Source: Streptomyces sp. PCS3-D2 (GTDB lineage Bacteria; Actinomycetota; Actinomycetes; Streptomycetales; Streptomycetaceae). From it: DNA of 64,000 bases. The stretch spans positions 4,910,501 to 4,974,500 of the forward strand of contig NZ_CP097800.1 in NCBI RefSeq assembly GCF_000612545.2, in the 5' to 3' direction. This document shows, one piece after another, positions 1 to 64,000 of this stretch (position 1 is its first letter; each line of letters starts with the position of its first letter). The notes beneath the pieces are model-generated. The model had not been told where the DNA came from. It did not search any database and saw nothing but the letters and a program-made list of their open reading frames with translations. The position numbers and the translations under genes were made by a program.

Positions 1-1470
1 GTGATCGAGTGCCTGGCCGAGCTCGCCGCCGACCCCGAGGGGGTCGTGCGGGAGTCCGTGCCGGACCCGCAGGGCGGGCCCGACCCGCTGACCGCCGTGT
101 ACCTGGTGCCCTTCCACCGGGCCGAGCTGTCCCTGGTCGGGCAGGTGCGCCGGCTCCTGCGCGCCGAGGACGACCGGCTGCCGTCCTTCCAGGACGTGGA
201 CTGGGACAAGGCCCTCGGCTGGCTCGCCGGGCGTACCGGGGCCGCGCTCGCCCCCGAGCAGCGGGAGGCGGTCAGGCTGGCGCTGACCCGCCGGGTCGCC
301 GTCCTCACCGGCGGGCCCGGCTGCGGCAAGTCCTTCACCGTGCGCTCCATCGTCGAGCTGGCCCGGGCGAAGAAGGCCAAGGTGGTGCTGGCCGCGCCCA
401 CCGGACGGGCCGCGAAGCGGCTGTCGGAGCTCACCGGGGCCGAGGCCTCCACGGTGCACCGGCTGCTGGAGCTCAAACCGGGCGGGGACGCCGCGTACGA
501 CCGGGACCGGCCGCTGGACGCCGACCTGGTCGTGGTCGACGAGGCCTCGATGCTGGACCTGCTGCTGGCCAACAAGCTGGTCAAGGCGGTGGCCCCGGGG
601 GCCCACCTGCTGCTGGTGGGGGATGTGGACCAGCTGCCGTCGGTGGGCGCGGGGGAGGTGCTGAGGGACCTGCTGGCCGAGGACGGCCCGGTGCCCGCGG
701 TGCGCCTGACCCGGATCTTCCGGCAGGCCCAGCAGTCCGGCGTGGTCACCAACGCGCACCGCATCAACACCGGGCTGCCGCCGATCACCGACGGGCTGCC
801 GGACTTCTTCCTCTTCCCCGAGGAGGACACCGAGGCGGCGGGCGTGCTCGCCGTGGACGTGGCGGCCCGCAGGATCCCGGCCAGGTTCGGCCTCGATCCC
901 CGGCGGGACGTCCAGGTGCTCGCACCCATGCACCGCGGCCCGGCGGGCGCCGGGAACCTCAACGGGCTGCTCCAGCAGGCGATGACGCCGGCCCGCCCCG
1001 ACCTGCCGGAGAAGCGCTTCGGCGGCCGGGTCTTCCGGGTGGGCGACAAGGTCACCCAGATCCGCAACAACTACGAGAAGGGGGCCAACGGCGTCTTCAA
1101 CGGCACCGTCGGGGTGGTCGTCGGCCTGGACGCGGACGAACAGCGCCTGACGGTGCGGACGGAGGAGGACGAGGAGATCGGCTACGAGTTCTCCGAGCTC
1201 GACGAGCTGGCCCACGCCTACGCCGTCACCATCCACCGCTCCCAGGGAAGTGAATATCCCGCCGTGGTGATCCCGGTCACCACCGGGGCTTGGATGATGC
1301 TCCAGCGCAATCTGCTCTACACGGCGGTGACCAGGGCGAAGAAGCTGGTCGTCCTCGTCGGGTCCCGAAAGGCTCTCGGTCAGGCCGTGCGGACCGTTTC
1401 CGCAGGTAGGAGGTACACGGCGGTGGCGGCGCGGCTCTCCGGCCGCATACCGGTGGGAAACATCACCTAA
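1..1470 (+). CDS. recD2: RecD2-like ATP-dependent DNA helicase, C-terminal part (cut by window start)
   Basis: The frame is open at the first base, so only about 489 C-terminal residues are present; family members are usually near 740 residues. It belongs to the superfamily 1B 5'-3' helicases used in DNA repair. Visible motifs are Walker A GGPGCGKS (about residue 104), Walker B VVVDEAS (about 177), GDVDQLPSVGAG (motif III), and the C-terminal TIHRSQGSEYP and LLYTAVTRAKK motifs. These fit RecD2/TraA helicases better than UvrD. The GTG at base 1 is an internal codon, not a demonstrated start. The TAA stop sits inside an AT-rich 16-bp palindrome. The family call is secure; the exact paralogue is not. 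Confidence 0.88.
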   Translation: MIECLAELAADPEGVVRESVPDPQGGPDPLTAVYLVPFHRAELSLVGQVRRLLRAEDDRLPSFQDVDWDKALGWLAGRTGAALAPEQREAVRLALTRRVAVLTGGPGCGKSFTVRSIVELARAKKAKVVLAAPTGRAAKRLSELTGAEASTVHRLLELKPGGDAAYDRDRPLDADLVVVDEASMLDLLLANKLVKAVAPGAHLLLVGDVDQLPSVGAGEVLRDLLAEDGPVPAVRLTRIFRQAQQSGVVTNAHRINTGLPPITDGLPDFFLFPEEDTEAAGVLAVDVAARRIPARFGLDPRRDVQVLAPMHRGPAGAGNLNGLLQQAMTPARPDLPEKRFGGRVFRVGDKVTQIRNNYEKGANGVFNGTVGVVVGLDADEQRLTVRTEEDEEIGYEFSELDELAHAYAVTIHRSQGSEYPAVVIPVTTGAWMMLQRNLLYTAVTRAKKLVVLVGSRKALGQAVRTVSAGRRYTAVAARLSGRIPVGNIT

Positions 1471-1484
1471 ATGATCGATCATTT
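1469..1484. promoter_or_regulatory. 16-bp perfect palindrome between helicase stop and citrate synthase
   Basis: AAATGATCGATCATTT is a perfect AT-rich palindrome in a GC-rich setting, beginning in the helicase stop codon. It may be an operator for gltA. It has no spacer loop, so it is a poor hairpin terminator. Two more palindromes lie between it and gltA: GGCACTCAGTGCC at 1530-1542 and GAGTGCACTC at 1568-1577. No regulator can be named. Confidence 0.45.
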
Positions 1485-1652
1485 GGGGTTCCCGCCGCCG
1501 TTCGGAGGGGGCAGGATGGACAAGTTGGCGGCACTCAGTGCCGTCGGAAGGACCAAACGCCGACCCCGAGTGCACTCTCCTGCGCCAAATGGGGGAAGGT
1601 AGAGGCAGTCAGGGCACCTCGAAGAAGAGGCACTACGTCGGTGAGGGATGAC

Positions 1653-2942
1653 GTGAGCGACAACTCTGTAGTACTCCGGTACGCGGACGGCGAATACACC
1701 TACCCGGTGGTGGAGAGCACCGTCGGCGACCAGGGCTTCGACATCTCGAAGCTGCGGGCCCAGACCGGGCTCGTGACGTTGGACAGTGGCTACGGCAACA
1801 CCGCCGCCTACAAGTCCGCGATCACCTACCTCGACGGTGAGCAGGGCATCCTGCGCTACCGCGGCTACCCGATCGAGCAGCTGGCCGAGCGTTCGTCCTT
1901 CATCGAGGTGGCCTACCTGCTGATCAACGGTGAGCTGCCCACCGTCGACGAGCTCGCGTCCTTCCGCAACGAGATCACCCAGCACACGCTGCTCCACGAG
2001 GACGTGAAGCGCTTCTACGACGGCTTCCCGCGCGACGCCCACCCGATGGCCATGCTGTCGTCCGTGGTCAGCGCGCTGTCCACGTTCTACCAGGACAGCC
2101 ACAACCCGTTCGACGAGAAGCAGCGCCACCTCTCGACGATCCGCCTGCTGGCCAAGCTCCCGACGATCGCGGCCTACGCGTACAAGAAGTCGGTCGGCCA
2201 CCCGGTGGTCTACCCGCGCAACGACCTCAGCTACGTCGAGAACTTCCTGCGCATGACCTTCTCCGTGCCGGCTCAGGAGTACGACCTGGACCCGGTCGTC
2301 GTCTCCGCGCTCGACAAGCTGCTGATCCTGCACGCGGACCACGAGCAGAACTGCTCCACCTCCACGGTGCGCCTGGTCGGCTCCTCGCAGGCGAACATGT
2401 TCGCCTCGATCTCCGCCGGCATCTCGGCCCTGTGGGGTCCGCTGCACGGTGGTGCCAACCAGTCCGTCCTCGAGATGCTGGAAGGCATCAAGAACGACGG
2501 CGGCGACGTCGACGCCTTCATCCGCAAGGTGAAGAACAAGGAGGACGGCGTCCGCCTGATGGGCTTCGGGCACCGCGTCTACAAGAGCTTCGACCCCCGG
2601 GCGAAGATCATCAAGGCGGCGGCGCACGATGTCCTCTCGGCGCTCGGCAAGAGCGACGAGCTGCTCGACATCGCGCTCAAGCTGGAGGAGCACGCGCTCG
2701 CCGACGAGTACTTCGTCTCGCGCAACCTCTACCCGAACGTGGACTTCTACACCGGTCTGATCTACCGGGCCATGGGCTTCCCCACCGAGATGTTCACCGT
2801 GCTCTTCGCGCTCGGCCGCCTCCCGGGCTGGATCGCCCAGTGGCAGGAAATGATCAAGGAGCCGGGTTCCCGCATCGGGCGCCCCCGCCAGATCTACACG
2901 GGCGAGGTCCTGCGCGACTTCGTTCCCGTCGAGGCCCGCTGA
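1653..2942 (+). CDS. gltA: Citrate synthase (type II, hexameric)
   Basis: A 429-residue citrate synthase that condenses oxaloacetate and acetyl-CoA in the first step of the TCA cycle. The protein reads SDNSVVLRYADGEYTYPVVE at its N-terminus, typical of Streptomyces enzymes. Catalytic segments are visible: HADHEQNCSTSTVR, the GPLHGGANQ loop, GFGHRVYKSFDPRAKII and NVDFYTGLIYRAMG (catalytic Asp). I chose GTG 1653 over GTG 1641 because GAGGGA lies just upstream of it and family members begin MSDNSVV. The gene is monocistronic: a helicase gene ends 180 bp upstream and a hairpin terminator follows. Palindromes upstream suggest regulation. Confidence 0.96.
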   Translation: MSDNSVVLRYADGEYTYPVVESTVGDQGFDISKLRAQTGLVTLDSGYGNTAAYKSAITYLDGEQGILRYRGYPIEQLAERSSFIEVAYLLINGELPTVDELASFRNEITQHTLLHEDVKRFYDGFPRDAHPMAMLSSVVSALSTFYQDSHNPFDEKQRHLSTIRLLAKLPTIAAYAYKKSVGHPVVYPRNDLSYVENFLRMTFSVPAQEYDLDPVVVSALDKLLILHADHEQNCSTSTVRLVGSSQANMFASISAGISALWGPLHGGANQSVLEMLEGIKNDGGDVDAFIRKVKNKEDGVRLMGFGHRVYKSFDPRAKIIKAAAHDVLSALGKSDELLDIALKLEEHALADEYFVSRNLYPNVDFYTGLIYRAMGFPTEMFTVLFALGRLPGWIAQWQEMIKEPGSRIGRPRQIYTGEVLRDFVPVEAR

Positions 2943-3322
2943 CCCGAGGCCCCAGGGTGCCCCGCCGAGCCGCGCGGCACCGCCCCAGGCACACGAGAAG
3001 CGCCCCGCCGTCGATCCCCCCACGGGTCGACGGTCGGGGCGTTTCCCATTCCCCCCGAAACGGATTCCCCCCACGGGACCCGGATCGGGGCGTCCTTGAG
3101 CCGGGACCCGTTCGGGTCGGGAGGGCCGCTCAAAGCCTCCCGCGGGCACGTGTCCCGGCCGGCGGATGCCACGGAAAACCCCCAAGGTTTCCGTGGAACG
3201 TCCCCCAAGACGTTCCTGGCACCGCCCCATTAGACCCGTCACGACCCCGGATGGTTACGCCGAGGTCACTGTGATCTGCGTCTCCCGTGAAGGAAGTGTG
3301 GGAACGATGCGAAGGTCATCCC
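2943..3322. other. Intergenic region between convergent gltA and copA
   Basis: No convincing gene in 380 bases. It holds the gltA terminator and a pair of adjacent hairpins at 3169-3196 (CCACGGAAA / TTTCCGTGG) and 3197-3214 (AACGTC / GACGTT), both with loops containing CCCCAA. These may serve as the terminator of copA or be a structured element. Short open frames here look like GC-driven artefacts. Confidence 0.5.
3001..3044 (+). terminator. gltA terminator hairpin
   Basis: CGCCCCG-C-CGTCGA pairs with TCGACG-GT-CGGGGCG across a 12-base loop and is followed by TTT. It lies about 60 bases after the gltA stop. Confidence 0.75.
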
Positions 3323-5599
3323 CTATCGGAAGGACCTCAACCGCAGGCTGTTGGTCACCACGAAGACCGAGGAGAAGGCCATCGCGGCTCCCGCGATCAT
3401 CGGGTTGAGCAGGCCGGCCGCCGCCAGCGGCAGGGCGGCGACGTTGTAGCCGAAGGCCCAGAAGAGGTTGCCCTTGATGGTGGCCAGGGTCCGGCGGGAG
3501 AGCCGGATCGCATCCGCCGCCACCCGCAGGTCGCCCCGTACGAGGGTCAGGTCGCCGGCCTCAATGGCGGCGTCGGTGCCGGTGCCCATGGCCAGCCCCA
3601 GGTCCGCCTGGGCCAGCGCGGCCGCGTCGTTGACCCCGTCGCCGACCATGGCGACCGTGCGCCCCTCGGCCTGGAGGCGGCGCACCACGTCCACCTTGTC
3701 CTGCGGGAGCACCTCGGCGATCACCTCGTCGATGCCCACCTCGCGGGCCACCGTCTCGGCCGCGGCCCGGTTGTCGCCGGTCAGCAGGACCGGGGTCAGG
3801 CCCAGCTCCCGCAGTCGCGCGACCGCCTCGGCGCTGGTCTCCTTGACCGCGTCGGCCACGATCAGGACCCCGCGCGCCGCTCCGTCCCAGGCCACCAGTA
3901 CCGCGGTGCCGCCCTCGGCCTCGGCGGCCGCCTTGGCCTGTGCGAGCCCCTCGGGCAGGGTGATCGACCAGTCGGCCAGCAGCCGCTCGCGGCCCACCAG
4001 GACGGCGTGCCCGTCGACCACGCCCTGGACGCCGAGCCCGGCGATGTTCTCGAAGCCCTCCGGCACGGGCAGGGCGCCCGCCCGGTCGGCGGCGGCGGTG
4101 GCCACGGCCCGGGCGATCGGGTGCTCCGAGGCGTGCTCCAGGGCCCCGGCCAGGCGCAGCAGTTCGAGTTCGTCGATCCCTTCGGCGGTGACGGCGCGGG
4201 AGAGGGTCATCCGGCCGGTGGTGACGGTGCCGGTCTTGTCGAGGACCACGGTGTCCACCCGGCGGGTGGACTCCAGCACCTCGGGGCCCTTGATCAGGAT
4301 GCCGAGCTGTGCGCCCCGCCCGGTGCCGACCATCAGCGCGGTCGGCGTGGCCAGTCCCAGGGCGCACGGGCAGGCGATGATCAGGACGGCAACGGCGGCG
4401 GTGAAGGCGGCCGTCGCGTCGTCGGTGGCGAGCAGCCAGCCGGTCCAGGTGGCGAGCGCGAGGACCAGGACGACGGGCACGAAGACCCCGGAGATCCGGT
4501 CGGCGAGGCGCTGCACCTCGGCCTTGCCGCTCTGCGCGTCCTCGACCAGCTTGGCCATCCGGGCGAGCTGGGTGTCGGCCCCGACCCTGGTCGCCTCCAC
4601 GAGCAGGCGCCCAGAGGTGTTGACGGTGGCGCCGGTGACGGAGTCGCCCGCGGACACCTCGACCGGGACGGATTCACCGGTCAGCATGGAGGCGTCCACG
4701 GCGGAGCTGCCCTCGACGACCGTGCCGTCGGTGGCGATCTTCTCGCCGGGGCGCACGACGAAGCGGTCGCCCACGGCGAGCTCGGCCACCGGGATGCGCA
4801 CCTCCCCGCCCGCGCGCAGGACGACGACGTCCTTGGCGCCCAGTTCCAGCAGGGCCTTGAGGGCCGCGCCGGCCTTCCGCTTGGAGCGCGCCTCCAGGTA
4901 GCGGCCGAGGAGGATGAAGGTGACGACCCCGGCCGCGACCTCCAGGTAGATGGCGGAGGAGCCGTCCGTGCGGGAAATGGCGAAATCGAAGCCGTGCCGC
5001 ATGCCGGGCATGCCCGCGTGGCCGAAGAACAGGGCCCACAGCGACCAGGCGAAGGCGGCGAGCGTGCCGACCGAGACCAGGGTGTCCATGGTCGCGGCAC
5101 CGTGCCGGGCGTTGGTCCAGGCGGCCTTGTGGAAGGGGAGGGCCCCCCACACCACGACGGGCGCAGCCAGGGTCAGCGACAGCCACTGCCAGTTGTCGAA
5201 CTGCAGGGCGGGGATCATCGCGAGCAGGACGACGGGCAGGGCGAGTGCCGCGGAGACCAGCAGGCGCTGCCGCAGGGCGGACAGCACCGGGTCGGGCGCC
5301 GGTGCCCGGTCCGCTTCCTCGCCGCCGCTTCCCCCGGCGGCCGCGGGGGCGGCAGGGGCGGGCGGCGCGGGCTCCTCGGCGGTGTAACCGGTCTTGACGA
5401 CGGTCGCGATCAGGTCCGCGACCCGGACGTCGCCGCTGTAGGAGACGTGGGCCTTCTCGGTGGCGTAGTTCACCGTGGCCTCGACGCCGTCCATCCGGTT
5501 GAGCTTCTTCTCGATGCGGGCTGCGCAGGAGGCGCAGGTCATCCCGCCGATCGAGAGTTCGACCGCCGTTATCGGTCCGTCGTGCACTGTGCTGGTCAT
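3323..5599 (-). CDS. copA: Copper-exporting P1B-type ATPase
   Basis: A 758-residue heavy-metal P-type ATPase that exports Cu(I) across the cytoplasmic membrane. It starts with one HMA domain (MTCASC, residues 20-25), followed by eight predicted membrane helices. Signature motifs are the CPCALG metal-site helix, DKTGTVTTG (phosphorylated Asp), the HP locus [13 protein letters not shown] and [13 protein letters not shown] 5599 is chosen over upstream in-frame starts because it places the HMA domain at the N-terminus and GGAG precedes it. It is downstream of copZ on the same strand, about 110 bases apart, and is probably co-transcribed from the CsoR-type operator upstream of copZ. Confidence 0.94.
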
Positions 5600-5712
5600 G
5601 TTCCGGCTCCAGGGGGATGGCCGGGCCGTGCGGGTCCAGTATGAGCTGGCCGGCACGGCCCGGCGGGTGCTGCGCAATGCCGCGGGTGCGGCCGAAGGGG
5701 GACGGGTGTCGC

Positions 5713-5946
5713 TCAGAGCCGCCCGGCGAACTCGTAGCCGGCCTCGTCCACGGCGGCGCGGACGTCCTCGTCGGCCAGCGGGGCGGCGGAGATCACGGTG
5801 ACCTCGCCGGACGCGGCGACGGCCTTGACCGAGGTGACGCCCGGCAGTGCGGCGATCTCGCTGTTCACCGCGCCCTCGCAGTGGCCGCAGGTCATGCCGG
5901 TCACCCGGTAGACGGTGGTGGTCTGGGTGTCCGTCTCGGCGCTCAT
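5713..5946 (-). CDS. copZ: Heavy-metal-associated copper chaperone CopZ
   Basis: A 77-residue single HMA-domain protein (beta-alpha-beta-beta-alpha-beta). The metal-binding GMTCGHC motif is at about residues 17-23. It would carry Cu(I) in the cytosol and hand it to the HMA domain of the adjacent CopA. It is the first gene of the cop unit. A CsoR-type palindrome sits 80 bases upstream of its start, so copper-dependent derepression is expected. No csoR gene is present in the window. Confidence 0.92.
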
Positions 5947-6025
5947 GTCGTTCTCCTCTTCAGCGGTGTGTCCGGTCGCCGGGGTGGCGGCCGATGCTCC
6001 CGCCGTCCTCCCGACGACCCAAGAC

Positions 6026-6044
6026 TATACCCCTGGGGGGTATA
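6026..6044 (-). promoter_or_regulatory. CsoR-type copper operator
   Basis: TATACCCCTGGGGGGTATA is a G-tract palindrome matching the class recognised by CsoR copper-sensing repressors in actinobacteria. It lies 80 bases upstream of copZ. Its TATA half overlaps a plausible -10 element, so repressor binding would block transcription until Cu(I) releases it. Confidence 0.85.
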
Positions 6045-6085
6045 AAGCGAGCATCGGCGTCCGGTCCCGCTCCGCCGTGGCGGGC

Positions 6086-6286
6086 TCAGTCCTCGCGGCG
6101 CCCCCGGTTGCCGGGCCGCCGGGCCACCCATGCGCGGACCGTGTCGGCGTACCAGTAGGGCCGGCCGCCCTCCACGTGGTCGGGCGGGGGGAGAAGCCCG
6201 TGCTTGCGGTAGGAGCGCACGGTGTCCGGCTGGACCCGGATGTGTGCGGCGATCTCCTTGTACGACCACAGCTGTCGGTCGCTCAT
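6086..6286 (-). CDS. Small MerR/excisionase-type helix-turn-helix protein
   Basis: A 66-residue protein made almost entirely of a winged helix-turn-helix (LWSYKEIAAHIRVQPDTV, then the GGRPYWYADTV wing). Such small HTH_17-like proteins act as DNA-binding accessory or regulatory factors. ATG 6286 is preferred to the upstream GTG because AGGAGGG lies 8 bases before it. It sits alone between the cop operator and the inositol cluster, on the same strand as copZ. No recombinase is adjacent, so a role as an excisionase is unlikely here. The target is unknown. Confidence 0.7.
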   Translation of the reverse strand: MSDRQLWSYKEIAAHIRVQPDTVRSYRKHGLLPPPDHVEGGRPYWYADTVRAWVARRPGNRGRRED

Positions 6287-6464
6287 CTGGGACACCCTCC
6301 TGGTCCACACCGCCGGGCCGGCCGGGAGGCCGTCGGGGGATCCGGCGCGCGGACGCTGACGATCACGTGCCCGGGGAACGACGCGGGCCGGGGGCCGGGG
6401 AGGGGCTGTCGACCGCCTGTGACGGAAGACCCGCGTAACGCGGACATGCGTGACACGAGGGAGA

Positions 6465-6490
6465 CCCCCGTGACCGAAGAGTCACGGGGG
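6465..6490. terminator. Hairpin terminator downstream of iolG
   Basis: CCCCCGTGAC and GTCACGGGGG form a perfect 10-bp stem with a CGAAGA loop, 35 bases beyond the iolG stop. There is no U-tract, which is usual for Streptomyces terminators. Confidence 0.65.
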
Positions 6491-6525
6491 CCGAAGGGGA
6501 GAACGCCGGGGGACGGGCCCCTGAC

Positions 6526-7539
6526 TCAGCGGTACAGGGCCGGCCGGTCCGCCAGCTCCACCACCGTCCGCGCACCGGTGCGCGCGGCCGCGAGGCCCGC
6601 CTCCGAGACGGCCGCCGCCGCGTAACCGTCCCACGCCCCGGGCCCCGTCACGCGGCCGCGTGCGGCCGCGGCCACCCAGCGCCGCAGCTGCCGGTCGTAG
6701 GCGTCGGCGAAGCGCACCGTGAAGTCCTGGACGATCTCGCCGCCCCACCGGCCCGCCGCCTGCACCACCATCGCGTGGCCGTCGCCGATCCGGGCGCTGC
6801 CCGCCTCACCGACCGCCTCGCACTGCACCTGGTAGCCGAAACCGCAGTTGACGAAGATCTCCACGTCGACGACGGCCCCACCGGAGGTCTCCAGCAGCAC
6901 CATCCGGGGATCGGCCAGCCCCTCGGGCGCCGCCGACGTGGGCCGCGGCGACAGCACCGTCACTGCGGTGATCTCCTGCCCCAGCAGCCAGCGGGCCGCG
7001 TCCACCTCGTGCACCACGGAGTCGCTGATCAGCATGTCGCTGGTGAAGAAGGACGGCGAGGAGGCGTTGCGGTGCCGGCAGTGCAGGAAGAGCGGACGGC
7101 CGATCCCGCCCGCGTCCAGCAGCTCCTTGAGCCGCTCGTACTCGCTGTCGTACCGCCGCATGAACCCCACCTGGACCAGGCGCCGCCCCAGCCGCCGCTC
7201 GGCTTCCATCACGCGCAGCGCCCCCTCCGGCTCCGGAGTCAGCGGCTTCTCGCACAGCACCGGCAACTCCCGCTCCAGGGCCCGCAGGATCGCCTCTTCG
7301 TGGGCGGGCCCCGGGGACGCGATCAGGACGGCCTGCACCCCGGGCGCGGCTATCGCCGCCGCCGGGTCGGTGTGCGCACTCGCGCCGTCGAGGGCGCCCG
7401 CGACCTCCTTGACCCGATCCCCGTCCGGGTCGGCCACGGCCACCACCCGGGCGCCACCGACGGTCCGCCCGAACCGGCGCACGTGGTCCGCGCCCATCTT
7501 CCCGGTGCCGATGACGGCGATGCCGAGCGTGCTGGTCAT
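6526..7539 (-). CDS. iolG: Inositol 2-dehydrogenase (Gfo/Idh/MocA family)
   Basis: A 337-residue NAD(P)-dependent oxidoreductase that oxidises myo-inositol to scyllo-inosose, the entry step of inositol catabolism. It has an N-terminal Rossmann fold ([14 protein letters not shown], residues 6-19), the family CEKPLTPE motif with its catalytic Lys near residue 94, and a Gfo/Idh/MocA C-terminal sheet domain. ATG 7539 is supported by GGAAGGAA upstream. It lies 20 bases after the TIM-barrel gene in the same orientation, opposite to iolC-iolB-iolD. Context makes inositol the likely substrate, although sequence alone fits several sugars. Confidence 0.87.
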
Positions 7540-7559
7540 GTGGTGTTCCTTCCGGAGTG

Positions 7560-8474
7560 TCAGCGGGCGCCGCAGGAGCGGAGGTAGGCACGGGTACGAC
7601 GGGCGATCGGCAGCGGCCGGTCGGGCGGGCAGGGATACATGTCCTGCTCCACGATGGCGAACAGGTCCACGCCCAGACGCTGGGCCGCGGCCAGTACGGG
7701 TTCCAGCGCGGGCACCCCCGACGGCGGTTCGCACATCACCCCGCGGCCCACCGCCGGCCCGAAGGGCAGCTCCTCGGCGACGACTTCGGCGAGGATCCGC
7801 GGATCGACCTGCTTGAGGTGGAGGTAGCCGATCCGCTCGGCGAACGTCTCGACGGCCTGCACGCTGTCGCCGCCGCAGTACGCGTAATGGCCGGTGTCCA
7901 GGCAGAGCGAGACCAGGGCGGGATCGGTGGCGTCCAGGAAACGGGCCACGTTCTCGGGGGTGTCGATGTGGGTGTCGGCGTGCGGGTGGACGACGATCCG
8001 CAGCCCGTACCGGTCCTGGACCTCGTGGCCGAGCCGCTCGGTCTGGGAGGCCAGGTCGCGCCACTGGGAAGCGGTGAGGGTGCGGTCCTCCAGCACCTTC
8101 CCGGTCCTGTCGTCCCGCCAGAAGGAGGGGATGACGACGAGATGGGCGGCGCCCACGGCCCGCGTCAGCGCCGCGATCCGCGACACGTGCTCCCAGGTCT
8201 CCTCCCACACGGCGGGTCCGTGATGGAGTCCGGTGAAGACCGTTCCGGCCGAGACGCGCAGGCCGCGCGCGGCCGTCTCCTCGGTGAGCCGGGCGGGATC
8301 CGTGGGCAGGTAGCCGTACGGGCCGAGCTCGATCCACTCGTATCCGGCGTCGGCGACCTCGTCGAGGAAGCGTCGCCAGGGGGTCTGCTGCGGGTCGTCG
8401 GGGAACCAGACCCCCCAGGAGTCCGGAGCCGAACCGATGCGGATACGGGTCAACGCGGGCGGGGAGGACGTCAT
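7560..8474 (-). CDS. Sugar phosphate isomerase/epimerase, inosose dehydratase-like TIM barrel
   Basis: A 304-residue AP-endonuclease-2-type TIM barrel. It starts [15 protein letters not shown] and carries the barrel metal ligands in [22 protein letters not shown] and [14 protein letters not shown]. This family includes IolE (inosose dehydratase) and IolH/IolI-type isomerases. The setting, first gene of the minus-strand arm next to iolG and 41 bases from divergent iolC, supports dehydration or isomerisation of inosose. It differs clearly from the usual IolE N-terminus, so I give no symbol. ATG 8474 is preferred over GTG 8483 because AAGGTGG lies just upstream. Confidence 0.82.
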
Positions 8475-8515
8475 AACGGCCACCTTAGGGTGGAGGACGA
8501 GTGGGAGGACTGACT
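8475..8515. promoter_or_regulatory. Divergent promoter gap of the inositol cluster
   Basis: Only 41 bases separate the two divergent starts, and they include both ribosome-binding sites. Either the promoters overlap the coding starts or one arm is leaderless. No clear operator palindrome is visible. Confidence 0.4.
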
Positions 8516-9481
8516 GTGACCGGCACCGGCGATCCGTATCCGTTCGACCTGATCACGATGGGCCGGATCGGGGTGGATCTCTACCCGTTGAGGACCGGCG
8601 TACCACTGGCCGAGGCGGAGACCTTCGGCCGGTTCCTGGGCGGTTCCGCGGCCAACGTGGCCGTCGCCGCGGCCCGCCTCGGGCGGCGGACCGCGCTGAT
8701 CAGCCGCACCGGTGCGGACCCCTTCGGCACGTATCTGCGCACTGAGCTGCGGGGCTTCGGGGTGGACGGCCGCTGGGTGGCCGAGGTCGCCGGGCTCCCC
8801 ACACCGGTCACCTTCTGCGAGATGTTCCCGCCCGACCGCTTCCCGCTGTACTTCTATCGGCTGCCGAAGGCGCCGGACCTGGAGATCGCAGCGGACGAGG
8901 TGGACCTGGCGGCGGTACGGGCGGCCCGCGTGTTCTGGATGACGGGCACCGGCCTGAGCGAGGAGCCCTCGCGGGCGGCGACGCTGGCGGCACTGGAGGC
9001 CAGGGGCCGGACGGGCACGACAGTGTTCGACCTGGACTGGCGGCCGATGCTGTGGCGGGAGAAACCGGAGCCGTACTACGCGCGGGCGCTCGCGCACGCG
9101 ACGGTGGCCGTCGGCAACCCGGAGGAGTGCGAGATCGCCACCGGCGAGTCCGAGCCGTACGCGGCGGCCCGGGCGCTGCTCGCCGCGGGGGTGGAACTGG
9201 CGGTGGTCAAGCGGGGGCCGCTGGGCGTGCTGGCGGTCCACCGCGACGGGACGACGGTGGAGGCTCCGCCGGTCGAGGTCGACGTGGTCAACGGGCTCGG
9301 CGCGGGTGACGCGTTCGGCGGGGCCCTGTGCCACGGGCTGCTGGCGGGGTGGGAGTTGGGGCGTACCGTGCGCTACGCCAACGCGGCGGGGGCCATCGTG
9401 GCCTCGCGGCTGGCGTGCTCCAGCGCGATGCCGTCCTCCCCCGAGGTGGAGGAGGTGCTGGGGCGTGCCGGTGGTGTCTGA
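8516..9481 (+). CDS. iolC: 5-dehydro-2-deoxygluconokinase (PfkB/ribokinase family)
   Basis: A 321-residue PfkB-family carbohydrate kinase. The N-terminal substrate-binding motif GGSAANVAVAAARLG and the C-terminal NGLGAGDAFGGALCHG anion-hole/catalytic Asp motif are both clear. In the inositol pathway IolC phosphorylates 2-deoxy-5-keto-gluconate. GTG 8516 has GGGAGG seven bases upstream and is preferred; GTG 8501 has GGAGG at only four bases and is the alternative. It is the first gene of a plus-strand operon with iolB, iolD and mmsA, which covers the reactions around and after this step. Confidence 0.9.
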   Translation: MTGTGDPYPFDLITMGRIGVDLYPLRTGVPLAEAETFGRFLGGSAANVAVAAARLGRRTALISRTGADPFGTYLRTELRGFGVDGRWVAEVAGLPTPVTFCEMFPPDRFPLYFYRLPKAPDLEIAADEVDLAAVRAARVFWMTGTGLSEEPSRAATLAALEARGRTGTTVFDLDWRPMLWREKPEPYYARALAHATVAVGNPEECEIATGESEPYAAARALLAAGVELAVVKRGPLGVLAVHRDGTTVEAPPVEVDVVNGLGAGDAFGGALCHGLLAGWELGRTVRYANAAGAIVASRLACSSAMPSSPEVEEVLGRAGGV

Positions 9482-9488
9482 GTGGGGG

Positions 9489-10343
9489 ATGGAGTGGACC
9501 CGGCTGAGCGTGCTGGAGCTCGATCCGGGGGAGGCGTACCGGTTCCCGTCGGGGGACTGCGAGTGGATCGTGCTCCCGCTGTCGGGCGGCTGCGAGGTCC
9601 GCTGCCGGGTCCTGCCCGGACCCGGGGGCGCCGACCCCGCGGCGGAGCAGCACGTCTTCGAACTGCGCGGCCGCAAGGGGGTCTTCGGTGGACCCACCGA
9701 CTTCGCGTACCTGCCCCGCGATGCGCACACGGAGATCCGCTCCGCCGCGGGCGGCAGGTTCGCTCTCGCGGGTGCCCGCTGCCCGCGCCGCCTGCCCCCG
9801 CGGTACGGACCGGCCGAGGGCGTGAGCGTCGAGTTGCGCGGCGCCGGCCGGTGCTCGCGGCAGGTCAACAACTTCGCCGCCGCGGGCCCGGAGGGCTTCG
9901 ACTGCGACCGGCTGATCGCCGTCGAGGTGCTCACCCCCGGCGGGAACTGGTCCTCGTACCCGCCCCACAAGCACGACGAGCACCACCCCGGCGAGGAGTC
10001 CCGCCTGGAGGAGATCTACTACTTCGAGATCTCCCCCCACGGGGACACCCCCGGCCTCGGGTACCAGCGCGTCACGCCCTCCCCGGCCGGGAAGACCGAC
10101 ATCCTGGCCGAGGTGCGGACCGGCGACGCCGTGCTGATCCCCGATGGCTGGCACGGCCCGTCCATGGCCGTCCCCGGGCACGACATGTACTACCTGAACG
10201 TGATGGCCGGACCGGGCGGCGGGCCGCGGGAGTGGCTGATCCGCGACCACCCCGACCACGGCTGGATCCGCGACACCTGGGCGGGGCAGGACGTCGACCC
10301 CCGGCTGCCCTTCCCCCGAGCAGGAACGGAGGACCACCGATGA
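9489..10343 (+). CDS. iolB: 5-deoxy-glucuronate isomerase
   Basis: A 284-residue bicupin enzyme converting 5-deoxy-glucuronate to 2-deoxy-5-keto-gluconate, the substrate of IolC. Metal-binding cupin residues are visible in SYPPHKHDEHHPGEESRLEE followed by IYYFEI. ATG 9489 follows the iolC stop by 7 bases and leaves a weak SD; in-frame GTG 9474, overlapping the iolC stop, is an alternative that would imply coupling. The 3' end overlaps iolD as ATGA. Confidence 0.9.
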   Translation: MEWTRLSVLELDPGEAYRFPSGDCEWIVLPLSGGCEVRCRVLPGPGGADPAAEQHVFELRGRKGVFGGPTDFAYLPRDAHTEIRSAAGGRFALAGARCPRRLPPRYGPAEGVSVELRGAGRCSRQVNNFAAAGPEGFDCDRLIAVEVLTPGGNWSSYPPHKHDEHHPGEESRLEEIYYFEISPHGDTPGLGYQRVTPSPAGKTDILAEVRTGDAVLIPDGWHGPSMAVPGHDMYYLNVMAGPGGGPREWLIRDHPDHGWIRDTWAGQDVDPRLPFPRAGTEDHR

Positions 10344-12223
10344 GGCTCACCGTCGCCCAGGCGCTCGTACGCTTCCTCGCCGCCCAGTACACCGAGCGCG
10401 ACGGCCGCCGCCACCGGCTGATCGCCGCCACCTGGGGGATCTTCGGGCACGGCAACGTGGCCGGCATCGGCCAGGCCCTGCTGGAGACCGGCGGGACCGG
10501 GCCCGGCGCCATGCCCTTCCTCCAGGGCCGCAACGAACAGGCCATGGTGCACGCCGCCGTCGGCTACGCCCGCCAGAGCGGCCGGCTCTCCACCCACGCG
10601 GTCACCACGTCCATCGGCCCCGGTGCCACCAACCTCGTCACCGGCGCCGCCCTCGCCACGATCAACCGGATCCCGGTCCTCCTGCTGCCCGGTGACACCT
10701 TCGCGACCCGGCCCGCCGATCCGGTCCTCCAGCAGCTGGAGGTCCCGTACGCCGGTGACGTCTCCGTCAACGACGCCCTGCGGCCCGTCTCCCGCCACTT
10801 CGACCGGGTCACCCGGCCCGAGGCCCTGATCCCGGCCGCCCTCCAGGCCGTACGCGTCCTCACCGACCCGGTGCAGACCGGCGCCGTCACCCTCGCGCTG
10901 CCGCAGGACGTGCAGGCGGAGGCCTACGACTGGCCCGCGGAGTTCTTCGCCGAGCGCGTCTGGACGGTGCGCCGTCCGCGGCCCGACCGCGCCGAACTCG
11001 CAGCCGCCGCGGACGCCGTACGGCGCGCCGCGCGCCCGCTGGTCGTCGCCGGCGGCGGAATCCGGCACAGCGCGGCCCAGGACTCCCTCGCCGCCCTCGC
11101 CGAGGCCACCGGGATCCCGGTGGCCGTCACGCAGGCGGGCAAGGGCGTGCTGCCTCACGGCCATCCCGCCGACGTCGGCGGGATCGGCCACACCGGAACG
11201 GCCACCGCTGCCGCTCTCGCCCGGGAGGCCGACCTGGTCCTCGCCGCCGGGACCCGGCTCAGCGACTTCACCACCGCCTCGGCGACCCTCTTCCAGAACC
11301 CGGCCGTCCGGTTCGTCGGGCTCAACCTGGATCCGTACGACGCCCACAAGCTCGCCGCCCGCCCGCTGGTCGCCGATGCCCGCGAGGCCCTCGACGCCCT
11401 CCGGGAGGCGCTGGCCGGCCACCGCGTGGACGCCGGCTACGAGGCGGCGTACCGGCAGGAGGCCGCCCGCTGGGAGGCCCGCGTGGACCGGGCCTACGCC
11501 GTACCCGCGCCCGAGGAGGAGCTCCCGCCCACCCAGGCCCAGGTGCTCGGGCTCCTCGACCGCCTCGTCGACGGCTCCGACATCCTGGTCAACGCGGCCG
11601 GCTCGCTCCCCGGTGACCTGCACAAGCTGTGGCGGGCCCGGTCCGCGGACCAGTACCACCTGGAGTACGGCTACTCCTGCATGGGCTACGAGATCCCGGC
11701 CGCCCTCGGGGTCGCGCTCGCCGCCCCCGGCCGGCCCGTGTGGGCGCTGGTCGGCGACGGTACCTACCTGATGAACCCGACCGAGATCGTCACCGCCGTC
11801 CAGGAGGGCGTCCCCATCAGGGTGGTCGTCCTCGACAACCACGGCTACGCCTCCATCGGCGGCCTCTCGGGGGCGGTGGGCGCCGAGGGCTTCGGCACCG
11901 CCTACCGCTTCCGGGCGTCCGACGGCGCGTACACCGGAGACCCCCTCCCGGTGGACCTGGCCGCCAACGCGGCCTCTCTCGGAATGGCCGTGATCCGCGC
12001 CCACACCGTACGTGACCTGCGGGAAGCCCTCGCCGAGGCCCGTTCGGCGACGCGCCCCACATGTGTCTACGTACAGACCCGAACGCCCGACACTGTGTCG
12101 GGCCCACCCCCGGCACCGGCGTGGTGGGATGTTCCTGTGGCCGAGACCGCGACCCGCAAGGCGGCGTCCCGGGCCCGTGAAGAGTACGACCGGCAAGCCG
12201 CGCAGCGACGTCGCCATCTGTGA
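10340..12223 (+). CDS. iolD: 3D-(3,5/4)-trihydroxycyclohexane-1,2-dione hydrolase
   Basis: A 627-residue thiamine-diphosphate enzyme that cleaves the ring of THcHDO to 5-deoxy-glucuronate. It has the three-domain acetolactate-synthase-like layout: N-terminal pyrimidine-binding domain with the catalytic Glu region (MPFLQGRNEQAMVHAA), a central domain, and the C-terminal TPP domain with GDGTYLMNPTEIVTAV and VVLDNHGY. The start codon overlaps the iolB stop (ATGA), and GGAGG is present upstream. Downstream, mmsA begins 13 bases after the stop. Confidence 0.93.
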   Translation: MRLTVAQALVRFLAAQYTERDGRRHRLIAATWGIFGHGNVAGIGQALLETGGTGPGAMPFLQGRNEQAMVHAAVGYARQSGRLSTHAVTTSIGPGATNLVTGAALATINRIPVLLLPGDTFATRPADPVLQQLEVPYAGDVSVNDALRPVSRHFDRVTRPEALIPAALQAVRVLTDPVQTGAVTLALPQDVQAEAYDWPAEFFAERVWTVRRPRPDRAELAAAADAVRRAARPLVVAGGGIRHSAAQDSLAALAEATGIPVAVTQAGKGVLPHGHPADVGGIGHTGTATAAALAREADLVLAAGTRLSDFTTASATLFQNPAVRFVGLNLDPYDAHKLAARPLVADAREALDALREALAGHRVDAGYEAAYRQEAARWEARVDRAYAVPAPEEELPPTQAQVLGLLDRLVDGSDILVNAAGSLPGDLHKLWRARSADQYHLEYGYSCMGYEIPAALGVALAAPGRPVWALVGDGTYLMNPTEIVTAVQEGVPIRVVVLDNHGYASIGGLSGAVGAEGFGTAYRFRASDGAYTGDPLPVDLAANAASLGMAVIRAHTVRDLREALAEARSATRPTCVYVQTRTPDTVSGPPPAPAWWDVPVAETATRKAASRAREEYDRQAAQRRRHL

Positions 12224-12236
12224 AGGAGCAATAGGC

Positions 12237-13736
12237 ATGAAGACCGTCAACCACTGGATCGGTGGCAAGACCGTCGAGGGCGCGTCGGGCACCTACGGTC
12301 CGGTCACCGACCCGGCCACCGGCGAGGTCACCACGCAGGTCGCCCTCGCCTCGGCCGAGGAGGTCGACGCCGCGGTACAGGTCGCCAAGGAGGCCTTCCT
12401 GTCCTGGGGCCAGTCCTCGCTGGCCGCCCGTACCAAGGTGCTGTTCGCCTACCGGGCCCTGCTCGACGCCAACCGCGACGCCGTCGCCGAGCTGATCACC
12501 GCCGAGCACGGCAAGGTCCACTCGGACGCGCTGGGCGAGGTCGCCCGCGGCCTTGAGATCGTCGAGCTGGCCTGCGGGATCACCACACAGCTCAAGGGCG
12601 AGCTGTCGACGTCGGTCTCCAACCGGGTGGACGTGGCCGCCATCCGCCAGCCGCTCGGCGTCGTCGCGGGCATCACGCCCTTCAACTTCCCGGCGATGGT
12701 CCCGATGTGGATGTTCCCGCTGGCCATCGCCTGCGGCAACACCTTCGTCCTCAAGCCGAGCGAGAAGGACCCGTCGGCGTCCAACAAGCTGGCCGAGCTG
12801 ATGGCCGAAGCCGGTCTGCCGGCCGGCGTACTGAACGTCGTCCACGGCGACAAGGCGGCCGTCGACGCGCTGCTCGCCCACCCCGACGTGGCGGCCGTCT
12901 CCTTCGTCGGCTCCACGCCGATCGCCCGCCACATCCACACCACCGCCTCCGCCCACGGCAAGCGCGTGCAAGCGCTCGGCGGTGCCAAGAACCACATGCT
13001 GGTCCTGCCCGACGCCGACCTGGACGCGGCCGCCGACGCGGCGGTCTCCGCCGCCTACGGCTCGGCCGGTGAGCGCTGCATGGCCATCTCCGCCGTCGTC
13101 GCCGTCGGCTCCATCGGCGACGCCCTCGTCGACAAGATCCGCGAGCGGGCCGAGAAGATCAAGATCGGCCCCGGCAACGACCCGGCCTCCGAGATGGGCC
13201 CGCTGATCACGGCCGCCCACCGCGACAAGGTCGCCTCGTACGTGAAGGGCGCGGCGGCGCAGGGCGCCGACGTGGTCCTGGACGGCACCGGATACACGGT
13301 CGAGGGCAAGGAGAACGGCCACTGGATCGGCCTCTCCCTGCTCGACCACGTCCGCACCGACTCCGACGCCTACCGCGACGAGATCTTCGGCCCGGTGCTG
13401 TGCGTCCTGCGCGCCGAAACCTACGAAGAGGGCGTGGCCCTCATCAACGCCTCGCCGTTCGGCAACGGCACCGCGATCTTCACCCGCGACGGCGGCGCCG
13501 CCCGCCGCTTCCAGTTGGAGATCGAGGCGGGCATGGTCGGCGTCAACGTCCCGATCCCGGTGCCGGTGGGCTACCACTCCTTCGGCGGCTGGAAGGACTC
13601 GCTCTTCGGCGACCACCACATCTACGGCAACGACGGCATCCACTTCTACACCCGCGGCAAGGTCGTCACGACCCGCTGGCCGGACCCCTCGGACGCCCCC
13701 GCCGGCGTGGACCTGGGCTTCCCGCGCAACCACTGA
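12237..13736 (+). CDS. mmsA: Methylmalonate-semialdehyde dehydrogenase (CoA-acylating)
   Basis: A 499-residue aldehyde dehydrogenase. In inositol catabolism (IolA/MmsA) it converts malonate semialdehyde to acetyl-CoA and CO2; in valine breakdown it makes propionyl-CoA. MmsA features seen are GVVAGITPFNFPAMVPMWMF, FVGSTPIARHI, the catalytic Cys in GSAGERCMAIS, and the C-terminal FGGWKDSLFGDHHIYG. AAGGAG precedes ATG 12237. As last gene of the iolCBD operon it most likely serves as the terminal inositol enzyme. A bidirectional hairpin terminator follows. Confidence 0.94.
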   Translation: MKTVNHWIGGKTVEGASGTYGPVTDPATGEVTTQVALASAEEVDAAVQVAKEAFLSWGQSSLAARTKVLFAYRALLDANRDAVAELITAEHGKVHSDALGEVARGLEIVELACGITTQLKGELSTSVSNRVDVAAIRQPLGVVAGITPFNFPAMVPMWMFPLAIACGNTFVLKPSEKDPSASNKLAELMAEAGLPAGVLNVVHGDKAAVDALLAHPDVAAVSFVGSTPIARHIHTTASAHGKRVQALGGAKNHMLVLPDADLDAAADAAVSAAYGSAGERCMAISAVVAVGSIGDALVDKIRERAEKIKIGPGNDPASEMGPLITAAHRDKVASYVKGAAAQGADVVLDGTGYTVEGKENGHWIGLSLLDHVRTDSDAYRDEIFGPVLCVLRAETYEEGVALINASPFGNGTAIFTRDGGAARRFQLEIEAGMVGVNVPIPVPVGYHSFGGWKDSLFGDHHIYGNDGIHFYTRGKVVTTRWPDPSDAPAGVDLGFPRNH

Positions 13737-13745
13737 TCCACGCCC

Positions 13746-13776
13746 CCGCCCCCCGCGACCTCACCGCGGGGGGCGG
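13746..13776. terminator. Bidirectional terminator between convergent mmsA and hydrolase gene
   Basis: CCGCCCCCCGCG and CGCGGGGGGCGG form a perfect 12-bp stem with a 7-base loop in the 58-base gap between converging genes, so it can end transcripts from both sides. Confidence 0.75.
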
Positions 13777-13794
13777 GTTCCGTGTTGCGGCGGG

Positions 13795-15018
13795 TCAGAA
13801 CCTCGACCAGACGTCCGACGCGGCCGCGCCGGCCCGGACCGCGTCGCCGTGGCCGTAGCCCGGGACCACGTCGAAGGAGACGTGCGCGTTGCCGCCCGCG
13901 CGGATCAGCTCCGCACCGCGCGGGTGGTCGCCCCGGCCCAGCTCGGTGTTGAGCCAGACCACCTCCGCGGTGATGCGGTTCCAGGCGATCCGGTACGTGT
14001 CCTCGTCGCCCGCCCAGACCGCCGCCAGATCCCGCAGCAGCGCCGCCGGAAGCAGGCCGCTGCCGAGGGCCGCGGTCGCCGCATGCCAGGTCGCCAGAGA
14101 GGTCCGGGTCAGGGCGAAGCGGTCCTCGGCGGGAGTCGCTCCGAAGTCGTAGGTCCCGGCGGAGCGCCCCTGGGTGTGGATCCAGTTCGTGGGCCCCGGA
14201 AGCGCGGCCGTGCGGATCAGGGCGAAGTGGGCGAGTCCGGCCTGGGTGAAGCGCAACGTCCGGTCCGGCGGCCACGGCGCCGGGGAGACGCCGTCCGGAT
14301 CGGCCACCGCCTTCGAGATCAGGGCCGCGAGCCCCGGATCGACCCCGGGGACGCCCTGTGCGAGCTGGGTGGCGTACGCGTCCCGGGCGTCGGCCGCCCG
14401 CAGCGCGAGATCGCCCGTGTAGGGCCCGGTCGTGTCCAGGGCCACCACCCGGCGCAGCCGGGGCGAGGCGTCGTGCGAGGCCGCGTCCAGCGCGAGGGCG
14501 GCCCCCGCCGCGTGCCCCACGTACGCGTAGGGGAGTCCCAGTTCGCAATCCAGCGCGTCCACCACCCGGGCGAGGTCCCGGCGGTGCGCTTCGAGGCCCC
14601 AGGCGGCGGAGACGTCGGCGGGAGCGGCGGCGTCCTCGCGCGGGGTGACCCCGACGACGAGCAGGCCCCGGCGGCGCAGCGTGTGGGCGAGGTTGCGCTC
14701 ACCCCGGCCGCCCTCGGTGACCACACCATGCGGAGCGCCCGCATTGGCCGGAATGATCGGAGTGATCGGAGTGAAGAATTCCGCCGCGAAGTTCAGTCCG
14801 CCGCCGGGCAGCAGGTACGCGATCCCCTCCGGTTCCCGGGCCGTGTCCGCGACCACGTCCACCGTGACGGGGGCCGGGCCGCCGTCGTCGAGCGGGAGGG
14901 TGAGGCGGATCCAGCCGTCGCCGGGCAGGTAGGCAGCGGTGCCGGTGCCCAAGGCGCGCTCGATGCGGGTCAGCAGTCCGATGCCCCCGGCCGCGTCGCC
15001 GTGCTGTCGTTCCCTCAC
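13795..15018 (-). CDS. Alpha/beta-hydrolase-fold protein with altered nucleophile elbow
   Basis: A 407-residue protein with no signal peptide. The central part looks like an alpha/beta hydrolase: beta-strand LPYAYVGHAAGAALALD followed by the nucleophile-elbow helix, and a C-terminal VVPGYGHGDAV that could supply the catalytic His. The expected GxSxG elbow reads GHAAG, with Ala where Ser should be, so classical serine-hydrolase catalysis looks impossible. It may bind rather than cleave, or use another residue. It is transcribed in the same direction as the WxL-like pair upstream (59-base gap), suggesting a link to the cell surface. The fold assignment is inference from short motifs. Confidence 0.55.
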   Translation of the reverse strand: MRERQHGDAAGGIGLLTRIERALGTGTAAYLPGDGWIRLTLPLDDGGPAPVTVDVVADTAREPEGIAYLLPGGGLNFAAEFFTPITPIIPANAGAPHGVVTEGGRGERNLAHTLRRRGLLVVGVTPREDAAAPADVSAAWGLEAHRRDLARVVDALDCELGLPYAYVGHAAGAALALDAASHDASPRLRRVVALDTTGPYTGDLALRAADARDAYATQLAQGVPGVDPGLAALISKAVADPDGVSPAPWPPDRTLRFTQAGLAHFALIRTAALPGPTNWIHTQGRSAGTYDFGATPAEDRFALTRTSLATWHAATAALGSGLLPAALLRDLAAVWAGDEDTYRIAWNRITAEVVWLNTELGRGDHPRGAELIRAGGNAHVSFDVVPGYGHGDAVRAGAAASDVWSRF

Positions 15019-15077
15019 AGGTGTCCCCCTTGAGCCGGTGATGGCCGAATACCGTCACCTGGGGACACCCTTGCCGG

Positions 15078-16178
15078 TCAGCGCCTTCCAGCCAAGTCCA
15101 GGACGGAATCATCCTGTTCGCTCTCGGCGCGACGGCGGCCGCGCAGCACCCGCACGGTGATGCCCGCGCCCGCCAGGACCAGCAGCAGGCCGGCGGCCGG
15201 CCAGGGAACGGCGACGAACTCGGTCTCGGACCGGGAGGTGAGACCGGGGTGGGCGGCGGCACCCGCCGTGACTCTGACGGTCACCCGGTCCGACTGGGGC
15301 GCGTCCGGCCACGGTTCGGTCAGCTCGATCCGCCGGCCCGGCAGCAGCGTCAGCTTCAGTTCCCGTGCCGGCCGGTCCAGCACCCGGCGGCCGAACAGTC
15401 CCTCCGCGGACACCGCCACCGTCGGCTCGACCACCACGTTGCCACGGTTGACGAGCGTGTAGCGGACCGTGGCGCGGGCCTCCCGCACCCAGGGCAGCAG
15501 CGGCGCGGACCGGGTGACCCGCACGTCCTCCACGCTCAGCCCGGGCGTGACGGGACCCGGCACCCGGAAGTACAGGCGGGCGCCCACCGAACGCCGCACC
15601 CCGACCTGGACCTTGCCGTCCTGCTGTACGCCTTCCACCGCAGTGCCCAGGGCCACGATCCCGCCCACGTGGTCACCGGGCGTCGCGTCCGCCGGGACCC
15701 GCAGGGTGAAGGGGATGTCCTTGCGGCCCCCGGCGGGAACGGTGACGTTGCCCGCCGTCTCCGGCGCCAGGGTGATCCACGCGCCGACGTCCTCCGGCGC
15801 CGTCTCCACCGGCAGTAGCGCGAACGCGCCGCCGTCGGTGGTGTTCACGGCATCGGTGGCGAAGATCCGGAAGGTCAGGTCCCGGTCCGAGGAGTTCAGC
15901 ACCGTCACGCTGTCGGAGAGAGTGGTCCCGGCCGCGCCCTGGTGGAAGAAGTACCCACGGCCGGTCATGGCAGCGCCGGCCGATGGCGTCGGGAACACCG
16001 CCCATGTGCCGTTGTCCGCGGCCGCCGCCGGGCCCGCCGCCAGCGGGCCGGCGCCCAGCAGCAGCCCGAGGAGCAGGCAGCTGAGAAGCAGACCGGGGAG
16101 ACCGGTGCGGGTGCGGGTGCGGGAGTGGCCGGGTATGCGCGTGCGGGAGCGGCCGGGCGTGCTGCTGCGGGTGGGCAT
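15078..16178 (-). CDS. Membrane-anchored WxL-type peptidoglycan-binding domain protein (DUF916-like)
   Basis: A 366-residue exported protein. It has an Arg-rich N-terminus followed by a long hydrophobic segment ending near AAGPAAAADN (residues about 28-54), beta-sandwich domains, and a C-terminal membrane helix (AAGLLLVLAGAGITV) with an RGRRR tail. The segment from WAVFPTPSAG through WITLAP to PADATPGDHVGGIVALG matches the WxL peptidoglycan-binding domain layout seen in Firmicutes surface complexes. The gene follows the secreted WxL-like gene by 92 bases on the same strand with a strong hairpin between. The likely role is holding the upstream secreted partner at the cell wall. Confidence 0.72.
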   Translation of the reverse strand: MPTRSSTPGRSRTRIPGHSRTRTRTGLPGLLLSCLLLGLLLGAGPLAAGPAAAADNGTWAVFPTPSAGAAMTGRGYFFHQGAAGTTLSDSVTVLNSSDRDLTFRIFATDAVNTTDGGAFALLPVETAPEDVGAWITLAPETAGNVTVPAGGRKDIPFTLRVPADATPGDHVGGIVALGTAVEGVQQDGKVQVGVRRSVGARLYFRVPGPVTPGLSVEDVRVTRSAPLLPWVREARATVRYTLVNRGNVVVEPTVAVSAEGLFGRRVLDRPARELKLTLLPGRRIELTEPWPDAPQSDRVTVRVTAGAAAHPGLTSRSETEFVAVPWPAAGLLLVLAGAGITVRVLRGRRRAESEQDDSVLDLAGRR

Positions 16179-16211
16179 GGGCGGTCTCCAGGCGGCGCGG
16201 AGAAGGGGAGG

Positions 16212-16243
16212 GGGTGGTGCGGCGCCGGAGCGCCGCACCACCC
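16212..16243 (-). terminator. Intercistronic hairpin between the WxL-like and DUF916-like genes
   Basis: A perfect 14-bp stem (GGGTGGTGCGGCGC with its complement) and a CGGA tetraloop lie between two same-strand genes. It could terminate part of the transcripts or stabilise the upstream mRNA, giving more of the secreted WxL-like protein than of its membrane partner. Confidence 0.65.
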
Positions 16244-16270
16244 GGGCGGAGCGGGCCGTACGGGTGCCGG

Positions 16271-17566
16271 TCAGGCGATCGAGAAGGTCACGACCGTCTG
16301 GTAGGTGTCGGCGAACATGAACGCCGGGAGCTGGATCATCCCGGCGCCGCCGACGGCGAACTCGCCACCGGTCAGCTCGTCGCCCCCGGCGGCCTGGGAA
16401 GCCACCTTCATCGGGACGTCGGTGATCGCGCCGGGCGTGCCCGCGGTGCAGGTGCTCGGGCTGTCCGGGTTGGTCACGGTGCAGGTCGGCTGGATGCCGA
16501 TCTGCGCCTTCGGCATCGAGTGGCCGGTGGTCTGGTTCAGGAACGGGGTGCGGGTGGCCGTCACGTCCCAGCCGAGCGAGCCGCCGCGGAAGTCCTGGAC
16601 GGTCGCGGCGTTGAAGACGCCGACCACCGACTGGGCCTTGCCGTTGATGGTGACCGAGCCGAAGCTGACCGCCGGCTGGCCGTCCTTCGGGCCCAGGGCG
16701 AGCGGTCCGGGAAGGACCTCGACGTCGACCGGGTTCTTCACGCCCGGCTGCTCCTCCACGAACACGAAGGCCTTGTACGGAGTGATCGAACCATCGATCC
16801 TGATCGCGTCGGCCTTCTTGGTGATCGTGATGTCGCAGGTGGCGGCGCCGGAGGCGTCCGCGGTGCCGGTACCGGTGTCGCCGGTCACCGCCCCGGCGAG
16901 CAGTGCGGAACAGGTGACCGCGCCGGCCGGGAAGTTGGCGCCGCCCACGACGACGGCGGTGCCCGCCGGGCCGCTGTTGGGTGTCAGCTTCGTGGTGACC
17001 GGGTCCTTGGGCAGGGCCTCGACGGCGACCGATCCGAGCGAGGCGCTCGGGCGGGGCGCCGGGGTGCAGGTGGTGGTGAAGACCGACCCGGAGAGGTCCG
17101 CGTCGGTCACCGCCAGGTCGAGGGCGACCTGGACGGTCGTCCCCTCGGTTCCGTCCGGGATCTTGATGGTCCCGGAGAACGGCTTGGGGTCGAGCGGCTG
17201 CCCGGCCACGACCGACACGGTCTCCGGCGGGCTGGTGACCACCTGGGTGGTCGTACCGACCTTGAGGGTGATCCTGGTCGTGTTCACCGTGGTGACGGAG
17301 AACGACGGGATCAGGGGGCTCGCACCCGGGTCGATCGTGATCGGGACGACGTCGCCGGCCTTGGCGCCGTCGGGCAGCGTGACCGTCCAGTCCTGGTTGC
17401 CCGAGCCGTCCGGCTGCGGAGCCGGGGCGTCGCAGTTCTCGAAGACGGCGGTGGTCTTGGTCGCGGCCTGCGCGGAGCCCGCCAGGCCCACCACTGCGCC
17501 GGTCAGGGCCAGCGACAGGGCCCCCGCCCCTGCCAGCACCTTGCGTAGATGCGTTCTCGTAGTCAC
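16271..17566 (-). CDS. Secreted WxL-domain-like surface protein
   Basis: A 431-residue secreted protein. The signal peptide has a KVLAGAGALSLALTGAVVGL core and a probable cleavage after AQA (about residue 34). The rest is rich in Thr, Val, Gly and Pro and predicted all-beta, with an IPT/Ig-like stretch (KLTPNSGPAGTAVVVGGANF) and a C-terminal part with GSLGWDVTATRTPF resembling the WxL motif (W-x-V here rather than W-x-L). Paired genes for a WxL protein and a DUF916-like protein are the known arrangement. GTG 17566 is preceded by AAGGAG. Function beyond surface display is unknown. Confidence 0.65.
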   Translation of the reverse strand: MTTRTHLRKVLAGAGALSLALTGAVVGLAGSAQAATKTTAVFENCDAPAPQPDGSGNQDWTVTLPDGAKAGDVVPITIDPGASPLIPSFSVTTVNTTRITLKVGTTTQVVTSPPETVSVVAGQPLDPKPFSGTIKIPDGTEGTTVQVALDLAVTDADLSGSVFTTTCTPAPRPSASLGSVAVEALPKDPVTTKLTPNSGPAGTAVVVGGANFPAGAVTCSALLAGAVTGDTGTGTADASGAATCDITITKKADAIRIDGSITPYKAFVFVEEQPGVKNPVDVEVLPGPLALGPKDGQPAVSFGSVTINGKAQSVVGVFNAATVQDFRGGSLGWDVTATRTPFLNQTTGHSMPKAQIGIQPTCTVTNPDSPSTCTAGTPGAITDVPMKVASQAAGGDELTGGEFAVGGAGMIQLPAFMFADTYQTVVTFSIA

Positions 17567-17643
17567 TGGGTCGCGACTCCTTCGTCATGACGAACCCTCC
17601 CCCCACCCGCTGTGTGGGGGAGGCCGAGCCGGTGCGGTGGCCG

Positions 17644-17674
17644 ATATTGACGCGTCATGGTGATGAGAAGTCAA
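17644..17674 (-). promoter_or_regulatory. Possible promoter of the WxL-like gene cluster
   Basis: On the minus strand TTGACT (17669-17674) is followed after about 19 bases by CAATAT (17644-17649). The spacing is long for a sigma-70-type promoter. A 5'-leader hairpin (CTCCCCCCAC / GTGTGGGGGAG, 17597-17622) lies between it and the start codon. Confidence 0.3.
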
Positions 17675-17706
17675 TGGCTTGCTTTCCCCTGAAGCACACA
17701 CACATT

Positions 17707-17738
17707 GATGGGCCATCAGAGAGAGGGCGATGGCCCAT
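17707..17738. terminator. Inverted repeat after the subtilase gene
   Basis: GATGGGCCATC and GATGGCCCATC are perfect reverse complements separated by 10 bases, about 55 bases beyond the protease stop. This is probably the protease terminator. Each arm is itself almost palindromic, so an operator for the WxL-like promoter nearby is also possible. Confidence 0.5.
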
Positions 17739-17792
17739 CGCATACCGACCGGTCGGGGTGGACCGGTGCCGGTCTGCCGCCGTCGGCCGAAG

Positions 17793-18998
17793 TCAGTTCG
17801 GGCCGGCGGCGACGTGCAGCAGCCGGTTGGGGGTGCCGGCCGGCAGTCCGGTGATCCGGTCGCGTACGGCGTCGCGCACCAGCACCTCGGACACCTGCGC
17901 CGGGGTGCGCGCCGTACCGGCGGCCAGGAGCAGCGCGGCGGCGCCCGCCACGTGCGGGGCGGCCATCGAGGTGCCGGAGGAGCGGGCGGTGGCGGTGGCG
18001 GAGCCCTTCCAAGCGGAGGTGACGGCCACTCCCGGTGCGAACAGGTCCACGCAGGAGCCGTGGTTGGAGAACGCCGCGCGGCGGTCCGCGGCGTCGGTCG
18101 CGCCGACGGTGAGGGCCTGCGGGACGGAGGCGGGGGATCCGCCGCAGGCGTTCCGGCCGTCGTTGCCGGCGGCGGCGACGAAGGTGACCCCGGAGGACAC
18201 CACCCGTACGACGGCGGCGTCGAGGGCGCGGCTGCGGCTGCCGCCCATGCTCATGTTGGCCACGGCCGGGGTGCCCGGGGTGCGGGCGGCGTCCCGCACC
18301 ACCCAGTCGAGCCCCTTGATCATGGCCGAAAGGCGCCCGTCGCCGCGGCAGTCGGCCACTTTCACCGAGACGAGCGCGACGCCCTTGGCGACCCCGTAGG
18401 TCTTCCCGCCCACGGTTCCCGCGACATGCGTGCCGTGACCGTTGCAGTCGCGGGAGCTCTCCATGAACACCGCGTTGTGTCCGGTCCGGGCACGGCCCGT
18501 GAACTCCTGGTGGCGGGTGTTGATGCCGGTGTCGAGGACGTAGACGGTGACGCCTCCGGCCTTCGTGGCGTACGTGTACGAGCCGTCCAGCGGCAGTTCG
18601 CGTTGGTCGATCCGGTCGAGGGGCCAGGGGGCGGGCGCCTGCGACTGCGTCTGCGGTGTGTCGGCGGTGCCGGTGACGTGGAAGACGGCGTCCGGCTCCA
18701 CGAAGGCCACCCGGGGGTCGGCGGCCAGGGCGGCGGCCCGCGCGGCGGTGGTGCGGACGGCGAAGCCGTTCAGAGCCGCCTCATAGACGGGACCGACCAC
18801 GTCCCCGGCGTCCGCGGCCTCGGCGGCGAGCGCGCGGGTCGGGGCGCGGGAGGCGGTGTCCTTGAGGACGACGACATAGGGGGCGGTGGAGTCAGGGCCG
18901 GAGGCGGAGGCGGGGCCGGGCCCGGGGGGTGGGCCGGTGACGGCTGCCGCGAGCAGGGCGGCCGCGGGCAGGAGCGTGGCGAATGCGGTGGGGGTCAT
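17793..18998 (-). CDS. Secreted subtilisin-like serine protease (peptidase S8)
   Basis: A 401-residue secreted protease. A signal peptide (residues 1 to about 31) is followed by an I9-type inhibitor propeptide (YVVVLKDTAS through FVEPDAVF, about 41-107) and the S8 catalytic domain. The triad is complete: Asp156 in VYVLDTGIN, His188 in NGHGTHVAG and Ser344 in SGTSMAAPH, with the oxyanion Asn in AAGND. It is built like the proteinase K/aqualysin branch and lacks C-terminal repeats. It is probably matured by autocatalytic propeptide removal. Monocistronic. Confidence 0.93.
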   Translation of the reverse strand: MTPTAFATLLPAAALLAAAVTGPPPGPGPASASGPDSTAPYVVVLKDTASRAPTRALAAEAADAGDVVGPVYEAALNGFAVRTTAARAAALAADPRVAFVEPDAVFHVTGTADTPQTQSQAPAPWPLDRIDQRELPLDGSYTYATKAGGVTVYVLDTGINTRHQEFTGRARTGHNAVFMESSRDCNGHGTHVAGTVGGKTYGVAKGVALVSVKVADCRGDGRLSAMIKGLDWVVRDAARTPGTPAVANMSMGGSRSRALDAAVVRVVSSGVTFVAAAGNDGRNACGGSPASVPQALTVGATDAADRRAAFSNHGSCVDLFAPGVAVTSAWKGSATATARSSGTSMAAPHVAGAAALLLAAGTARTPAQVSEVLVRDAVRDRITGLPAGTPNRLLHVAAGPN

Positions 18999-19167
18999 GC
19001 GCCCGATGCTCCGTCAGGGGTGGCGCGGGCGCGCGGAGGGTGCGCCGAGTGGGCTCACGACACGCCGCCTCCGGGGGCGGCCCGTGCCGTGTGGACCGGG
19101 GGCGGGTCCGCAGCGCCCCGATCCCCACGACACGGCCTGGAGCCCGCTCCGGCCGAGGCGGCGCGCC

Positions 19168-19581
19168 CTACCGGGCGAGGGGCCAGCCGCGCATCGAGAA
19201 CACACCCTCGTCGCGGGCCCCGGCGGCGTCGTAGGTGGCCAGCGCGGCCTCGTTGTCGGTGTCGACCCCCACCCACATCCCATAGCAGCCGCGTTCCCTC
19301 GCCTCGTCCGCGAGGGCCAGCGTCAGGGCCCGGCCGATGCCGCGCCGCCGGTAGCCCTCGTCCACGGAGAGCTCGTACAGGCACATCTCGGTGCCCTTGT
19401 CCGGGTGGACCATCTCGATGCCGGAGACCATTCCGGCGGGCACGCCGTCGACGTAGGCGATGAGCATCAGGTGCCCGGGGGACGTGAGGAAGCGCTCGGA
19501 CCATTCCTGGCGGGCGGGCCCGTCGAAGAGGGATTCGGCGGCCGAGAGCTCGGCGGGTGTGAAGGCCCGGCGGATGTCCAT
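19168..19581 (-). CDS. GNAT-family N-acetyltransferase
   Basis: A 137-residue acetyltransferase. The acetyl-CoA binding segment is clear (LYELSVDEGYRRRGIGRAL, the R/Q-x-x-G-x-G/A motif A), preceded by AGMVSGIEM and followed by NEAALATYDAAGARDEG, as in aminoglycoside 3-N-acetyltransferase-like GNATs. The substrate cannot be told from sequence. ATG 19581 is used; in-frame GTG 19590 would add three residues. It stands alone between the protease gene and a region with a 23-bp tandem repeat. Confidence 0.82.
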   Translation of the reverse strand: MDIRRAFTPAELSAAESLFDGPARQEWSERFLTSPGHLMLIAYVDGVPAGMVSGIEMVHPDKGTEMCLYELSVDEGYRRRGIGRALTLALADEARERGCYGMWVGVDTDNEAALATYDAAGARDEGVFSMRGWPLAR

Positions 19582-19881
19582 GACGGTCACGATAGTGCGC
19601 GCCCGGCCGTGGGCGGGGCGCGGCCGGGCGCGGCGTGGCGACCTGCTGCCCGAGGCGGACGGACCGCTCCCGGGTGCCGACGCCCTCCGGGCCGCGGTGC
19701 CGACGCCCTCCGGGCCGCGGTGCCGACGCCCTCCGGGCGCGGGTGTTGCCGCGGTGCCCGTGCCCGATTGCGGCCACGACATCATGCTCTCGCGCCGGTC
19801 GCCGTCCTCGCGGGACACGCCTGCGCGGAGCCGTTGGACCTGGTGCGGGGACCGCCGGTGAAACCCGCCGCTGCGCCCCGC
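19582..19881. other. Intergenic region with 23-bp tandem repeat
   Basis: No supportable gene in 300 bases. The main feature is a tandem repeat at 19673-19740. Open frames across it arise from the repeat and GC bias. Confidence 0.5.
19673..19740. repeat. 23-bp direct tandem repeat, three copies
   Basis: A unit beginning GGTGCCGACGCCCTCCGGGC occurs at 19673, 19696 and 19719 with exact 23-base spacing. The third copy is incomplete by a few bases. There are no spacers between units, so it is not a CRISPR array. Slippage makes copy number likely to vary among strains. Confidence 0.85.
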
Positions 19882-20367
19882 TCAGCCGCGGGCCGGCGGG
19901 GACGGCGTGCCGTCGGTCCACGCATAGACCCGCTTGCCGCGCACCGCGACCTGGTACTGGTGGAAGTCCCGGCACTCGGCGTGCACTTCGGCCCGCAGGG
20001 AGCGGCGCGGCCACCACCTGGCGTGCAGATCCGGCGCACCCTGCCGCCGAGGGGTACCCGCCGCGCACTGCGGACCGTCCAGCGGGGTCTTGCCGAGGTC
20101 GAACCGTATGAGCCGGTCGTCGCCGCCGGTGCGCACCCGTATGCGGACGTCGGTGGCATCCCTCGGTATCCAGGACGGCAGGGCGAACGGCGCTGCCGCC
20201 CGTGTGGGGGCATCGCCGGCGGTCGCGAAGCGCTTGCCCTTCTCCTTGAACACCTTGTGGTCGATCGCGTCCGTCACGGGATTGGGCGGCAGGTTGGGGA
20301 GGGCGAAGGCGGCGGTGGCGAGGACTCCTACGGTGGCGGCGGCGACGACGAGCGGGCGGCGGTTCAT
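19882..20367 (-). CDS. Small exported or membrane-anchored protein of unknown function
   Basis: A 161-residue protein starting MNRRPLVVAAATVGVLATAAF, an N-terminal hydrophobic segment that would act as signal peptide or anchor. The remainder is soluble, basic, and contains two Cys (in GPQCAAG and AECRDFHQY) that could form an extracellular disulfide. I recognise no family. It is transcribed divergently from the phospholipase A2 gene about 190 bases away. Confidence 0.6.
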   Translation of the reverse strand: MNRRPLVVAAATVGVLATAAFALPNLPPNPVTDAIDHKVFKEKGKRFATAGDAPTRAAAPFALPSWIPRDATDVRIRVRTGGDDRLIRFDLGKTPLDGPQCAAGTPRRQGAPDLHARWWPRRSLRAEVHAECRDFHQYQVAVRGKRVYAWTDGTPSPPARG

Positions 20368-20554
20368 GCGTCCAAGTCTCGGTCGGGCGAGCTTCTTCGC
20401 GCGTCCCTCCACAGAACGAACCGCGCCTTGGCCGGAGGTCGCACACGGTGTCATACCTGGGAGGGTCTCCGGTCACGGGCACGCGACGCCCAGTAACCGG
20501 GCGGCGCCCGGCCCCGTTGGCCGGATGACCGTCCGCCCGGCCCCGAGGACCCCC

Positions 20555-21016
20555 ATGCCGCGTCGCCTCCTGCCCGCCCTCGCCACCGCCACGGCCACCG
20601 CCGTGCTCGCCCTCGCGCCCGCCGCCTGGGCCGCCCCCGAGGTCCCGGCCGACAAGCCGCAGGTGCTGAGTCGCTGGACGCAGCCCAGCGCGGCGAGTTA
20701 CGAGGCCTGGGCGGACGCGCGAGAGCACCGTGCCGCCTGGGCCGCCTATGCCTTCGACTGGTCGACCGACCAGTGCACCACCTCCCCGGACAACCCCTTC
20801 GGCTTCCCGTTCGCCGCGGCCTGCGCCCGCCACGACTTCGGCTACCGCAACCACCGGGCGGCAGGGCTGTTTCCGGCCGCCAAGGGTCGGCTCGACGAGG
20901 CGTTCCACGCCGACCTGAAGCGGGTGTGCGCCCGCTACTCCGGCGGCCGCAAGCGTTCGTGCGACGGCACCGCGTGGACGTACTACCAGGCCGTCAGGTT
21001 CCTCGGCATTTCCTAG
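20555..21016 (+). CDS. Secreted phospholipase A2 (Streptomyces PLA2 type)
   Basis: A 153-residue secreted lipase that hydrolyses the sn-2 ester of phospholipids with Ca2+. The signal peptide ends at about residue 27 (AAWA), leaving a mature protein near 126 residues, close to the 122-residue S. violaceoruber enzyme. The catalytic His93-Asp94 pair lies in CARHDFGYRN, and four Cys (74, 90, 125, 136) fit the two known disulfides. WSTDQCTTSPDNPFGFPF is the conserved calcium-site region. ATG 20555 has GAGG upstream; ATG 20525 would extend the N-terminus by ten residues. Its stop overlaps the converging oxidoreductase gene by 4 bases. Confidence 0.93.
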   Translation: MPRRLLPALATATATAVLALAPAAWAAPEVPADKPQVLSRWTQPSAASYEAWADAREHRAAWAAYAFDWSTDQCTTSPDNPFGFPFAAACARHDFGYRNHRAAGLFPAAKGRLDEAFHADLKRVCARYSGGRKRSCDGTAWTYYQAVRFLGIS

Positions 21017-22143
21017 CGAGCCGCGACGCAGAGCACCGGGACCCGCTGGACCAGGTTGTTGCCGAACCCGCCGCGATTCCACGGCTGTTCGAGGGGCTGC
21101 GTGTGCCCTTCGGTGTCCGTGGCGCGGACGGTGAGGGTGTGGCGGCCCGGTGCGGCGGTCCAGTCGCAGCTCCAGGCCTGCCAGGCCCACGGATGCGGGT
21201 GTGGGGCGGCCAGCTCGGCCCGGGTCCAGGCCAGGCCTCCGTCGGTGCTCACCTCGACCCGGGCGACGGCCCCGTGGCCGGACCAGGCCCGCCCGTGCAG
21301 GTGCACGGGGCCGGGGTGCACGACGCGGGTGCGCGACATGAAGTCGGGGAAGCCGGGCGGGGCCATCAGGGCGCGCGGCGCGATCCGGGTGACCGGCTCA
21401 CCGGGATCGTCCGGGTCGTCGGCGGACCACCGGAAGCGGTAGGCCGCGGACTGCTGGAAGCCGGTGAACGGTGCGTCGACGAGGGTGATCCCGCGCAGCC
21501 ATTTGACGTGTGCCATGCCGTACCAGCCGGGCACGACCAGGCGCAGCGGGTACCCGTGCTGCGGTGGCAGCGGCGCGCCGTTCATGGCGTAGGCGATCAG
21601 CACGCCCGAGTCCTCCGCGGCGGCGTACGGCAGCGGCAGGCTGCGCCGGTAGTCCTGCTCGACACCGCGCTCCACACCGTGGTCGGCCCCGGTGAACACG
21701 GCTTCGACCGCATTCGGCCGCACCCCCGCCCGGTCCAGGACGACGCCCAGCGGGACCCCGGTCCAGTCGGCGGTGCCCACCGCCTCGACCAGCCACGGCT
21801 GACTGACCGGGCGGGGCGACAGAAGAGCTCGGCCGTTGCCGGCGCACTCCATCGTGACGCGGTGGGTGACGGCGGGCAGCGCGCGCAGGGCGTCGAGGTC
21901 CAGCGCGAGCGGTGAGGCGACCTGGCCGTCCACGTCCAGCCGCCAGCCGTCCGCGTCCGCGGCGGGGATGTCGTAGTGGACGAGGACGTAGTGCAGCCCG
22001 GGGGGTGTGACCTCGTAGCGCAGTGCCTCCAGCGGCAGGCCGTGGTTGCGGGCGGCGAGTGCCAGCTCCTCCGGGCCGATGCCCTCACCGGCCGGGGCGA
22101 TGCGCGCCGGGGCGCTGACCTCCCGGGCGGACGTCTGCTCCAT
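21013..22143 (-). CDS. Molybdopterin-dependent oxidoreductase, sulfite oxidase family
   Basis: A 376-residue Moco enzyme of the sulfite oxidase fold. The molybdenum-ligating Cys100 lies in VTMECAGNGR. PPQHGYPLRLVVPGWYGMAHVKWL is the conserved catalytic-domain stretch and a C-terminal Mo-co dimerisation domain ends with PWNRGGFGNN. No heme domain and no Tat signal are present, so it is a cytoplasmic Moco-only protein. It could oxidise sulfite or another small substrate; the electron acceptor is unknown. Confidence 0.88.
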   Translation of the reverse strand: MEQTSAREVSAPARIAPAGEGIGPEELALAARNHGLPLEALRYEVTPPGLHYVLVHYDIPAADADGWRLDVDGQVASPLALDLDALRALPAVTHRVTMECAGNGRALLSPRPVSQPWLVEAVGTADWTGVPLGVVLDRAGVRPNAVEAVFTGADHGVERGVEQDYRRSLPLPYAAAEDSGVLIAYAMNGAPLPPQHGYPLRLVVPGWYGMAHVKWLRGITLVDAPFTGFQQSAAYRFRWSADDPDDPGEPVTRIAPRALMAPPGFPDFMSRTRVVHPGPVHLHGRAWSGHGAVARVEVSTDGGLAWTRAELAAPHPHPWAWQAWSCDWTAAPGRHTLTVRATDTEGHTQPLEQPWNRGGFGNNLVQRVPVLCVAAR

Positions 22144-22203
22144 CTCCCCATGGTCGCGCGCCCCGCGCCTCGGGGCACGTCGTCGCGTCCCCGGACCGTC
22201 CCG

Positions 22204-23478
22204 TCACAGGTGCCGGGCGAACCAGGCGCGGGCCAGGGCAGCCACCTGAGCGAGGGCGCCCGGCTCCTCGAAGAGGTGCGTGGCGCCCCGGACGACCTCC
22301 AGCCGGTTCTCGCAGCGCAGCTCCCGCTGCGCCGCACGGTTGAGGTCGAGCACGGTGGTGTCGCGGCCGCCGACGACGAGCAGCGTCGGTGCCCGCACGG
22401 CGGCCAGCCGGGGCCCGGCGAGGTCGGGCCGGCCGCCGCGGCAGACCACGGCGCCGATGTCCGCGTCGGACGCGGACGCGGCCCACAGCGCGGCCGCGGC
22501 CCCGGTGCTCGCCCCGAAGTACCCGATGGGGAGGGACGCGTGCAGGCGCAGCCAGGCGGTGGCGCCGGCAAGGCGTGCGGCCAGGGTCCCGATGTCGAAG
22601 ACGTTGGCCCGGTCCGCCTCCTCGGCGGGTGTCAGCAGGTCGAAGAGCAGTGTGCCCAGGCCCGCCCGGTTCAGGTCCGCCGCGACCGCCCGGTTGCGCG
22701 GGCTCCGGCGGCTGCTGCCGGAGCCGTGGGCGAACATCACGACCGCCCGGGCGTCGCCGGGCAGGGCCAGGTCACCGGCCAGGGTCGGGCCGCCGGCGTC
22801 CACCTCGACGGCGACCGTCCGCGGGGCCGGCCCGGGCGGGGAGCCGGCCGCCGCCCGCGCCAGCAGGGAGACGACCTCGTCGTCGGGCGTCTGGGAGAAG
22901 TCCCGGTACCACTCGCCGACGGCCCGGAAGGCGCGCGGTGTGGACAGGCACACCACTTCGTCGGCCTCGGCGCGCAGCCGGGCGACCGCGTCGGGCGGCG
23001 CCACCGGGACGGCCAGCACCACACGGGCCGCGCCCTGGGCCCGTACGACCTGGCAGGCGGCGGCGGCCGTGGAGCCGGTGGCGATCCCGTCGTCCACGAC
23101 GATCGCCGTCCGGCCGCCGAGCGGGACCCGCGTGCGGTCGCCGCGGAACCGGCGGGCCTGCCGGGCCAGCTCCGCCTCCTCGGCGTGCTGGACGGCCGCC
23201 AGATCCTGGGGCGTGACACGGCTGATGCGGACGATGTCCTCGCTGATGACCCGTACGCCGCCCTCCCCGATCGCGCCGAACCCGAGCTCACGGTGGTGGG
23301 GGACGCCGAGTTTGCGGACCACGATCACGTCGAGCGGGGCGCCGAGGGCCCGCGCCACGGGGAAGGCCACCGGGACGCCGCCGCGGGGCAGGCCCAGTAC
23401 GACCGGACGTTCGCCCTCCAGATGGCGGACGGCTTCGGCGAGTCGTTCTCCGGCGTCCGCGCGGTCGGTGAAGAACAC
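22204..23478 (-). CDS. Phosphoribosyltransferase / dienelactone-hydrolase-like fusion
   Basis: A 424-residue two-domain protein. Residues 1-205 are a type I phosphoribosyltransferase with the PRPP loop VVDDGIATGS (128-137). Residues 220-424 are an alpha/beta hydrolase with HGSGSSRRSPRN, nucleophile Ser324 in GYFGASTGAAAAL, Asp373 in VVGGRDT and His401 in GATHLFEE, so both halves look catalytically intact. Fusions of this kind occur in actinobacteria, often annotated simply as phosphoribosyltransferase; the joint reaction is not known to me. It is the last chromosomal gene before the integrated element. Confidence 0.85.
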   Translation of the reverse strand: MFFTDRADAGERLAEAVRHLEGERPVVLGLPRGGVPVAFPVARALGAPLDVIVVRKLGVPHHRELGFGAIGEGGVRVISEDIVRISRVTPQDLAAVQHAEEAELARQARRFRGDRTRVPLGGRTAIVVDDGIATGSTAAAACQVVRAQGAARVVLAVPVAPPDAVARLRAEADEVVCLSTPRAFRAVGEWYRDFSQTPDDEVVSLLARAAAGSPPGPAPRTVAVEVDAGGPTLAGDLALPGDARAVVMFAHGSGSSRRSPRNRAVAADLNRAGLGTLLFDLLTPAEEADRANVFDIGTLAARLAGATAWLRLHASLPIGYFGASTGAAAALWAASASDADIGAVVCRGGRPDLAGPRLAAVRAPTLLVVGGRDTTVLDLNRAAQRELRCENRLEVVRGATHLFEEPGALAQVAALARAWFARHL

Positions 23479-23768
23479 GGCAGTTCACCCCCAACCCGAG
23501 GGGAGACGGAAGTGCGGGCACCCGCTTCCGACGCAACCCCACGCGGGGCCGTCCCGCAACTCGGGGGAGTCGGCGGGCCAGGGGCTTGGTACGCCGAAGA
23601 GGACCGACCGCTTCCGGTGAAGGGCTCGCCGTGCCGCCGCTTTCGGCCGATCTGCGGCCGGGCGCAGGCGTGTTCGGCCCGCGGACCGCCCTCCTCGGCG
23701 GCCCGGGCGACCGCTGCGACCTGCACGGAAGCCCTCCACGGAGGGAGGGCTTCGGGTGATGGAGAATA
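23479..23768. other. Chromosomal flank left of the element
   Basis: No supportable gene. It contains the upstream region of the fusion gene and, at its right end, the hairpin that originally followed the tRNA-Arg gene. Confidence 0.5.
23728..23753 (-). terminator. Original tRNA-Arg terminator, now separated from its gene
   Basis: GAAGCCCTCC and GGAGGGCTTC form a perfect 10-bp stem 16 bases beyond the displaced 3' end of tRNA-Arg. Its position mirrors the hairpin after the intact tRNA 20.5 kb away, so it is probably the pre-insertion terminator. Confidence 0.65.
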
Positions 23769-23812
23769 TGTGCCCCCGGCAGGACTCGAACCTGCGGCCA
23801 AGTGCTTAGAAG
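23769..23812. repeat. attL, 44-bp core direct repeat
   Basis: Identical to 44310-44353. It contains the tRNA-Arg 3' half from the anticodon loop to the discriminator base. Immediately right of it the sequence departs from tRNA, so no tRNA can form here. Confidence 0.93.
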
Positions 23813-24156
23813 AGACCCCGCCACATTGGACACTGCAGGCAGTTGACCTGCTGCGATGTCCGCGTTCGCGTCCTTGCTGGCGATCCTCGTCGCGTATTCA
23901 CCGGAAGGGTGAGCTCCGAGGCCCTGGAGCCGGTCGGGTAGTCCAGCACGAGCCCCATCCGTGGGGCAGAGGTGCTGCCTATCCGTCGGCCTGGCCGACT
24001 GGAAGAGGCAACGAAGGGTTTGGCTAGGCGGCGCCGCTTGCAGAAAGTCGGCGGAGTCGCTGCGAACCGGCCAGGCGAGCCCTTAGCCTGCTGTAGTGCA
24101 GGTCTGTGTGGCAGTGGCTCAAATGGTGGCGACAGCAGATGGTGGGGTAGATATTG
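23813..24156. other. Left end of the element, non-coding
   Basis: 344 bases with no supportable gene between attL and the NACHT gene. It has a short palindrome GTCGGC-CTG-GCCGAC near 23984 and lower GC towards the right. The promoter of the NACHT gene should lie here but cannot be placed. Confidence 0.4.
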
Positions 24157-24912
24157 GTGTCTGGTCTTGAGCTCGCGATTCTTGCCAGTGCCAAGCCGGT
24201 CTTGGAGAGGGCTGCCGGAACCGCCTTGGGGAAGCTGATTTCTGGCCCGTTGCTGGGATCGCTTCAGTCTCGGTTCCGCAATCGTGCCACCCGAGCACGG
24301 CTGCGAGAAGATCCGGGAGCAGATGCAACGCCGTCCGACCTTTCTGCGGAATTCACTCGCTCTCTGATCGATTACCTAGATTCCGCCGACTTCGGTTCGC
24401 TAGCCATGTCGGTTGCGGCTCAAAAGTTTGCTGAAAGTCGCCGAAAGAAGCAAGTCAGCGAACTGGAGAGCGCTAAACAAAATCTCCGCGACTCATTGAG
24501 CCTGCTCGCTGGCGCAGGCCCGATTGACATGGATGTGCTCGTAGGGGCGATCTGGCAATCATTGGTTGACGCCATCTCGCAACATACACACCAAGTTAAG
24601 GCAGCTAACGAGCTACCGGCCGAGAGCCGAGCAGCAGTCGTTCGCATGGCTGCCAATTTTGCGCGTGCGGACGTAATGCGCTCGGATTTCGTGCGCGATG
24701 CGGATGGGCGTGCAAAGTACGAACTCTTCGAAAGCTCCTTGAAAGAGCAGGCGAAGAGCATGCATGCCACCATGAAGCTCCCGCATGCGGGAACCACCCG
24801 CAGGGTCGCCTACAGCCGCTTGTCGCCCTGTTGGAGGGTCAGGGGAAAGCAAGGATTCCAAGCCCGCCGCCTGGTCTTGATTCGATCATCTCGAGTTCGC
24901 ACAGGACGGTAA
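24157..24912 (+). CDS. NACHT NTPase, N-terminal part (reading frame broken)
   Basis: About 250 residues, of which the first 220 or so look like true protein: a helical N-terminal domain (MSGLELAILASAKPVLERAA onward) with many Ala, Glu and Lys and no recognisable enzyme motif. It ends with TTRRVAYSRL, which resembles the linker just before NACHT modules. After that the frame runs into out-of-frame, Arg-rich sequence and stops at 24912, while the NACHT module continues in the -1 frame. GTG 24157 (or TTG 24154) is the only possible start, since TAG lies just upstream at 24148. GC content is far below the chromosome. It is probably the first half of one gene split by a one-base loss near 24,800-24,830. 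Confidence 0.7.
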   Translation: MSGLELAILASAKPVLERAAGTALGKLISGPLLGSLQSRFRNRATRARLREDPGADATPSDLSAEFTRSLIDYLDSADFGSLAMSVAAQKFAESRRKKQVSELESAKQNLRDSLSLLAGAGPIDMDVLVGAIWQSLVDAISQHTHQVKAANELPAESRAAVVRMAANFARADVMRSDFVRDADGRAKYELFESSLKEQAKSMHATMKLPHAGTTRRVAYSRLSPCWRVRGKQGFQARRLVLIRSSRVRTGR

Positions 24913-27116
24913 TTCTAGGAGATCCGGGTGGCGGGAAGTCGACCCTCTCGCTAAAACTCACGTACGATATTGCCCGAGACGGATTTTCGGCCTCGGCTGC
25001 CAGGATCCCATTTTTGGTGATCCTGCGGGACTACACTCGTGATTTCGAAGCGGGGAACACGACGATGGTCCAGTATTTGGAGGCGCTATGCCGCTCTCCG
25101 TATAATATGGACCCACCGGCGGGGTTTGTTGAACACGCCTTGACCTCCGGAAGAGCCTTCGTAATTTTCGATGGGCTGGATGAACTTATAGATACATCCC
25201 TCCGCCGCAAGGTCGTCGAATTGGTGGAGTCGTTCGCATATCGATACCCGATGACTCCGATACTCGTCACGACTAGGAAAGTCGGATACGAGGAGGCCCC
25301 TCTAGACTCCAGCCTGTTCCACGCCGTGCAATTGGGGCAGTTGGACGACGATGGCGTTAAATCGTATGCCGATAAGTGGTTCATGCTCGATAACACCCTG
25401 GAGAAGAATCGCCGAGTCGAATTGTCTGCGAGCTTTTTTCAGGATAGTAGATTTGTGGCGGACCTTACGCAAAACCCTCTGATGCTGTCTCTTATGTGTG
25501 GCATCTATGCTAGCGAGAACTACATTCCGGCGAACAGGCCTGAGGTGTACAAGAAATGCACTGAGTTGCTGTTCGACAAGTGGGACAAGCAACGCGGCAT
25601 CGTTACACCCCTGCCTTTTGATGCTCACGTCAAGCACGCTATAAACGCGCTCGCTTACGCCATCTACTCAGACTCGAAGCATCGATCGGGCCTAACTCGT
25701 GACCGTCTCATTAGATTCGTAAAAGATTTTCTACTCGCGAAGAGGTTCGAGGATGATGACGAAGCAGAGAATGCGGCAACGCAATTCGTTGAATTTTGCA
25801 CCGGGCGCGCGTGGGTTCTTTCGAACGTTGGTTCTGACGAGTCTCAAGAGCTCTATGGATTCACGCACAGGACATTCCTTGAGTATTTTGCGGCAAACCA
25901 GCTTGTTCGCCTAAACCCGACAGCCGAACAATTGTTCGGTAAATTGCTGGATAAGATCTCTCATGCCGAATGGGATGTAGTCTCTCAGCTGGCTGTCCAA
26001 ATTATCGGTAATAATACCGAGGACGGTATGGATGATTTCCTGGAGCGTGTCATTGGTGCCGCAGAGAAATCTCCCATAGAGGAAAAGGCGAATCTTCTTG
26101 CCTTTGCCGGGAGGGCTCTTGGGTTCGCGGTTCCCAAGCCCGCGCTGGTGCGTCAAATTTGCCAAGCCAGTGTCGCCATGGCGATGGGCAATCCGAGCGA
26201 AGGGACGCCATTTCGGAGAGATAGGTATGCGCAGCTACGTGGCGTAAGGGCGGTTCTCCATGCCAATTCGGAAAATCTACCGTCCGTTGCCAAATATCTC
26301 CGAGCAAGCCTTCGGGTCGAAGACTCTTCAATCGAGGCCCGAGAAGTCTGCCTCGCGCTGGCTTTGAGTATCTCCCTTGTCCCGTATGCTGGGATCGACG
26401 ATGCTTCGTATATGACCAGCAAAGCTCGAGAGTATTGGAACGACTTCGAGGCTGAGAATTTTGACGAATTCGCGGCGGAGATGGACTCCCTGGCGGAACA
26501 TCGTGGATGGGCGGCACTTTATGCTGCAGTTGCGGGCCGGCGCCCAATTCGACATGTGATTGACGCGTACGGGCCGGAAGTCCTGTTCCAGTTCCATTCA
26601 GGACCGCTGACGCTGAGGCCACCCGTAGTGATGCGGATTGACCCGTATAGCGATGTCCGATCGAGGAGTGATTGGGCGCTAGATACTTGTCTCTCTGACC
26701 TCTCGGTAATTCTGCCTCGCTGTGAAACTCCTTGGTTCGTCTCCGAGTACGACTATGACCCTATTGGCAAACTCGGTCGGCATGCCTTCGGGGCTTTTTT
26801 TGGAACCCTCTCAGACTTTCCAGAGGAGCATCGAGATGCGGTGATTCTTCTCGCGGCTGCCTGGATTGAACTCGGCGGGGGGCCGCGGCAGGCATTTGAT
26901 GGCAGAGCGGACGGTCGGATCGTTCTTCTGATGCAGAAATGGAACGCAGCGAGGATCGGTCAGAGGCCCGTATCTCATGCGTTGCGCTCTATTCGTTCCA
27001 CGAAAGTATCTGGACGCGTCGTGGAGCTGTTGGAGGCCTGGGTGCAAGGACGGCTTCGTTTTACTCGAAAGCCCATCCCTGTAGCGGAGTCTGCAGCAGC
27101 CGAGACTCAGTGTTGA
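24831..27116 (+). CDS. NACHT-domain NTPase, main part (antiphage STAND-type candidate)
   Basis: 761 residues. The NACHT core is intact: Walker A GDPGGGKS (30-37), Walker B FVIFDGLDEL (110-119), the LVTTRKVGYE segment, QNPLMLSLMCGIY, and the conserved GFTHRTFLEYFAANQL after the winged helix. The roughly 380-residue C-terminal part is helical and presumably the sensor; no known repeats are visible. Bacterial NACHT proteins of this architecture are known antiphage STAND NTPases. The only in-frame start ahead of Walker A is TTG 24831 with no SD, so independent translation is doubtful; the N-terminal part is encoded upstream in another frame. Low GC points to recent acquisition as cargo. Confidence 0.8.
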   Translation: MEGQGKARIPSPPPGLDSIISSSHRTVILGDPGGGKSTLSLKLTYDIARDGFSASAARIPFLVILRDYTRDFEAGNTTMVQYLEALCRSPYNMDPPAGFVEHALTSGRAFVIFDGLDELIDTSLRRKVVELVESFAYRYPMTPILVTTRKVGYEEAPLDSSLFHAVQLGQLDDDGVKSYADKWFMLDNTLEKNRRVELSASFFQDSRFVADLTQNPLMLSLMCGIYASENYIPANRPEVYKKCTELLFDKWDKQRGIVTPLPFDAHVKHAINALAYAIYSDSKHRSGLTRDRLIRFVKDFLLAKRFEDDDEAENAATQFVEFCTGRAWVLSNVGSDESQELYGFTHRTFLEYFAANQLVRLNPTAEQLFGKLLDKISHAEWDVVSQLAVQIIGNNTEDGMDDFLERVIGAAEKSPIEEKANLLAFAGRALGFAVPKPALVRQICQASVAMAMGNPSEGTPFRRDRYAQLRGVRAVLHANSENLPSVAKYLRASLRVEDSSIEAREVCLALALSISLVPYAGIDDASYMTSKAREYWNDFEAENFDEFAAEMDSLAEHRGWAALYAAVAGRRPIRHVIDAYGPEVLFQFHSGPLTLRPPVVMRIDPYSDVRSRSDWALDTCLSDLSVILPRCETPWFVSEYDYDPIGKLGRHAFGAFFGTLSDFPEEHRDAVILLAAAWIELGGGPRQAFDGRADGRIVLLMQKWNAARIGQRPVSHALRSIRSTKVSGRVVELLEAWVQGRLRFTRKPIPVAESAAAETQC

Positions 27117-27315
27117 CGGACGAAAGCCGCCGACACATCGGCCAGTCCGGTACTGACCTATGCCTTTTCTCTTTCAAGGCGCTGAGCACGGATGCTGGCC
27201 CACGCACGGCTCATGACATCTGGAAACGGCCCTCCGAGAGTCCCGTCCAGCCCGCCCGACCTCAAGCGGTCACGTGCGACCCTGGCAGCAACCCAAGCCC
27301 TTGGAAGGAGGTGCC
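27117..27315. other. Spacer between NACHT gene and control block
   Basis: About 200 bases with intermediate GC and no gene. It ends in a strong SD (GGAAGGAGG) for the GntR gene. Confidence 0.4.
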
Positions 27316-27762
27316 GTGCCGGAGGCCAGCCCGCGCGGAACCTATCTACTCATCGCTGACGCGCTGCGGAAGGAGATTGAGGAGGGGCACCCCAAGAACA
27401 GCACTCTGCCGTCAGAGGCCGCCCTCATGCAGGCTCACGATGTCTCCCGCAACACCGTTCGTCGCGCGCTGAAGACGCTGGAGTCCGAGAAGCTGATCAC
27501 GTCCGTGCCGGGCGCCGGCTGGCGCGTGTCTCGGGTGCCCGTCCCGCCTCTCGTTGAGCGCCTGACCGCTGTCATCACGGAGGACCATCTCGCCGTCGGC
27601 GACAAGTACCCGTCTGAGGCGAACCTCTGCGAGCGCTTCGGAATGTCCCGGACAGCCGTACGCCACGCGCTGGCGCAGATGGAAGGCATCGGCCTACTCG
27701 CCACCGTGCACGGCAAAGGCCGAACAGTGCTCGCCCTTCCGACCACCCAAGAGGAGTCATAG
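27316..27762 (+). CDS. Tandem GntR-type winged-helix regulator without effector domain
   Basis: A 148-residue protein consisting of two GntR winged helices in a row. The first is LIADALRKEIEEG through RRALKTLESEKLI and VPGAGWRVS (residues 10-70). The second runs from LTAVITEDHLAVGDKYPSE through SRTAVRHALAQMEGIGLL (about 78-140). No ligand-binding domain follows. In pSAM2 the GntR protein KorSA represses the element's activator gene, so a repressor role is plausible, though KorSA itself is about 260 residues. GTG 27316 has AAGGAGG at good spacing. It lies 2 bases upstream of the HD gene, suggesting an operon. Confidence 0.82.
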   Translation: MPEASPRGTYLLIADALRKEIEEGHPKNSTLPSEAALMQAHDVSRNTVRRALKTLESEKLITSVPGAGWRVSRVPVPPLVERLTAVITEDHLAVGDKYPSEANLCERFGMSRTAVRHALAQMEGIGLLATVHGKGRTVLALPTTQEES

Positions 27763-27764
27763 CC

Positions 27765-28343
27765 TTGCCATCCATGGGGCTAACTGCGTGGGCGTACTCG
27801 CTCTCCGAATCGATGCTGGCCGAACCGCTGCCGCGCCGCTGGGCACACTCTCTCGGGGTAGCCAAGCGGGCGCGTTCCCTGAGCCCGATCCTCGGCCGTG
27901 ACGCCGAGCTGCTGGAGGCTGCCGCAGTTCTGCACGACGTCGGCTACTCCCCCTCCATCGCCGCTACCGGCTTCCACCCGCTCGACGGGGCCCGGTTCCT
28001 CCGCGACCAGGAGGGAGCTGACGAGCGCGTCGTCCGGCTCGTGGCCCACCACTCCTGCGCTCTCCTGGAGGCCGAGGAGCGCGGGCTCCGGCGTGACCTG
28101 GAGACCGAGTTCGAGCTGGAGAGGCCGGAGCTTGTAGATGCGCTGATCGTGTCGGACATGACGACTACGCCGGACGGCGAGCACACAACGCCGGCGGCCC
28201 GGCTGGACGAGATCGTGCAGCGGTACGGCCCGGATACGATCGTGGGTCGCTTCATCCAGCGAGCGGCACCGGAGATCTACGCCGCCACCGAGCGGGTGGA
28301 AGGCCGGATGTCCCTCGCCCAGGCCACCACTCAGCCGATGTAA
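27765..28343 (+). CDS. HD-domain phosphohydrolase-like protein
   Basis: A 192-residue HD-superfamily protein. Metal ligands visible are His28 (RRWAHSLGVAKRA), His57-Asp58 (AAVLHDVGYSP) and a later Asp in LIVSDMTTT. Additional His residues (GFHPLDG, VAHHSC) match the HD domain of small metal-dependent phosphohydrolases. Substrate unknown; nucleotides or cyclic nucleotides are typical for the superfamily. TTG 27765 has GAGGAG 8 bases upstream; ATG 27774 is an alternative. It is co-directional with the GntR gene and converges on the Nudix gene, overlapping it by 13 bases. Confidence 0.82.
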   Translation: MPSMGLTAWAYSLSESMLAEPLPRRWAHSLGVAKRARSLSPILGRDAELLEAAAVLHDVGYSPSIAATGFHPLDGARFLRDQEGADERVVRLVAHHSCALLEAEERGLRRDLETEFELERPELVDALIVSDMTTTPDGEHTTPAARLDEIVQRYGPDTIVGRFIQRAAPEIYAATERVEGRMSLAQATTQPM

Positions 28344-28804
28344 GGCTCACGGCGCGAATCGTCCAGGCCGTGTTGGATCCGCAGACGCATGGACGGGTGA
28401 ATGTCCAGGTCATCGAGGTCCCCCGGATCAATCCAGCGGACCTCCTTGGATTCGCTGCTCGTGCGGAGGATTCCGCCTATCGGACGGGCCCGGAAGCAGA
28501 TCGAGAACTGTTGTCGTACCTCGCCATCGTCGTACGCGAGGACGTGCTCCGGGTCGGTGTAGAGCCCCACAATGCCGTCCACCTCAACCTTGATCCCGGT
28601 CTCCTCCTCGACCTCGCGCACAACTGTGTCGCCGACGCGCTCGCCAATGTCGTGGCCACCGCCGGGAAGTGCCCACAGGTTGTTATCGGTCTTGTGGATG
28701 ACCAAGAGCCTCCCGGCGCCGTCCTGCACGATGGCCGTGACCGAGGGCACCACGGAGTTGGCGGCAGGAGCGTTGGGGTCGCGGAAGTAGTCGATTCGGC
28801 TCAT
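28331..28804 (-). CDS. Nudix hydrolase, candidate Pif-like immunity factor
   Basis: A 157-residue Nudix protein with a perfect Nudix box at residues 49-71 (GGHDIGERVGDTVVREVEEE, then TGI), so pyrophosphohydrolase activity on nucleoside diphosphate derivatives is expected. In pSAM2 the Nudix protein Pif prevents redundant transfer between cells already carrying the element; a Nudix gene in the control block of this AICE suggests the same role, which is inference. Its ATG overlaps the stop of the upstream XRE gene by 4 bases, so the two are translationally coupled. Confidence 0.88.
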   Translation of the reverse strand: MSRIDYFRDPNAPAANSVVPSVTAIVQDGAGRLLVIHKTDNNLWALPGGGHDIGERVGDTVVREVEEETGIKVEVDGIVGLYTDPEHVLAYDDGEVRQQFSICFRARPIGGILRTSSESKEVRWIDPGDLDDLDIHPSMRLRIQHGLDDSRREPYIG

Positions 28805-29571
28805 GCGTCTGGACCTCCCAGGTCTGTGGGCGAGGAGATGGGTCTTGCGGTCTCCCAGACCCGTTCGACGCTCTCGGCGTAGGCATCGAACAGCTCGCCC
28901 CCGGGGACGCGCTGGATGTGCAGCACCGGCGCCATGTACGCACCGACGCCGTACAGGTGCCCGTTGGCGAGCATCTCGTCATCGGCCCGGTAGATCGAGT
29001 TGTAGAGCGTGGTGGAGTGGAGTCGGAACTCCACACCAGGGAGGCCGAACAGCGAGGCATAGTTGACCAGCGCGTTGCGAATCTTGCTGGCCATAGCTCC
29101 CCCGATCCCCTCGTCCTCGCCTCGCACGGCGACAGCCGCGGACTCCGGATCCCCGAGCATGAAGCGGATCCGGACTCCGGCAGCCGACCTCTCCTTGACG
29201 ACCTGGTGAAATGCCGCGTCCTCAGTGAGCCAGAATCCCGAGTAGACGAGCACGTCGAAATGTCTTGACGCTCGGGCGTAGAGCTGCGGCCAGAGACGGT
29301 TCGGAACCACTGACCGGTGAGGGTAGAGCCTGACCAGCTCGGCGTTCCCCGCTTCGGTGACCTCGGCCGACGTCCGCTCATCCGGCCACAGGTAGGACAT
29401 CTCGCACTGTAGGAGCGAGGCTGCGGCGTACTTGAAGCGACGGTACGGCTGCCGCTTGGGCTCATTGATCCAGCGTTCGACCGTCTTGGCTGACACGCCT
29501 AGCGCTTCGGCGACTTGATCGAGCGACAGACCGCACTTGGTGATCGCACCACGTAACCGTTCATTCGCCAT
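28801..29571 (-). CDS. XRE-type HTH regulator with PLD-like C-terminal domain
   Basis: A 256-residue protein. Residues 5-60 are a helix-turn-helix (RGAITKCGLSLDQVAEALG then VSAKTVERWI). The C-terminal 170 residues resemble a phospholipase-D-like fold (FDVLVYSGFWLTED, VRIRFMLGDPESAAV, EFRLHSTTLYNSIYRADDEML), but the HxKxxxxD motif is degenerate, so it probably senses rather than cleaves. ATG 29571 has GGAGAG 6 bases upstream. It is upstream of the coupled Nudix gene and divergent from the transfer region, as expected of an element-maintenance regulator. Confidence 0.75.
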   Translation of the reverse strand: MANERLRGAITKCGLSLDQVAEALGVSAKTVERWINEPKRQPYRRFKYAAASLLQCEMSYLWPDERTSAEVTEAGNAELVRLYPHRSVVPNRLWPQLYARASRHFDVLVYSGFWLTEDAAFHQVVKERSAAGVRIRFMLGDPESAAVAVRGEDEGIGGAMASKIRNALVNYASLFGLPGVEFRLHSTTLYNSIYRADDEMLANGHLYGVGAYMAPVLHIQRVPGGELFDAYAESVERVWETARPISSPTDLGGPDA

Positions 29572-29976
29572 GCCGCGCTCTCCCCGCACTGGGACGACTT
29601 GGTACGACCTCACCGTAGCGAAGTCGTGCACCAGTCGTACATGTGCAAAGTCCAACGTCTCGGCCCCAGCGGCCATGCTGAAGACGCATCGAGCGGACGG
29701 AAGCGTCAGCCCCTAAGGGTGAAGGGACTTGACGCCGCGAATCCTTCTCCGCAAGATGAGGAACAAGTATTACATGTACCTCCAGGGATTCCGATCCGCC
29801 GAGAGGTGCTGCACACCCACAGGGCGGGGACGCTGCAATCCCGCTAAAGGCCAGGTAGGACGCAATGGGCTTCGGCCCGACTGGCGAGGTGGCCCGGCGA
29901 CCGCGAGCAACGGCCGGAGAGTGGGGACTTGGTCCCCCTTGCAGTGCTTGACGCAACCACGCCGTAGGAGGTCGAA

Positions 29977-30030
29977 GTGATCCGCTTAAGACTCTGGGGC
30001 CGTTCGTGCTGGACCGGTACGGACGGATAG
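29977..30030 (+). CDS. Possible leader peptide with adjacent TTA and AGA codons
   Basis: GTG is preceded by AGGAGGT at 5-base spacing and opens a 17-codon frame, VIRLRLWGRSCWTGTDG, ending in TAG. Codons 4 and 5 are TTA (Leu) and AGA (Arg), two of the rarest codons in Streptomyces. AGA is read by tRNA-Arg(UCU), the very tRNA gene carrying the element, and TTA by the bldA tRNA. Two hairpins with interchangeable arms follow before the first transfer-region gene. The SD and frame are seen; leader or attenuator function is inference. Confidence 0.45.
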   Translation: MIRLRLWGRSCWTGTDG

Positions 30031-30076
30031 CCCTCCGCGTCACAACACGCCGGGATGCCCGGCTGGCGGCCTACCC

Positions 30077-30098
30077 CCGCAGCCCTACCAGGCTGCGG
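30077..30098 (+). promoter_or_regulatory. Leader hairpin 1
   Basis: CCGCAGCC and GGCTGCGG form a perfect 8-bp stem with a 6-base loop. Its 3' arm (GGCTGC) could instead pair with the 5' arm (GCAGCC) of hairpin 2 at 30186, making the two structures mutually exclusive. Confidence 0.45.
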
Positions 30099-30185
30099 CC
30101 GGTTGCCTCCTTCGCCCGTCCGCCGCTTCGGCGTGTACGGGCGAAGTGGCAGGGAGCCGGAGTTCTTCCTGTTCCACGACGACGT

Positions 30186-30215
30186 GCAGCCCCGGTGTTG
30201 GAGCACCAGGGCTGC
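30186..30215 (+). promoter_or_regulatory. Leader hairpin 2
   Basis: GCAGCCC-C-GGTG pairs with CACC-A-GGGCTGC across a TTGGAG loop, with one mismatch. It lies 38 bases before the ATG of the first transfer-region gene. No U-tract follows, so it might act on translation or as a Streptomyces-type terminator. Confidence 0.45.
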
Positions 30216-30253
30216 TGTTCGGGCCCGTTCCTGTCTGAGAGGAGCAAGACCCA

Positions 30254-30517
30254 ATGAAGTCCATCGTTGCACGTCACGCGGGTGTTACCCCGCTTCCGGT
30301 CGACCTGGAGCCGACGGACGCGGAGCTGGACGCGATCGAGGCCGAGATGCCGCTGATCTCCGCTGAGGTCGAGTTGCTGGACGCGTTGATCGTGCTGCTG
30401 GACCGGCCGGCGTCGGAGTTCGGCGCCCGCCGGATCCGGCGGGCGCACCGGCGGGTGCTGGCGGCCCGCCGGGACGCGGCGAACAAGAGCTGCCCTGTTC
30501 CGCCGGCGGTGGCGTGA
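30254..30517 (+). CDS. Small conserved AICE protein (DUF6284-like)
   Basis: An 87-residue, mostly helical protein (EPTDAELDAIEAEMPLISAE, then VELLDALIVLLD and an Arg-rich tail RRIRRAHRRVLAARRDAA). Short proteins of this type are regularly found at the start of the transfer region in Streptomyces AICEs and plasmids; function unknown. ATG 30254 has GAGAGGAG upstream. The next gene overlaps its stop (GTGATG), so the set is an operon. Confidence 0.72.
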   Translation: MKSIVARHAGVTPLPVDLEPTDAELDAIEAEMPLISAEVELLDALIVLLDRPASEFGARRIRRAHRRVLAARRDAANKSCPVPPAVA

Positions 30518-30792
30518 TGCGCGGCGCGCACCTGGTCCACCGGGATGGCCGGTGGCGCCTGTTCGTAGCGCTGCCCGGCAGCGTGGCCCATTGGCCGACC
30601 CACTACTTCACGGGGCCGACCGTGCCGAGTGTTCAGGAGCGCTCACGGGCGCTCACCGCGCTCGGCTTCACGCTCACGGACGGCGCGGCCTGGTCCTGGA
30701 CCGAGGACACTGAGCGGTTTGACGACCCGGCCTCGCCGGTCATCCTGATCGCCCTCGCGCCCGTCGAACCGGTTGTGGGGGGTGCATTGTGA
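30514..30792 (+). CDS. Small conserved AICE protein (DUF6303-like)
   Basis: A 92-residue protein (AHLVHRDGRWRLFVALPG, then ERSRALTALGFTL) of a small family seen in Streptomyces mobile elements, without known function. The start, GTG 30514 or ATG 30517, overlaps the upstream stop, and its own 3' end overlaps the SpdB-like gene by 4 bases, showing translational coupling along the operon. No membrane segments. Confidence 0.7.
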   Translation: MMRGAHLVHRDGRWRLFVALPGSVAHWPTHYFTGPTVPSVQERSRALTALGFTLTDGAAWSWTEDTERFDDPASPVILIALAPVEPVVGGAL

Positions 30793-31802
30793 GCGATGCT
30801 CATCTGCGCTCATCGGAGCGCGCGTTGGCGTTCGGGACGTGGCTGATCGTGAGCGGGGCGATGCTCTACTCGATCCTCACGGTCACGCCACTGATGGCCG
30901 CCCACACCCCCGACGCGTGGGACTGGACGGCGCCGATTCTGCCGCTCGTCGTGGACGCGGCGGTGCTTATCGTGGTCCGCCTGGACTCGGTCCTGGCCCG
31001 GCTGGGCGGGCATGGCGGGCCGTGGCCGGTGGCCCTGCGCTGGATGACTGGCGCCATGACGCTCCTGTTGAACATCGGCGCATCCGCGCTGGTGGGAGAC
31101 ATGGTGGGGGTCGCGGTCCACGCGGTCGCGCCCCTGCTGCTGATCGTCACCGCGGAGGCTGGTCTGGCCTACCGCCGGGCCCTGACCGCCGCTGTCCTGG
31201 CCGCCGAGGAACGCAAGCAGGCCCAGCGGGACGCGGCAGTACGAGCGGCTGCGGAGCGAGAGGAGAACCGGCTGCGGGCGGAGCGTGAACGCCGTGACTA
31301 CGAGGCTGCGCAGGCGCGTGAGCAGCGTGAGCACGAGGCGAAGCTGGCCCGGGAAGCCGATGAGCGCCGGGCCCAAATTCTCCGTGAAGAGGCCGACCGC
31401 GCGGAGGCTGCGCGGCGGGCCGTGCAGGAGGCGCGGGACGAGCGTGAGCGCCGTGAGCACGAGCGTGAGCAAGCCGCGAAAGCTCGTGAGCAAGCGGCCC
31501 GGCAGGCCGCAGCCCAGCGCGCGGCCGACGAGCGTCGCCGGGCCGAGCAGGCACGGCAGGAGGCGGCGGAGCGGGCGGAGCGTGAGCGCGCCGAGCTGCT
31601 GTCCGCGGGCCCGGCCCTGGAGAAGCTCGAAGAGGTTCGGGCCCGCCAGGTCGTCCAGGCCTCGTACGCGGCGGGGCTGACGCAGCGGCAGGCCATCGAG
31701 CTCACCGGCTGGTCCGCCGGGTGGATCGCCGCCCGCTACCAGGAATTGCGCGAACTCACCGCACCCGATCCGCGCCCTGTCCTCGAAGGAGCCAGCCAGT
31801 GA
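30789..31802 (+). CDS. SpdB-like membrane protein with coiled coil (DUF2637-type)
   Basis: A 337-residue protein. The first 130 residues hold about four membrane helices (15-39, 46-65, 82-106, 108-128), matching the DUF2637 domain of plasmid spread proteins. Residues about 135-285 are a highly charged Glu/Arg/Ala coiled coil. The C-terminal end (VVQASYAAGLTQRQAIELTG) looks like a helix-turn-helix. Spd proteins help spread transferred DNA between mycelial compartments after TraB-mediated transfer. It overlaps both neighbours by a few bases. Confidence 0.78.
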   Translation: MSDAHLRSSERALAFGTWLIVSGAMLYSILTVTPLMAAHTPDAWDWTAPILPLVVDAAVLIVVRLDSVLARLGGHGGPWPVALRWMTGAMTLLLNIGASALVGDMVGVAVHAVAPLLLIVTAEAGLAYRRALTAAVLAAEERKQAQRDAAVRAAAEREENRLRAERERRDYEAAQAREQREHEAKLAREADERRAQILREEADRAEAARRAVQEARDERERREHEREQAAKAREQAARQAAAQRAADERRRAEQARQEAAERAERERAELLSAGPALEKLEEVRARQVVQASYAAGLTQRQAIELTGWSAGWIAARYQELRELTAPDPRPVLEGASQ

Positions 31803-32023
31803 AGCTCTCCCCGAACACCGCGCCGGCCGAGCCGGGCAACCTGCTGATCCGGATACACAACCAGGTCGGCGCCGCGGTCGACGTCACGGGGACTGAAGAC
31901 CGGGCCCGCTGGGCCTGCCACGGGTGCGGCGAGACCCGCTCCGACTACCCGTTCTACATGACCCGTGAGGACGCCAACGGGCACGCGGCGACGTGCCGGG
32001 GCGCCTACCACCGCCTCCGCTGA
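31799..32023 (+). CDS. Small C2HC zinc-finger-like AICE protein
   Basis: A 74-residue protein with CHGCGETRSDYP and NGHAATC, giving a Cys-x2-Cys and His-x3-Cys arrangement that could bind one zinc. GTG 31799 overlaps the SpdB-like stop (GTGA), and its stop overlaps the next start (TGATG). Function is unknown. Confidence 0.68.
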   Translation: MKLSPNTAPAEPGNLLIRIHNQVGAAVDVTGTEDRARWACHGCGETRSDYPFYMTREDANGHAATCRGAYHRLR

Positions 32024-32361
32024 TGGCGACCCTGCCCGTCTACTCCTGGCGCCTCGCCCCGGACGGACTCGCCACCCGCCGACAACTCCGCGCGCTCGGA
32101 CTGCGGCCCGGCGGACAGGATGTCGTCGCCCAGGTCGAGCGGCCGCGCCGCCGGCGGGGGCCGCTGGTGGCCTACCTGTACCGGATCGACCGGGCCCGCC
32201 CGGTCCGGCCGATGACCGCCCGCCGGGCCGCGGCCCTCGCCAAGGCCAATGCCGCCCGCCGCTGGTGCCCGGCCTGCCGCCGTGACGCCGGGTACGTGAT
32301 CCCGGCCTCGCTCGGCATGTGCACCCCCTGCGCCTACCCCGACGAACAGCGCGCCGCCTGA
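32023..32361 (+). CDS. RRQRL-type zinc-binding AICE protein
   Basis: A 112-residue basic protein with ATRRQLRALGLRPGG near the N-terminus, a central YRIDRARPVRPMTARRAAAL stretch and a C-terminal zinc ribbon WCPACRRDAGYV...CTPC. It matches the small RRQRL-motif zinc-binding proteins common in Streptomyces integrative elements; role unknown, DNA or RNA binding is likely. Starts at TGATG with the upstream gene. Confidence 0.74.
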   Translation: MATLPVYSWRLAPDGLATRRQLRALGLRPGGQDVVAQVERPRRRRGPLVAYLYRIDRARPVRPMTARRAAALAKANAARRWCPACRRDAGYVIPASLGMCTPCAYPDEQRAA

Positions 32362-32386
32362 ACAGCCGACCCATCAGGAGAGTCAC

Positions 32387-32626
32387 GTGACCACGACCAA
32401 CACACCCCAGGCCCCGGACGCTGCCGCGCAGGGCTCGCACCAGTGGATTCTCACGCTGGAGCTGCCCGGCCGCGCCGCCGCGACGCAGTACGGCACCTGG
32501 AACCCGGTCCCCGGGGCGACGCGGCACGACGTGTTCGTGGCCATCCGCCAGCACGTCACCAACCGGTTCCCGGACCTGGAGCGCGCCACCGTCGCGTTCT
32601 TCGCCCTGGAGCCCAACCAGCTTTGA
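32387..32626 (+). CDS. Small hypothetical protein of the transfer region
   Basis: A 79-residue protein with no membrane segment. The central part (HQWILTLELPGRAAATQYGT, then RHDVFVAIRQHV) is predicted alpha/beta. GTG 32387 has AGGAGAG upstream. I recognise no domain. Position between the zinc protein and the Ala/Arg-rich gene suggests a transfer-accessory role. Confidence 0.65.
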   Translation: MTTTNTPQAPDAAAQGSHQWILTLELPGRAAATQYGTWNPVPGATRHDVFVAIRQHVTNRFPDLERATVAFFALEPNQL

Positions 32627-32709
32627 CCTGCCTGTATCAGCAGGGCCCGGCCACCGCCTCCTACAGCAACCGGCCGGGCCCCTCATCCCCTGAAGGGGGC
32701 TCGTACAGC

Positions 32710-34338
32710 ATGACCGAGACCATCACCGAAACGCAGGCTCCCCCCGAAAACGCCACCCCCGCCGCGGCCCCGCCGGCCGAAACGGCAGCCCCTGTGTCGG
32801 GGAAGGAGGTGGAGCACACCCCGGGGGGCTTCCCCGTGATCCCGCTGTCCTTGTCGGGGACGAACACGGCGGCCAGCCTGTTTGCCACGGCGGCACTCGC
32901 CGGAGGCCCGGTCGCGGCGGCGATCGCGATGACCGGGGCGGCCGTCCTGGGCACCGCCGCCGCCCACCACCGCAACAAGAACAACAGCAAGCAGGCCCCG
33001 GCCAAGACCTCCCCGGCGGCAGCCAAGACAGCGGGCGGCGGCGGGCGCGGGTCGCTGGGCCGGATCCCCGCACAGCCCCGCACCTCACTCCGCCCTGGCG
33101 GCGGCGCCGGCTCCCGCAAGTCCGCAGGCGGCGGCACCACCCAGCGAACGGGCGGCACGGGTGGCGTGGCCCGGTCCGGCGGTTCGGCCGGCAAGCACAG
33201 CAAGCTGGGCAAGTCGTCGGTCCGGCAGCGTGCCGCTCACGCGGCGGGTGGCCTTGCCGGCGGCCGGGCGGGTCAGGTGCAGGCGCTGCGTCAGCAGGCC
33301 CGCACCCAGTCCCCGACCCGGGCCGCGGCGCGTACGGCGGCGGTGCAGGCGCGCCGCCAGGTCGCCGACACCCGCCGCGCCGCGAAAGCCGCCGACCGAG
33401 CGGCCACCGCTGCCGGGCCGAAGGCCCGTGGACCTGCTGTTCGGACCCTGGCCAAGGGCATGAGCAAGGCCGCGGCCGTCCGGGACAAGGCCACCGCCGC
33501 CACCCGCACCGCACGGGACCGGGCCGCCGGGCGGGCCGTCGCAGGCGGCCGGACGGGTGTCCGCGAGGCGGCCCGCCGGGCGCGGGTCGCGCAGCTCAAA
33601 GCGCCCGCACAGAAGGCGGCTCGTAAGGCGTTGCTGCGTTCCAAGGCCCGCTTCCAGGCTCGGCGGGCCCTGGCTGCCGCCCTGGGCGGTGCGCTCGGCC
33701 TGCTGGGCATGGTGACCACGCCGCTCGGCCGCAAGCTCCGGTGGGCGTGGCTGCAGCACCCCGGTCGGCGCCTGTACCGCTTCCTGATCGGCCGCGCCCG
33801 CGCCGAGCGGGAGGAACGGGACGCCGGCATCCGCAACGGGCTTGAGGACGCCGAGCGGGCCGCCGAGGAGCAGGCGGACGCCGAACTGGAGCAGGACCTG
33901 GAGGGCGATCGGCTCGGCGAGCGTGCCGAGCGGCCCGAGCACCCCACCCCCGCACCACCCACTGGTGAAGGAGCACAGCTGATGGACAGCAGCACGTCTG
34001 GGTTCAGGTTCGAGGAACTGGCCGCGGAGATGGAGCAGGCCGCGCAGGCCTACGAGCCCGAGAGCGCCATGGAGATCCTTGCCATGGTCGAAGGCCTTCC
34101 CGAGGCCCTCGGGTCGATCGCGAACATCATGCGGATCCTCGCCGAGCGCTCCGACTCCGAGTTCCCGCTGGAGAAGGAGGTCGCGGACGGGTTCGCCGAC
34201 ATCTACGGCGCCCTCAACTCCGCGACCGCGGTCGCCGAGGACCTCGGACCGCTGTTCCGGGCGGTCCATGAGGCCGACATCGCCCGCCACGAGGACCCCC
34301 GCAACGGCCCCGACGCCGAGAAGGGATGGAACGTCTGA
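32710..34338 (+). CDS. Ala/Arg-rich membrane protein of the transfer region
   Basis: A 542-residue protein preceding the translocase gene with an ATGA overlap. An acidic Pro-rich N-terminus is followed by a hydrophobic stretch (about 50-85, LFATAALAGGPVAAAIAMTG), then a very basic Ala/Arg/Lys/Gly-rich region (about 90-330), a second hydrophobic segment (AAALGGALGLLGMVTT, about 330) and an acidic helical C-terminus. The basic region could bind DNA. Such proteins sit just upstream of traB in many AICEs; function not established. ATG 32710 follows an A/G-rich SD. Confidence 0.7.
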   Translation: MTETITETQAPPENATPAAAPPAETAAPVSGKEVEHTPGGFPVIPLSLSGTNTAASLFATAALAGGPVAAAIAMTGAAVLGTAAAHHRNKNNSKQAPAKTSPAAAKTAGGGGRGSLGRIPAQPRTSLRPGGGAGSRKSAGGGTTQRTGGTGGVARSGGSAGKHSKLGKSSVRQRAAHAAGGLAGGRAGQVQALRQQARTQSPTRAAARTAAVQARRQVADTRRAAKAADRAATAAGPKARGPAVRTLAKGMSKAAAVRDKATAATRTARDRAAGRAVAGGRTGVREAARRARVAQLKAPAQKAARKALLRSKARFQARRALAAALGGALGLLGMVTTPLGRKLRWAWLQHPGRRLYRFLIGRARAEREERDAGIRNGLEDAERAAEEQADAELEQDLEGDRLGERAERPEHPTPAPPTGEGAQLMDSSTSGFRFEELAAEMEQAAQAYEPESAMEILAMVEGLPEALGSIANIMRILAERSDSEFPLEKEVADGFADIYGALNSATAVAEDLGPLFRAVHEADIARHEDPRNGPDAEKGWNV

Positions 34339-36446
34339 TGCCCAGCAAAACCGAGAGCAAGACGGTCCAGCATCGGGGCCTGGCCCTGGACTGGGCCGCC
34401 AGCCACGGGCCCATCACCGGCGCCCTGTCCGCGACCACCGGTGCGTACGCGGTGGCCACGGTCGGGACGCTCGCGCACATGCCGCCCGGCTGGGCCCTCG
34501 CCGTCGGCACCGTCGGTGCGATCGGGCACACGGCTTCGGGGCTGCGGCAGAGGCTGGCCGGCCGGACCATCACCTCCCGCGCGGCGTCTTGGCTCCTGGG
34601 CTCCGGCTGGACCACGTGGGCGCTGGCGACCGGCCCGCTGGAGTGGACCAAGCTAGGCGCCCTGGCCGTCCTCGGCGTCGGCATGGGCGCGGCCGCCCGC
34701 TCGGTCGGCTTCTACGAGGAGGCCCGGGAGCTGGAGGCCATCGCCGTGGCCGAGCGGCAGGTCGCCCGCGAACTCTCGGCCGAGCGGCGGGCGATCGCCG
34801 CGGAGTGGGTGGACCGGGTGCAGCGGGTGTGCGGGCTGACGCTGCGGGTCCTGGCGGTGGAGGTGTGGCCGACGAACACCGGCTTCACCATCGACGCCGA
34901 CCTCCCGCCCGGCGGGGCGACCTGGCACAAGGTCGCCCAGTACAACGCCGCCCTGTCCGCGGATGCCCGGCTGCCGAACGGCTGCACCGCCGCCGCCTCC
35001 GCCGGCATCAATCAGGGCCGGGTGCTGATCGACGTCACGACCGTCAACGTCCTGGCCGAGGACATCGCCTACCCGACCGACTACGGGCCCCTGTCGGTCC
35101 ACACCGGGCTGCCGCTGGGGGTGCGGACCGACGGGCGCCCGGCGGACGCGTTCCTGCGCGAGCAGTGCGCGATCGCGGTGGGCCCCACCGGATCGGGCAA
35201 GACCAACTTCGTCCACACCTTCATCGGCGCGGTGGCGCGGGCTGAGGACATGCTGGGCTGGGTCATCGACCTCAACGCCGGATCCGCCGGCCTGCCCTGG
35301 GTCCGCCCCGCCATGACCCCCACCGACAACGGGCAGGCCGTCCGGCCCGGGATCGACTGGCTCGCCTCCACCCCGGAGGAGGCACACCGGATGCTGGACG
35401 CGGCGATCGCGATCGCCAAACGGCGGAAGGTCGCCTACCAGCAGCTCATGGCCGACGCCGACACCGACCTGCTCCCCATCAGCCCGCGGATCCCGCAGAT
35501 CATGCTGATCATCGACGAGGGCGCCGAGATCCTCGCCTCCAGCGACAAGGCCATGAAGGCACTCGCGGCGAAGATCCTGGAGGTCATCCGGATCTCCCGC
35601 GCCATGGGCCTGCGCACGTTCCTCACCGCGCTCGGCGCCACCGGGACCGTCCTGGGCAACCTGATGATCCGCCGGGAAGCCAAGGTCAGGATCGCGCTGA
35701 CCGGTGGTGAGAAGGAGGGCATGGACCTGGCCAAGCTCTTCCCCGGCCGCCGCGGCCTGAGCATCGACCAGGCCCCCTACAAGGGCTCAGGGTTCCTCGG
35801 CACCCCCGAATCCCCGGCCGCCCTGTTCAAGTCCTGGCGGATCAAACCCGCCCAGATCCGCGACATCGTCCTGGCGACCTCCGACCGGCACCCCCGTCTG
35901 GACGACGTCTCCGCCAAGGCTGCCGGGCCCGACTACGCCCGCCGTTGGGACGCGGGCCGCACCGCCTGGATCAACGACCACACCCCCGACGACACCGACA
36001 CCACCAGCGGCACGGCGGCGACCGCCGCGCCGGCGGGCGGGCTGAACCTGAGCGCCCACCGGCAGACCGCCGTGGCCGCGTCGGACGAGGAGCGGCTGGC
36101 CGAGGCGTTCCGTGCGCAGATCGACGCACAGTTCGCCACCGCCCCCGACCCGGAAACGGAATCCACTCCGGCGCCGAAGGCGGCCCCGGGCGGGCTGAAC
36201 CTGTCCGCGCTGCGGGGCGAGCAGGACAACGCCGCCCGCCAGGCAGCCCTCGCCGCCCTGGAAGCGGCCGGGCCCGAAGGCACCGGGGCATCGGCGATCG
36301 CCCGAGCCCTCGCCGACGCCCACGGCACCAACCGGCAGACCATCAACGGATGGCTCCAGGAGTGGGCGGACGAGGGGCTCGCCGTGCGGATCGGGGCGGG
36401 CACCAAGACCCGCTACGTCCACCACACCCACACCCCCGACGCATGA
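34338..36446 (+). CDS. traB: TraB/FtsK-SpoIIIE-type conjugal DNA translocase
   Basis: A 702-residue translocase, the single protein needed for conjugative double-stranded DNA transfer in Streptomyces. N-terminal membrane helices (about 25-60 and 85-115) are followed by an FtsK/SpoIIIE ATPase with Walker A GPTGSGKT (282-289) and Walker B MLIIDEGAE (about 389-397). A flexible Pro/Ala region leads to a C-terminal winged helix (about 635-700, GTGASAIARALADAHG), the part that in TraB reads 8-bp recognition repeats. Its start overlaps the upstream stop (ATGA). Repeats of CGACAAG directly downstream are the likely target. Confidence 0.92.
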   Translation: MPSKTESKTVQHRGLALDWAASHGPITGALSATTGAYAVATVGTLAHMPPGWALAVGTVGAIGHTASGLRQRLAGRTITSRAASWLLGSGWTTWALATGPLEWTKLGALAVLGVGMGAAARSVGFYEEARELEAIAVAERQVARELSAERRAIAAEWVDRVQRVCGLTLRVLAVEVWPTNTGFTIDADLPPGGATWHKVAQYNAALSADARLPNGCTAAASAGINQGRVLIDVTTVNVLAEDIAYPTDYGPLSVHTGLPLGVRTDGRPADAFLREQCAIAVGPTGSGKTNFVHTFIGAVARAEDMLGWVIDLNAGSAGLPWVRPAMTPTDNGQAVRPGIDWLASTPEEAHRMLDAAIAIAKRRKVAYQQLMADADTDLLPISPRIPQIMLIIDEGAEILASSDKAMKALAAKILEVIRISRAMGLRTFLTALGATGTVLGNLMIRREAKVRIALTGGEKEGMDLAKLFPGRRGLSIDQAPYKGSGFLGTPESPAALFKSWRIKPAQIRDIVLATSDRHPRLDDVSAKAAGPDYARRWDAGRTAWINDHTPDDTDTTSGTAATAAPAGGLNLSAHRQTAVAASDEERLAEAFRAQIDAQFATAPDPETESTPAPKAAPGGLNLSALRGEQDNAARQAALAALEAAGPEGTGASAIARALADAHGTNRQTINGWLQEWADEGLAVRIGAGTKTRYVHHTHTPDA

Positions 36447-36449
36447 CCC

Positions 36450-36607
36450 CTTGTCGCTTGTCGACCCCACCAGCAAGAGCGCTTTCCCGGGCCTCTGCAG
36501 GGCCGGAAACGGGCTCTGACCTCGGGGGCGACAAGCGACAAGACAAGCGACAAGACAAGCGACAAGACAAGGCACGCGACAAGCGGGACGACAAGCCACA
36601 CGACAAG
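36450..36607. repeat. CGACAAG repeat cluster, candidate clt/TraB recognition site
   Basis: CGACAAG occurs at 36529, 36536, 36548, 36560, 36577, 36589 and 36601, mostly 12 bases apart. Two inverted copies (CTTGTCG at 36450 and 36457) give a 14-bp perfect inverted repeat with 36529-36542. The cluster begins 3 bases after the translocase stop, where the clt locus with TraB recognition repeats lies in Streptomyces plasmids. No repeat sequence match to a known TRS is claimed. Confidence 0.7.
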
Positions 36608-36611
36608 CCGC

Positions 36612-36649
36612 ACGGGCACCACACCACAACGTTTAGGTGTGGTGCCCGT
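36612..36649 (+). terminator. Hairpin after the repeat cluster
   Basis: ACGGGCACCACACC and GGTGTGGTGCCCGT form a perfect 14-bp stem with a 10-base loop. It can terminate the transfer operon, or form part of the clt structure. It lies 20 bases before the next gene. Confidence 0.6.
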
Positions 36650-36669
36650 CCCGTTGAAGGGACCACGTT

Positions 36670-37158
36670 GTGCACACCGAACCCCACCAGCCGCTCACCC
36701 CCGCCACCCGCTACGGCGACCCCATCCACCGCCTCCGGCCGGTCGAGCCGCACACCGTCCTGCTGCCCCAGGACATCCCGCCTGGTGTCGACTGGGTGAC
36801 CCTCCCGAACGGGGTCCGCACCCTGGCCTACACCCACCCCCACCCCGCACCGGCCGCAGAACCGGAACTGGTCCGGGAGTCGATTCCGCGGTGGGCCAGG
36901 ACGACCGCGCTCCTCGCTCCGACCCTGGGCGGCGGGATCGCCGCGGCCGGGTTCGGGATCTCCTACGCCGCACCCGGAGTCCTCGCCATGGCCGAAGCCC
37001 TCTGGGCCACCGTCGCCCTCATCGCCGCCGGCGCCCTCGCCCCACTCGTCCTCCGCGCGAGCCGCGGCCGGGGCGGGGGGCCGGTGCAGCACATCACCCA
37101 GAACATCACCGCGTCCGGGATGTTCGGCCGCGCCACCGGAACCCTCAACAACCGCTGA
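36670..37158 (+). CDS. Small membrane protein of the element
   Basis: A 162-residue protein. The N-terminal 75 residues are soluble and His/Pro-rich (VLLPQDIPPGVDWVTLPNG). Two membrane helices follow (about 80-100 LLAPTLGGGIAAAGFGISYA; 106-128 LAMAEALWATVALIAAGALA), then a short tail QHITQNITASGMFGRATG. GTG 36670 has GAAGGG upstream. Similar genes follow traB in other AICEs; it could be an Spd-like spread protein, but the family is not recognised with certainty. Confidence 0.65.
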   Translation: MHTEPHQPLTPATRYGDPIHRLRPVEPHTVLLPQDIPPGVDWVTLPNGVRTLAYTHPHPAPAAEPELVRESIPRWARTTALLAPTLGGGIAAAGFGISYAAPGVLAMAEALWATVALIAAGALAPLVLRASRGRGGGPVQHITQNITASGMFGRATGTLNNR

Positions 37159-37349
37159 AAGGCAACCACATACCCCAGCCCCTGCCCGAGCGCGTCGCCG
37201 ACGCGGTCGCCCTGATCACCGGCACGCGCACCGTCCGCTGCCCGTAACCCGGTTGCCGGGTGTCCGTCCGCTACAGTCGCGTCGCCCCCGACGAGGCGAA
37301 GCGGCTGGCCGGCCTGGCCACCGGCCACGCCCGCCACTGAGGGAACCCT
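37159..37349. other. Gap between transfer region and nuclease gene
   Basis: 191 bases. A 26-codon frame at 37260-37340 (GTG start, ending ATGHARH) could be a gene remnant but has no good SD. Nothing else is evident. Confidence 0.35.
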
Positions 37350-38294
37350 TTACGGGGTGGTGGCGGTCCGGTGGGTGCGCCAGTGGGCGGCGAGCCATAC
37401 CTCGTGCTCGGGCCGCAGCCTGGCCCGGGGGATCTTCCCGTGGAGCTCGGCATAAGCCGGGTAGCAGAGGAGTTCCTCGTCGACGTCGATCAGGCCGGTG
37501 TCGGGGTCGACGGCGATCTGCCCGCGGTCGAAGAGGCTGTGGACGTCGTTGCGCAGCAGCAGCCCGCCCCAGTCGTGGTGCTCGCTCTCCTCGGCGAAGC
37601 TGTAGAGGTGCGCTGCCTGGAGGGCGGCGGCGGGGGCGGGGCCGGTGAACGCGCAGACCTGGCCGTGGTCCTTGAGGAGCTGCTTGCGGAAGGCGGGCTG
37701 TCCCTGCCGGGTCTTCACGTTCGCCATCCGGTGCCCGCCCGCGATCGGCCTGCGCACCGTGTCCCCGCCGGCATGCTCGTCGTCCGTGTCGAGGTCTTCG
37801 AGGGCCAAGAGGGCGTCGCGGAGCTTCTCCCACCTGGCCGGGCGCATGCTGAGCTGTGAGCGGGGCGAGTCGCACAGGGCCCGCAGTTCCGGGCCGGTCA
37901 GCAGGCCGCGGCCGTCCATCCACACTTCTCCGTGCCGGGATCGGTAGGTGACGACCGTCTTCGTCTTGCTGCCCGGCTCCTCGAACTGCGCGCCGCACTT
38001 GTTGCACACGCAGGTCGGCTTGAGCTTCTTGCGGCGCTTGAAGTCGGCCCGCTTGCACTCCGGACAGAAGTAGAGCGTCTTGACCTCGCTCCCGGTCTCG
38101 ATCTCGGAGATCACGCCGAGCCCGAGGAGCTCCTTCTTGTCCCACAGGGCGATGACGTCGCCCACCTTCAGATTCGCGTGGTTGGGGACGGTGTCGTCCC
38201 AGCTGTAGTGCTGCGACGGGTCGTCGTCGTACCCGTCGTTCCCCCCGTGCTGCCGCTCTTCGCCCACTGCCAGCACCAGCCACGCCGTCGTCAA
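37350..38294 (-). CDS. HNH endonuclease with EVE/PUA-like and zinc-ribbon N-terminus
   Basis: A 314-residue protein on the strand opposite to its neighbours. Residues 1-66 (AWLVLAVGEE, HANLKVGDVIALWD, LGLGVISEIE) look like an EVE/PUA-type modified-base reader. Then comes a zinc ribbon (Cys77/80, Cys97/100). The C-terminal half is HNH: GQVCAFTGP, AAHLYSF with His229, and LRNDVHSLFDRG with Asn249 and His252, all key residues present. EVE-HNH combinations are known modification-dependent restriction enzymes. The EVE reading is inference from a short match; the HNH call is firm. It is next to two cytosine methyltransferases. Confidence 0.78.
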   Translation of the reverse strand: MTTAWLVLAVGEERQHGGNDGYDDDPSQHYSWDDTVPNHANLKVGDVIALWDKKELLGLGVISEIETGSEVKTLYFCPECKRADFKRRKKLKPTCVCNKCGAQFEEPGSKTKTVVTYRSRHGEVWMDGRGLLTGPELRALCDSPRSQLSMRPARWEKLRDALLALEDLDTDDEHAGGDTVRRPIAGGHRMANVKTRQGQPAFRKQLLKDHGQVCAFTGPAPAAALQAAHLYSFAEESEHHDWGGLLLRNDVHSLFDRGQIAVDPDTGLIDVDEELLCYPAYAELHGKIPRARLRPEHEVWLAAHWRTHRTATTP

Positions 38295-38397
38295 AGCCCG
38301 CCCCCTTCGATCACCGAAAGACCGGGGCAGCCGCCACTCTCGCCAAAGACCGCGGCTGCCCCTTCACCCAGTCCAAGAGAGAACTGGAGAGACCAGC

Positions 38398-39093
38398 ATG
38401 ACCCACCGCACCGACAGCCCGCGAGGATCCGGGCACCGGCCGCTGTTACTGGACGCGTTCTGCTGTCAGGGCGGCGCCGGCACCGGCTACCAGCAGGCCG
38501 GATTCGACGTCACCGGCATCGACAAGGACCCCCAGCCCCACTACCCCCTCGCCTTCCGCCAGGCCGAGGCCGTCACCTTCATCCGCGAGCACGGCGCCGG
38601 CTTCGACTTCATCCACGCCTCCCCGCCCTGCCAGCACGACACCGACTGCCAGCGCATCCAGAACAACGACCACCCCGACCTGATCGCCCCCACCCGCGCC
38701 GCACTCGAAGCGACGGGCCGTCCGTGGGTGATGGAGAACGTCCGCGGCGCCGCCCACAAACTCAACCGGCCCGTGATGTTGTGCGGGGCGATGTTCGGCC
38801 TGCGGACCTACAGGCACCGCTACTTCGAGACCGGCGGCGGCTTCACCCTCACCCCGCTCCCGCACCCCGCCCACACGGTTCCTCAGGCCAAGATGGGCCG
38901 CCCTGTCCCGGGGGGCTGGTACGGGCAGTTCGTCGGGAACTTCTCCGGCGTCGCCCTCGCCCGTCAGGTCATGGGCGTGCCGTGGATGAACCGCGACGGC
39001 ATCCGCGAATGCATCCCCCCGGCCTACACCCAGTGGATCGGCGCCCACGCCCTCGCCCAGCTTTCCGCGGCCGCGCTGGAGGTGGCCGCATGA
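38398..39093 (+). CDS. Compact C5-cytosine DNA methyltransferase 1
   Basis: A 231-residue Dcm-like protein. Motif I LLLDAFCCQGGAGTGYQQAG (SAM binding), motif IV SPPCQ with the catalytic Cys78, and motif VI MENVRG (about 112) are intact. C5 methyltransferases are usually above 300 residues with a target-recognition domain between motifs VIII and IX; here that region is very short. It overlaps methyltransferase 2 by ATGA. AGAGAGACC lies upstream of ATG. It may modify the element or, with its sister, change host modification. Confidence 0.86.
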   Translation: MTHRTDSPRGSGHRPLLLDAFCCQGGAGTGYQQAGFDVTGIDKDPQPHYPLAFRQAEAVTFIREHGAGFDFIHASPPCQHDTDCQRIQNNDHPDLIAPTRAALEATGRPWVMENVRGAAHKLNRPVMLCGAMFGLRTYRHRYFETGGGFTLTPLPHPAHTVPQAKMGRPVPGGWYGQFVGNFSGVALARQVMGVPWMNRDGIRECIPPAYTQWIGAHALAQLSAAALEVAA

Positions 39094-39728
39094 GCGTCTC
39101 CCCGATGGTGCTGCCGTTGCGGCGGCCGAACGGCCTGCGCGTGCTGGACCTGTGCTGCGGTGCCGGCGGCCTGTCCATGGGCTACTACCTCGCCGGATTC
39201 GACGTCGTGGGTGTCGACAACCGGCCCCAGCCGAACTACCCGTTCACCTTCCACCAGGCCGACGCCCTCACCTTTCCCCTCGACGGCTTCGACCTCATCC
39301 ACGCCTCATGGCCCTGCCAGCACTTCGCCCGCGTCACCGCCTGGCGCGGCGCCCGCGACCAGCACCCCGACCTCCTCACCCCCGGCCGCCGGCGGCTCCA
39401 GGCGTCCGGGATCCCGTGGGTGATCGAGAACGTTCCCGAAGCACCCCTTCGGCCGGACTACGTGCTGTGTGGGTCGCAGTTCGGGCTCAACGTCCGCCGC
39501 CATCGGACCTTCGAAACCTCCTGGGGCGGCGGAGGAGACCTCCTGCCCCCGTGCTGGCACCACAAGAACCTGCTGGCCTTCGAGCACAAGGGCGAACGCG
39601 CCTACGCCGACGCCATGGGCTGCACCTGGATGAACAAGACCGAAGCCCGCCAGGCCGTCCCCCCGGCCTACACCCACTGGATCGCAACCCAGTACCTCAC
39701 CCACAACCGGCAGGAGGCAGCCGCATGA
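39090..39728 (+). CDS. Compact C5-cytosine methyltransferase-like protein 2
   Basis: A 212-residue paralogue of its upstream neighbour. Motif I is VLDLCCGAGGLSMGYYLAGF, motif VI is IENVPEA, and motif IV reads SWPCQ instead of SPPCQ but keeps the Pro-Cys pair (Cys76). Activity is therefore possible but not assured. As in its neighbour, the target-recognition region is minimal. Its stop overlaps the start of the prim-pol gene (ATGA), so nuclease-side modification genes are coupled to replication genes. Confidence 0.8.
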   Translation: MSVSPMVLPLRRPNGLRVLDLCCGAGGLSMGYYLAGFDVVGVDNRPQPNYPFTFHQADALTFPLDGFDLIHASWPCQHFARVTAWRGARDQHPDLLTPGRRRLQASGIPWVIENVPEAPLRPDYVLCGSQFGLNVRRHRTFETSWGGGGDLLPPCWHHKNLLAFEHKGERAYADAMGCTWMNKTEARQAVPPAYTHWIATQYLTHNRQEAAA

Positions 39729-40567
39729 CCACCGGGTACCTGCGTACCGCGCTCTGGCTGGCCGAGCGAGGCATTCCCGTGCTGCCGCTGCGGGCGGGCA
39801 AGAGCCCCGTGGGCAACTGCAGGGCCTGCCGGAAGAACGCCTGCGGTGGCCGGCCGAACATGAAGACCCCGGGCCCGTGCCAGTGCCCGGCGCCGTGCCA
39901 CGCCTGGGCCGCGGCTACCGCCGACGCGGCGGTTCTCACCTCGCCCGCCTGGGCCCCGGCCTGGCGGCAAGCTGCTGCCGTCGCCTACCACCCGGGCGGC
40001 ACCGGGGTCACCGTGGTCGACCTCGACAACGCCGACGCGATCGGATGGGCCCGGCACAACCTGCCGACCACGCGAACCGTGCCCAGCACCCGCGGAGAGC
40101 ACTGGATCTACCTGGGCACCATGACCTCCCCCAACGCCGTACGCCCGGGCGTCGATATCAAGTCCCTGATGTCCTACGCCCGCTGGCTCGGCCCCGGCAC
40201 CGGCACCATGACGGCCCTCCCGGATGCCGTGCGCGCGCTTGCAGTGAAGGAGCCCACCGCGGCCCGGCCCGCAACGAGCGCCCCGACCGTTTCGGCGCCG
40301 GCCGGTGGCGGGCAGTGCCCCCATCGCTCGCCCGCCTACCTGGAACGCGGCATCGCCATGGCGGAGCAGCGGATCGAGGACGCCCCGGACGGCATTCACC
40401 GGACCGTATTCCGGATGTTCCTCGCGGTGCTGTCCGCACACGGCCGGTGCGGCTGCCTCACCGAGACACACATCGGCCGGCTGTTCGCCGCCGCGCAGAC
40501 CCGGGGCGAGTCGCTGGGGCACTGCGAGGACGCCTGGACCAACGCCCGTACTCAGCTGGGGATGTGA
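39725..40567 (+). CDS. Prim-pol (bifunctional primase/polymerase-type) replication protein
   Basis: A 280-residue protein. The N-terminal 200 residues match the bifunctional DNA primase/polymerase fold: YLRTALWLAERGIPVLPL opening, a Cys-rich insert (six Cys between 32 and 58), and the catalytic VVDLDN (Asp99, Asp101). It ends with a small helical domain. In AICEs of the RepPP class this domain starts replication of the excised circle. It is followed after one base by the ATPase gene, so the replication protein here is split in two. Confidence 0.82.
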   Translation: MTTGYLRTALWLAERGIPVLPLRAGKSPVGNCRACRKNACGGRPNMKTPGPCQCPAPCHAWAAATADAAVLTSPAWAPAWRQAAAVAYHPGGTGVTVVDLDNADAIGWARHNLPTTRTVPSTRGEHWIYLGTMTSPNAVRPGVDIKSLMSYARWLGPGTGTMTALPDAVRALAVKEPTAARPATSAPTVSAPAGGGQCPHRSPAYLERGIAMAEQRIEDAPDGIHRTVFRMFLAVLSAHGRCGCLTETHIGRLFAAAQTRGESLGHCEDAWTNARTQLGM

Positions 40568-40568
40568 C

Positions 40569-42044
40569 GTGACCGACGAGGACAAGACCCCGGCCCGGCA
40601 GATCATCACCGACTACGCGCAGGAGCACTTCCGGTACTTCCGTACCACCGAAGGCACCGTGTACGCGCAGAAGAACGGCCACCCCGTAGCCCGGCCGATC
40701 CGCTCGCAGGGCACGACGGGCAGCCACCGGCAGGAACTCATGGTCGGTCTCTACAACGACGGCAAAGGCTCCTTCAACGGCTCCGCTCTCAAGGAGGCAT
40801 TGGACTTGATCGAAGCACTCGCGCTCAGCCAGGACGTGCAGGCCACCCACATTCGGGTAGCCCCGGGATTGGACGGCGCGACGTGGTTGGACCTGGGCCG
40901 CGACGATGGCCAGTCCGTGCGCATCCACCCCAACGGATGGGACATCCTCACCCCCGACCCGCGGGAAGTGTGCTGGCGCCGCACCCAACTCACCGGCGAA
41001 CTCCCCCTGCCGGAGAAGGACACCGACGGCAAGGGCATCGACGCTCTGCTGCGGCTGTGCAACTTCGCAGGCGCCGAGAGCGAGTGCCTGGCCATCGCGT
41101 GGCTGATCGGCTGCCTGGAGCCGTCCGTGCCCGTCCCCGCCCCCTTCCTCACCGGCCCCCAGGGCGCCGGCAAGTCGACCGGCGGGCGGATGCTGGTGCG
41201 GATCATCGAGGGCATGAAAGGCGACCTGCGCCGGGCACCGAAGGATGAGGAGAACCTGATCACGGCCGTCGCCGCCGGATGGGTCACCGCACTCGACAAC
41301 CTCTCCCACCTGGCGCCGGACCTCTCCGACCTGATGTGCTGCATCGTGACCGGCGCCGAGAGCGTTAAGCGCGCGCTGTTCAGCGACGGAGACGTCTACC
41401 TCTCCCGCTACCGCCGCCCGCTCCTGCTGACCGGCATCGACGTCGGAGTGATCCGCCCCGACCTCGCCGAACGCCTCCTGCCACTCCGCCTGGAGCGGCC
41501 GCGCGTACGCAGGACGGAAGCGGAGCTGTGGGCGGAGTACGAGAGCAAGCTGCCGATCATCCTCGGCTCCCTGCTGGACCTGACCGTCAAGGTCCGTTCC
41601 ACGCAAGCCGACATCCCCACAGACCTGCGGATGGCAGACTTCGCCCACCTCTGCGCCCAGCTCGATGTGGCCACCGGCCTCGCCTCCCTGACCGCGTACC
41701 GGGCGACCCTGGACGACCTCAACGACGACGTGATCGAGGGCGACCTCCTCGCCCAGACCGTCCTCAAGCACGCCGCCGGCCTCGACCCCGGCCAGGAAGT
41801 GCGGATGACCTCCGCCGAGTGGCTGCACGCCCTCACCCAGCTCTACACCGGCGACGACTTCCGGCCCCTGCCCAAGGGCTGGCCCACCACCGGCAAAGTC
41901 CTCTCCGACCGCCTCAAGCGGCTCCAGCCCACCCTCGCTGCCCGCGGCGTCCTCGTCGACTGGGGCCGCACCAAAGCCGCCCGCTTCATCGAAATGACCC
42001 GCCCGGCCGCCCCGGCGCCACACGAGCAGGCAGAGGCGTTCTAG
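40569..42044 (+). CDS. Replication ATPase/helicase of the element
   Basis: A 491-residue protein with a P-loop ATPase core: Walker A LTGPQGAGKST (about 194-204), a Walker-B-like AGWVTALDNLSHL stretch, and a PLLLTGIDVGVIRPDLAER segment with a candidate arginine finger, as in the phage/plasmid primase-associated helicases. The C-terminal domain (about 400-480) resembles the DNA-binding part of such Rep proteins. GTG 40569 lies 1 base after the prim-pol stop. Together the two probably form the initiator that works on the iteron region downstream. Confidence 0.82.
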   Translation: MTDEDKTPARQIITDYAQEHFRYFRTTEGTVYAQKNGHPVARPIRSQGTTGSHRQELMVGLYNDGKGSFNGSALKEALDLIEALALSQDVQATHIRVAPGLDGATWLDLGRDDGQSVRIHPNGWDILTPDPREVCWRRTQLTGELPLPEKDTDGKGIDALLRLCNFAGAESECLAIAWLIGCLEPSVPVPAPFLTGPQGAGKSTGGRMLVRIIEGMKGDLRRAPKDEENLITAVAAGWVTALDNLSHLAPDLSDLMCCIVTGAESVKRALFSDGDVYLSRYRRPLLLTGIDVGVIRPDLAERLLPLRLERPRVRRTEAELWAEYESKLPIILGSLLDLTVKVRSTQADIPTDLRMADFAHLCAQLDVATGLASLTAYRATLDDLNDDVIEGDLLAQTVLKHAAGLDPGQEVRMTSAEWLHALTQLYTGDDFRPLPKGWPTTGKVLSDRLKRLQPTLAARGVLVDWGRTKAARFIEMTRPAAPAPHEQAEAF

Positions 42045-42072
42045 CCCACGCCCCGGGGCTCGCTCCCGCACG

Positions 42073-42117
42073 AGCAAGAAAAGCACCCGGCGCCCGGCGG
42101 CGCGTGCTCTTCTTGCT
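42073..42117 (+). terminator. Terminator of the replication operon
   Basis: AGCAAGAAAAGCAC pairs with GTGCTCTTCTTGCT (one mismatch) around a GC-rich loop, 28 bases after the rep stop. Confidence 0.6.
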
Positions 42118-42236
42118 GTTCCGGCGGCTCGCCGCCGCTGCAAGGGTCGTGCCGCGCAGCGGCCCCCTCTTCGCGCTTGAAGGCGCACCGCACCACAACA
42201 GACACGCCCCCTTTTTTTCCTAAGAAGGGAAGGCCT

Positions 42237-42445
42237 GCGTCACCCGCGTCACCCCCAGCCGAAAAACCGCGTGCGACCTGCGGATACGCGGGTGACGCAG
42301 ACAGCCCACGGCTGCGTCACCCCGCGTCGCCTGCGTCACCGCCCCGCGTCACCCGATGACACAGGTGACGCAGACCGGTGACGCACGCCCACCCCCTATG
42401 TCACCCAAAACCACAGGTCAGCGCGCTGAATGACGTAGGTGACGC
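42237..42445. repeat. GCGTCACC iterons, candidate replication origin
   Basis: The octamer GCGTCACC is present exactly at 42237, 42246, 42314, 42333 and 42346, and inverted (GGTGACGC) at 42291, 42364, 42377 and 42438, with partial copies at 42400 and 42447. Nine exact copies in 209 bases, in both orientations and directly after the rep genes, fit an iteron origin or a regulator-binding array controlling xis-int. Confidence 0.72.
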
Positions 42446-42553
42446 GATGACGCAGAAATCCGAAGGTCGGACAGGTGCGTCCGCCTGCCAGGGCCTTGAG
42501 GCCCGCTCCCGACCACATTCGTGACCCCAAATTTCGCTCCGAGAAGGGAACCC

Positions 42554-42751
42554 ATGCCTGCCGCGCCCGCGTCCCGCGTGATGCTCACCGTTCCTGAGCT
42601 GTGCGACGAACTCGGCATTTCCCGCTCCACCTTCTACGACTGGCGCCAGAAGCGGCGGGCTCCCCGCTGCATCAAGCTGCCGAACGGTGACCTTCGCGTT
42701 CGCCGGACCGACCTGGAGATCTGGCTGAACGAGTGCGAGGACGCTGCCTGA
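42554..42751 (+). CDS. xis: Excisionase (Xis), MerR/HTH_17 type
   Basis: A 65-residue protein dominated by a winged helix-turn-helix (MLTVPELCDELGISRSTFYD, then RRAPRCIKLPNGDLRVRRTD), the usual form of AICE excisionases. It works with the integrase to excise the element from tRNA-Arg. ATG 42554 has GAGAAGG upstream. Its stop shares a base with the integrase start (TGATG), so the two are coupled. Confidence 0.9.
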   Translation: MPAAPASRVMLTVPELCDELGISRSTFYDWRQKRRAPRCIKLPNGDLRVRRTDLEIWLNECEDAA

Positions 42752-44145
42752 TGGACACGACGTACGACGTGAAGCTGTGGAAGACCTCGGTATACGAGGG
42801 CAAGAAGAAGACCACCCACACCGTCCGTTGGGAGCTGGCGGGTAGGGAGTGGCGGAAGCCGTTCGCCACGGGCCCGCTCGCCGAGTCCTTTCGCTCGGGT
42901 CTCGTGACCGCGGCCCGCAAGGGAGAGGCGTTCAGCCTTTCCACGGGGCTTCCCGTCTCGTACCAATCCGGCGCGGCCGGCGTGAAGTGGTACGACTTCG
43001 CAGTTCAGTTCGTCGACCAGCTGTGGGAGCGGACGTCCGCGAACAACCGGCGCAACGTGGCAAAGGCGCTCACCCCCGTCACGGTGGCCCTGCTCCGCAG
43101 CAAACCGACCATGTTCGACGGCGTGGACGTCCGCCGGGCCCTCCGCGAGTACGCCTTCAACACCGGCCGGCGCGACGAGGCACCGCCGGAGATCGCTGTG
43201 ATCCTGCGGTGGGTGCAGCGCAACAGCCTCACCATGGTGGCCTGGGAGGACGAGGGGACCGTCGAAGCGCTGCTGCGCTCCGCGGGGACCAAACTCGACG
43301 GCACCGCTGCGGCACCCAGCTCGGTCAGGCGGAACAAGCGGGTCCTCAATGTCCTGATCGAGCACGCCATCAAGAGGAAGGTGCTAAGGGAGAACCTGCT
43401 GCCCAAGGGCAAGGGCACCACGGCGGCCAAGACCTCCTCCGCCGTCGACAAGCGGTCCCTCCTCAACAAGGAGCAGGCCGGCGCGCTGCTCGCCTGGATT
43501 CACGCGCGGCCGAGGGGCGGCCGGCGGCTGCACGCCTTCTTCGCCACGATGTACTACGCCGGCGCTCGGCCCGAAGAAGTCGTGGCACTCAAGGTCGCGG
43601 ACGTCCGGCTGCCCGGCCCGGATGCCGATGATCAGTGGGGCGAGCTGCTGATCCATACCGCTCAGCCCGAGGTGGGACGGCAGTGGACGGACACCGGTGA
43701 GGTCCGGGAGCTGCGGGGACTCAAGGGGCGGGCCGCCGACGACATGCGTACGGTGCCCTGCCGCCCGGCCCTCACTCGGATCCTCCGTGCCCACATCGAG
43801 AAGGAGGGGCTGAAGGCCGGTGACCTCCTGGTCCAGGGGGAGAACGGAGGACTTCTGGCAGGTTCGGTCATCCGGCGGGCCTGGCGACGGGCCCGAATGG
43901 TGGCTCTTCCGGCCCACGAATACGAGTCACCTCTCGCCCGGCGGGTTTACGACCTGCGGCACACCTGCCTGACCAACTGGCTCAATGCCGGCGTCCCCGC
44001 CGCGGACGTGGCCGAGTGGGCGGGCAACAGCGTCCCCGTACTCCTGGCCACGTACGCACGGTGCATCAACGGGCAGCTTGACGACCTCAAGCAGCGGATC
44101 GAGAGGGCGGGGGAGCTGCCCGACCCGGCCGCGCCCCGGGCCTGA
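42751..44145 (+). CDS. int: Tyrosine-recombinase integrase
   Basis: A 464-residue tyrosine integrase. After an N-terminal arm-binding part and a core-binding SAM-like domain, the catalytic domain shows Arg in YYAGARPEEVVAL (about 273), the LRHTCLTNWL box (about 403-412) and the nucleophile Tyr in LLATYARC (about 435). It would recombine attP with the 44-bp core in tRNA-Arg. It lies about 165 bases from attR and directly follows xis, the standard AICE order. ATG 42751 overlaps the xis stop. Confidence 0.94.
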   Translation: MDTTYDVKLWKTSVYEGKKKTTHTVRWELAGREWRKPFATGPLAESFRSGLVTAARKGEAFSLSTGLPVSYQSGAAGVKWYDFAVQFVDQLWERTSANNRRNVAKALTPVTVALLRSKPTMFDGVDVRRALREYAFNTGRRDEAPPEIAVILRWVQRNSLTMVAWEDEGTVEALLRSAGTKLDGTAAAPSSVRRNKRVLNVLIEHAIKRKVLRENLLPKGKGTTAAKTSSAVDKRSLLNKEQAGALLAWIHARPRGGRRLHAFFATMYYAGARPEEVVALKVADVRLPGPDADDQWGELLIHTAQPEVGRQWTDTGEVRELRGLKGRAADDMRTVPCRPALTRILRAHIEKEGLKAGDLLVQGENGGLLAGSVIRRAWRRARMVALPAHEYESPLARRVYDLRHTCLTNWLNAGVPAADVAEWAGNSVPVLLATYARCINGQLDDLKQRIERAGELPDPAAPRA

Positions 44146-44205
44146 TTTTTCACCGCGTATTCTCCGCAGCCACCCGCAGAAACCCGGTACCAGCCGGACA
44201 CCGTT

Positions 44206-44234
44206 GGACCTCCTCGCACCCGCTGAGGAGGTCC
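44206..44234 (+). terminator. Integrase terminator
   Basis: GGACCTCCTC and GAGGAGGTCC form a perfect 10-bp stem with a 9-base loop, about 60 bases after the int stop. Confidence 0.65.
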
Positions 44235-44276
44235 GGAGGTGACTGCTCCGCGTGCCACCAAATGGGCCTGACCAGC

Positions 44277-44303
44277 AAAAAGACCCTCCCGTAGGAGGGT
44301 CTT
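44277..44303 (-). terminator. tRNA-Arg terminator supplied by the element
   Basis: On the minus strand AAGACCCTCC-TACG-GGAGGGTCTT is followed by a T-run, just after the tRNA 3' end. It lies inside the element, so integration brings a replacement terminator. Confidence 0.8.
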
Positions 44304-44309
44304 CACATT

Positions 44310-44353
44310 TGTGCCCCCGGCAGGACTCGAACCTGCGGCCAAGTGCTTAGAAG
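44310..44353. repeat. attR, 44-bp core direct repeat
   Basis: Identical to 23769-23812. It overlaps the 3' half of the intact tRNA-Arg, including the anticodon loop. Confidence 0.93.
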
Positions 44354-44384
44354 GCACCTGCTCTATCCACTGAGCTACGGGGGC
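44312..44384 (-). tRNA. tRNA-Arg(UCU), integration target
   Basis: 73 nt cloverleaf on the minus strand: acceptor GCCCCCG / CGGGGGC with discriminator A, D-arm AGCTCAGTGGATAGAGC, anticodon stem GGTGC / GCACT around CTTCTAA (anticodon TCT), and T-arm GGTTCGAGTCC. No encoded CCA. It reads AGA codons, rare in Streptomyces. The 5' half is chromosomal and the 3' half is provided by the element. Confidence 0.95.
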
Positions 44385-44385
44385 C

Positions 44386-44718
44386 GGAAGGTGACCCTGG
44401 TGGGCCTGGAGCCCCTGGTGGGGGTGGGACTTCGGTCCGTGCCGGGTCAAGGATAGGGCTCCGGTTGCCTTGTCCCGGTTGCTTCACCCGCGTGCCACGA
44501 TGTGGAGGTTCGGTGAAGCGGTCCCGATAATCGCAGGCAGGTGCGATTCGCGCATCGCTTTTGCGCCGCGCCGCCGTGGGTGTTGTGCACTCGTTATGCC
44601 TGCGCCACGCCTGCGCCCCACTCGTCCGCCGTGCCCGGAATATCCCGTCCGAGTCGCCGTCGGCGCGCAGAGGGCGTATAAGCTTCAAAAATGGTCCTAA
44701 ATTGGGCATTCTTCGCAT
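44386..44718. other. Chromosomal gap upstream of dynA
   Basis: 333 bases without a supportable gene. It should contain the tRNA-Arg promoter (leftward) and the dynA promoter (rightward); GTATAAG near 44676 is an AT-rich patch before dynA but no full promoter is clear. Confidence 0.4.
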
Positions 44719-46353
44719 GTGGTGACCTTGGATGTTCGGCCTCAGCTGCTCGAAGCCCTGTCCGCCCTGCGCGACCGGGTCGCGTCCGTACGTCTGCCGT
44801 TGCCCCTGCCCGGCGCCCCGCGGGCCCGTCAGACCAGATCCGAGCTGCTCGCGCAGCTCGACGACTACCTCGTACCGCGCCTGAAGGCGCCCGAGGCGCC
44901 CCTGCTCGCCGTGGTCGGCGGGTCCACCGGGGCCGGTAAGTCCACCCTCGTCAACTCCCTCGTCGGACGCCAGGTCAGCGAAGCCGGCGTGCTGCGCCCG
45001 ACCACCCGCACACCCGTGCTGGTCTGCCACCCCGACGACCACCACTGGTTCGCCGGAATGCGCGTGCTGCCGGATCTGATGCGGGTGTGGGTGCCGCACG
45101 AGGACGACGACACGCCCCCCAGGCCCTCCTCGCGCCGCCCGGGCCGCAGCCACACCGGCGCCCAGGGCGGCCACGAGACCCGCGAGATGCGGATCGAGAC
45201 CGTCACCAGCCTGCCGCGCGGACTCGCCATCCTCGACGCCCCCGACATCGACTCCCTCGTGGTCGAGAACCGGACACTCGCCGCCGAACTCATCTGCGCC
45301 GCCGACGTCTGGGTGATGGTCACCACCGCCTCGCGGTACGCCGACGCCGTCCCCTGGCACCTCCTGCGCACCGCCAAGCAGTACAAGGCCACCCTCATCA
45401 CCGTCCTGGACCGGGTGCCGCACCAGGTGCTCGCCGAGGTCTCCCGCCAGTACGGGGCCCTGCTCACCAAGGCCGGACTGGGCGAGGTACCGCGCTTCAC
45501 CGTCCCCGAACTCCCCGAGTCCACCGGCGGCGGCGGCCTGCTGCCCGCCAGTGCCGTCGCCCCGCTGTTCGCCTGGCTCGCCCACCACGCCCAGGACCCG
45601 GCCGCCCGCCAGTACGCCGTCGGGCGCACCGCCCTCGGGGCGCTGGACTCGCTCGGGCGCCGGATGCCCGAACTCGCCTCCGCCGTCGCCGCCCAGCACG
45701 CCGCCGCCGTACGGCTCACCTCGGCCGTCGAGGACGCCTACCGGCGCGAGGGCAAGAGGGTGCGGGGCCGGCTCGACCGCGGTGCCGTGCTGGCCGGGGA
45801 CGCGCTCACCCGGTGGCGCGGCTACCCCCTCGACACCAGCGCCGACGAACTGCTGGACTCGCTCGCCGAGTCCCTGGCCGCACTGCTCCAGTGCGCGGTC
45901 GCCGCAGCCGACGAGCGGATCGCCGAAGCCTGGCGGCGCGAACCGGCCTCCGGGGCGCTGGTGCTGCCCGCGCCCGACAGGGAGGCGGGGGAACGCATCG
46001 GCGTGGCGGTACGCCGCTGGCGGCGCGTGCTGGAGGAACTCGCCGAGGAGGAGGTCTCCCGGCTCGACAAACAGCCGGTGCCCGACGCCGACGGCGTCGC
46101 GGCCCTGCTCGCCGCCACCCTGCTCGGCGGCAAACGAGCCCGGCCCGCCGGGGAGAAGCTCGCCGAGCGGATCGGCGCCCAGGCCGCCCTGCGGCTGCGC
46201 GACAGGGGCGGAGAACTCGTCGGCGACCACCTCGACGGGGTGCTCCGCGGCGAACGCGACCGCCGTCTCGCCCCGTTGGAAGCACTCGAAGTGACCCCGG
46301 AACCCCAGGCCGAACTGATCGCCGCGCTGTCCGTACTGCAGAAGGAGAGGTGA
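44719..46353 (+). CDS. dynA: Dynamin-like GTPase DynA
   Basis: A 544-residue large GTPase. G1 is [17 protein letters not shown] (66-82), G3 is ILDAPDIDS, and the G4 region is TVLDRVPH. The remainder is long helical stalk sequence without clear membrane helices. In Streptomyces, DynA and DynB act together at sporulation septa to stabilise FtsZ rings. The pair of adjacent GTPases followed by an SSB gene matches that locus. Start: GTG 44719, GTG 44722 or ATG 44717 in another frame; 44719/44722 keep the family N-terminus. DynB follows after 4 bases. Confidence 0.82.
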
Positions 46354-46357
46354 CGCC

Positions 46358-48202
46358 GTGACCGCCCTGACCGACCGCACCGACGACCGCTGGGACGACG
46401 GGCTCATCGCGCGCTCCCGCCCCCGCCCCGCCGAAGCGGACGAGGAGGGCGCCGCGGACACGGGCGACGAGGGCGACGAGGCGCTCGTACGGGCCGTCTC
46501 GGGCACCGGCAGCGACGGCGGCAAGGCGTCCGCGCCCCCGCTCAGCCCCGAGGCGCAGGCCCTGCGCCAGCGCCTGGACGCGCTGCGCCAGCTGGTCGCG
46601 CTCTCCCGGACCCGGCTCGACGGCAAGACCCTCGCCGAGGCCGGACGGGTGCTCGACGAGGCCGCCGCCCGCCGCGGGCTCTCGCCCCAGCACACGGTCG
46701 TCGCGATCGCCGGGGCGACCGGGAGCGGCAAGTCCACGCTCTTCAACTCACTCGCCGGAGTGCAGATCTCCGAGACCGGTCTGCGCCGCCCGACCACTGC
46801 CGCGCCCATCGCGTGCAGCTGGTCCGATGGGGCCGCCGGGCTGCTGGACCGGCTGGAGATCCCGGGACGGCTGCGCCGCCGGCCCCGGGAGACCTCCGAG
46901 GCCGAGACACTGCGCGGGATCGTCCTGGTGGACCTGCCGGACCTTGACTCCGCGCTCGGCGCGCACCGCGACCACGTGGACCGGGTCCTGGCGCTCGTCG
47001 ACGCGGTGGTGTGGGTCGTGGACCCGGAGAAGTACGCCGACGCGGTGCTGCACGAGCGCTATCTGCGGCCGTTGGCCGGGCACGCCGAAGTGACCTTCGT
47101 CGTGCTCAACCAGGTGGACCGGCTCCCCGGCGAGGCCGCCGACCTCGTCCTGGACGACCTGCGCCGGCTGCTCGACGAGGACGGCATCGCACTCGGCGAG
47201 CACGGCGAACCCGGCGCCACGGTCCTCGGACTGTCCGCGCTGACCGGCGACGGCGTCGGGGAGCTGCGCGAACTCCTCGGGCAGTTCGCGCAGGAGAAGG
47301 GCGCCGCGACCCGGCGGATCTCGGCGGACGTGGACCGCGCGGCGGTGCGGCTGCAACCGCTCTACGTCGCCGACGGGCACCCCGGACCCGAGATCGGGGA
47401 GGCGGCGCGCGCCGAGTTCGAGGACCGGCTCGCCGAGGCGGTCGGGGCCTGCGCGGCCGGACTCGCCGCCGAACGGGCCTGGCGGCGCAACGCGGGCAAG
47501 GCGTGCGGCACCCCGTGGCTGCGGCTGTGGCGCTGGTACGAGAACCGGCGCGCGCCGCACACCCTGGCGGGCCTGGCCGCCCTCGCAGCCATCGGCGGAC
47601 GGGGTCAGACGGCCGCGCAGCCACCGGTCGAGGAGGAGGTGACCGCGCGTCAGCGGGTGGAGCAGGCCGTACGGGCGGTCGCCGACGAAGCGGTGACGGG
47701 CCTGCCCGAACCCTGGGCGCAGGCCGTCAGGGAGACGGCGGTGCGCGGCGCCGACCGGCTTCCGGAGGCGCTGGACGAGATCGCGGTGACCCTCGGGCCC
47801 GCCGCCACGCCGCCGAACGTCAAACCGCCGCGGCCCGCGTGGTGGCCGGTGGCGGTCCTGGCACAGGCGGCCATGACGCTGCTGCAGATCTTCGGCGGAC
47901 TGTGGCTCGTCGGGCAGATCGTCGGCGTCCTGGAACCGGAGCTGATGCCGCCGGTGCTGCTGATGGTGGCCGGTATCGTCGGCGGGCCGCTCGTGGAATG
48001 GGCCTGCTCGATCGCGGCCCGCGGTCCGGCACGGCGGTACGGGCAGGACGCGGAGCGCAGGCTGCGGCAGGCGGCGGCCGGGTGTGGGCGGGCCCGGGTG
48101 CTGGAGCCGGTGGCGGCGGAGCTGCTGCGCTACCGGGAGGTGCGCGAGCAGTACGCCACGGTTGCCGCAGGGGGGAGCCGGTTGTCCACAACCCGCCAGT
48201 AG
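46358..48202 (+). CDS. dynB: Dynamin-like GTPase DynB, membrane-anchored
   Basis: A 614-residue GTPase. An acidic N-terminal extension is followed by G1 GATGSGKSTLFNSL (119-132), G3 LVDLPDLDS and G4 NQVDRLPGE. Two membrane helices near the C-terminus (about 494-525 and 530-552; LLQIFGGLWLVGQIVGVL, PPVLLMVAGIVGGPLVEW) form a hairpin anchor. It would recruit DynA to the septal membrane. GTG 46358 lies 4 bases after the dynA stop, with AAGGAGAGG upstream. The 3' end is 100 bases before the SSB gene. Confidence 0.82.
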   Translation: MTALTDRTDDRWDDGLIARSRPRPAEADEEGAADTGDEGDEALVRAVSGTGSDGGKASAPPLSPEAQALRQRLDALRQLVALSRTRLDGKTLAEAGRVLDEAAARRGLSPQHTVVAIAGATGSGKSTLFNSLAGVQISETGLRRPTTAAPIACSWSDGAAGLLDRLEIPGRLRRRPRETSEAETLRGIVLVDLPDLDSALGAHRDHVDRVLALVDAVVWVVDPEKYADAVLHERYLRPLAGHAEVTFVVLNQVDRLPGEAADLVLDDLRRLLDEDGIALGEHGEPGATVLGLSALTGDGVGELRELLGQFAQEKGAATRRISADVDRAAVRLQPLYVADGHPGPEIGEAARAEFEDRLAEAVGACAAGLAAERAWRRNAGKACGTPWLRLWRWYENRRAPHTLAGLAALAAIGGRGQTAAQPPVEEEVTARQRVEQAVRAVADEAVTGLPEPWAQAVRETAVRGADRLPEALDEIAVTLGPAATPPNVKPPRPAWWPVAVLAQAAMTLLQIFGGLWLVGQIVGVLEPELMPPVLLMVAGIVGGPLVEWACSIAARGPARRYGQDAERRLRQAAAGCGRARVLEPVAAELLRYREVREQYATVAAGGSRLSTTRQ

Positions 48203-48302
48203 TCCACAGGCCGGAGCGGGGACCCTGCCGCCGGCCGCAGCATGGGCCGTAGCCCGTACGGATGGTCCGCGCGGGCCACGACGACGGGGGAGGGCGACCA
48301 GG

Positions 48303-48710
48303 ATGTACGACACCCAGGTGACGCTGGTGGGCCATGTGGCGACGCAGGTCGACTACAAGGAGACGGCGCACGGGCCGTCGGCACGGTTCCGTTTCGCGGT
48401 GACACCGCGGTACTTCGACCGGCGCAAGGACGCCTGGACGGATGGGGCCACCAGCTTCTACACCGTGTGGGCGCGGCGCACCCTCGCGGTGAACCTCGCC
48501 GGTTCCGTCTCCGTGGGCGAACCGCTCGTGGTGCACGGGCGGCTGCGCGTGCGGGAGGATCCGCCCGACGGGGAGGGCACCCGGTGGTTCGGCGCGGAGA
48601 TCGACGCGACCGCCGTCGGGCACGACCTGAACCGCGGCACGGCGGCCTTCAGGCGAGTGGCGAGAACCGATCATCCGCTGATGGACACTCAGAAGGCGCT
48701 GGTGGGGTGA
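48303..48710 (+). CDS. ssbB: Single-stranded DNA-binding protein (SsbB type)
   Basis: A 135-residue OB-fold SSB (MYDTQVTLVGHVATQVDYKE, RFRFAVTPRYFDR, FYTVWARRTLA). It lacks the long Gly-rich linker and acidic C-terminal tip of the main replicative SsbA, so it is the SsbB-like paralogue associated with chromosome segregation during sporulation. A GGGGGAGGG SD precedes ATG 48303. It sits directly after dynAB, another sporulation-division locus. Confidence 0.85.
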   Translation: MYDTQVTLVGHVATQVDYKETAHGPSARFRFAVTPRYFDRRKDAWTDGATSFYTVWARRTLAVNLAGSVSVGEPLVVHGRLRVREDPPDGEGTRWFGAEIDATAVGHDLNRGTAAFRRVARTDHPLMDTQKALVG

Positions 48711-48778
48711 GTGTTCGAGGCGGTTAGGATTCCCCGGTACTCACGGGCACCTGGGTCTTTGGCCCGAAGGGGAAGACT

Positions 48779-50110
48779 GTGTCGATTGCCGTTCCCGCAT
48801 CCTCCGTTCCTGCTCCCGCTCCTGCTGTTCCCACATCCGCCGCATCCGCCGCATCCGCCGTTCCTGATGGTCCCGCATCCGCCATCCCTGCCGTTTCCGC
48901 ACCTGCTCCCGCCCCCGCCGAACCCGGCCCGGCGGTCCGGGGCTCCGTGCGCCGGCCGCTCGCGGCCGCCCTGCTGGCCGCGGCCCTCGCCGCCGCGCCC
49001 GGAGCCCCGGCCTTCGCCGACTCCGGCCCGGTGGCGCCCCGAGCCCCGGAGGGCGCGAGCGCCGTGCTGGACGGTCTCAAGACGTACGGGGAAGCGGTCC
49101 TCCACGCCGGCGACGGATCGGTGCGGCACATCCCCGCCGGCCTGTACGAAATGCGGGTCGACGGCGGCGGGATGCTCCAGACCTACGGGGTCGGGGTCGA
49201 CGGCAACGCCCAGCCGCAGGCCCGGTACACCGAGAGCGGCTGGAGCGGCAGCGCGCTGGCGGGCAACGGGCAGGCCGGCCGGATCCGCTGGGTGCTGGAG
49301 CACTCCTACCCCCAGCTGAACGACCTGGCCGGGCTCGCCGAGGCGGCCGGGGCCGCGTCGCTCACCGCGGAGAGCGCGGCGGCCGGGACCCAGGTGGCGA
49401 TCTGGCGGCTCGCCGACGGGGCGCGGGTCGAGGCAGCGGACCCCTCCGCCGAGAAGCTCGCCGACTACCTCCAGCGGGCGGCCGGACAGAGACCGGAGCC
49501 GCCCGCCTCGCTGGCGCTCGACCCCGGCGACGTCTCGGGGCCGGTCGGCACGCGGCTCGGCCCGGTGACCGTGCGTACCGGCGCGCGCAGCGTTTCGGTC
49601 ATCCCGGACGCGGCGGCCGCGGCCATGGGCGTGCGCGTGCTGGATGCCGACGGGCAGCCGCTGACCTCGGCGGTCAACGGGAGCCGGATCTACTTCGAGG
49701 TGCCCGTGGGCACCCCCGACGGGACGGCCTCGGTGACCGTCCAGGGCGCCACCAGGGTGCCGGTCGGTCGGGTCTTCACCAGTGGCGTCCCCGCCCAGAC
49801 GCAGATCGTGGCCGGCTCCAGCGAGTCCGTGGCGACCGCCACGGCGTGGGCCGCCTGGCAGCTGGCCCCGGCGTCCGGGGCCGGCGCGGACCCGGCCCCC
49901 GCCCCGGCCCCGGGCAGTGGCGCGGAGGCGGTCGTGCTGGGCGCGCAGTCCGGGCCGCTCCCCGTCACCTCGCCGGACGAGGAACGGCTGGCGACCAGCG
50001 GCAGCTCGGCCGCCACGCCGGTCATCGCCTCCCTGGCGGTGGGCCTGGTCGTACTGGGCGGCCTGGTCGTCCTGCTGCTGCGCAAGCGCCCGCTCGACGA
50101 GGAGGAGTAG
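48779..50110 (+). CDS. Cell-wall-anchored thioester-domain-like (TQXA) surface protein lacking the thioester Cys
   Basis: A 443-residue surface protein. A long Ala/Pro/Ser-rich N-terminus precedes a signal core (RRPLAAALLAAALAAAPGAP, about 58-77). The TQXA thioester-domain pattern follows: AGLYEMRVDGGG, MLQTYGVGVDGNAQPQARY, ESGWS, and TQVAIWRL (about 204). The Cys expected after the Tyr in the first box is Gly (TYGVGVD), so no Cys-Gln bond can form there. Ig-like sequence follows, then LATSG, a membrane helix and RKRPLDEEE, a sortase-type signal differing from LAxTG. GTG 48779 has GGGGAAG upstream. Confidence 0.75.
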   Translation: MSIAVPASSVPAPAPAVPTSAASAASAVPDGPASAIPAVSAPAPAPAEPGPAVRGSVRRPLAAALLAAALAAAPGAPAFADSGPVAPRAPEGASAVLDGLKTYGEAVLHAGDGSVRHIPAGLYEMRVDGGGMLQTYGVGVDGNAQPQARYTESGWSGSALAGNGQAGRIRWVLEHSYPQLNDLAGLAEAAGAASLTAESAAAGTQVAIWRLADGARVEAADPSAEKLADYLQRAAGQRPEPPASLALDPGDVSGPVGTRLGPVTVRTGARSVSVIPDAAAAAMGVRVLDADGQPLTSAVNGSRIYFEVPVGTPDGTASVTVQGATRVPVGRVFTSGVPAQTQIVAGSSESVATATAWAAWQLAPASGAGADPAPAPAPGSGAEAVVLGAQSGPLPVTSPDEERLATSGSSAATPVIASLAVGLVVLGGLVVLLLRKRPLDEEE

Positions 50111-50192
50111 GACGAGGAGCAGCGGTGGAGGCAAGGCCGGCCCGCGGAGCGCCGGGCCGGTTGCGATGCGGGATCCGGGGTAGAGGCAGGAA

Positions 50193-51671
50193 ATGGTTGA
50201 TCAAGAACTGACCTGGACCGGCGCCTTCGCGCGGTGGGACCGCCGGCTGTTCGACGCCGTGGCCCGCAGGCACTGGCCCGGCGCCGACCGGGTGCTGCCG
50301 CGCCTGGGGCGGGCGGCGAACCACGGCGTTCTGTGGGGCGGGGCCGCCGCGGCCATCGCCGTCCTCGGATCGACCGGCGCGCGCAAGGCGGCCCTGCGCG
50401 GGGCCGCCTCGCTGGCCCTGGCCTCCGCGACCATCAACACCATCGGCAAGTGGTCCGTACGCCGCCCCCGGCCGTTGCTGGAGGGGGTGCCCGCGGTGCG
50501 GCAGCTGGCCGTGCAGCCGCACACCACCTCCTTCCCGTCCGGGCACTCGGCGTCCGCCTTCGCCTTCACCGCCGGCCTGGCGCTGGAGGCCCCCGCCCTG
50601 GGCGCCGCACTCGCCCCGGTCGCCGCGTCGGTGGCGTTCTCCCGGGTCTACACCGGCGTGCATTACCCCTCCGACGTCGTCGCGGGCGCGGCGCTGGGCG
50701 TCGCCGCCGCGTTCGTCGTACGCCGGCTCGCGCGGGACGTGAAGGAGGCCCGGGCCGTGCCGGGCGACGAGCCGAGGGCCGTCGGTGTCCCCGCGCTGCC
50801 CGACGGGGACGGGCTGACGGTGGTGGTCAACACCGCCTCGGGCACGGCCGCCGAGGTCCGCGAGGTACTGCGCACCCGCCTCCCCAAGGCCGAGGTCGTC
50901 GCATGCGAGGGCGCGGAGCTGCTTCCCGCACTGGCGGAGGCGGCCTCGCGCGCCGCCGTCCTCGGCGTGTGCGGCGGCGACGGCACGGTCAACGCGGCCG
51001 CAGGCGCCGCCCTGCGGGCCGGGGTGCCCCTGGCCGTGTTCCCCGGCGGCACGCTCAACCACTTCTCGCTCGACCTCGGTCTCGTCGGACCGGAGAGCAC
51101 CTGCGAGGCCCTGGAACACGGGGAGGCCGTCCACGTCGGCGTGGGCCGCTTCTCCCCGGGGCCCGGCCCCGACGGCGAGCCCGGCTACTTCCTGAACAAC
51201 TTCAGCATCGGCGCCTACCCGGAGCTGCTGCGCCACCGGCTGCGCTGGGGCCCGCGCATCGGCGGCGGCCCGGCCGCGCTGCTGGCCGCCTGGAAGGTCC
51301 TGCGCGCCGAGCGGCCCGTGCGGCTGCGCCTGGCCGGGCGGCCCCGGAGCGTCTGGCTGCTCTTCGCCGGCAACGGCACCTACCACGGCACCGGCCCCAC
51401 CCCCGGCCGCCGCGACAGCGTCGGCGAGGGCCTGCTCGACCTGCGGGTCGTCCACGGGGGCGGCCGGCCCGGACCCCGGCTGCTGGCCGCCGCCTTCGCC
51501 GGCCCGCTGAGCCGTTCCCCGGTCCACGCGGCCACTCACCTGCGGAGCCTGCGCGTCGGGGCGGTCCCCGAGGGCACGCCGCTCGCCTACGACGGTGAAT
51601 ACGCCAAGGCGCCGGGCGAGCTGGTCCTCGACACCCTCCCCGGCGCCCTCACGGTCTACCGCCCCCTCTGA
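50193..51671 (+). CDS. PAP2-phosphatase / diacylglycerol-kinase-like fusion protein
   Basis: A 492-residue two-domain lipid enzyme. Residues 1-185 form a PAP2 membrane phosphatase: KWSVRRPRP, PSGHSASAF and SRVYTGVHYPSDVVAG. Residues 205-492 form a DAGK/sphingosine-kinase catalytic domain with GVCGGDGTVNAAAG and PGGTLNHFSLDLG. One protein thus carries domains that remove and add lipid phosphate. It likely acts in phospholipid or lipid-carrier turnover at the membrane. AGGAAAT lies before ATG 50193. Such fusions are common in Streptomyces. Confidence 0.9.
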   Translation: MVDQELTWTGAFARWDRRLFDAVARRHWPGADRVLPRLGRAANHGVLWGGAAAAIAVLGSTGARKAALRGAASLALASATINTIGKWSVRRPRPLLEGVPAVRQLAVQPHTTSFPSGHSASAFAFTAGLALEAPALGAALAPVAASVAFSRVYTGVHYPSDVVAGAALGVAAAFVVRRLARDVKEARAVPGDEPRAVGVPALPDGDGLTVVVNTASGTAAEVREVLRTRLPKAEVVACEGAELLPALAEAASRAAVLGVCGGDGTVNAAAGAALRAGVPLAVFPGGTLNHFSLDLGLVGPESTCEALEHGEAVHVGVGRFSPGPGPDGEPGYFLNNFSIGAYPELLRHRLRWGPRIGGGPAALLAAWKVLRAERPVRLRLAGRPRSVWLLFAGNGTYHGTGPTPGRRDSVGEGLLDLRVVHGGGRPGPRLLAAAFAGPLSRSPVHAATHLRSLRVGAVPEGTPLAYDGEYAKAPGELVLDTLPGALTVYRPL

Positions 51672-51699
51672 CCTCCGGCCCGCCGTCGGGATCCGCCGC

Positions 51700-51927
51700 T
51701 CAGCCGGTCTCCCGGCGCCCGGGCGCCTTCCGGGTCCCGACCCCGACGCCGACGAGCGCCAGCCCCGCGGCGACGACGCCGAGGTAGGCGGCGGGCGGAA
51801 GGCCGGCGACCCGGTGCAGCCAGCCCCATTCCGTGCCGAAGAAGGTCTGCGAGGCGAAGCCGACGAGCCCCTGGGCCCCGACGACGTAGCCGATGTTCTC
51901 GACGGTGTATCCGATGGTTGTTCGCAC
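51700..51927 (-). CDS. Small membrane protein of unknown function
   Basis: A 75-residue protein with two hydrophobic segments (about 6-25 and 44-65, AAYLGVVAAGLALVGVGVG) and a short basic tail RKAPGRRETG. I recognise no family. It is on the minus strand between the fusion gene and ettA; its promoter region would overlap that of ettA. Upstream GGAGGG (GCGGGAGGGTTGATCC) gives a good SD. Confidence 0.62.
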   Translation of the reverse strand: MRTTIGYTVENIGYVVGAQGLVGFASQTFFGTEWGWLHRVAGLPPAAYLGVVAAGLALVGVGVGTRKAPGRRETG

Positions 51928-52119
51928 GGATCAACCCTCCCGCGGCGGTGCCGCGGGATCGTCCTCCGCAGGGCCGAGAACGCGGTAGGCCGAAGGATGC
52001 AGCCGCCGCGGGGGACGCCGCGGGCCCGGGGGCCCGGACCATACGGGTTTCCCCCGGGGTATGGACGCCTGGCAGTATGGGGTGTATCTGCCCACCATCG
52101 ATCTGCCGGACGGTTTCTC

Positions 52120-53784
<1,665 letters not shown>

Positions 53785-53801
53785 GGGCTGAGGTCACGGC
53801 C

Positions 53802-54251
53802 ATGGCCAGACACCAATACCGCTGCCCCCTGCGCTGGGCGGACATGGACGCCTTCGGGCACGTCAACAACGTCGTCTTCCTCCGCTACCTGGAGGAGGCG
53901 CGGATCGACTTCATGTTCCGCCTCGCGCCGGGGGAGGGCAGCGAGTCCTTCACGGGCGGATCCGTCGTCGCCCGCCACGAGATCGACTACAAGCTGCCCC
54001 TCGTGCACCGTCACGAGCCCGTCCTCATCGAATCCTGGGTGACCCGGATAGGCGCGGCCTCCCTGACCATCCGCTACGAGGTCAAGGACGAGGCGACCGA
54101 GGACCGGCCCGAGACCGTCTACGTGCGTGCGGAGACCGTGGTCGTGCCCTACAACCTCGCCGCGGGCCGGCCGCGCCGCATCACGGCGGAGGAGAGGCAC
54201 TTCCTGGAGGAGTACCTCGACGAGCCGCGTTCCGAGGCCATCGCGGCATGA
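53802..54251 (+). CDS. Acyl-CoA thioesterase, 4HBT hotdog family
   Basis: A 149-residue hotdog-fold thioesterase: DMDAFGHVNNVVFLRYLEEA is the 4HBT active-site segment, with catalytic Asp/His region, followed by VARHEIDYKLPLVHR. It would hydrolyse acyl-CoA esters of unknown chain. It starts 17 bases after ettA and overlaps the next gene by ATGA, so it belongs to an ettA operon. Confidence 0.88.
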   Translation: MARHQYRCPLRWADMDAFGHVNNVVFLRYLEEARIDFMFRLAPGEGSESFTGGSVVARHEIDYKLPLVHRHEPVLIESWVTRIGAASLTIRYEVKDEATEDRPETVYVRAETVVVPYNLAAGRPRRITAEERHFLEEYLDEPRSEAIAA

Positions 54252-54997
54252 ACGAGCAGCTGCGCTTCGCCGATCCCGGGGAGGCGGCGGACCTCGCCGC
54301 CTTCCTGGGCCGGCTGGTGCACTACGACCGCGCCGCCGCCGTCCGCCTCCAGGGGGCACCGCTCGCGCCGCAGGCCGCGGGCGGGGGCGGCGGCGCGCTC
54401 GGCGTGTTCGGACGCCCGCCCTCCTTCGAGGTCCTGGCCATTCGCACCGTGCGGCTGGCCGTCCCCGTGGCGGCGCCGCTGGACGTGACCGTGTCCGCCG
54501 GGGAGCTCCTGGAATCCGTGGACGAGGCCGCGGCCGGAGCCACCGTGCCCGGGCCGGTCACCGGCCCGCCCTGGACCGGGGTGCTCCCGCCCCGCGGCGG
54601 CTGGCGGCAGCTGCCGGGGCTGCCCGGCACCGAGGCGATCGCCCAGGCCGTGGCGGCCTCCGTCACCGAGTTCCGGGCCCGTGACGAGGCCCTGCCCGCC
54701 CAGCACCGGACCCGGTCCGAGCGCGACCGCATCGGCCGCGAGATCTGGTCCCGCACCCTGGGCGACACCGAGCTCCCGCTGCGCGTCGCGCACGCCGCGC
54801 AGTCCCTGGGCTTCCTGCGGCCGGTACGCGCCGCGGTGTCCGCTTCGGCGTCCGCGTCCGCGTCCGCCGCGTCCGATCCCGTGGCGCTGCTCGCCTCCGG
54901 GAGCTGGCTGCGCCTGCGCACGCCGTACGGCTCGGTCGCCACCCGCCGTCCCGGCGCCACCGGCGGCCTCGGCGCCTTCCGGGTCAGCCCCCGCTGA
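54248..54997 (+). CDS. Conserved hypothetical protein downstream of the thioesterase
   Basis: A 249-residue soluble protein (EQLRFADPGEAADLAAFLGR, VHYDRAAAVRLQG). It includes a Gly-rich loop (AAGGGGGALGVFG), PPWTGVLPPRGGWRQL and an Ala/Ser dipeptide repeat (SASASASASAAS) before a C-terminal GSWLRLRTPYGSVATRR. No domain is recognised. Translational coupling with the thioesterase (ATGA) and conservation of such pairs in Streptomyces suggest a shared role. Confidence in coding is high because of the overlap and codon bias. Confidence 0.78.
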   Translation: MNEQLRFADPGEAADLAAFLGRLVHYDRAAAVRLQGAPLAPQAAGGGGGALGVFGRPPSFEVLAIRTVRLAVPVAAPLDVTVSAGELLESVDEAAAGATVPGPVTGPPWTGVLPPRGGWRQLPGLPGTEAIAQAVAASVTEFRARDEALPAQHRTRSERDRIGREIWSRTLGDTELPLRVAHAAQSLGFLRPVRAAVSASASASASAASDPVALLASGSWLRLRTPYGSVATRRPGATGGLGAFRVSPR

Positions 54998-55072
54998 GCC
55001 CGCCCCCGACGGGGCCCGGGCCCTGCGGTCGGCGTCCCGACCGGCCCGCCGCGCCGGTCCGCCGGACCATCC

Positions 55073-55477
55073 CTAGCCCGCCGTGTTGATCATCGACGCG
55101 GCGGCGTACGTGAGGTACTTCCACAGCTGCGCCTCGTGCTCCGGCGCCAGGCCCAGCTCGTCCAGCGCCACCCGCATGTGCTTCAGCCATGCGTCGTGAG
55201 CCGCCGAGTCCACCGTGAACGGTGCGTGCCGCATCCGCAGGCGCGGGTGCCCGCGGTGTCGGCTGTAGGTGGTCGGACCGCCCCAGTACTGCATCAGGAA
55301 CAGCGCGAACCGCTCCTCGGCCGGACCGAGGTCCTCCTCGGGGTACATCGGGCGCAGTAGCGGGTCCTCCGCGACTCCTTGGTAGAAGCGCCGCACGAGG
55401 CGGCGGAAGGTGTCCTCGCCACCCACCTGCTCGTAGAAGGTCTGCTCCTGAAGGCCGCCCCGCGGAATCTCATTCAC
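55073..55477 (-). CDS. glbO: Group II truncated haemoglobin (trHbO)
   Basis: A 134-residue 2-on-2 globin: EQVGGEDTFRRLVRRFYQGV at the N-terminus, LFLMQYWGGPTTYSRHRGHP, RMRHAPF with the proximal His, and HDAWLKHMRVAL with the group II Trp. It binds haem and O2/NO and probably protects respiration or detoxifies NO. Alone on the minus strand between the thioesterase unit and the methyltransferase gene. Confidence 0.94.
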   Translation of the reverse strand: MNEIPRGGLQEQTFYEQVGGEDTFRRLVRRFYQGVAEDPLLRPMYPEEDLGPAEERFALFLMQYWGGPTTYSRHRGHPRLRMRHAPFTVDSAAHDAWLKHMRVALDELGLAPEHEAQLWKYLTYAAASMINTAG

Positions 55478-55559
55478 CCGACCATCGTCTCAGACGCCCG
55501 GCACCGCCCGGAGGCCCTTCGCGCTCGCACCCGGCGGCCGGGCGCAGGACAGTGGAGGC

Positions 55560-56549
55560 ATGGGCGCACACACCGCACGCACGGGGACGCGTGACCTGCG
55601 CGAGACGGCGCACGCCGCCCAGGTGCGGGAGCTGACCGCGGCCGGCGTGCTGGAGGACCCGCGCTGGCGGGCCGCGTTCGCGGCCGTGCCCCGGCACGTC
55701 TTCGTCCCGTACTTCTGGTCCGACCGCGGCGCCGGCCAGGAACGGCTCTGGGCCGAGGACCCCGACCCGGAGATCCGGGCCCGATGGCTGCGCGGCGTCT
55801 ACGCCGACACCCCACTGGCCACCCGGCTGCGCGACGGCCGCCTGGTCTCCTCCAGCAGCCAGCCCTCGCTGATGGCGAAGATGCTGGCCGCGCTCGACGT
55901 GCGCGACGGCGACGACGTCCTGGAGATCGGCGCGGGCACCGGCTACAACGCGGCCCTGCTCTGCCACCGCCTCGGCGACGAGCACGTCACGACCGTGGAC
56001 CTGGACGAGGAGATCACCGAGTCCGCCCGGGCGCACCTGGCCCGGCTCGGATACCACCCGGCCGTGGTGACCGGCGACGGCGCCCGCGGCTGCCCCGCCC
56101 GGGCCCCCTTCGACCGGATCCTGGTGACGTGCACGCTCCCGCTGGTTCCGCACGCCTGGCTCGGACAGTGCCGGCCGGGGGCGCGCATCCTCGCCCCGCT
56201 GTCGACCGGGCTGATCGCGCTCACGGTGCGGGACGCCGAATCCGCCGAGGGCCGCTTCCTGCACACCGCGGCCTACTTCGTCCCGCTGCGCGGGGCCACG
56301 GCCGTACCGCCGCCCGACCGGATGGCGATGGTCCGCGGCCTTCCCTACGAACTGGTGGAGAACGAGCGCTTCCAGTTCATGCTCGTGCTGACCGCCGGGG
56401 TGCTGACCCCCCGGGAAGCGCTGGACCTATGGCGCAGCGAGGGCCGTCCGGCCCGCGAACGCTTCGGGGTATCGGTCGGCCCGGAGGGCCAGTGGTCGTG
56501 GCTGGACGATCCCCAGGGGCCCTACGTATGGCCCCTGGGGGAGGCGTGA
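55560..56549 (+). CDS. PCMT-like SAM-dependent methyltransferase
   Basis: A 329-residue protein of the protein-L-isoaspartate O-methyltransferase family. The N-terminal region has VPRHVFVPYF, then SSSSQPSLMAKMLAAL (substrate loop) and the SAM site VLEIGAGTGYNAALLCHRLG. A C-terminal extension of about 100 residues exceeds the roughly 210-residue repair enzyme, so its substrate may differ, for example a peptide maturation or macromolecule target. No lanthipeptide genes are nearby. Its last codons contain an 11-bp inverted repeat, and the converging FHA gene ends directly after its stop. Confidence 0.85.
   Translation: MGAHTARTGTRDLRETAHAAQVRELTAAGVLEDPRWRAAFAAVPRHVFVPYFWSDRGAGQERLWAEDPDPEIRARWLRGVYADTPLATRLRDGRLVSSSSQPSLMAKMLAALDVRDGDDVLEIGAGTGYNAALLCHRLGDEHVTTVDLDEEITESARAHLARLGYHPAVVTGDGARGCPARAPFDRILVTCTLPLVPHAWLGQCRPGARILAPLSTGLIALTVRDAESAEGRFLHTAAYFVPLRGATAVPPPDRMAMVRGLPYELVENERFQFMLVLTAGVLTPREALDLWRSEGRPARERFGVSVGPEGQWSWLDDPQGPYVWPLGEA
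56512..56541. terminator. Inverted repeat inside the 3' end of the methyltransferase gene
   Basis: CCCCAGGGGCC and GGCCCCTGGGG form a perfect 11-bp stem with an 8-base loop, within the final codons of the plus-strand gene and just after the stop of the minus-strand gene. With no intergenic space, it probably serves as terminator for both. Confidence 0.6.
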
Positions 56550-57542
56550 TCAGCCGCGACGGATGGTGATGGTCGTCCAGGCGCCCACGTGGACCCGGTC
56601 GCCGTCGGCGAGCGGCACCGGGACGTAGGGCTGGATCGGGTCCTCGCCGCCGTTGATGGTGGTGCCGTTGGTGGAGTTCTGATCCACCACGGCCCAGCTC
56701 CGGTCGGGCTGCTGCACCAGCACTGCGTGCTGGTGGGAGACGCCCGGGTCCTCCGGGGGCACCGACAGGTCGATGTCGGGGGACTCGCCCGTGGAGGCGC
56801 GGCGGCGGCCGATGGTGATCTGCCCGCCGGACAGCGGGAGGTGCTGCTCCGGTGAGTACGCGGGCAGGTTGAGCCCGGTCGCCTCGGGCCCGCTGCGCTG
56901 CATCATCGCCATGAAGTACGAGCGGTCCGGGCCGATCGTCGCGGTCCAGGACCCGCTCTGGGACGGCAGGGGCTGGTACGCCGGGCTCTGGGGCTGCTGC
57001 CGGTACTCCTGCTGGTACTCCCGCTGGTGTTGGGGCGGGGGCTGCTGCTGGTACTGGGGCTGCGGGGCCTGCTGGTAAGCCGGCGGCGGCTCGTGCGCGG
57101 GCGGCTGCAGCAGCCAGTCGTCCTCGCGGTGCAGCGGCTCGGCTGGGCGGTTGACCCGGGACGGCCGCGAGCCCTGGTAGTCGAAGTGGTCCTGCGTGTA
57201 CGGCCCCGGCACGGGCGGCGGAGGCGTGCCGCCGGGACGGGATCCCGCGGCACCCGCGCCGGGCGGCGGCCCCGTGTCCCCGGCCGGCGGCGGCGTGTAC
57301 GAGGTCGCCGAACGGGTCAGGAAGTTGTACCGGCATTCCTCGCAGAACGGGGCCATGGCCTCGCGCGGGGTCCGGCACTGCGGGCAGAGCTCTGCCTGGG
57401 CGGTCGGCTCACCGGCGGTCGGGGGGAAGCCGTAGCCGTAGGAAGGCACCGCGGGGGGTCCCTCCGGGGTACCCATGCGGTGGCCGCAGACCTCGCACCA
57501 GTCGTCGGAGGCGGACTGGTGCCCGTTCGGGCAGGTCGGCAT
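56550..57542 (-). CDS. FHA-domain protein with zinc ribbons
   Basis: A 330-residue protein. It starts with Cys pairs (CPNGHQSASDDWCEVCGHRM, then LCPQCRTPRE and FCEECRYNF) forming zinc ribbons. A long Pro/Gln/Tyr-rich linker follows, ending in an FHA domain (ITIGRRRASTGESPDIDLS, GVSHQHAVLV, NSTNGTTINGG). FHA domains bind phospho-Thr, so it is a likely target or reader of the PknG-type kinase in the same cluster. ATG 57542 begins at the first zinc ribbon; ATG 57575 is an alternative. Confidence 0.9.
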   Translation of the reverse strand: MPTCPNGHQSASDDWCEVCGHRMGTPEGPPAVPSYGYGFPPTAGEPTAQAELCPQCRTPREAMAPFCEECRYNFLTRSATSYTPPPAGDTGPPPGAGAAGSRPGGTPPPPVPGPYTQDHFDYQGSRPSRVNRPAEPLHREDDWLLQPPAHEPPPAYQQAPQPQYQQQPPPQHQREYQQEYRQQPQSPAYQPLPSQSGSWTATIGPDRSYFMAMMQRSGPEATGLNLPAYSPEQHLPLSGGQITIGRRRASTGESPDIDLSVPPEDPGVSHQHAVLVQQPDRSWAVVDQNSTNGTTINGGEDPIQPYVPVPLADGDRVHVGAWTTITIRRG

Positions 57543-57587
57543 GGCGGCTCTTCCCCCTTCTTCTCCCTGCGTCATCGCGGGAGGCTC

Positions 57588-58913
57588 TCAGGACTTCTTC
57601 ACTCGGACGGTCTGCGTCGAACGTGTTTCGAGAGTCATCTCGTCGGCGTCGGCGACCTTCGCTTTCAGCCGCACAGTACCTGCCACCGCGTCCACCACAT
57701 CCACCACCTTCGACAGGAGCCGTGCTGTGTCGGCGTTGCCGGAGGCGCTCGCCAGTTGTACCGCCCGTCCGAGTTTGGCCGTGGCGCCGTCGACATCGCC
57801 CATTTTGCGGGCTTCGAGGCCCTGCTGGATAGCCTGCGCCAGCTCCGCCTGCCCGGTGTAGTGGGCGACCTGCGGGTTGATCGCGGTGGACGCGGCCAGG
57901 TCGTCCGTCCACACCGCGCGCACCAGGCCCTGGGCTAGGACGGCCTCGGGCTCGCCGCCCGTCGCGGGCCGGACCAGTGTGACGCGGGAGGCGAGCATCT
58001 CCTGGCCGACGGCCGCACCGGGGACGCGCACGCACACGTGGTACTCGCGGGACTCGTCCCCCCACGATCCGGTCGGGTAGTCGCCCGCGCGCGGGCCCGT
58101 GTCGGTGCGCCGGTCGGTGAGGTTGTGGACGGTCGGCGCGACCTGCTTGACGTACTGGATCTCCGCGCCGACCGGGGTCCACAGCCGCAAGGAGACGTCC
58201 GCGACCTCCTTGCCCATGACGTTCTCCATCATGCGCGTGAAGTCCTCGGTGAGGTGGGCCGGATCGGCCACGATGTCGGCGGAGCCGAGCAGCGCACTCG
58301 CGATGCCGGTGACCTCCTTCACCTCCCAGTCGGTGCCCACACCGCGGGCGTCGCAGGTGAAACGGCCCGCGCAGGCGTCGAGGGCGGCGCGCAGGACGGC
58401 CGGCTCCTCGTGCTCGTTGCGTCCGTCGGTGAGCAGGATGCCGTGGCGGATGGCGGCAGGGGAGCCGCGCAGCAGGCCGTCGGCCAGCCGCAGCCAGGTG
58501 CCGATGGCGGTGCCGCCGCCGGCGCTCAGGCCGCGCAAGGCCTCCTTGGCCCGGGCGCGGGTGGAGGCGTCGGCGACGGCGAGGCGGCCCTGGCCCGGGT
58601 AGACCTCTTTGGCCACGTGCGTGCCGGCGACCACCGCGAAGGCAGTGCCGTCGCGCAGGGTGTCGACGGCCGCCGCGGTGGCCTCGCGGGCGCCGCGCAT
58701 CTTCTCCGCCGGGTACTCCATGGAACCGGAGCAGTCGACCATGATCACGACGGCTGCCGTGCCGTCGGCGGACGTGCCGCGGGTGACGCTCCCGCCGCCG
58801 GTGGCGGTGACGGTGACGATGGCGTGGACGTCCCGCCCGCCTTCGGGCAGGAACTCGTTCTGGTACACGTCCACGCTGAAGCGCGGTGCGCTCGGCTTGG
58901 CGAAGTTCGCCAT
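57588..58913 (-). CDS. VWA-domain protein of the kinase cluster
   Basis: A 441-residue protein with a von Willebrand A domain (about 50-225). The MIDAS motif DCSGS is in VVIMVDCSGSMEYPAEK, and the distal Thr/Asp residues lie in GGGTAIGTWL and LLTDGRNEH, so metal-dependent ligand binding is expected. The C-terminal half is beta-rich followed by a helical tail (LEARKMGDVDGATAKLGRAV). No signal peptide. Positioned between phosphatase and FHA genes, 12 bases from the SD of the latter, it is part of one operon. Confidence 0.88.
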   Translation of the reverse strand: MANFAKPSAPRFSVDVYQNEFLPEGGRDVHAIVTVTATGGGSVTRGTSADGTAAVVIMVDCSGSMEYPAEKMRGAREATAAAVDTLRDGTAFAVVAGTHVAKEVYPGQGRLAVADASTRARAKEALRGLSAGGGTAIGTWLRLADGLLRGSPAAIRHGILLTDGRNEHEEPAVLRAALDACAGRFTCDARGVGTDWEVKEVTGIASALLGSADIVADPAHLTEDFTRMMENVMGKEVADVSLRLWTPVGAEIQYVKQVAPTVHNLTDRRTDTGPRAGDYPTGSWGDESREYHVCVRVPGAAVGQEMLASRVTLVRPATGGEPEAVLAQGLVRAVWTDDLAASTAINPQVAHYTGQAELAQAIQQGLEARKMGDVDGATAKLGRAVQLASASGNADTARLLSKVVDVVDAVAGTVRLKAKVADADEMTLETRSTQTVRVKKS

Positions 58914-58946
58914 CGGCTGGACTCCTAGAGGGCTCGGGCAGGCGGG

Positions 58947-60458
58947 TCAGACCTGCGGGCGCGCTTCCACTTCCGGTTCCCGTCCGGGCTGCGCGGCGAA
59001 CGGCACGACGGCCACGGTGATGTTGTCGTGGCCGCCGCCGTCGAGGGCGTGGCCCACCAGCACCTGCGCGCCGTGCAGCGGGCGGACCGCGGCGTCGGCG
59101 GGCAGCACCTGCGCCATCTCGCGCGCGGACTCCGCGTAGTTCCACAGTCCGTCGGTGCAGACCACCACCACGCCGGGGTGGTCCGGCTTGAAGATCGCGG
59201 TGTGCGGTTCGAGTTCGTACGCGTCGGCGCCCAGCCAGCCGGTGATGGCGTGCGCGCGGACGTCCGCGTAGGCCTCGGCCTCGCCCATCAGGCCGGCGGC
59301 GACCATCTGGGCGGCCCACGAGTCGTCCTCGGTGAGGCGGCGGGGCAGCGCGGCACGGTCGTCGGGCACCCAGTAGGCGCGGCTGTCGCCCACCCAGCCG
59401 ATGGTCAGCAGCCCGCCGCTGACGACGGCGCCGACCAGGGTGCAGGCGGGCGCGTTCTGCGCGCCGGGGACCTCCGGGGCCAGGGCGTTGACCGCCGCGG
59501 CGGCGGCCAGGATCGCCTCGTGCATGGCCTCCTGGGGGTGCGCACCGCGGGGGAGGGCCTCCAGCAGGGCCTCGTTGGCGGCGCCGGCCGCGGCGGCCGA
59601 CGCGTCGTCGGGGCGGCTCGCGGAGGAGACCCCGTCGCACACGATGGCCACGGTGGCGGCCGAACCGTCGGGCAGGGCGGTCGCCGACACGGCGAACGAG
59701 TCCTCGTTGCGGTGGTGGCGCAGCCCCCGGTCACTGACGGCGGCGACGCTGCCCAGCTCCTCCTCGACGTGGTCGCGCTCCCGGGGCTGCGCGTGCCCGC
59801 AGTGCTCGCAGTACCCGTCGGTGTCGACGTGCCCGGCCCGGCAGGCCACGCAGGTCTTCCCACCGGGTGCGGCACCGGACGGGGGCGCGCTGTCGTAGGC
59901 GTTCTCGTACGGGTTCTCCGGGCCCGGGCCCCAGGGCGTCCCCCCGAGGGGCGCGCCGGGGTCGCCGCCGGGCCGGTCGTGCCGGGTCTCGGGGCCGCCC
60001 GCCGGGTCCTGCGCGGCCGCGGACTCGGCGCCGCTGCCGTACGGGCTGCCGGGGCCGGGGCCGGGGCCGTGGCCGTGGCCGGGGGTGGGTCCGGGGTACG
60101 AGGCTCCGGCCGGGCTCGGCCGGAGCTCCGGTTCCGGCTCCGGATCAGGCTGCGCCGGGGTCGCGGACCAGTCGGCAGGGTCCCCCACCAGGGTCGGCGC
60201 GGCCGCGGCCACGCTGCCCCAGCCGGGGGCGGGTCCGCCGCCGGGGGAGCCGTGCGAGCCGGCCGGGGCCGCCACCGCGTACCCAGCCGCGGGCGCGGCC
60301 TGGGCCGGCGGCGCCGGTGGGATGGGGAGGGTCGGCTGGTCCGTGGACGCGGCCGCGGGAGCAGCAGTCAGGGCGTAGCCGCAGAGGCCGCAGAAACGGT
60401 CCCCCTCTTCCATGGGCTCCGCGCAGCTCGGGCAGCCCGACGGCCGATGCATCGACAT
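58947..60458 (-). CDS. PP2C-type serine/threonine phosphatase with zinc ribbons
   Basis: A 503-residue protein. Zinc-ribbon Cys pairs are at the N-terminus (CPSCAEPMEEGDRFCGLCGY) and near 205 (CVACRAGHVDTDGYCEHCGH), separated by a long Pro/Gly-rich linker. The C-terminal PP2C domain shows GLRHHRNEDSF, VAIVCDGVSSA, LTIGWVGDSRAYW and GGHDNITVAVV with metal-binding Asp residues. It would reverse phosphorylation by the PknG-type kinase, whose gene ends 3 bases upstream. ATG 60458 chosen; TTG 60461 and ATG 60452 are alternatives. Confidence 0.92.
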   Translation of the reverse strand: MSMHRPSGCPSCAEPMEEGDRFCGLCGYALTAAPAAASTDQPTLPIPPAPPAQAAPAAGYAVAAPAGSHGSPGGGPAPGWGSVAAAAPTLVGDPADWSATPAQPDPEPEPELRPSPAGASYPGPTPGHGHGPGPGPGSPYGSGAESAAAQDPAGGPETRHDRPGGDPGAPLGGTPWGPGPENPYENAYDSAPPSGAAPGGKTCVACRAGHVDTDGYCEHCGHAQPRERDHVEEELGSVAAVSDRGLRHHRNEDSFAVSATALPDGSAATVAIVCDGVSSASRPDDASAAAAGAANEALLEALPRGAHPQEAMHEAILAAAAAVNALAPEVPGAQNAPACTLVGAVVSGGLLTIGWVGDSRAYWVPDDRAALPRRLTEDDSWAAQMVAAGLMGEAEAYADVRAHAITGWLGADAYELEPHTAIFKPDHPGVVVVCTDGLWNYAESAREMAQVLPADAAVRPLHGAQVLVGHALDGGGHDNITVAVVPFAAQPGREPEVEARPQV

Positions 60459-60461
60459 CAA

Positions 60462-63323
60462 TCACACCCACGTCCGGGGACGGAAACGGTTGGCCCGTTC
60501 CACCAGTTCGATCCTCTCCTCGCCACGCCGCGCCAGCCGTGCGAGGACGCGGTACGAGCGCTCCAGTCCGAAGCGCAGGCCCCGCTCGTCCAGTTGACTG
60601 CCGAGCAGCGAGGTCCGGCCGGGGTCGGCACCCCGGCTGCCCGACAGTACCCAGTCCAGGGCCGAGCCCAGAACCTCCGTCGCCAGCAACTCCTGCCGCT
60701 CCGGGTCCAGCCCGAACCGCCGCAGCGCCTCCACCTGGTCCGCGGCGGCCGCGAGATCCGCCAGCAGCGGCTCCTGCGGTGACCGGTCGCGCAGACGTGC
60801 GCGTACGGCCGCCACCCGCGCGGCGGTGTAGTGGATGGACGCCTCGGGTACGGATTCCAGCGTGTGCACGGCCCCGTCCCGGTCCCCGGCGGCCAGTTGG
60901 ACCCGCGCCAGTCCGAAGGCCGCGCTGACGAAGCCCGGATCGGTGATCCAGACCAGGCGGTAGTACTCGGCGGCGTTGTCCAGCTGGCCCAGCACCTCCG
61001 CGCACAGCCCGAGGGCCAGCTTCGGCGCCGGCTCGCCCGGGAAGGCGTCGTAGACCGCGTCGAAGGACAGGGCCGCCGTCTCGTCGTCACCGGTGGCCAG
61101 CGAGGCGATGCCGCGGGCCCACACCACCCGCCAGTCGTCCGGGTGACGGGCCTCCAGCTCGGCCAGCGCCTCCCCGGCCGAGGCCGGATCGCCGAGCTCC
61201 AGGCGGGCGCGCAGCTCGCGCAGCCGCAACTCGGCGGAGTCGGTGGGCGCCGAGGCCAGCGCGCCCAACAGGTCGCCGGGCGCGGAGGCCGCCAGGCCGG
61301 TCAGGAAGCCGGCATTGGGGTCGGCGGCGTCCACCAGCGGTACCGGCAGTGCCAGCGCCGTGTCGCGGGCGTCGACGGTCGTGGCGGGCCGCACGGCTCC
61401 GGCGTGCGGCGTGGCCGCGGGCTCCGGTGCGGCCGCCGCCGCGGGAGCCCGCCGGGCCCGGGGCACGGCCGCCCCGGCCAGGTGCGTGGCGCTGTCCCCC
61501 AGCACGGCTCCCGCGGGGGCGGTCCCGGTCAGCGCCGGACCGCCGGGCCCGGCGAACGGCCCCGAGGACGCGCCGGCCGATGCGGCCCCGGAGGGCGCCG
61601 GAGACACGGCGGCACCCCCGGCCGCCGTGCCGAACGGGGCTGGGTGGGCCGCGGCGCCGGCGGCACCTCCGGCCGCGGCGGGGGCCGCAGCTGCGGGCCC
61701 GTCCGGTGCCGGAGCCGCCGGCAGGGCGCGGCCCACGAGGCTGCGCAGGCCGGCGCCCCGGCGGGCGGCGGTCTCGCGGCCGCCCAGCCGGGAGACCACC
61801 GTGTCCGCCGTGTCCGTGCCGGCGAACAGCCGGGTGTCCGGCACCCGCAGTTCCGGGCCGAAGAGGGTGGACAGCTGCGGTCGCGGCTGCCCCGTCTGCA
61901 GGGCGACCACCTCCCGCAGGACGCCGGTCAGCTGGTCGGCCATCTCCTCTGCGGAGGCGAACCGCCGCCCCGGGTCAGGGTCGGTCGCCCGGACGAGCAG
62001 CCGGTAGAAGGACTCGTACCGCCGGAACACCTCGATGTGCTCCGGATCCGGCAGCGAGTCCGCGAACACGTTGGTGTAGCCCTGGAAGTCGAAGGTCAGG
62101 ACGGCCAGCGTGCGCGCCACCGTGTACAGGTCGGAGGCGACCGACGGGCCCAACTCCGCCACCTCCGGCGCCTGGTAGCCCACCGTGCCGTATATGGCCG
62201 ACTCTTCGTCGTCCATCCGCCGCACCGCGCCCATGTCGATCAGCTTCAGCTGGTCCTGCTGCTGGATCGCGTTGTCGACCTTGAAGTCGCAGTAGAGCAG
62301 GTTCCTGCTGTGCAGGTGCCCCAGAGCCTCCAGCGCCTCGATGCCGTACGCGCAGGCCTGTTCCACCGGCAGTGGGTCGCGCCGCCCGTCGGGCCGGCGC
62401 CGCTCGTTCGCGATCTCCTTCAGCGACTTGCCGCCGACGTACTCCATGACGATGTACCCGTCCAGCGAACCGGTCCGCTGGTCCAGGTGCTCCACGAAGT
62501 TGTAGATCCGCACGATGTTGGAGTGCTCGATCTCCGCGAGGAAGCGGCGCTCCGAGATCGCCGCCTCCATCGCGTCCTGGTCGCCCGTGTCGAGCAGGCC
62601 CTTGAGGACCACCCACCGGTCCGCGACCGCCCGGTCCACCGCCAGGTACACCCAGCCGAGGCCGCCGTGCGCCAGACAGCCCGCCACCTCGTACTGGCCG
62701 CGCACCACGTCACCGGCGCGCAGCTTGGGCACGAAGGAGTAGGGGTGCCCGCACTTGGTGCAGAAGCCCTCGGTCCGGCCCGGCCGGTCCCCGCGGGCCC
62801 GGCCCACCGGAGCGCCGCAGTCCGAACGCGAGCAGAACCGCTTGCGCTCGGGCACCTCCGGGTTCTCCAGGACCGCCGTCGAGGGGTCGGGCCGCGGCAC
62901 CTCCGGAACGCTGACCAGACCGGCACCCAGCCGGCTGCGTCCCGAGGAGGCGGCCGAACCCGAACTGCGCACCGAGACCGAGCGGGTTGAAGCCTGCCCC
63001 GCCAGGGAACGCGACAGCCGCCCCGACACCGAACGGTGCGAGGAGGAGGATCGGGAGGACCGGGCCGAGGCCGAGGAGCGCGCCGAGCCGTGGGACCCCT
63101 GGGAGCCCTGCGACCCGTGGGAGCCCCGGGACCCGCCGGAGCCCAGGGAACCGCGCGCCGGGCTCGTCATTCCCGTCGGCGGTGACACCAGCTCCTCGGC
63201 GCCCGCCGCGACCGCGCCGACCGGGGCCAGGCCGCAGGTGTCGCAGTACAGCCCGCCGCCGCCCATGTCCTCGTACGTCCCCGGGCAGCCGGGGCGGACG
63301 CACGCCGTTCCGCTCAGGCTCAT
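60462..63323 (-). CDS. pknG: PknG-type serine/threonine protein kinase
   Basis: A 953-residue soluble kinase. An N-terminal zinc ribbon (CVRPGCPG, YCDTCG) and a Ser/Arg-rich stretch precede a rubredoxin-like Cys motif (FCSRSDCGAPVGR, FCTKCGHPYS). The kinase domain follows (GGLGWVYLAVD, WVVLKGLL with the ATP Lys, LLYCDFKVDN as catalytic loop, IDMGAV in place of DFG, YQAPE). The C-terminal part has an Ala/Pro linker and TPR-like helices, as in PknG. The catalytic loop has YCD instead of HRD, typical of PknG. Start at ATG 63323 overlaps the upstream gene by 4 bases. Confidence 0.92.
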   Translation of the reverse strand: MSLSGTACVRPGCPGTYEDMGGGGLYCDTCGLAPVGAVAAGAEELVSPPTGMTSPARGSLGSGGSRGSHGSQGSQGSHGSARSSASARSSRSSSSHRSVSGRLSRSLAGQASTRSVSVRSSGSAASSGRSRLGAGLVSVPEVPRPDPSTAVLENPEVPERKRFCSRSDCGAPVGRARGDRPGRTEGFCTKCGHPYSFVPKLRAGDVVRGQYEVAGCLAHGGLGWVYLAVDRAVADRWVVLKGLLDTGDQDAMEAAISERRFLAEIEHSNIVRIYNFVEHLDQRTGSLDGYIVMEYVGGKSLKEIANERRRPDGRRDPLPVEQACAYGIEALEALGHLHSRNLLYCDFKVDNAIQQQDQLKLIDMGAVRRMDDEESAIYGTVGYQAPEVAELGPSVASDLYTVARTLAVLTFDFQGYTNVFADSLPDPEHIEVFRRYESFYRLLVRATDPDPGRRFASAEEMADQLTGVLREVVALQTGQPRPQLSTLFGPELRVPDTRLFAGTDTADTVVSRLGGRETAARRGAGLRSLVGRALPAAPAPDGPAAAAPAAAGGAAGAAAHPAPFGTAAGGAAVSPAPSGAASAGASSGPFAGPGGPALTGTAPAGAVLGDSATHLAGAAVPRARRAPAAAAAPEPAATPHAGAVRPATTVDARDTALALPVPLVDAADPNAGFLTGLAASAPGDLLGALASAPTDSAELRLRELRARLELGDPASAGEALAELEARHPDDWRVVWARGIASLATGDDETAALSFDAVYDAFPGEPAPKLALGLCAEVLGQLDNAAEYYRLVWITDPGFVSAAFGLARVQLAAGDRDGAVHTLESVPEASIHYTAARVAAVRARLRDRSPQEPLLADLAAAADQVEALRRFGLDPERQELLATEVLGSALDWVLSGSRGADPGRTSLLGSQLDERGLRFGLERSYRVLARLARRGEERIELVERANRFRPRTWV

Positions 63324-64000
63324 GCGTCCTCCGTCCCCGGCCCGCCGGGCCGCTCTTCTCCGTGGTGCTCCGGTCCCGGCCGCTGCCGCGGTGCCAGCGA
63401 CTCCCCGGCCGCCTGTTGGTAGCGCAGGACGGCCTGTTCGGCGGCCCGCAGGTCGCAGGGCGCGCTCCACAGCATCCGCCGGGCCGTGTCGTACCTCTCG
63501 ATCAGCAGGGGGTCCTCGGCCAGGCCGTGCCGGGCCACCTTCGCCCGGTACGCGTCCAGCCGCCCGCGCAGCTCGGCCCGTACGGCCAGCGGGGCCGTCA
63601 CCGCGGTCAACGATTCGCGGGCCCTGCGCAGTTCCTCCTCGGCCCGCTCCTCCAGCGATTCCAACAGGGGCGAGAGCCGGTGCCAGCGCGCGTGGCGCCG
63701 GTGGTCGGCGGCCGCCGCGAGCTGCTCCTGGAGCACCGTCGGCGGGCCGCTGACCACGGGCACCTCGGAGGCGGCGATCTTCGCCAGCACCTCGCCGCGC
63801 GCCGTCCGCGCCTCCGCCAGGGTGCGGTCGGCCCGCGAGAGCACGTCACGCAGGCCGATCAGCCGCTGCTCGGCGTCCTGCCGGACGGCCAGCACCGCCT
63901 CCACCTCGCGGCGCACGTCCTCCAGGGCGAGCGCGGCCCGGTCGTAGCGCCCGGTGTCGGGGCGGCCGCCGCCGGGCGCGGAACTGCCTGCGGCGGACTG
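63320..64000 (-). CDS. Coiled-coil protein upstream of pknG (cut by window end)
   Basis: The frame stays open to the window edge, so the N-terminus is missing. The visible 226 or so residues are helical, rich in Ala, Arg, Glu and Leu (AVLAVRQDAEQRLIGLRDVL, LEERAEEELRRARESL) with no motif recognised. Its stop overlaps the pknG start. A membrane or periplasmic partner gene (GlnX) neighbours pknG in mycobacteria; identity with that family cannot be judged from this part. Confidence 0.7.
   Translation of the reverse strand, partial: QSAAGSSAPGGGRPDTGRYDRAALALEDVRREVEAVLAVRQDAEQRLIGLRDVLSRADRTLAEARTARGEVLAKIAASEVPVVSGPPTVLQEQLAAAADHRRHARWHRLSPLLESLEERAEEELRRARESLTAVTAPLAVRAELRGRLDAYRAKVARHGLAEDPLLIERYDTARRMLWSAPCDLRAAEQAVLRYQQAAGESLAPRQRPGPEHHGEERPGGPGTEDA

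Follow-up and report, generated by a model that had tools for sequence, protein, structure and literature searches.

Actinomycete ICEs (AICEs) carry genes between Streptomyces strains. For SLP1, a survey of such elements (Ghinet et al. 2011, PMC3218068) describes a Prim-Pol gene and a RepPP gene as the replication layout, and it also describes a cluster of HD, NUDIX and XRE proteins in AICEs. At the tra locus, short repeats are described for TraB-clt of pSVH1 and TraA-clt of pWTY27, the pSVH1 clt being recognised through a C-terminal winged helix (PMC3583192). We found little in the literature on AICE transfer sites or on replication origins in the Prim-Pol class.

The element described here lies in a 64-kb window (the whole stretch of DNA analysed) of Streptomyces sp. 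PCS3-D2. It resembles the SLP1-type AICEs of the survey in its tRNA integrase, its Prim-Pol gene followed by a RepPP-type gene and its FtsK-type Tra protein. Unlike those elements, as the survey describes them, it occupies a tRNA-Arg(UCU) site and carries a NACHT gene and an EVE-HNH-type nuclease with methyltransferases as cargo. It is an AICE-type mobile element of 20.5 kb, of a known Streptomyces kind, in tRNA-Arg(TCT). The best explanation of the whole, to which we give a probability of about 85%, is an actinomycete ICE with an SLP1/RepPP-type replication module, an iteron origin and TraB-clt transfer. The element is of an ordinary kind, and its likely origin and transfer site appear to be readable from sequence.

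Features of the element in window coordinates; L and G numbers are our handles for compared loci and genomes.
Feature	Position	Strand	Evidence
attL, left att copy, displaced 3' half of tRNA	23769..23812	.	44-bp exact repeat; chromosome-side junction joined in empty sites
NACHT protein N-terminal part, first frame	24154..24912	+	36% over 222 aa to L245; no Pfam match
NACHT NTPase part, second frame	24831..27116	+	PF05729 E 3.9e-13
GntR-family regulator, two GntR stretches	27274..27762	+	PF00392 E 5.5e-30
HD-domain phosphohydrolase	27774..28343	+	PF01966 E 1.7e-13
NUDIX hydrolase, Pif-like position	28331..28804	-	PF00293 E 2.2e-17
HTH regulator, XRE-like	28801..29676	-	weak HTH matches below cut-offs
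DUF6284 protein	30254..30517	+	PF19801 E 2e-35
DUF6303 protein	30514..30792	+	PF19820 E 2.6e-28
Spread-type membrane protein, presumably SpdA-like	30789..31802	+	phrog_25954 E 2.9e-28, a family of unknown function; some AICE loci have homologs
Small transfer-operon protein	31799..32023	+	open frame; 71% in L033, 74% in L042
Small conserved protein, widespread in these loci, which we take to be RRQRL	31993..32361	+	59-96% in loci having it
Small protein	32387..32626	+	46% homolog in G015 sister element
Spread-type protein upstream of traB, presumably SpdB-like	32710..34338	+	86% in L033; no Pfam or PHROG match
TraB, FtsK/SpoIIIE-type DNA translocase, type I C-terminal winged helix	34326..36446	+	phrog_31069 E 2.8e-93
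Predicted clt	36450..36607	.	two inverted CTTGTC at traB stop, then direct (GC)GACAAG array
Small protein downstream of clt	36670..37158	+	open frame; homologs in L033, L042, L094, others
Nuclease with EVE-HNH fold	37350..38294	-	PF13391; model pLDDT 80, pTM 0.50; best match VcaM4I, residues 2-312
Small C5-type DNA methyltransferase MT1	38398..39093	+	phrog_363 E 3.9e-34; no Pfam match
Small C5-type DNA methyltransferase MT2	39090..39728	+	PF00145 E 2.3e-6; 42% identical to MT1
Prim-Pol (primase/polymerase)	39725..40567	+	PF09250 E 1.4e-7
RepHel, RepPP-type helicase-like replication protein	40569..42044	+	Walker-A-like TGPQGAGKST; 331 related stretches; no Pfam match
CCTAAG motif, 18 nt before first iteron	42219..42224	+	in 48/80 regions, window included
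Predicted origin, TGCGTCACC iterons, both orientations	42236..42454	.	comparison across loci and plasmids
Xis, excisionase-like HTH protein	42521..42751	+	PF12728 E 6.5e-12; TIGR01764 below cut-off
Tyrosine integrase (Int)	42751..44145	+	phrog_1 E 2.2e-25; PF00589 E 1.5e-5; 82% homolog, same tRNA, G015
attR, right att copy, completes tRNA	44310..44353	.	44-bp exact repeat; empty-site comparison
tRNA-Arg(TCT), complete	44311..44384	-	ARAGORN; Rfam RF00005

An earlier, sequence-only reading had proposed an AICE with both att sites in this tRNA, bracketed by a 44-bp repeat of which the right copy completes the tRNA and the left is a displaced 3' half. The two copies are identical and lie 20,541 bp apart from start to start, and with up to three mismatches the core occurs at only these two places in the whole 7.63-Mb genome. 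ARAGORN and Rfam find a complete tRNA at the right copy, and ARAGORN finds none at the left, consistent with integration at a tRNA 3' end between flanking direct repeats. G+C content drops to 0.52-0.60 across the NACHT gene, against 0.73-0.78 in the left flank (18000-23999). Two of the closest relatives, ranked by flank identity, have an empty site: left flank, core and right flank are contiguous in G042 (flank 94%), as are flanks and core in G039 (flank 90%; core 43/44). An element fixed with every site filled, which would have spoken against the earlier reading, is thus not what the relatives show. In genome G015 a sister element occupies the same tRNA. Repeat, intact tRNA, gene content, empty sites and sister occupants all agree with the proposal.

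The integration, prim-pol, TraB and control genes that had been listed are present, judged by open frames and by Pfam or PHROGs matches. On the earlier suggestion that the element is probably still mobile, the sequence shows open frames for the transfer, replication and integration genes. The Xis-like HTH, Prim-Pol, GntR, HD, NUDIX and HNH proteins exceed Pfam cut-offs. The integrase falls just short of the PF00589 cut-off (25.3 bits versus 27.1) and TraB is below that of PF01580 (E 0.011); both are clear in PHROGs. The element therefore has an integrase with an excisionase, a replication module of its own (Prim-Pol and RepHel) and an FtsK/SpoIIIE-type Tra protein. Int and Xis would recombine the 44-bp tRNA core to give an excised circle, and the GntR, HTH and NUDIX/HD proteins would control transfer and redundancy.

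The NACHT gene had been singled out as not intact, and this holds: it consists of two overlapping frames, whereas its closest homolog (L245 in genome G221) is one open frame of 1029 aa, in which the counterpart of the first frame lies upstream of the NACHT part in the same reading frame. The gene is frame-disrupted cargo. Such a disruption would suit a decayed remnant that kept its att sites and genes and lost excision, replication and transfer, but we consider decay of the element unlikely, given the open frames of Int, Xis, Prim-Pol, RepHel and TraB, the almost end-to-end matches of Int, TraB and RepHel to homologs, the identical att cores and the presence of both cis arrays.

The replication protein had been described as split. 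Two frames are indeed present, but they are no anomaly: all 80 related loci compared have Prim-Pol and RepHel in separate frames, and this is the normal two-gene layout. These loci are the best 80 of 331 RepHel-related stretches found in genome contigs, so their sameness is partly selected. As in the SLP1 class, Prim-Pol is directly followed by a non-RepAM replication gene; RepHel matches no Pfam family, and hence not RepAM (DUF3631). A search among solved structures gave no credible sequence match to RepHel and its structure model was unusable (pLDDT 48.6), so a helicase or initiator role is assigned from motif and homology. RepHel would bind the TGCGTCACC iterons that directly follow its gene on the 3' side and load, or act as, a helicase, and Prim-Pol would lay primers for iteron-driven, probably theta, replication of the circle.

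Rolling-circle replication, with the iterons regulating rep transcription, is an improbable alternative to this scheme. It is the mode of pSAM2-type AICEs, and iteron arrays can be regulatory. Pfam assigns none of the 22 proteins to a rolling-circle Rep family, a weak argument because the RepSA family has no Pfam model in the survey (PMC3218068). The replication pair fits the Prim-Pol/RepPP class described there, and pFP11, for which theta replication is reported, carries a 36% relative of RepHel. A Streptomyces violaceoruber locus in tRNA-Tyr (L097), whose RepHel is 84% identical, is a pointer, suggestive only, to homology between RepHel and SCO4618 of SLP1.

The array at the predicted origin holds, within 42236-42385, all six exact copies of TGCGTCACC in the window; with one mismatch allowed the whole window has 38 copies versus 27.9 expected, so it is the clustering and not the number that stands out. 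Among the best 80 of 331 loci, 77 carry GCGTCAC iterons 3' of the RepHel gene (at least one exact 7-mer), 76 with at least three exact copies (median 8) and one, L054, with a single copy; mono-nucleotide shuffles gave means of 0.07-0.17 copies. The other three loci have a ATGACGCAG-type array instead. Of the 15 loci with offsets listed, 14 have the CCTAAG motif at position -17 or -18. Three free circular plasmids with a RepHel about 70% identical hold 13-14 GCGTCAC iterons each, and three with a RepHel of about 60% have TGCGTCCCC at the same place. These 77 loci and the first three plasmids lend comparative support to the earlier view that a repeat array sits where the origin is expected.

Repeats thus adjoin the putative initiator gene and are conserved with it, as in iteron replicons, with a mixed picture in 19 distant homologs: eight have at least seven copies of a CGTCC-family 8-mer, and in four of these eight the count was reached in one or more of 100 shuffles. 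Iteron binding is reported for RepA of pFP11, yet the 254 nt 3' of its RepHel-homologous gene contain no array. The three variant-iteron loci are not distinguished by any RepHel residue, and the C-terminal stretch KGWPTTGKVLSDRLKRLQPTLAAR does not vary among the eight homologs listed though their iterons differ; a change in RepHel specificity is therefore not seen.

All six free plasmids (NZ_CP109021, NZ_CP107980, CP109214, NZ_CP060743, pFP12 and NZ_CP109564) resemble the element in that an iteron array follows their RepHel homolog (59-70%). Five of them have GntR and Prim-Pol annotated upstream, the upstream side of pFP12 being outside the stretch. Unlike the element, they have ParA and a recombinase-family gene annotated downstream, and no Int is named in the plasmid stretches shown in the PLSDB gene table, which is incomplete.

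The second array adjoins traB, where clt had been expected. It contains nine exact CGACAAG at 36450-36607, and the window has 25 versus 7.1 expected. As at the tra loci described for pSVH1 and pWTY27 (PMC3583192), the repeats are short; their units differ. TraB has no credible sequence match among solved structures. With near-duplicates counted, 44 of 45 genes for TraB with a type I winged helix have at least six GACAAG 3' of traB, the exception (L170) having no array within 330 nt, and 18 of 18 of type II have no GACAAG and at least seven CA[G/C]TA. The two types were named after the data had been seen; a label-free Mantel test gave a correlation between array similarity and winged helix of 0.86, or 0.84 as a partial given the motor (0 of 5000 permutations). 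Once the winged helix is accounted for, little correlation is left for the motor (0.14), the linker (0.12) or the downstream DNA (0.08). A tandem motif at the tra locus thus matches the TraB winged helix, and this covariation supports the identification of the array as clt. By homology, TraB would assemble through its winged helix on the array 3' of its own gene and pump double-stranded DNA into the recipient.

That both arrays are non-functional, neutral tandem repeats carried along by linkage with the adjacent gene is quite improbable. Each array does directly adjoin its paired gene, so co-inheritance alone gives some correlation, and the iteron variant is explained by no RepHel residue. However, the traB array follows the winged helix (partials 0.75 and 0.86), whereas the linker and the downstream DNA, which are linked just as closely, give 0.12 and 0.08. 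The layout is also similar in both TraB types despite the different unit: in the 45 type I and four type II loci compared, copies close to the stop are inverted and those farther away direct. The iterons, for their part, are kept at different att sites and in free plasmids. A prophage or phage-plasmid in place of a conjugative element is very improbable: PHROG matches exist for the integrase and the small methyltransferase, but no structural, packaging or lysis family appeared in PHROGs among the 10 of 22 proteins searched or above Pfam cut-offs in any of the 22, and TraB is FtsK-type and the HD-NUDIX-HTH cluster known from AICEs (PMC3218068).

The sister element in G015 (L215/L216) shares with ours the tRNA-Arg and Int (82%), Xis (76%), GntR (73%), HD (90%), NUDIX (86%), HTH (86%) and TraB (66%). 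Its att copies are 16.07 kb apart, the core matching at 43 of 44 positions at one end and identical over the aligned stretch at the other; nothing in the 29.9 kb compared matches Prim-Pol, RepHel, the methyltransferases, HNH or NACHT at E 1e-4. Streptomyces sp. NRRL F-2664 has two related loci on one contig: L052, with the same tRNA and att (Int 97%, Xis 91%, RepHel 92%), and L033 (TraB 92%, RepHel 96%, transfer operon 71-96%). Neither matches both halves of our element in the stretches compared; the element combines an L052-like integration end with an L033-like transfer and replication core.

The nuclease gene and the two methyltransferase genes form a second cargo cassette. In the structure model, an N-terminal EVE (PUA-like) domain is fused to HNH. 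Similarity to the EVE-HNH endonuclease VcaM4I (PMC7897488) is 15-17% identity with a TM-score of about 0.30; the rmsd of 17 indicates that the model arranges the two domains differently. Unlike VcaM4I as described there, the nuclease lies divergently beside DNA-modification genes.

Slightly more likely than not is a joint reading in which the cis-sites of a widespread AICE class, the Prim-Pol/RepPP elements, are readable through an iteron (theta) origin code shared with free plasmids and a small TraB recognition code. The origin code would have a constant GCGTC half and a second half of ACC, ATC or CCC by lineage, and the TraB code would pair the type I winged helix with GACAAG. Both would apply widely, since 96 of 246 Streptomyces genomes searched carry a RepHel homolog (E <=1e-10; own and distant homologs included) and 68 of 393 genomes, this one among them, a TraB homolog. 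Compatibility between elements, co-transfer and vector design would then become testable, and the co-resident elements that a given TraB can move would be predictable from sequence. In type II, the first x of the helix motif R-x-x-V-R (Glu, Gln or Lys) pairs with 5' GG, GC or CC, respectively, before CA[G/C]TA (majority bases) in 16 of 16 loci, 14 without near-duplicates.

The element is an actinomycete integrative and conjugative element (AICE) of an ordinary kind, and the sequence-only reading recognised it correctly; a prophage reading was rejected on a PHROGs search of 10 of its 22 proteins. Comparison with related loci contributes two things: a candidate origin for the whole family, and a correspondence between the TraB translocase and its predicted clt. 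Neither a TraB-clt code nor an iteron origin for Prim-Pol AICEs was found in the literature searched, which leaves out most subscription papers.

TraB is FtsK/SpoIIIE-like (phrog_31069, E 2.8e-93), with no credible solved-structure match by sequence search. Two inverted CTTGTC copies lie 3' of its stop codon, followed by GACAAG copies in direct orientation, spaced in steps of 12, 7 and 5 nucleotides. This array had already been proposed as clt, and across related loci it proves to track the C-terminal winged helix of TraB. We compared 71 loci, 35 of whose TraB stretches, beyond the first 30 loci, were hand-picked from the TraB match list; TraB and the downstream DNA were readable in 66, and five (L200, L201, L205-L207) were left out for lack of a motor match. 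With near-duplicates counted, at least six GACAAG copies follow 44 of the 45 genes with a type I winged helix (RQT), the exception being L170, and all 18 genes with a type II winged helix lack GACAAG and are followed by at least seven copies of CA[G/C]TA. Both types share one layout, with inverted copies near the stop codon and direct copies beyond: an inverted copy lies within 25 nucleotides of the stop in 39 of the 45 type I loci, and in four type II loci inspected the inverted copies span +15 to +67 and the direct copies +43 to +144.

Linkage alone could explain why an array travels with the adjacent winged helix, but it should then also favour the other neighbours. In a Mantel test of 63 loci (60 after removal of near-duplicates; L202-L204, with a third winged-helix type, excluded), array similarity correlated with winged-helix identity at r = 0.86 and with motor-domain identity at 0.30-0.32. 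Once the winged helix was controlled for, the motor (0.14), the linker just upstream (0.12) and the adjoining downstream DNA (0.08) added little. Within type II, a residue of the recognition helix pairs with the two majority bases preceding CA[G/C]TA: Glu goes with GG in 4 loci, Gln with GC in 6 and Lys with CC in 6, these 16 including the near-duplicates L042 and L102 and being related, hence non-independent, sequences. Single loci pair His with TC (four of seven sites) and Pro with AC (five of nine sites); for L199 the helix was read from the clt test. Downstream of the genes with the third C-terminal type, in L202-L204, lie CCCCCACA-like repeats.

The second array, copies of TGCGTCACC in both orientations between repHel and xis, is likely the origin, where the sequence-only reading had placed it, and the comparison extends it to a candidate origin for the whole family. 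Within 600 nucleotides 3' of repHel, at least one GCGTCAC occurs in 77 of 80 related loci and at least three in 76, for 610 sites in all (median 8) against means of 0.07-0.17 in shuffles that preserve mononucleotide composition only; array counts within the window used dinucleotide-preserving shuffles. L054 has a single copy, and in L074, L077 and L088 a ATGACGCAG-type array replaces GCGTCAC. Six free plasmids come closest in RepHel: three with about 70% identity carry 13-14 iterons of the window type, and three with about 60% identity carry TGCGTCCCC at the same position. These Streptomyces plasmids (L143-L147, L149; 23-46 kb) have a RepHel homolog and iterons in common with AICEs; GntR and Prim-Pol lie upstream in five of the six, and ParA and a recombinase-family gene are annotated downstream.

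Farther out, the picture across 19 distant RepHel homologs is mixed. Eight have at least seven copies of one CGTCC-family 8-mer (shuffle means 2.9-3.9), although for four of them (L279, L281-L283) the count was equalled in one or more of 100 shuffles; L274 has eight copies of a different repeat, and in L266-L271 no 8-mer exceeds four copies. In pFP11, a gene matching RepHel at 36%, which we infer to be the repA whose product is reported to bind iterons, has no array in the 254 nucleotides 3' of it. RepHel residues that might account for the variant iterons were sought and none found. On the comparison as a whole, the array is likely the origin and, judged from sequence, RepHel probably reads the iterons. 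The A+T-rich stretch near the window iterons is modest (maximum 0.525 over 40 nucleotides). A CCTAAG motif, possibly part of the origin, lies 18 nucleotides ahead of the first iteron in many loci and is present in 48 of the 80 regions, including the window (42219-42224).

The replication protein had been described as split, which turns out to be no damage: in all 80 related loci (the best 80 of 331), RepHel and Prim-Pol (PF09250) each have a frame of their own, and PMC3218068 reports this Prim-Pol plus RepPP layout for SLP1 and other AICEs, so that two genes are the normal state. RepHel itself gave no credible solved-structure match by sequence search, and its structure model was too poor for structure search.

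Modules are swapped between elements around a conserved core, the replication gene. RepHel is 83-96% identical across the same best 80 of 331 loci, its homologs occur in 96 of 246 genomes at E 1e-10 or better, and the host genome has one repHel copy. Two loci on one contig of Streptomyces sp. NRRL F-2664 match different halves of the window element: L052 resembles its integration end (Int 97%, same tRNA and att), whereas L033 resembles its transfer and replication core (TraB 92%, RepHel 96%). A tRNA was seen at 16 of 24 RepHel loci scanned (24 of the 80, scanned with four sister stretches): Tyr in nine, the others being Val, Arg(CCT), Arg(TCT), Arg(ACG) with Ser, Ser, Pro or Cys.

The two copies of the 44-bp repeat (23769-23812 and 44310-44353; 20,541 bp from start to start) match exactly, and no further copy of this core occurs in the 7.63-Mb genome at up to three mismatches. 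The right-hand copy supplies the 3' half of a minus-strand tRNA-Arg(TCT) that is complete, and the left-hand one is a 3' half standing alone. A query of the tRNA and right flank matched all 120 genomes searched, the match in distant genomes being the tRNA alone or a piece of flank. Searching sister strains for the same tRNA, as had been suggested, showed it empty in G042 (flank identity 94%) and G039 (90%), where left flank, core and right flank are continuous, and occupied in G015 and G046; the element is therefore not fixed at this locus, close relatives having the empty site. In G015 two att copies 16.07 kb apart bound a sister element (Int 82%, Xis 76%, HD-NUDIX-HTH 86-90%, TraB 66%), and the window's replication pair has no match in the 29.9 kb examined there. 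The various occupants indicate that this tRNA-Arg site has been used repeatedly. Among the 29 loci examined besides the window's own, G042 and G039 included, an integrase homolog adjoins the core in 4 (L118, L125-L127). At the G046 site (L217), the core occurs twice over 43 bp, with 15.5 kb between the copies, marking another occupant, whose sole match to the window element is a 65% integrase fragment.

G+C falls at the element's left end, to 0.52-0.60 over the NACHT gene vs 0.73-0.78 in the left flank. This gene was rightly singled out as the damaged part: its protein is encoded in two overlapping frames, both of which match a single open frame of 1029 amino acids in the nearest homolog (G221, L245).

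The minus-strand HNH protein was modelled with pLDDT 80 and pTM 0.50, which leaves the positions of its domains relative to each other unreliable. Foldseek ranks the EVE-HNH endonuclease VcaM4I as the best match of this model (E 1.7e-9, TM-score 0.30), ahead of TagI (E 0.027). A divergent DNA-modification gene adjoins an HNH homolog at least 43% identical in 12 of 18 loci, some of the 18 being nearly duplicates (L232 and L080, for instance), and the partners are chemically unrelated across loci, several of which are AICEs. DpdA belongs to the 7-deazaguanine-in-DNA family. No modification gene was seen in the DNA examined for L227, L228, L230, L232, L233 and L080. The HNH alignment omits L224 (internal stop), L242 and L243 (fragments).

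DNA-modification genes found beside the HNH nuclease gene
Modification gene	Loci	Remark
Small C5 methyltransferases MT1/MT2	window 37350-39728, L221-L225, L086	L224: only one
Larger C5 methyltransferase	L226, L076	
DpdA	L229, L231, L097	PF23859, E 9.9e-67 or better

The pairing may be restriction-modification or something else. VcaM4I, according to PMC7897488, senses 5mC and 5hmC; a nuclease sensing 5mC would damage its own host if encoded next to C5 methyltransferases, unless it recognises a different target. A modification gene occupies the Prim-Pol slot in 23 of 74 loci, these being the loci among 81 with enough upstream DNA. In L097, a possibly SLP1-like element at tRNA-Tyr in S. violaceoruber, the HNH and DpdA cassette (7228-9153) lies directly before Prim-Pol.
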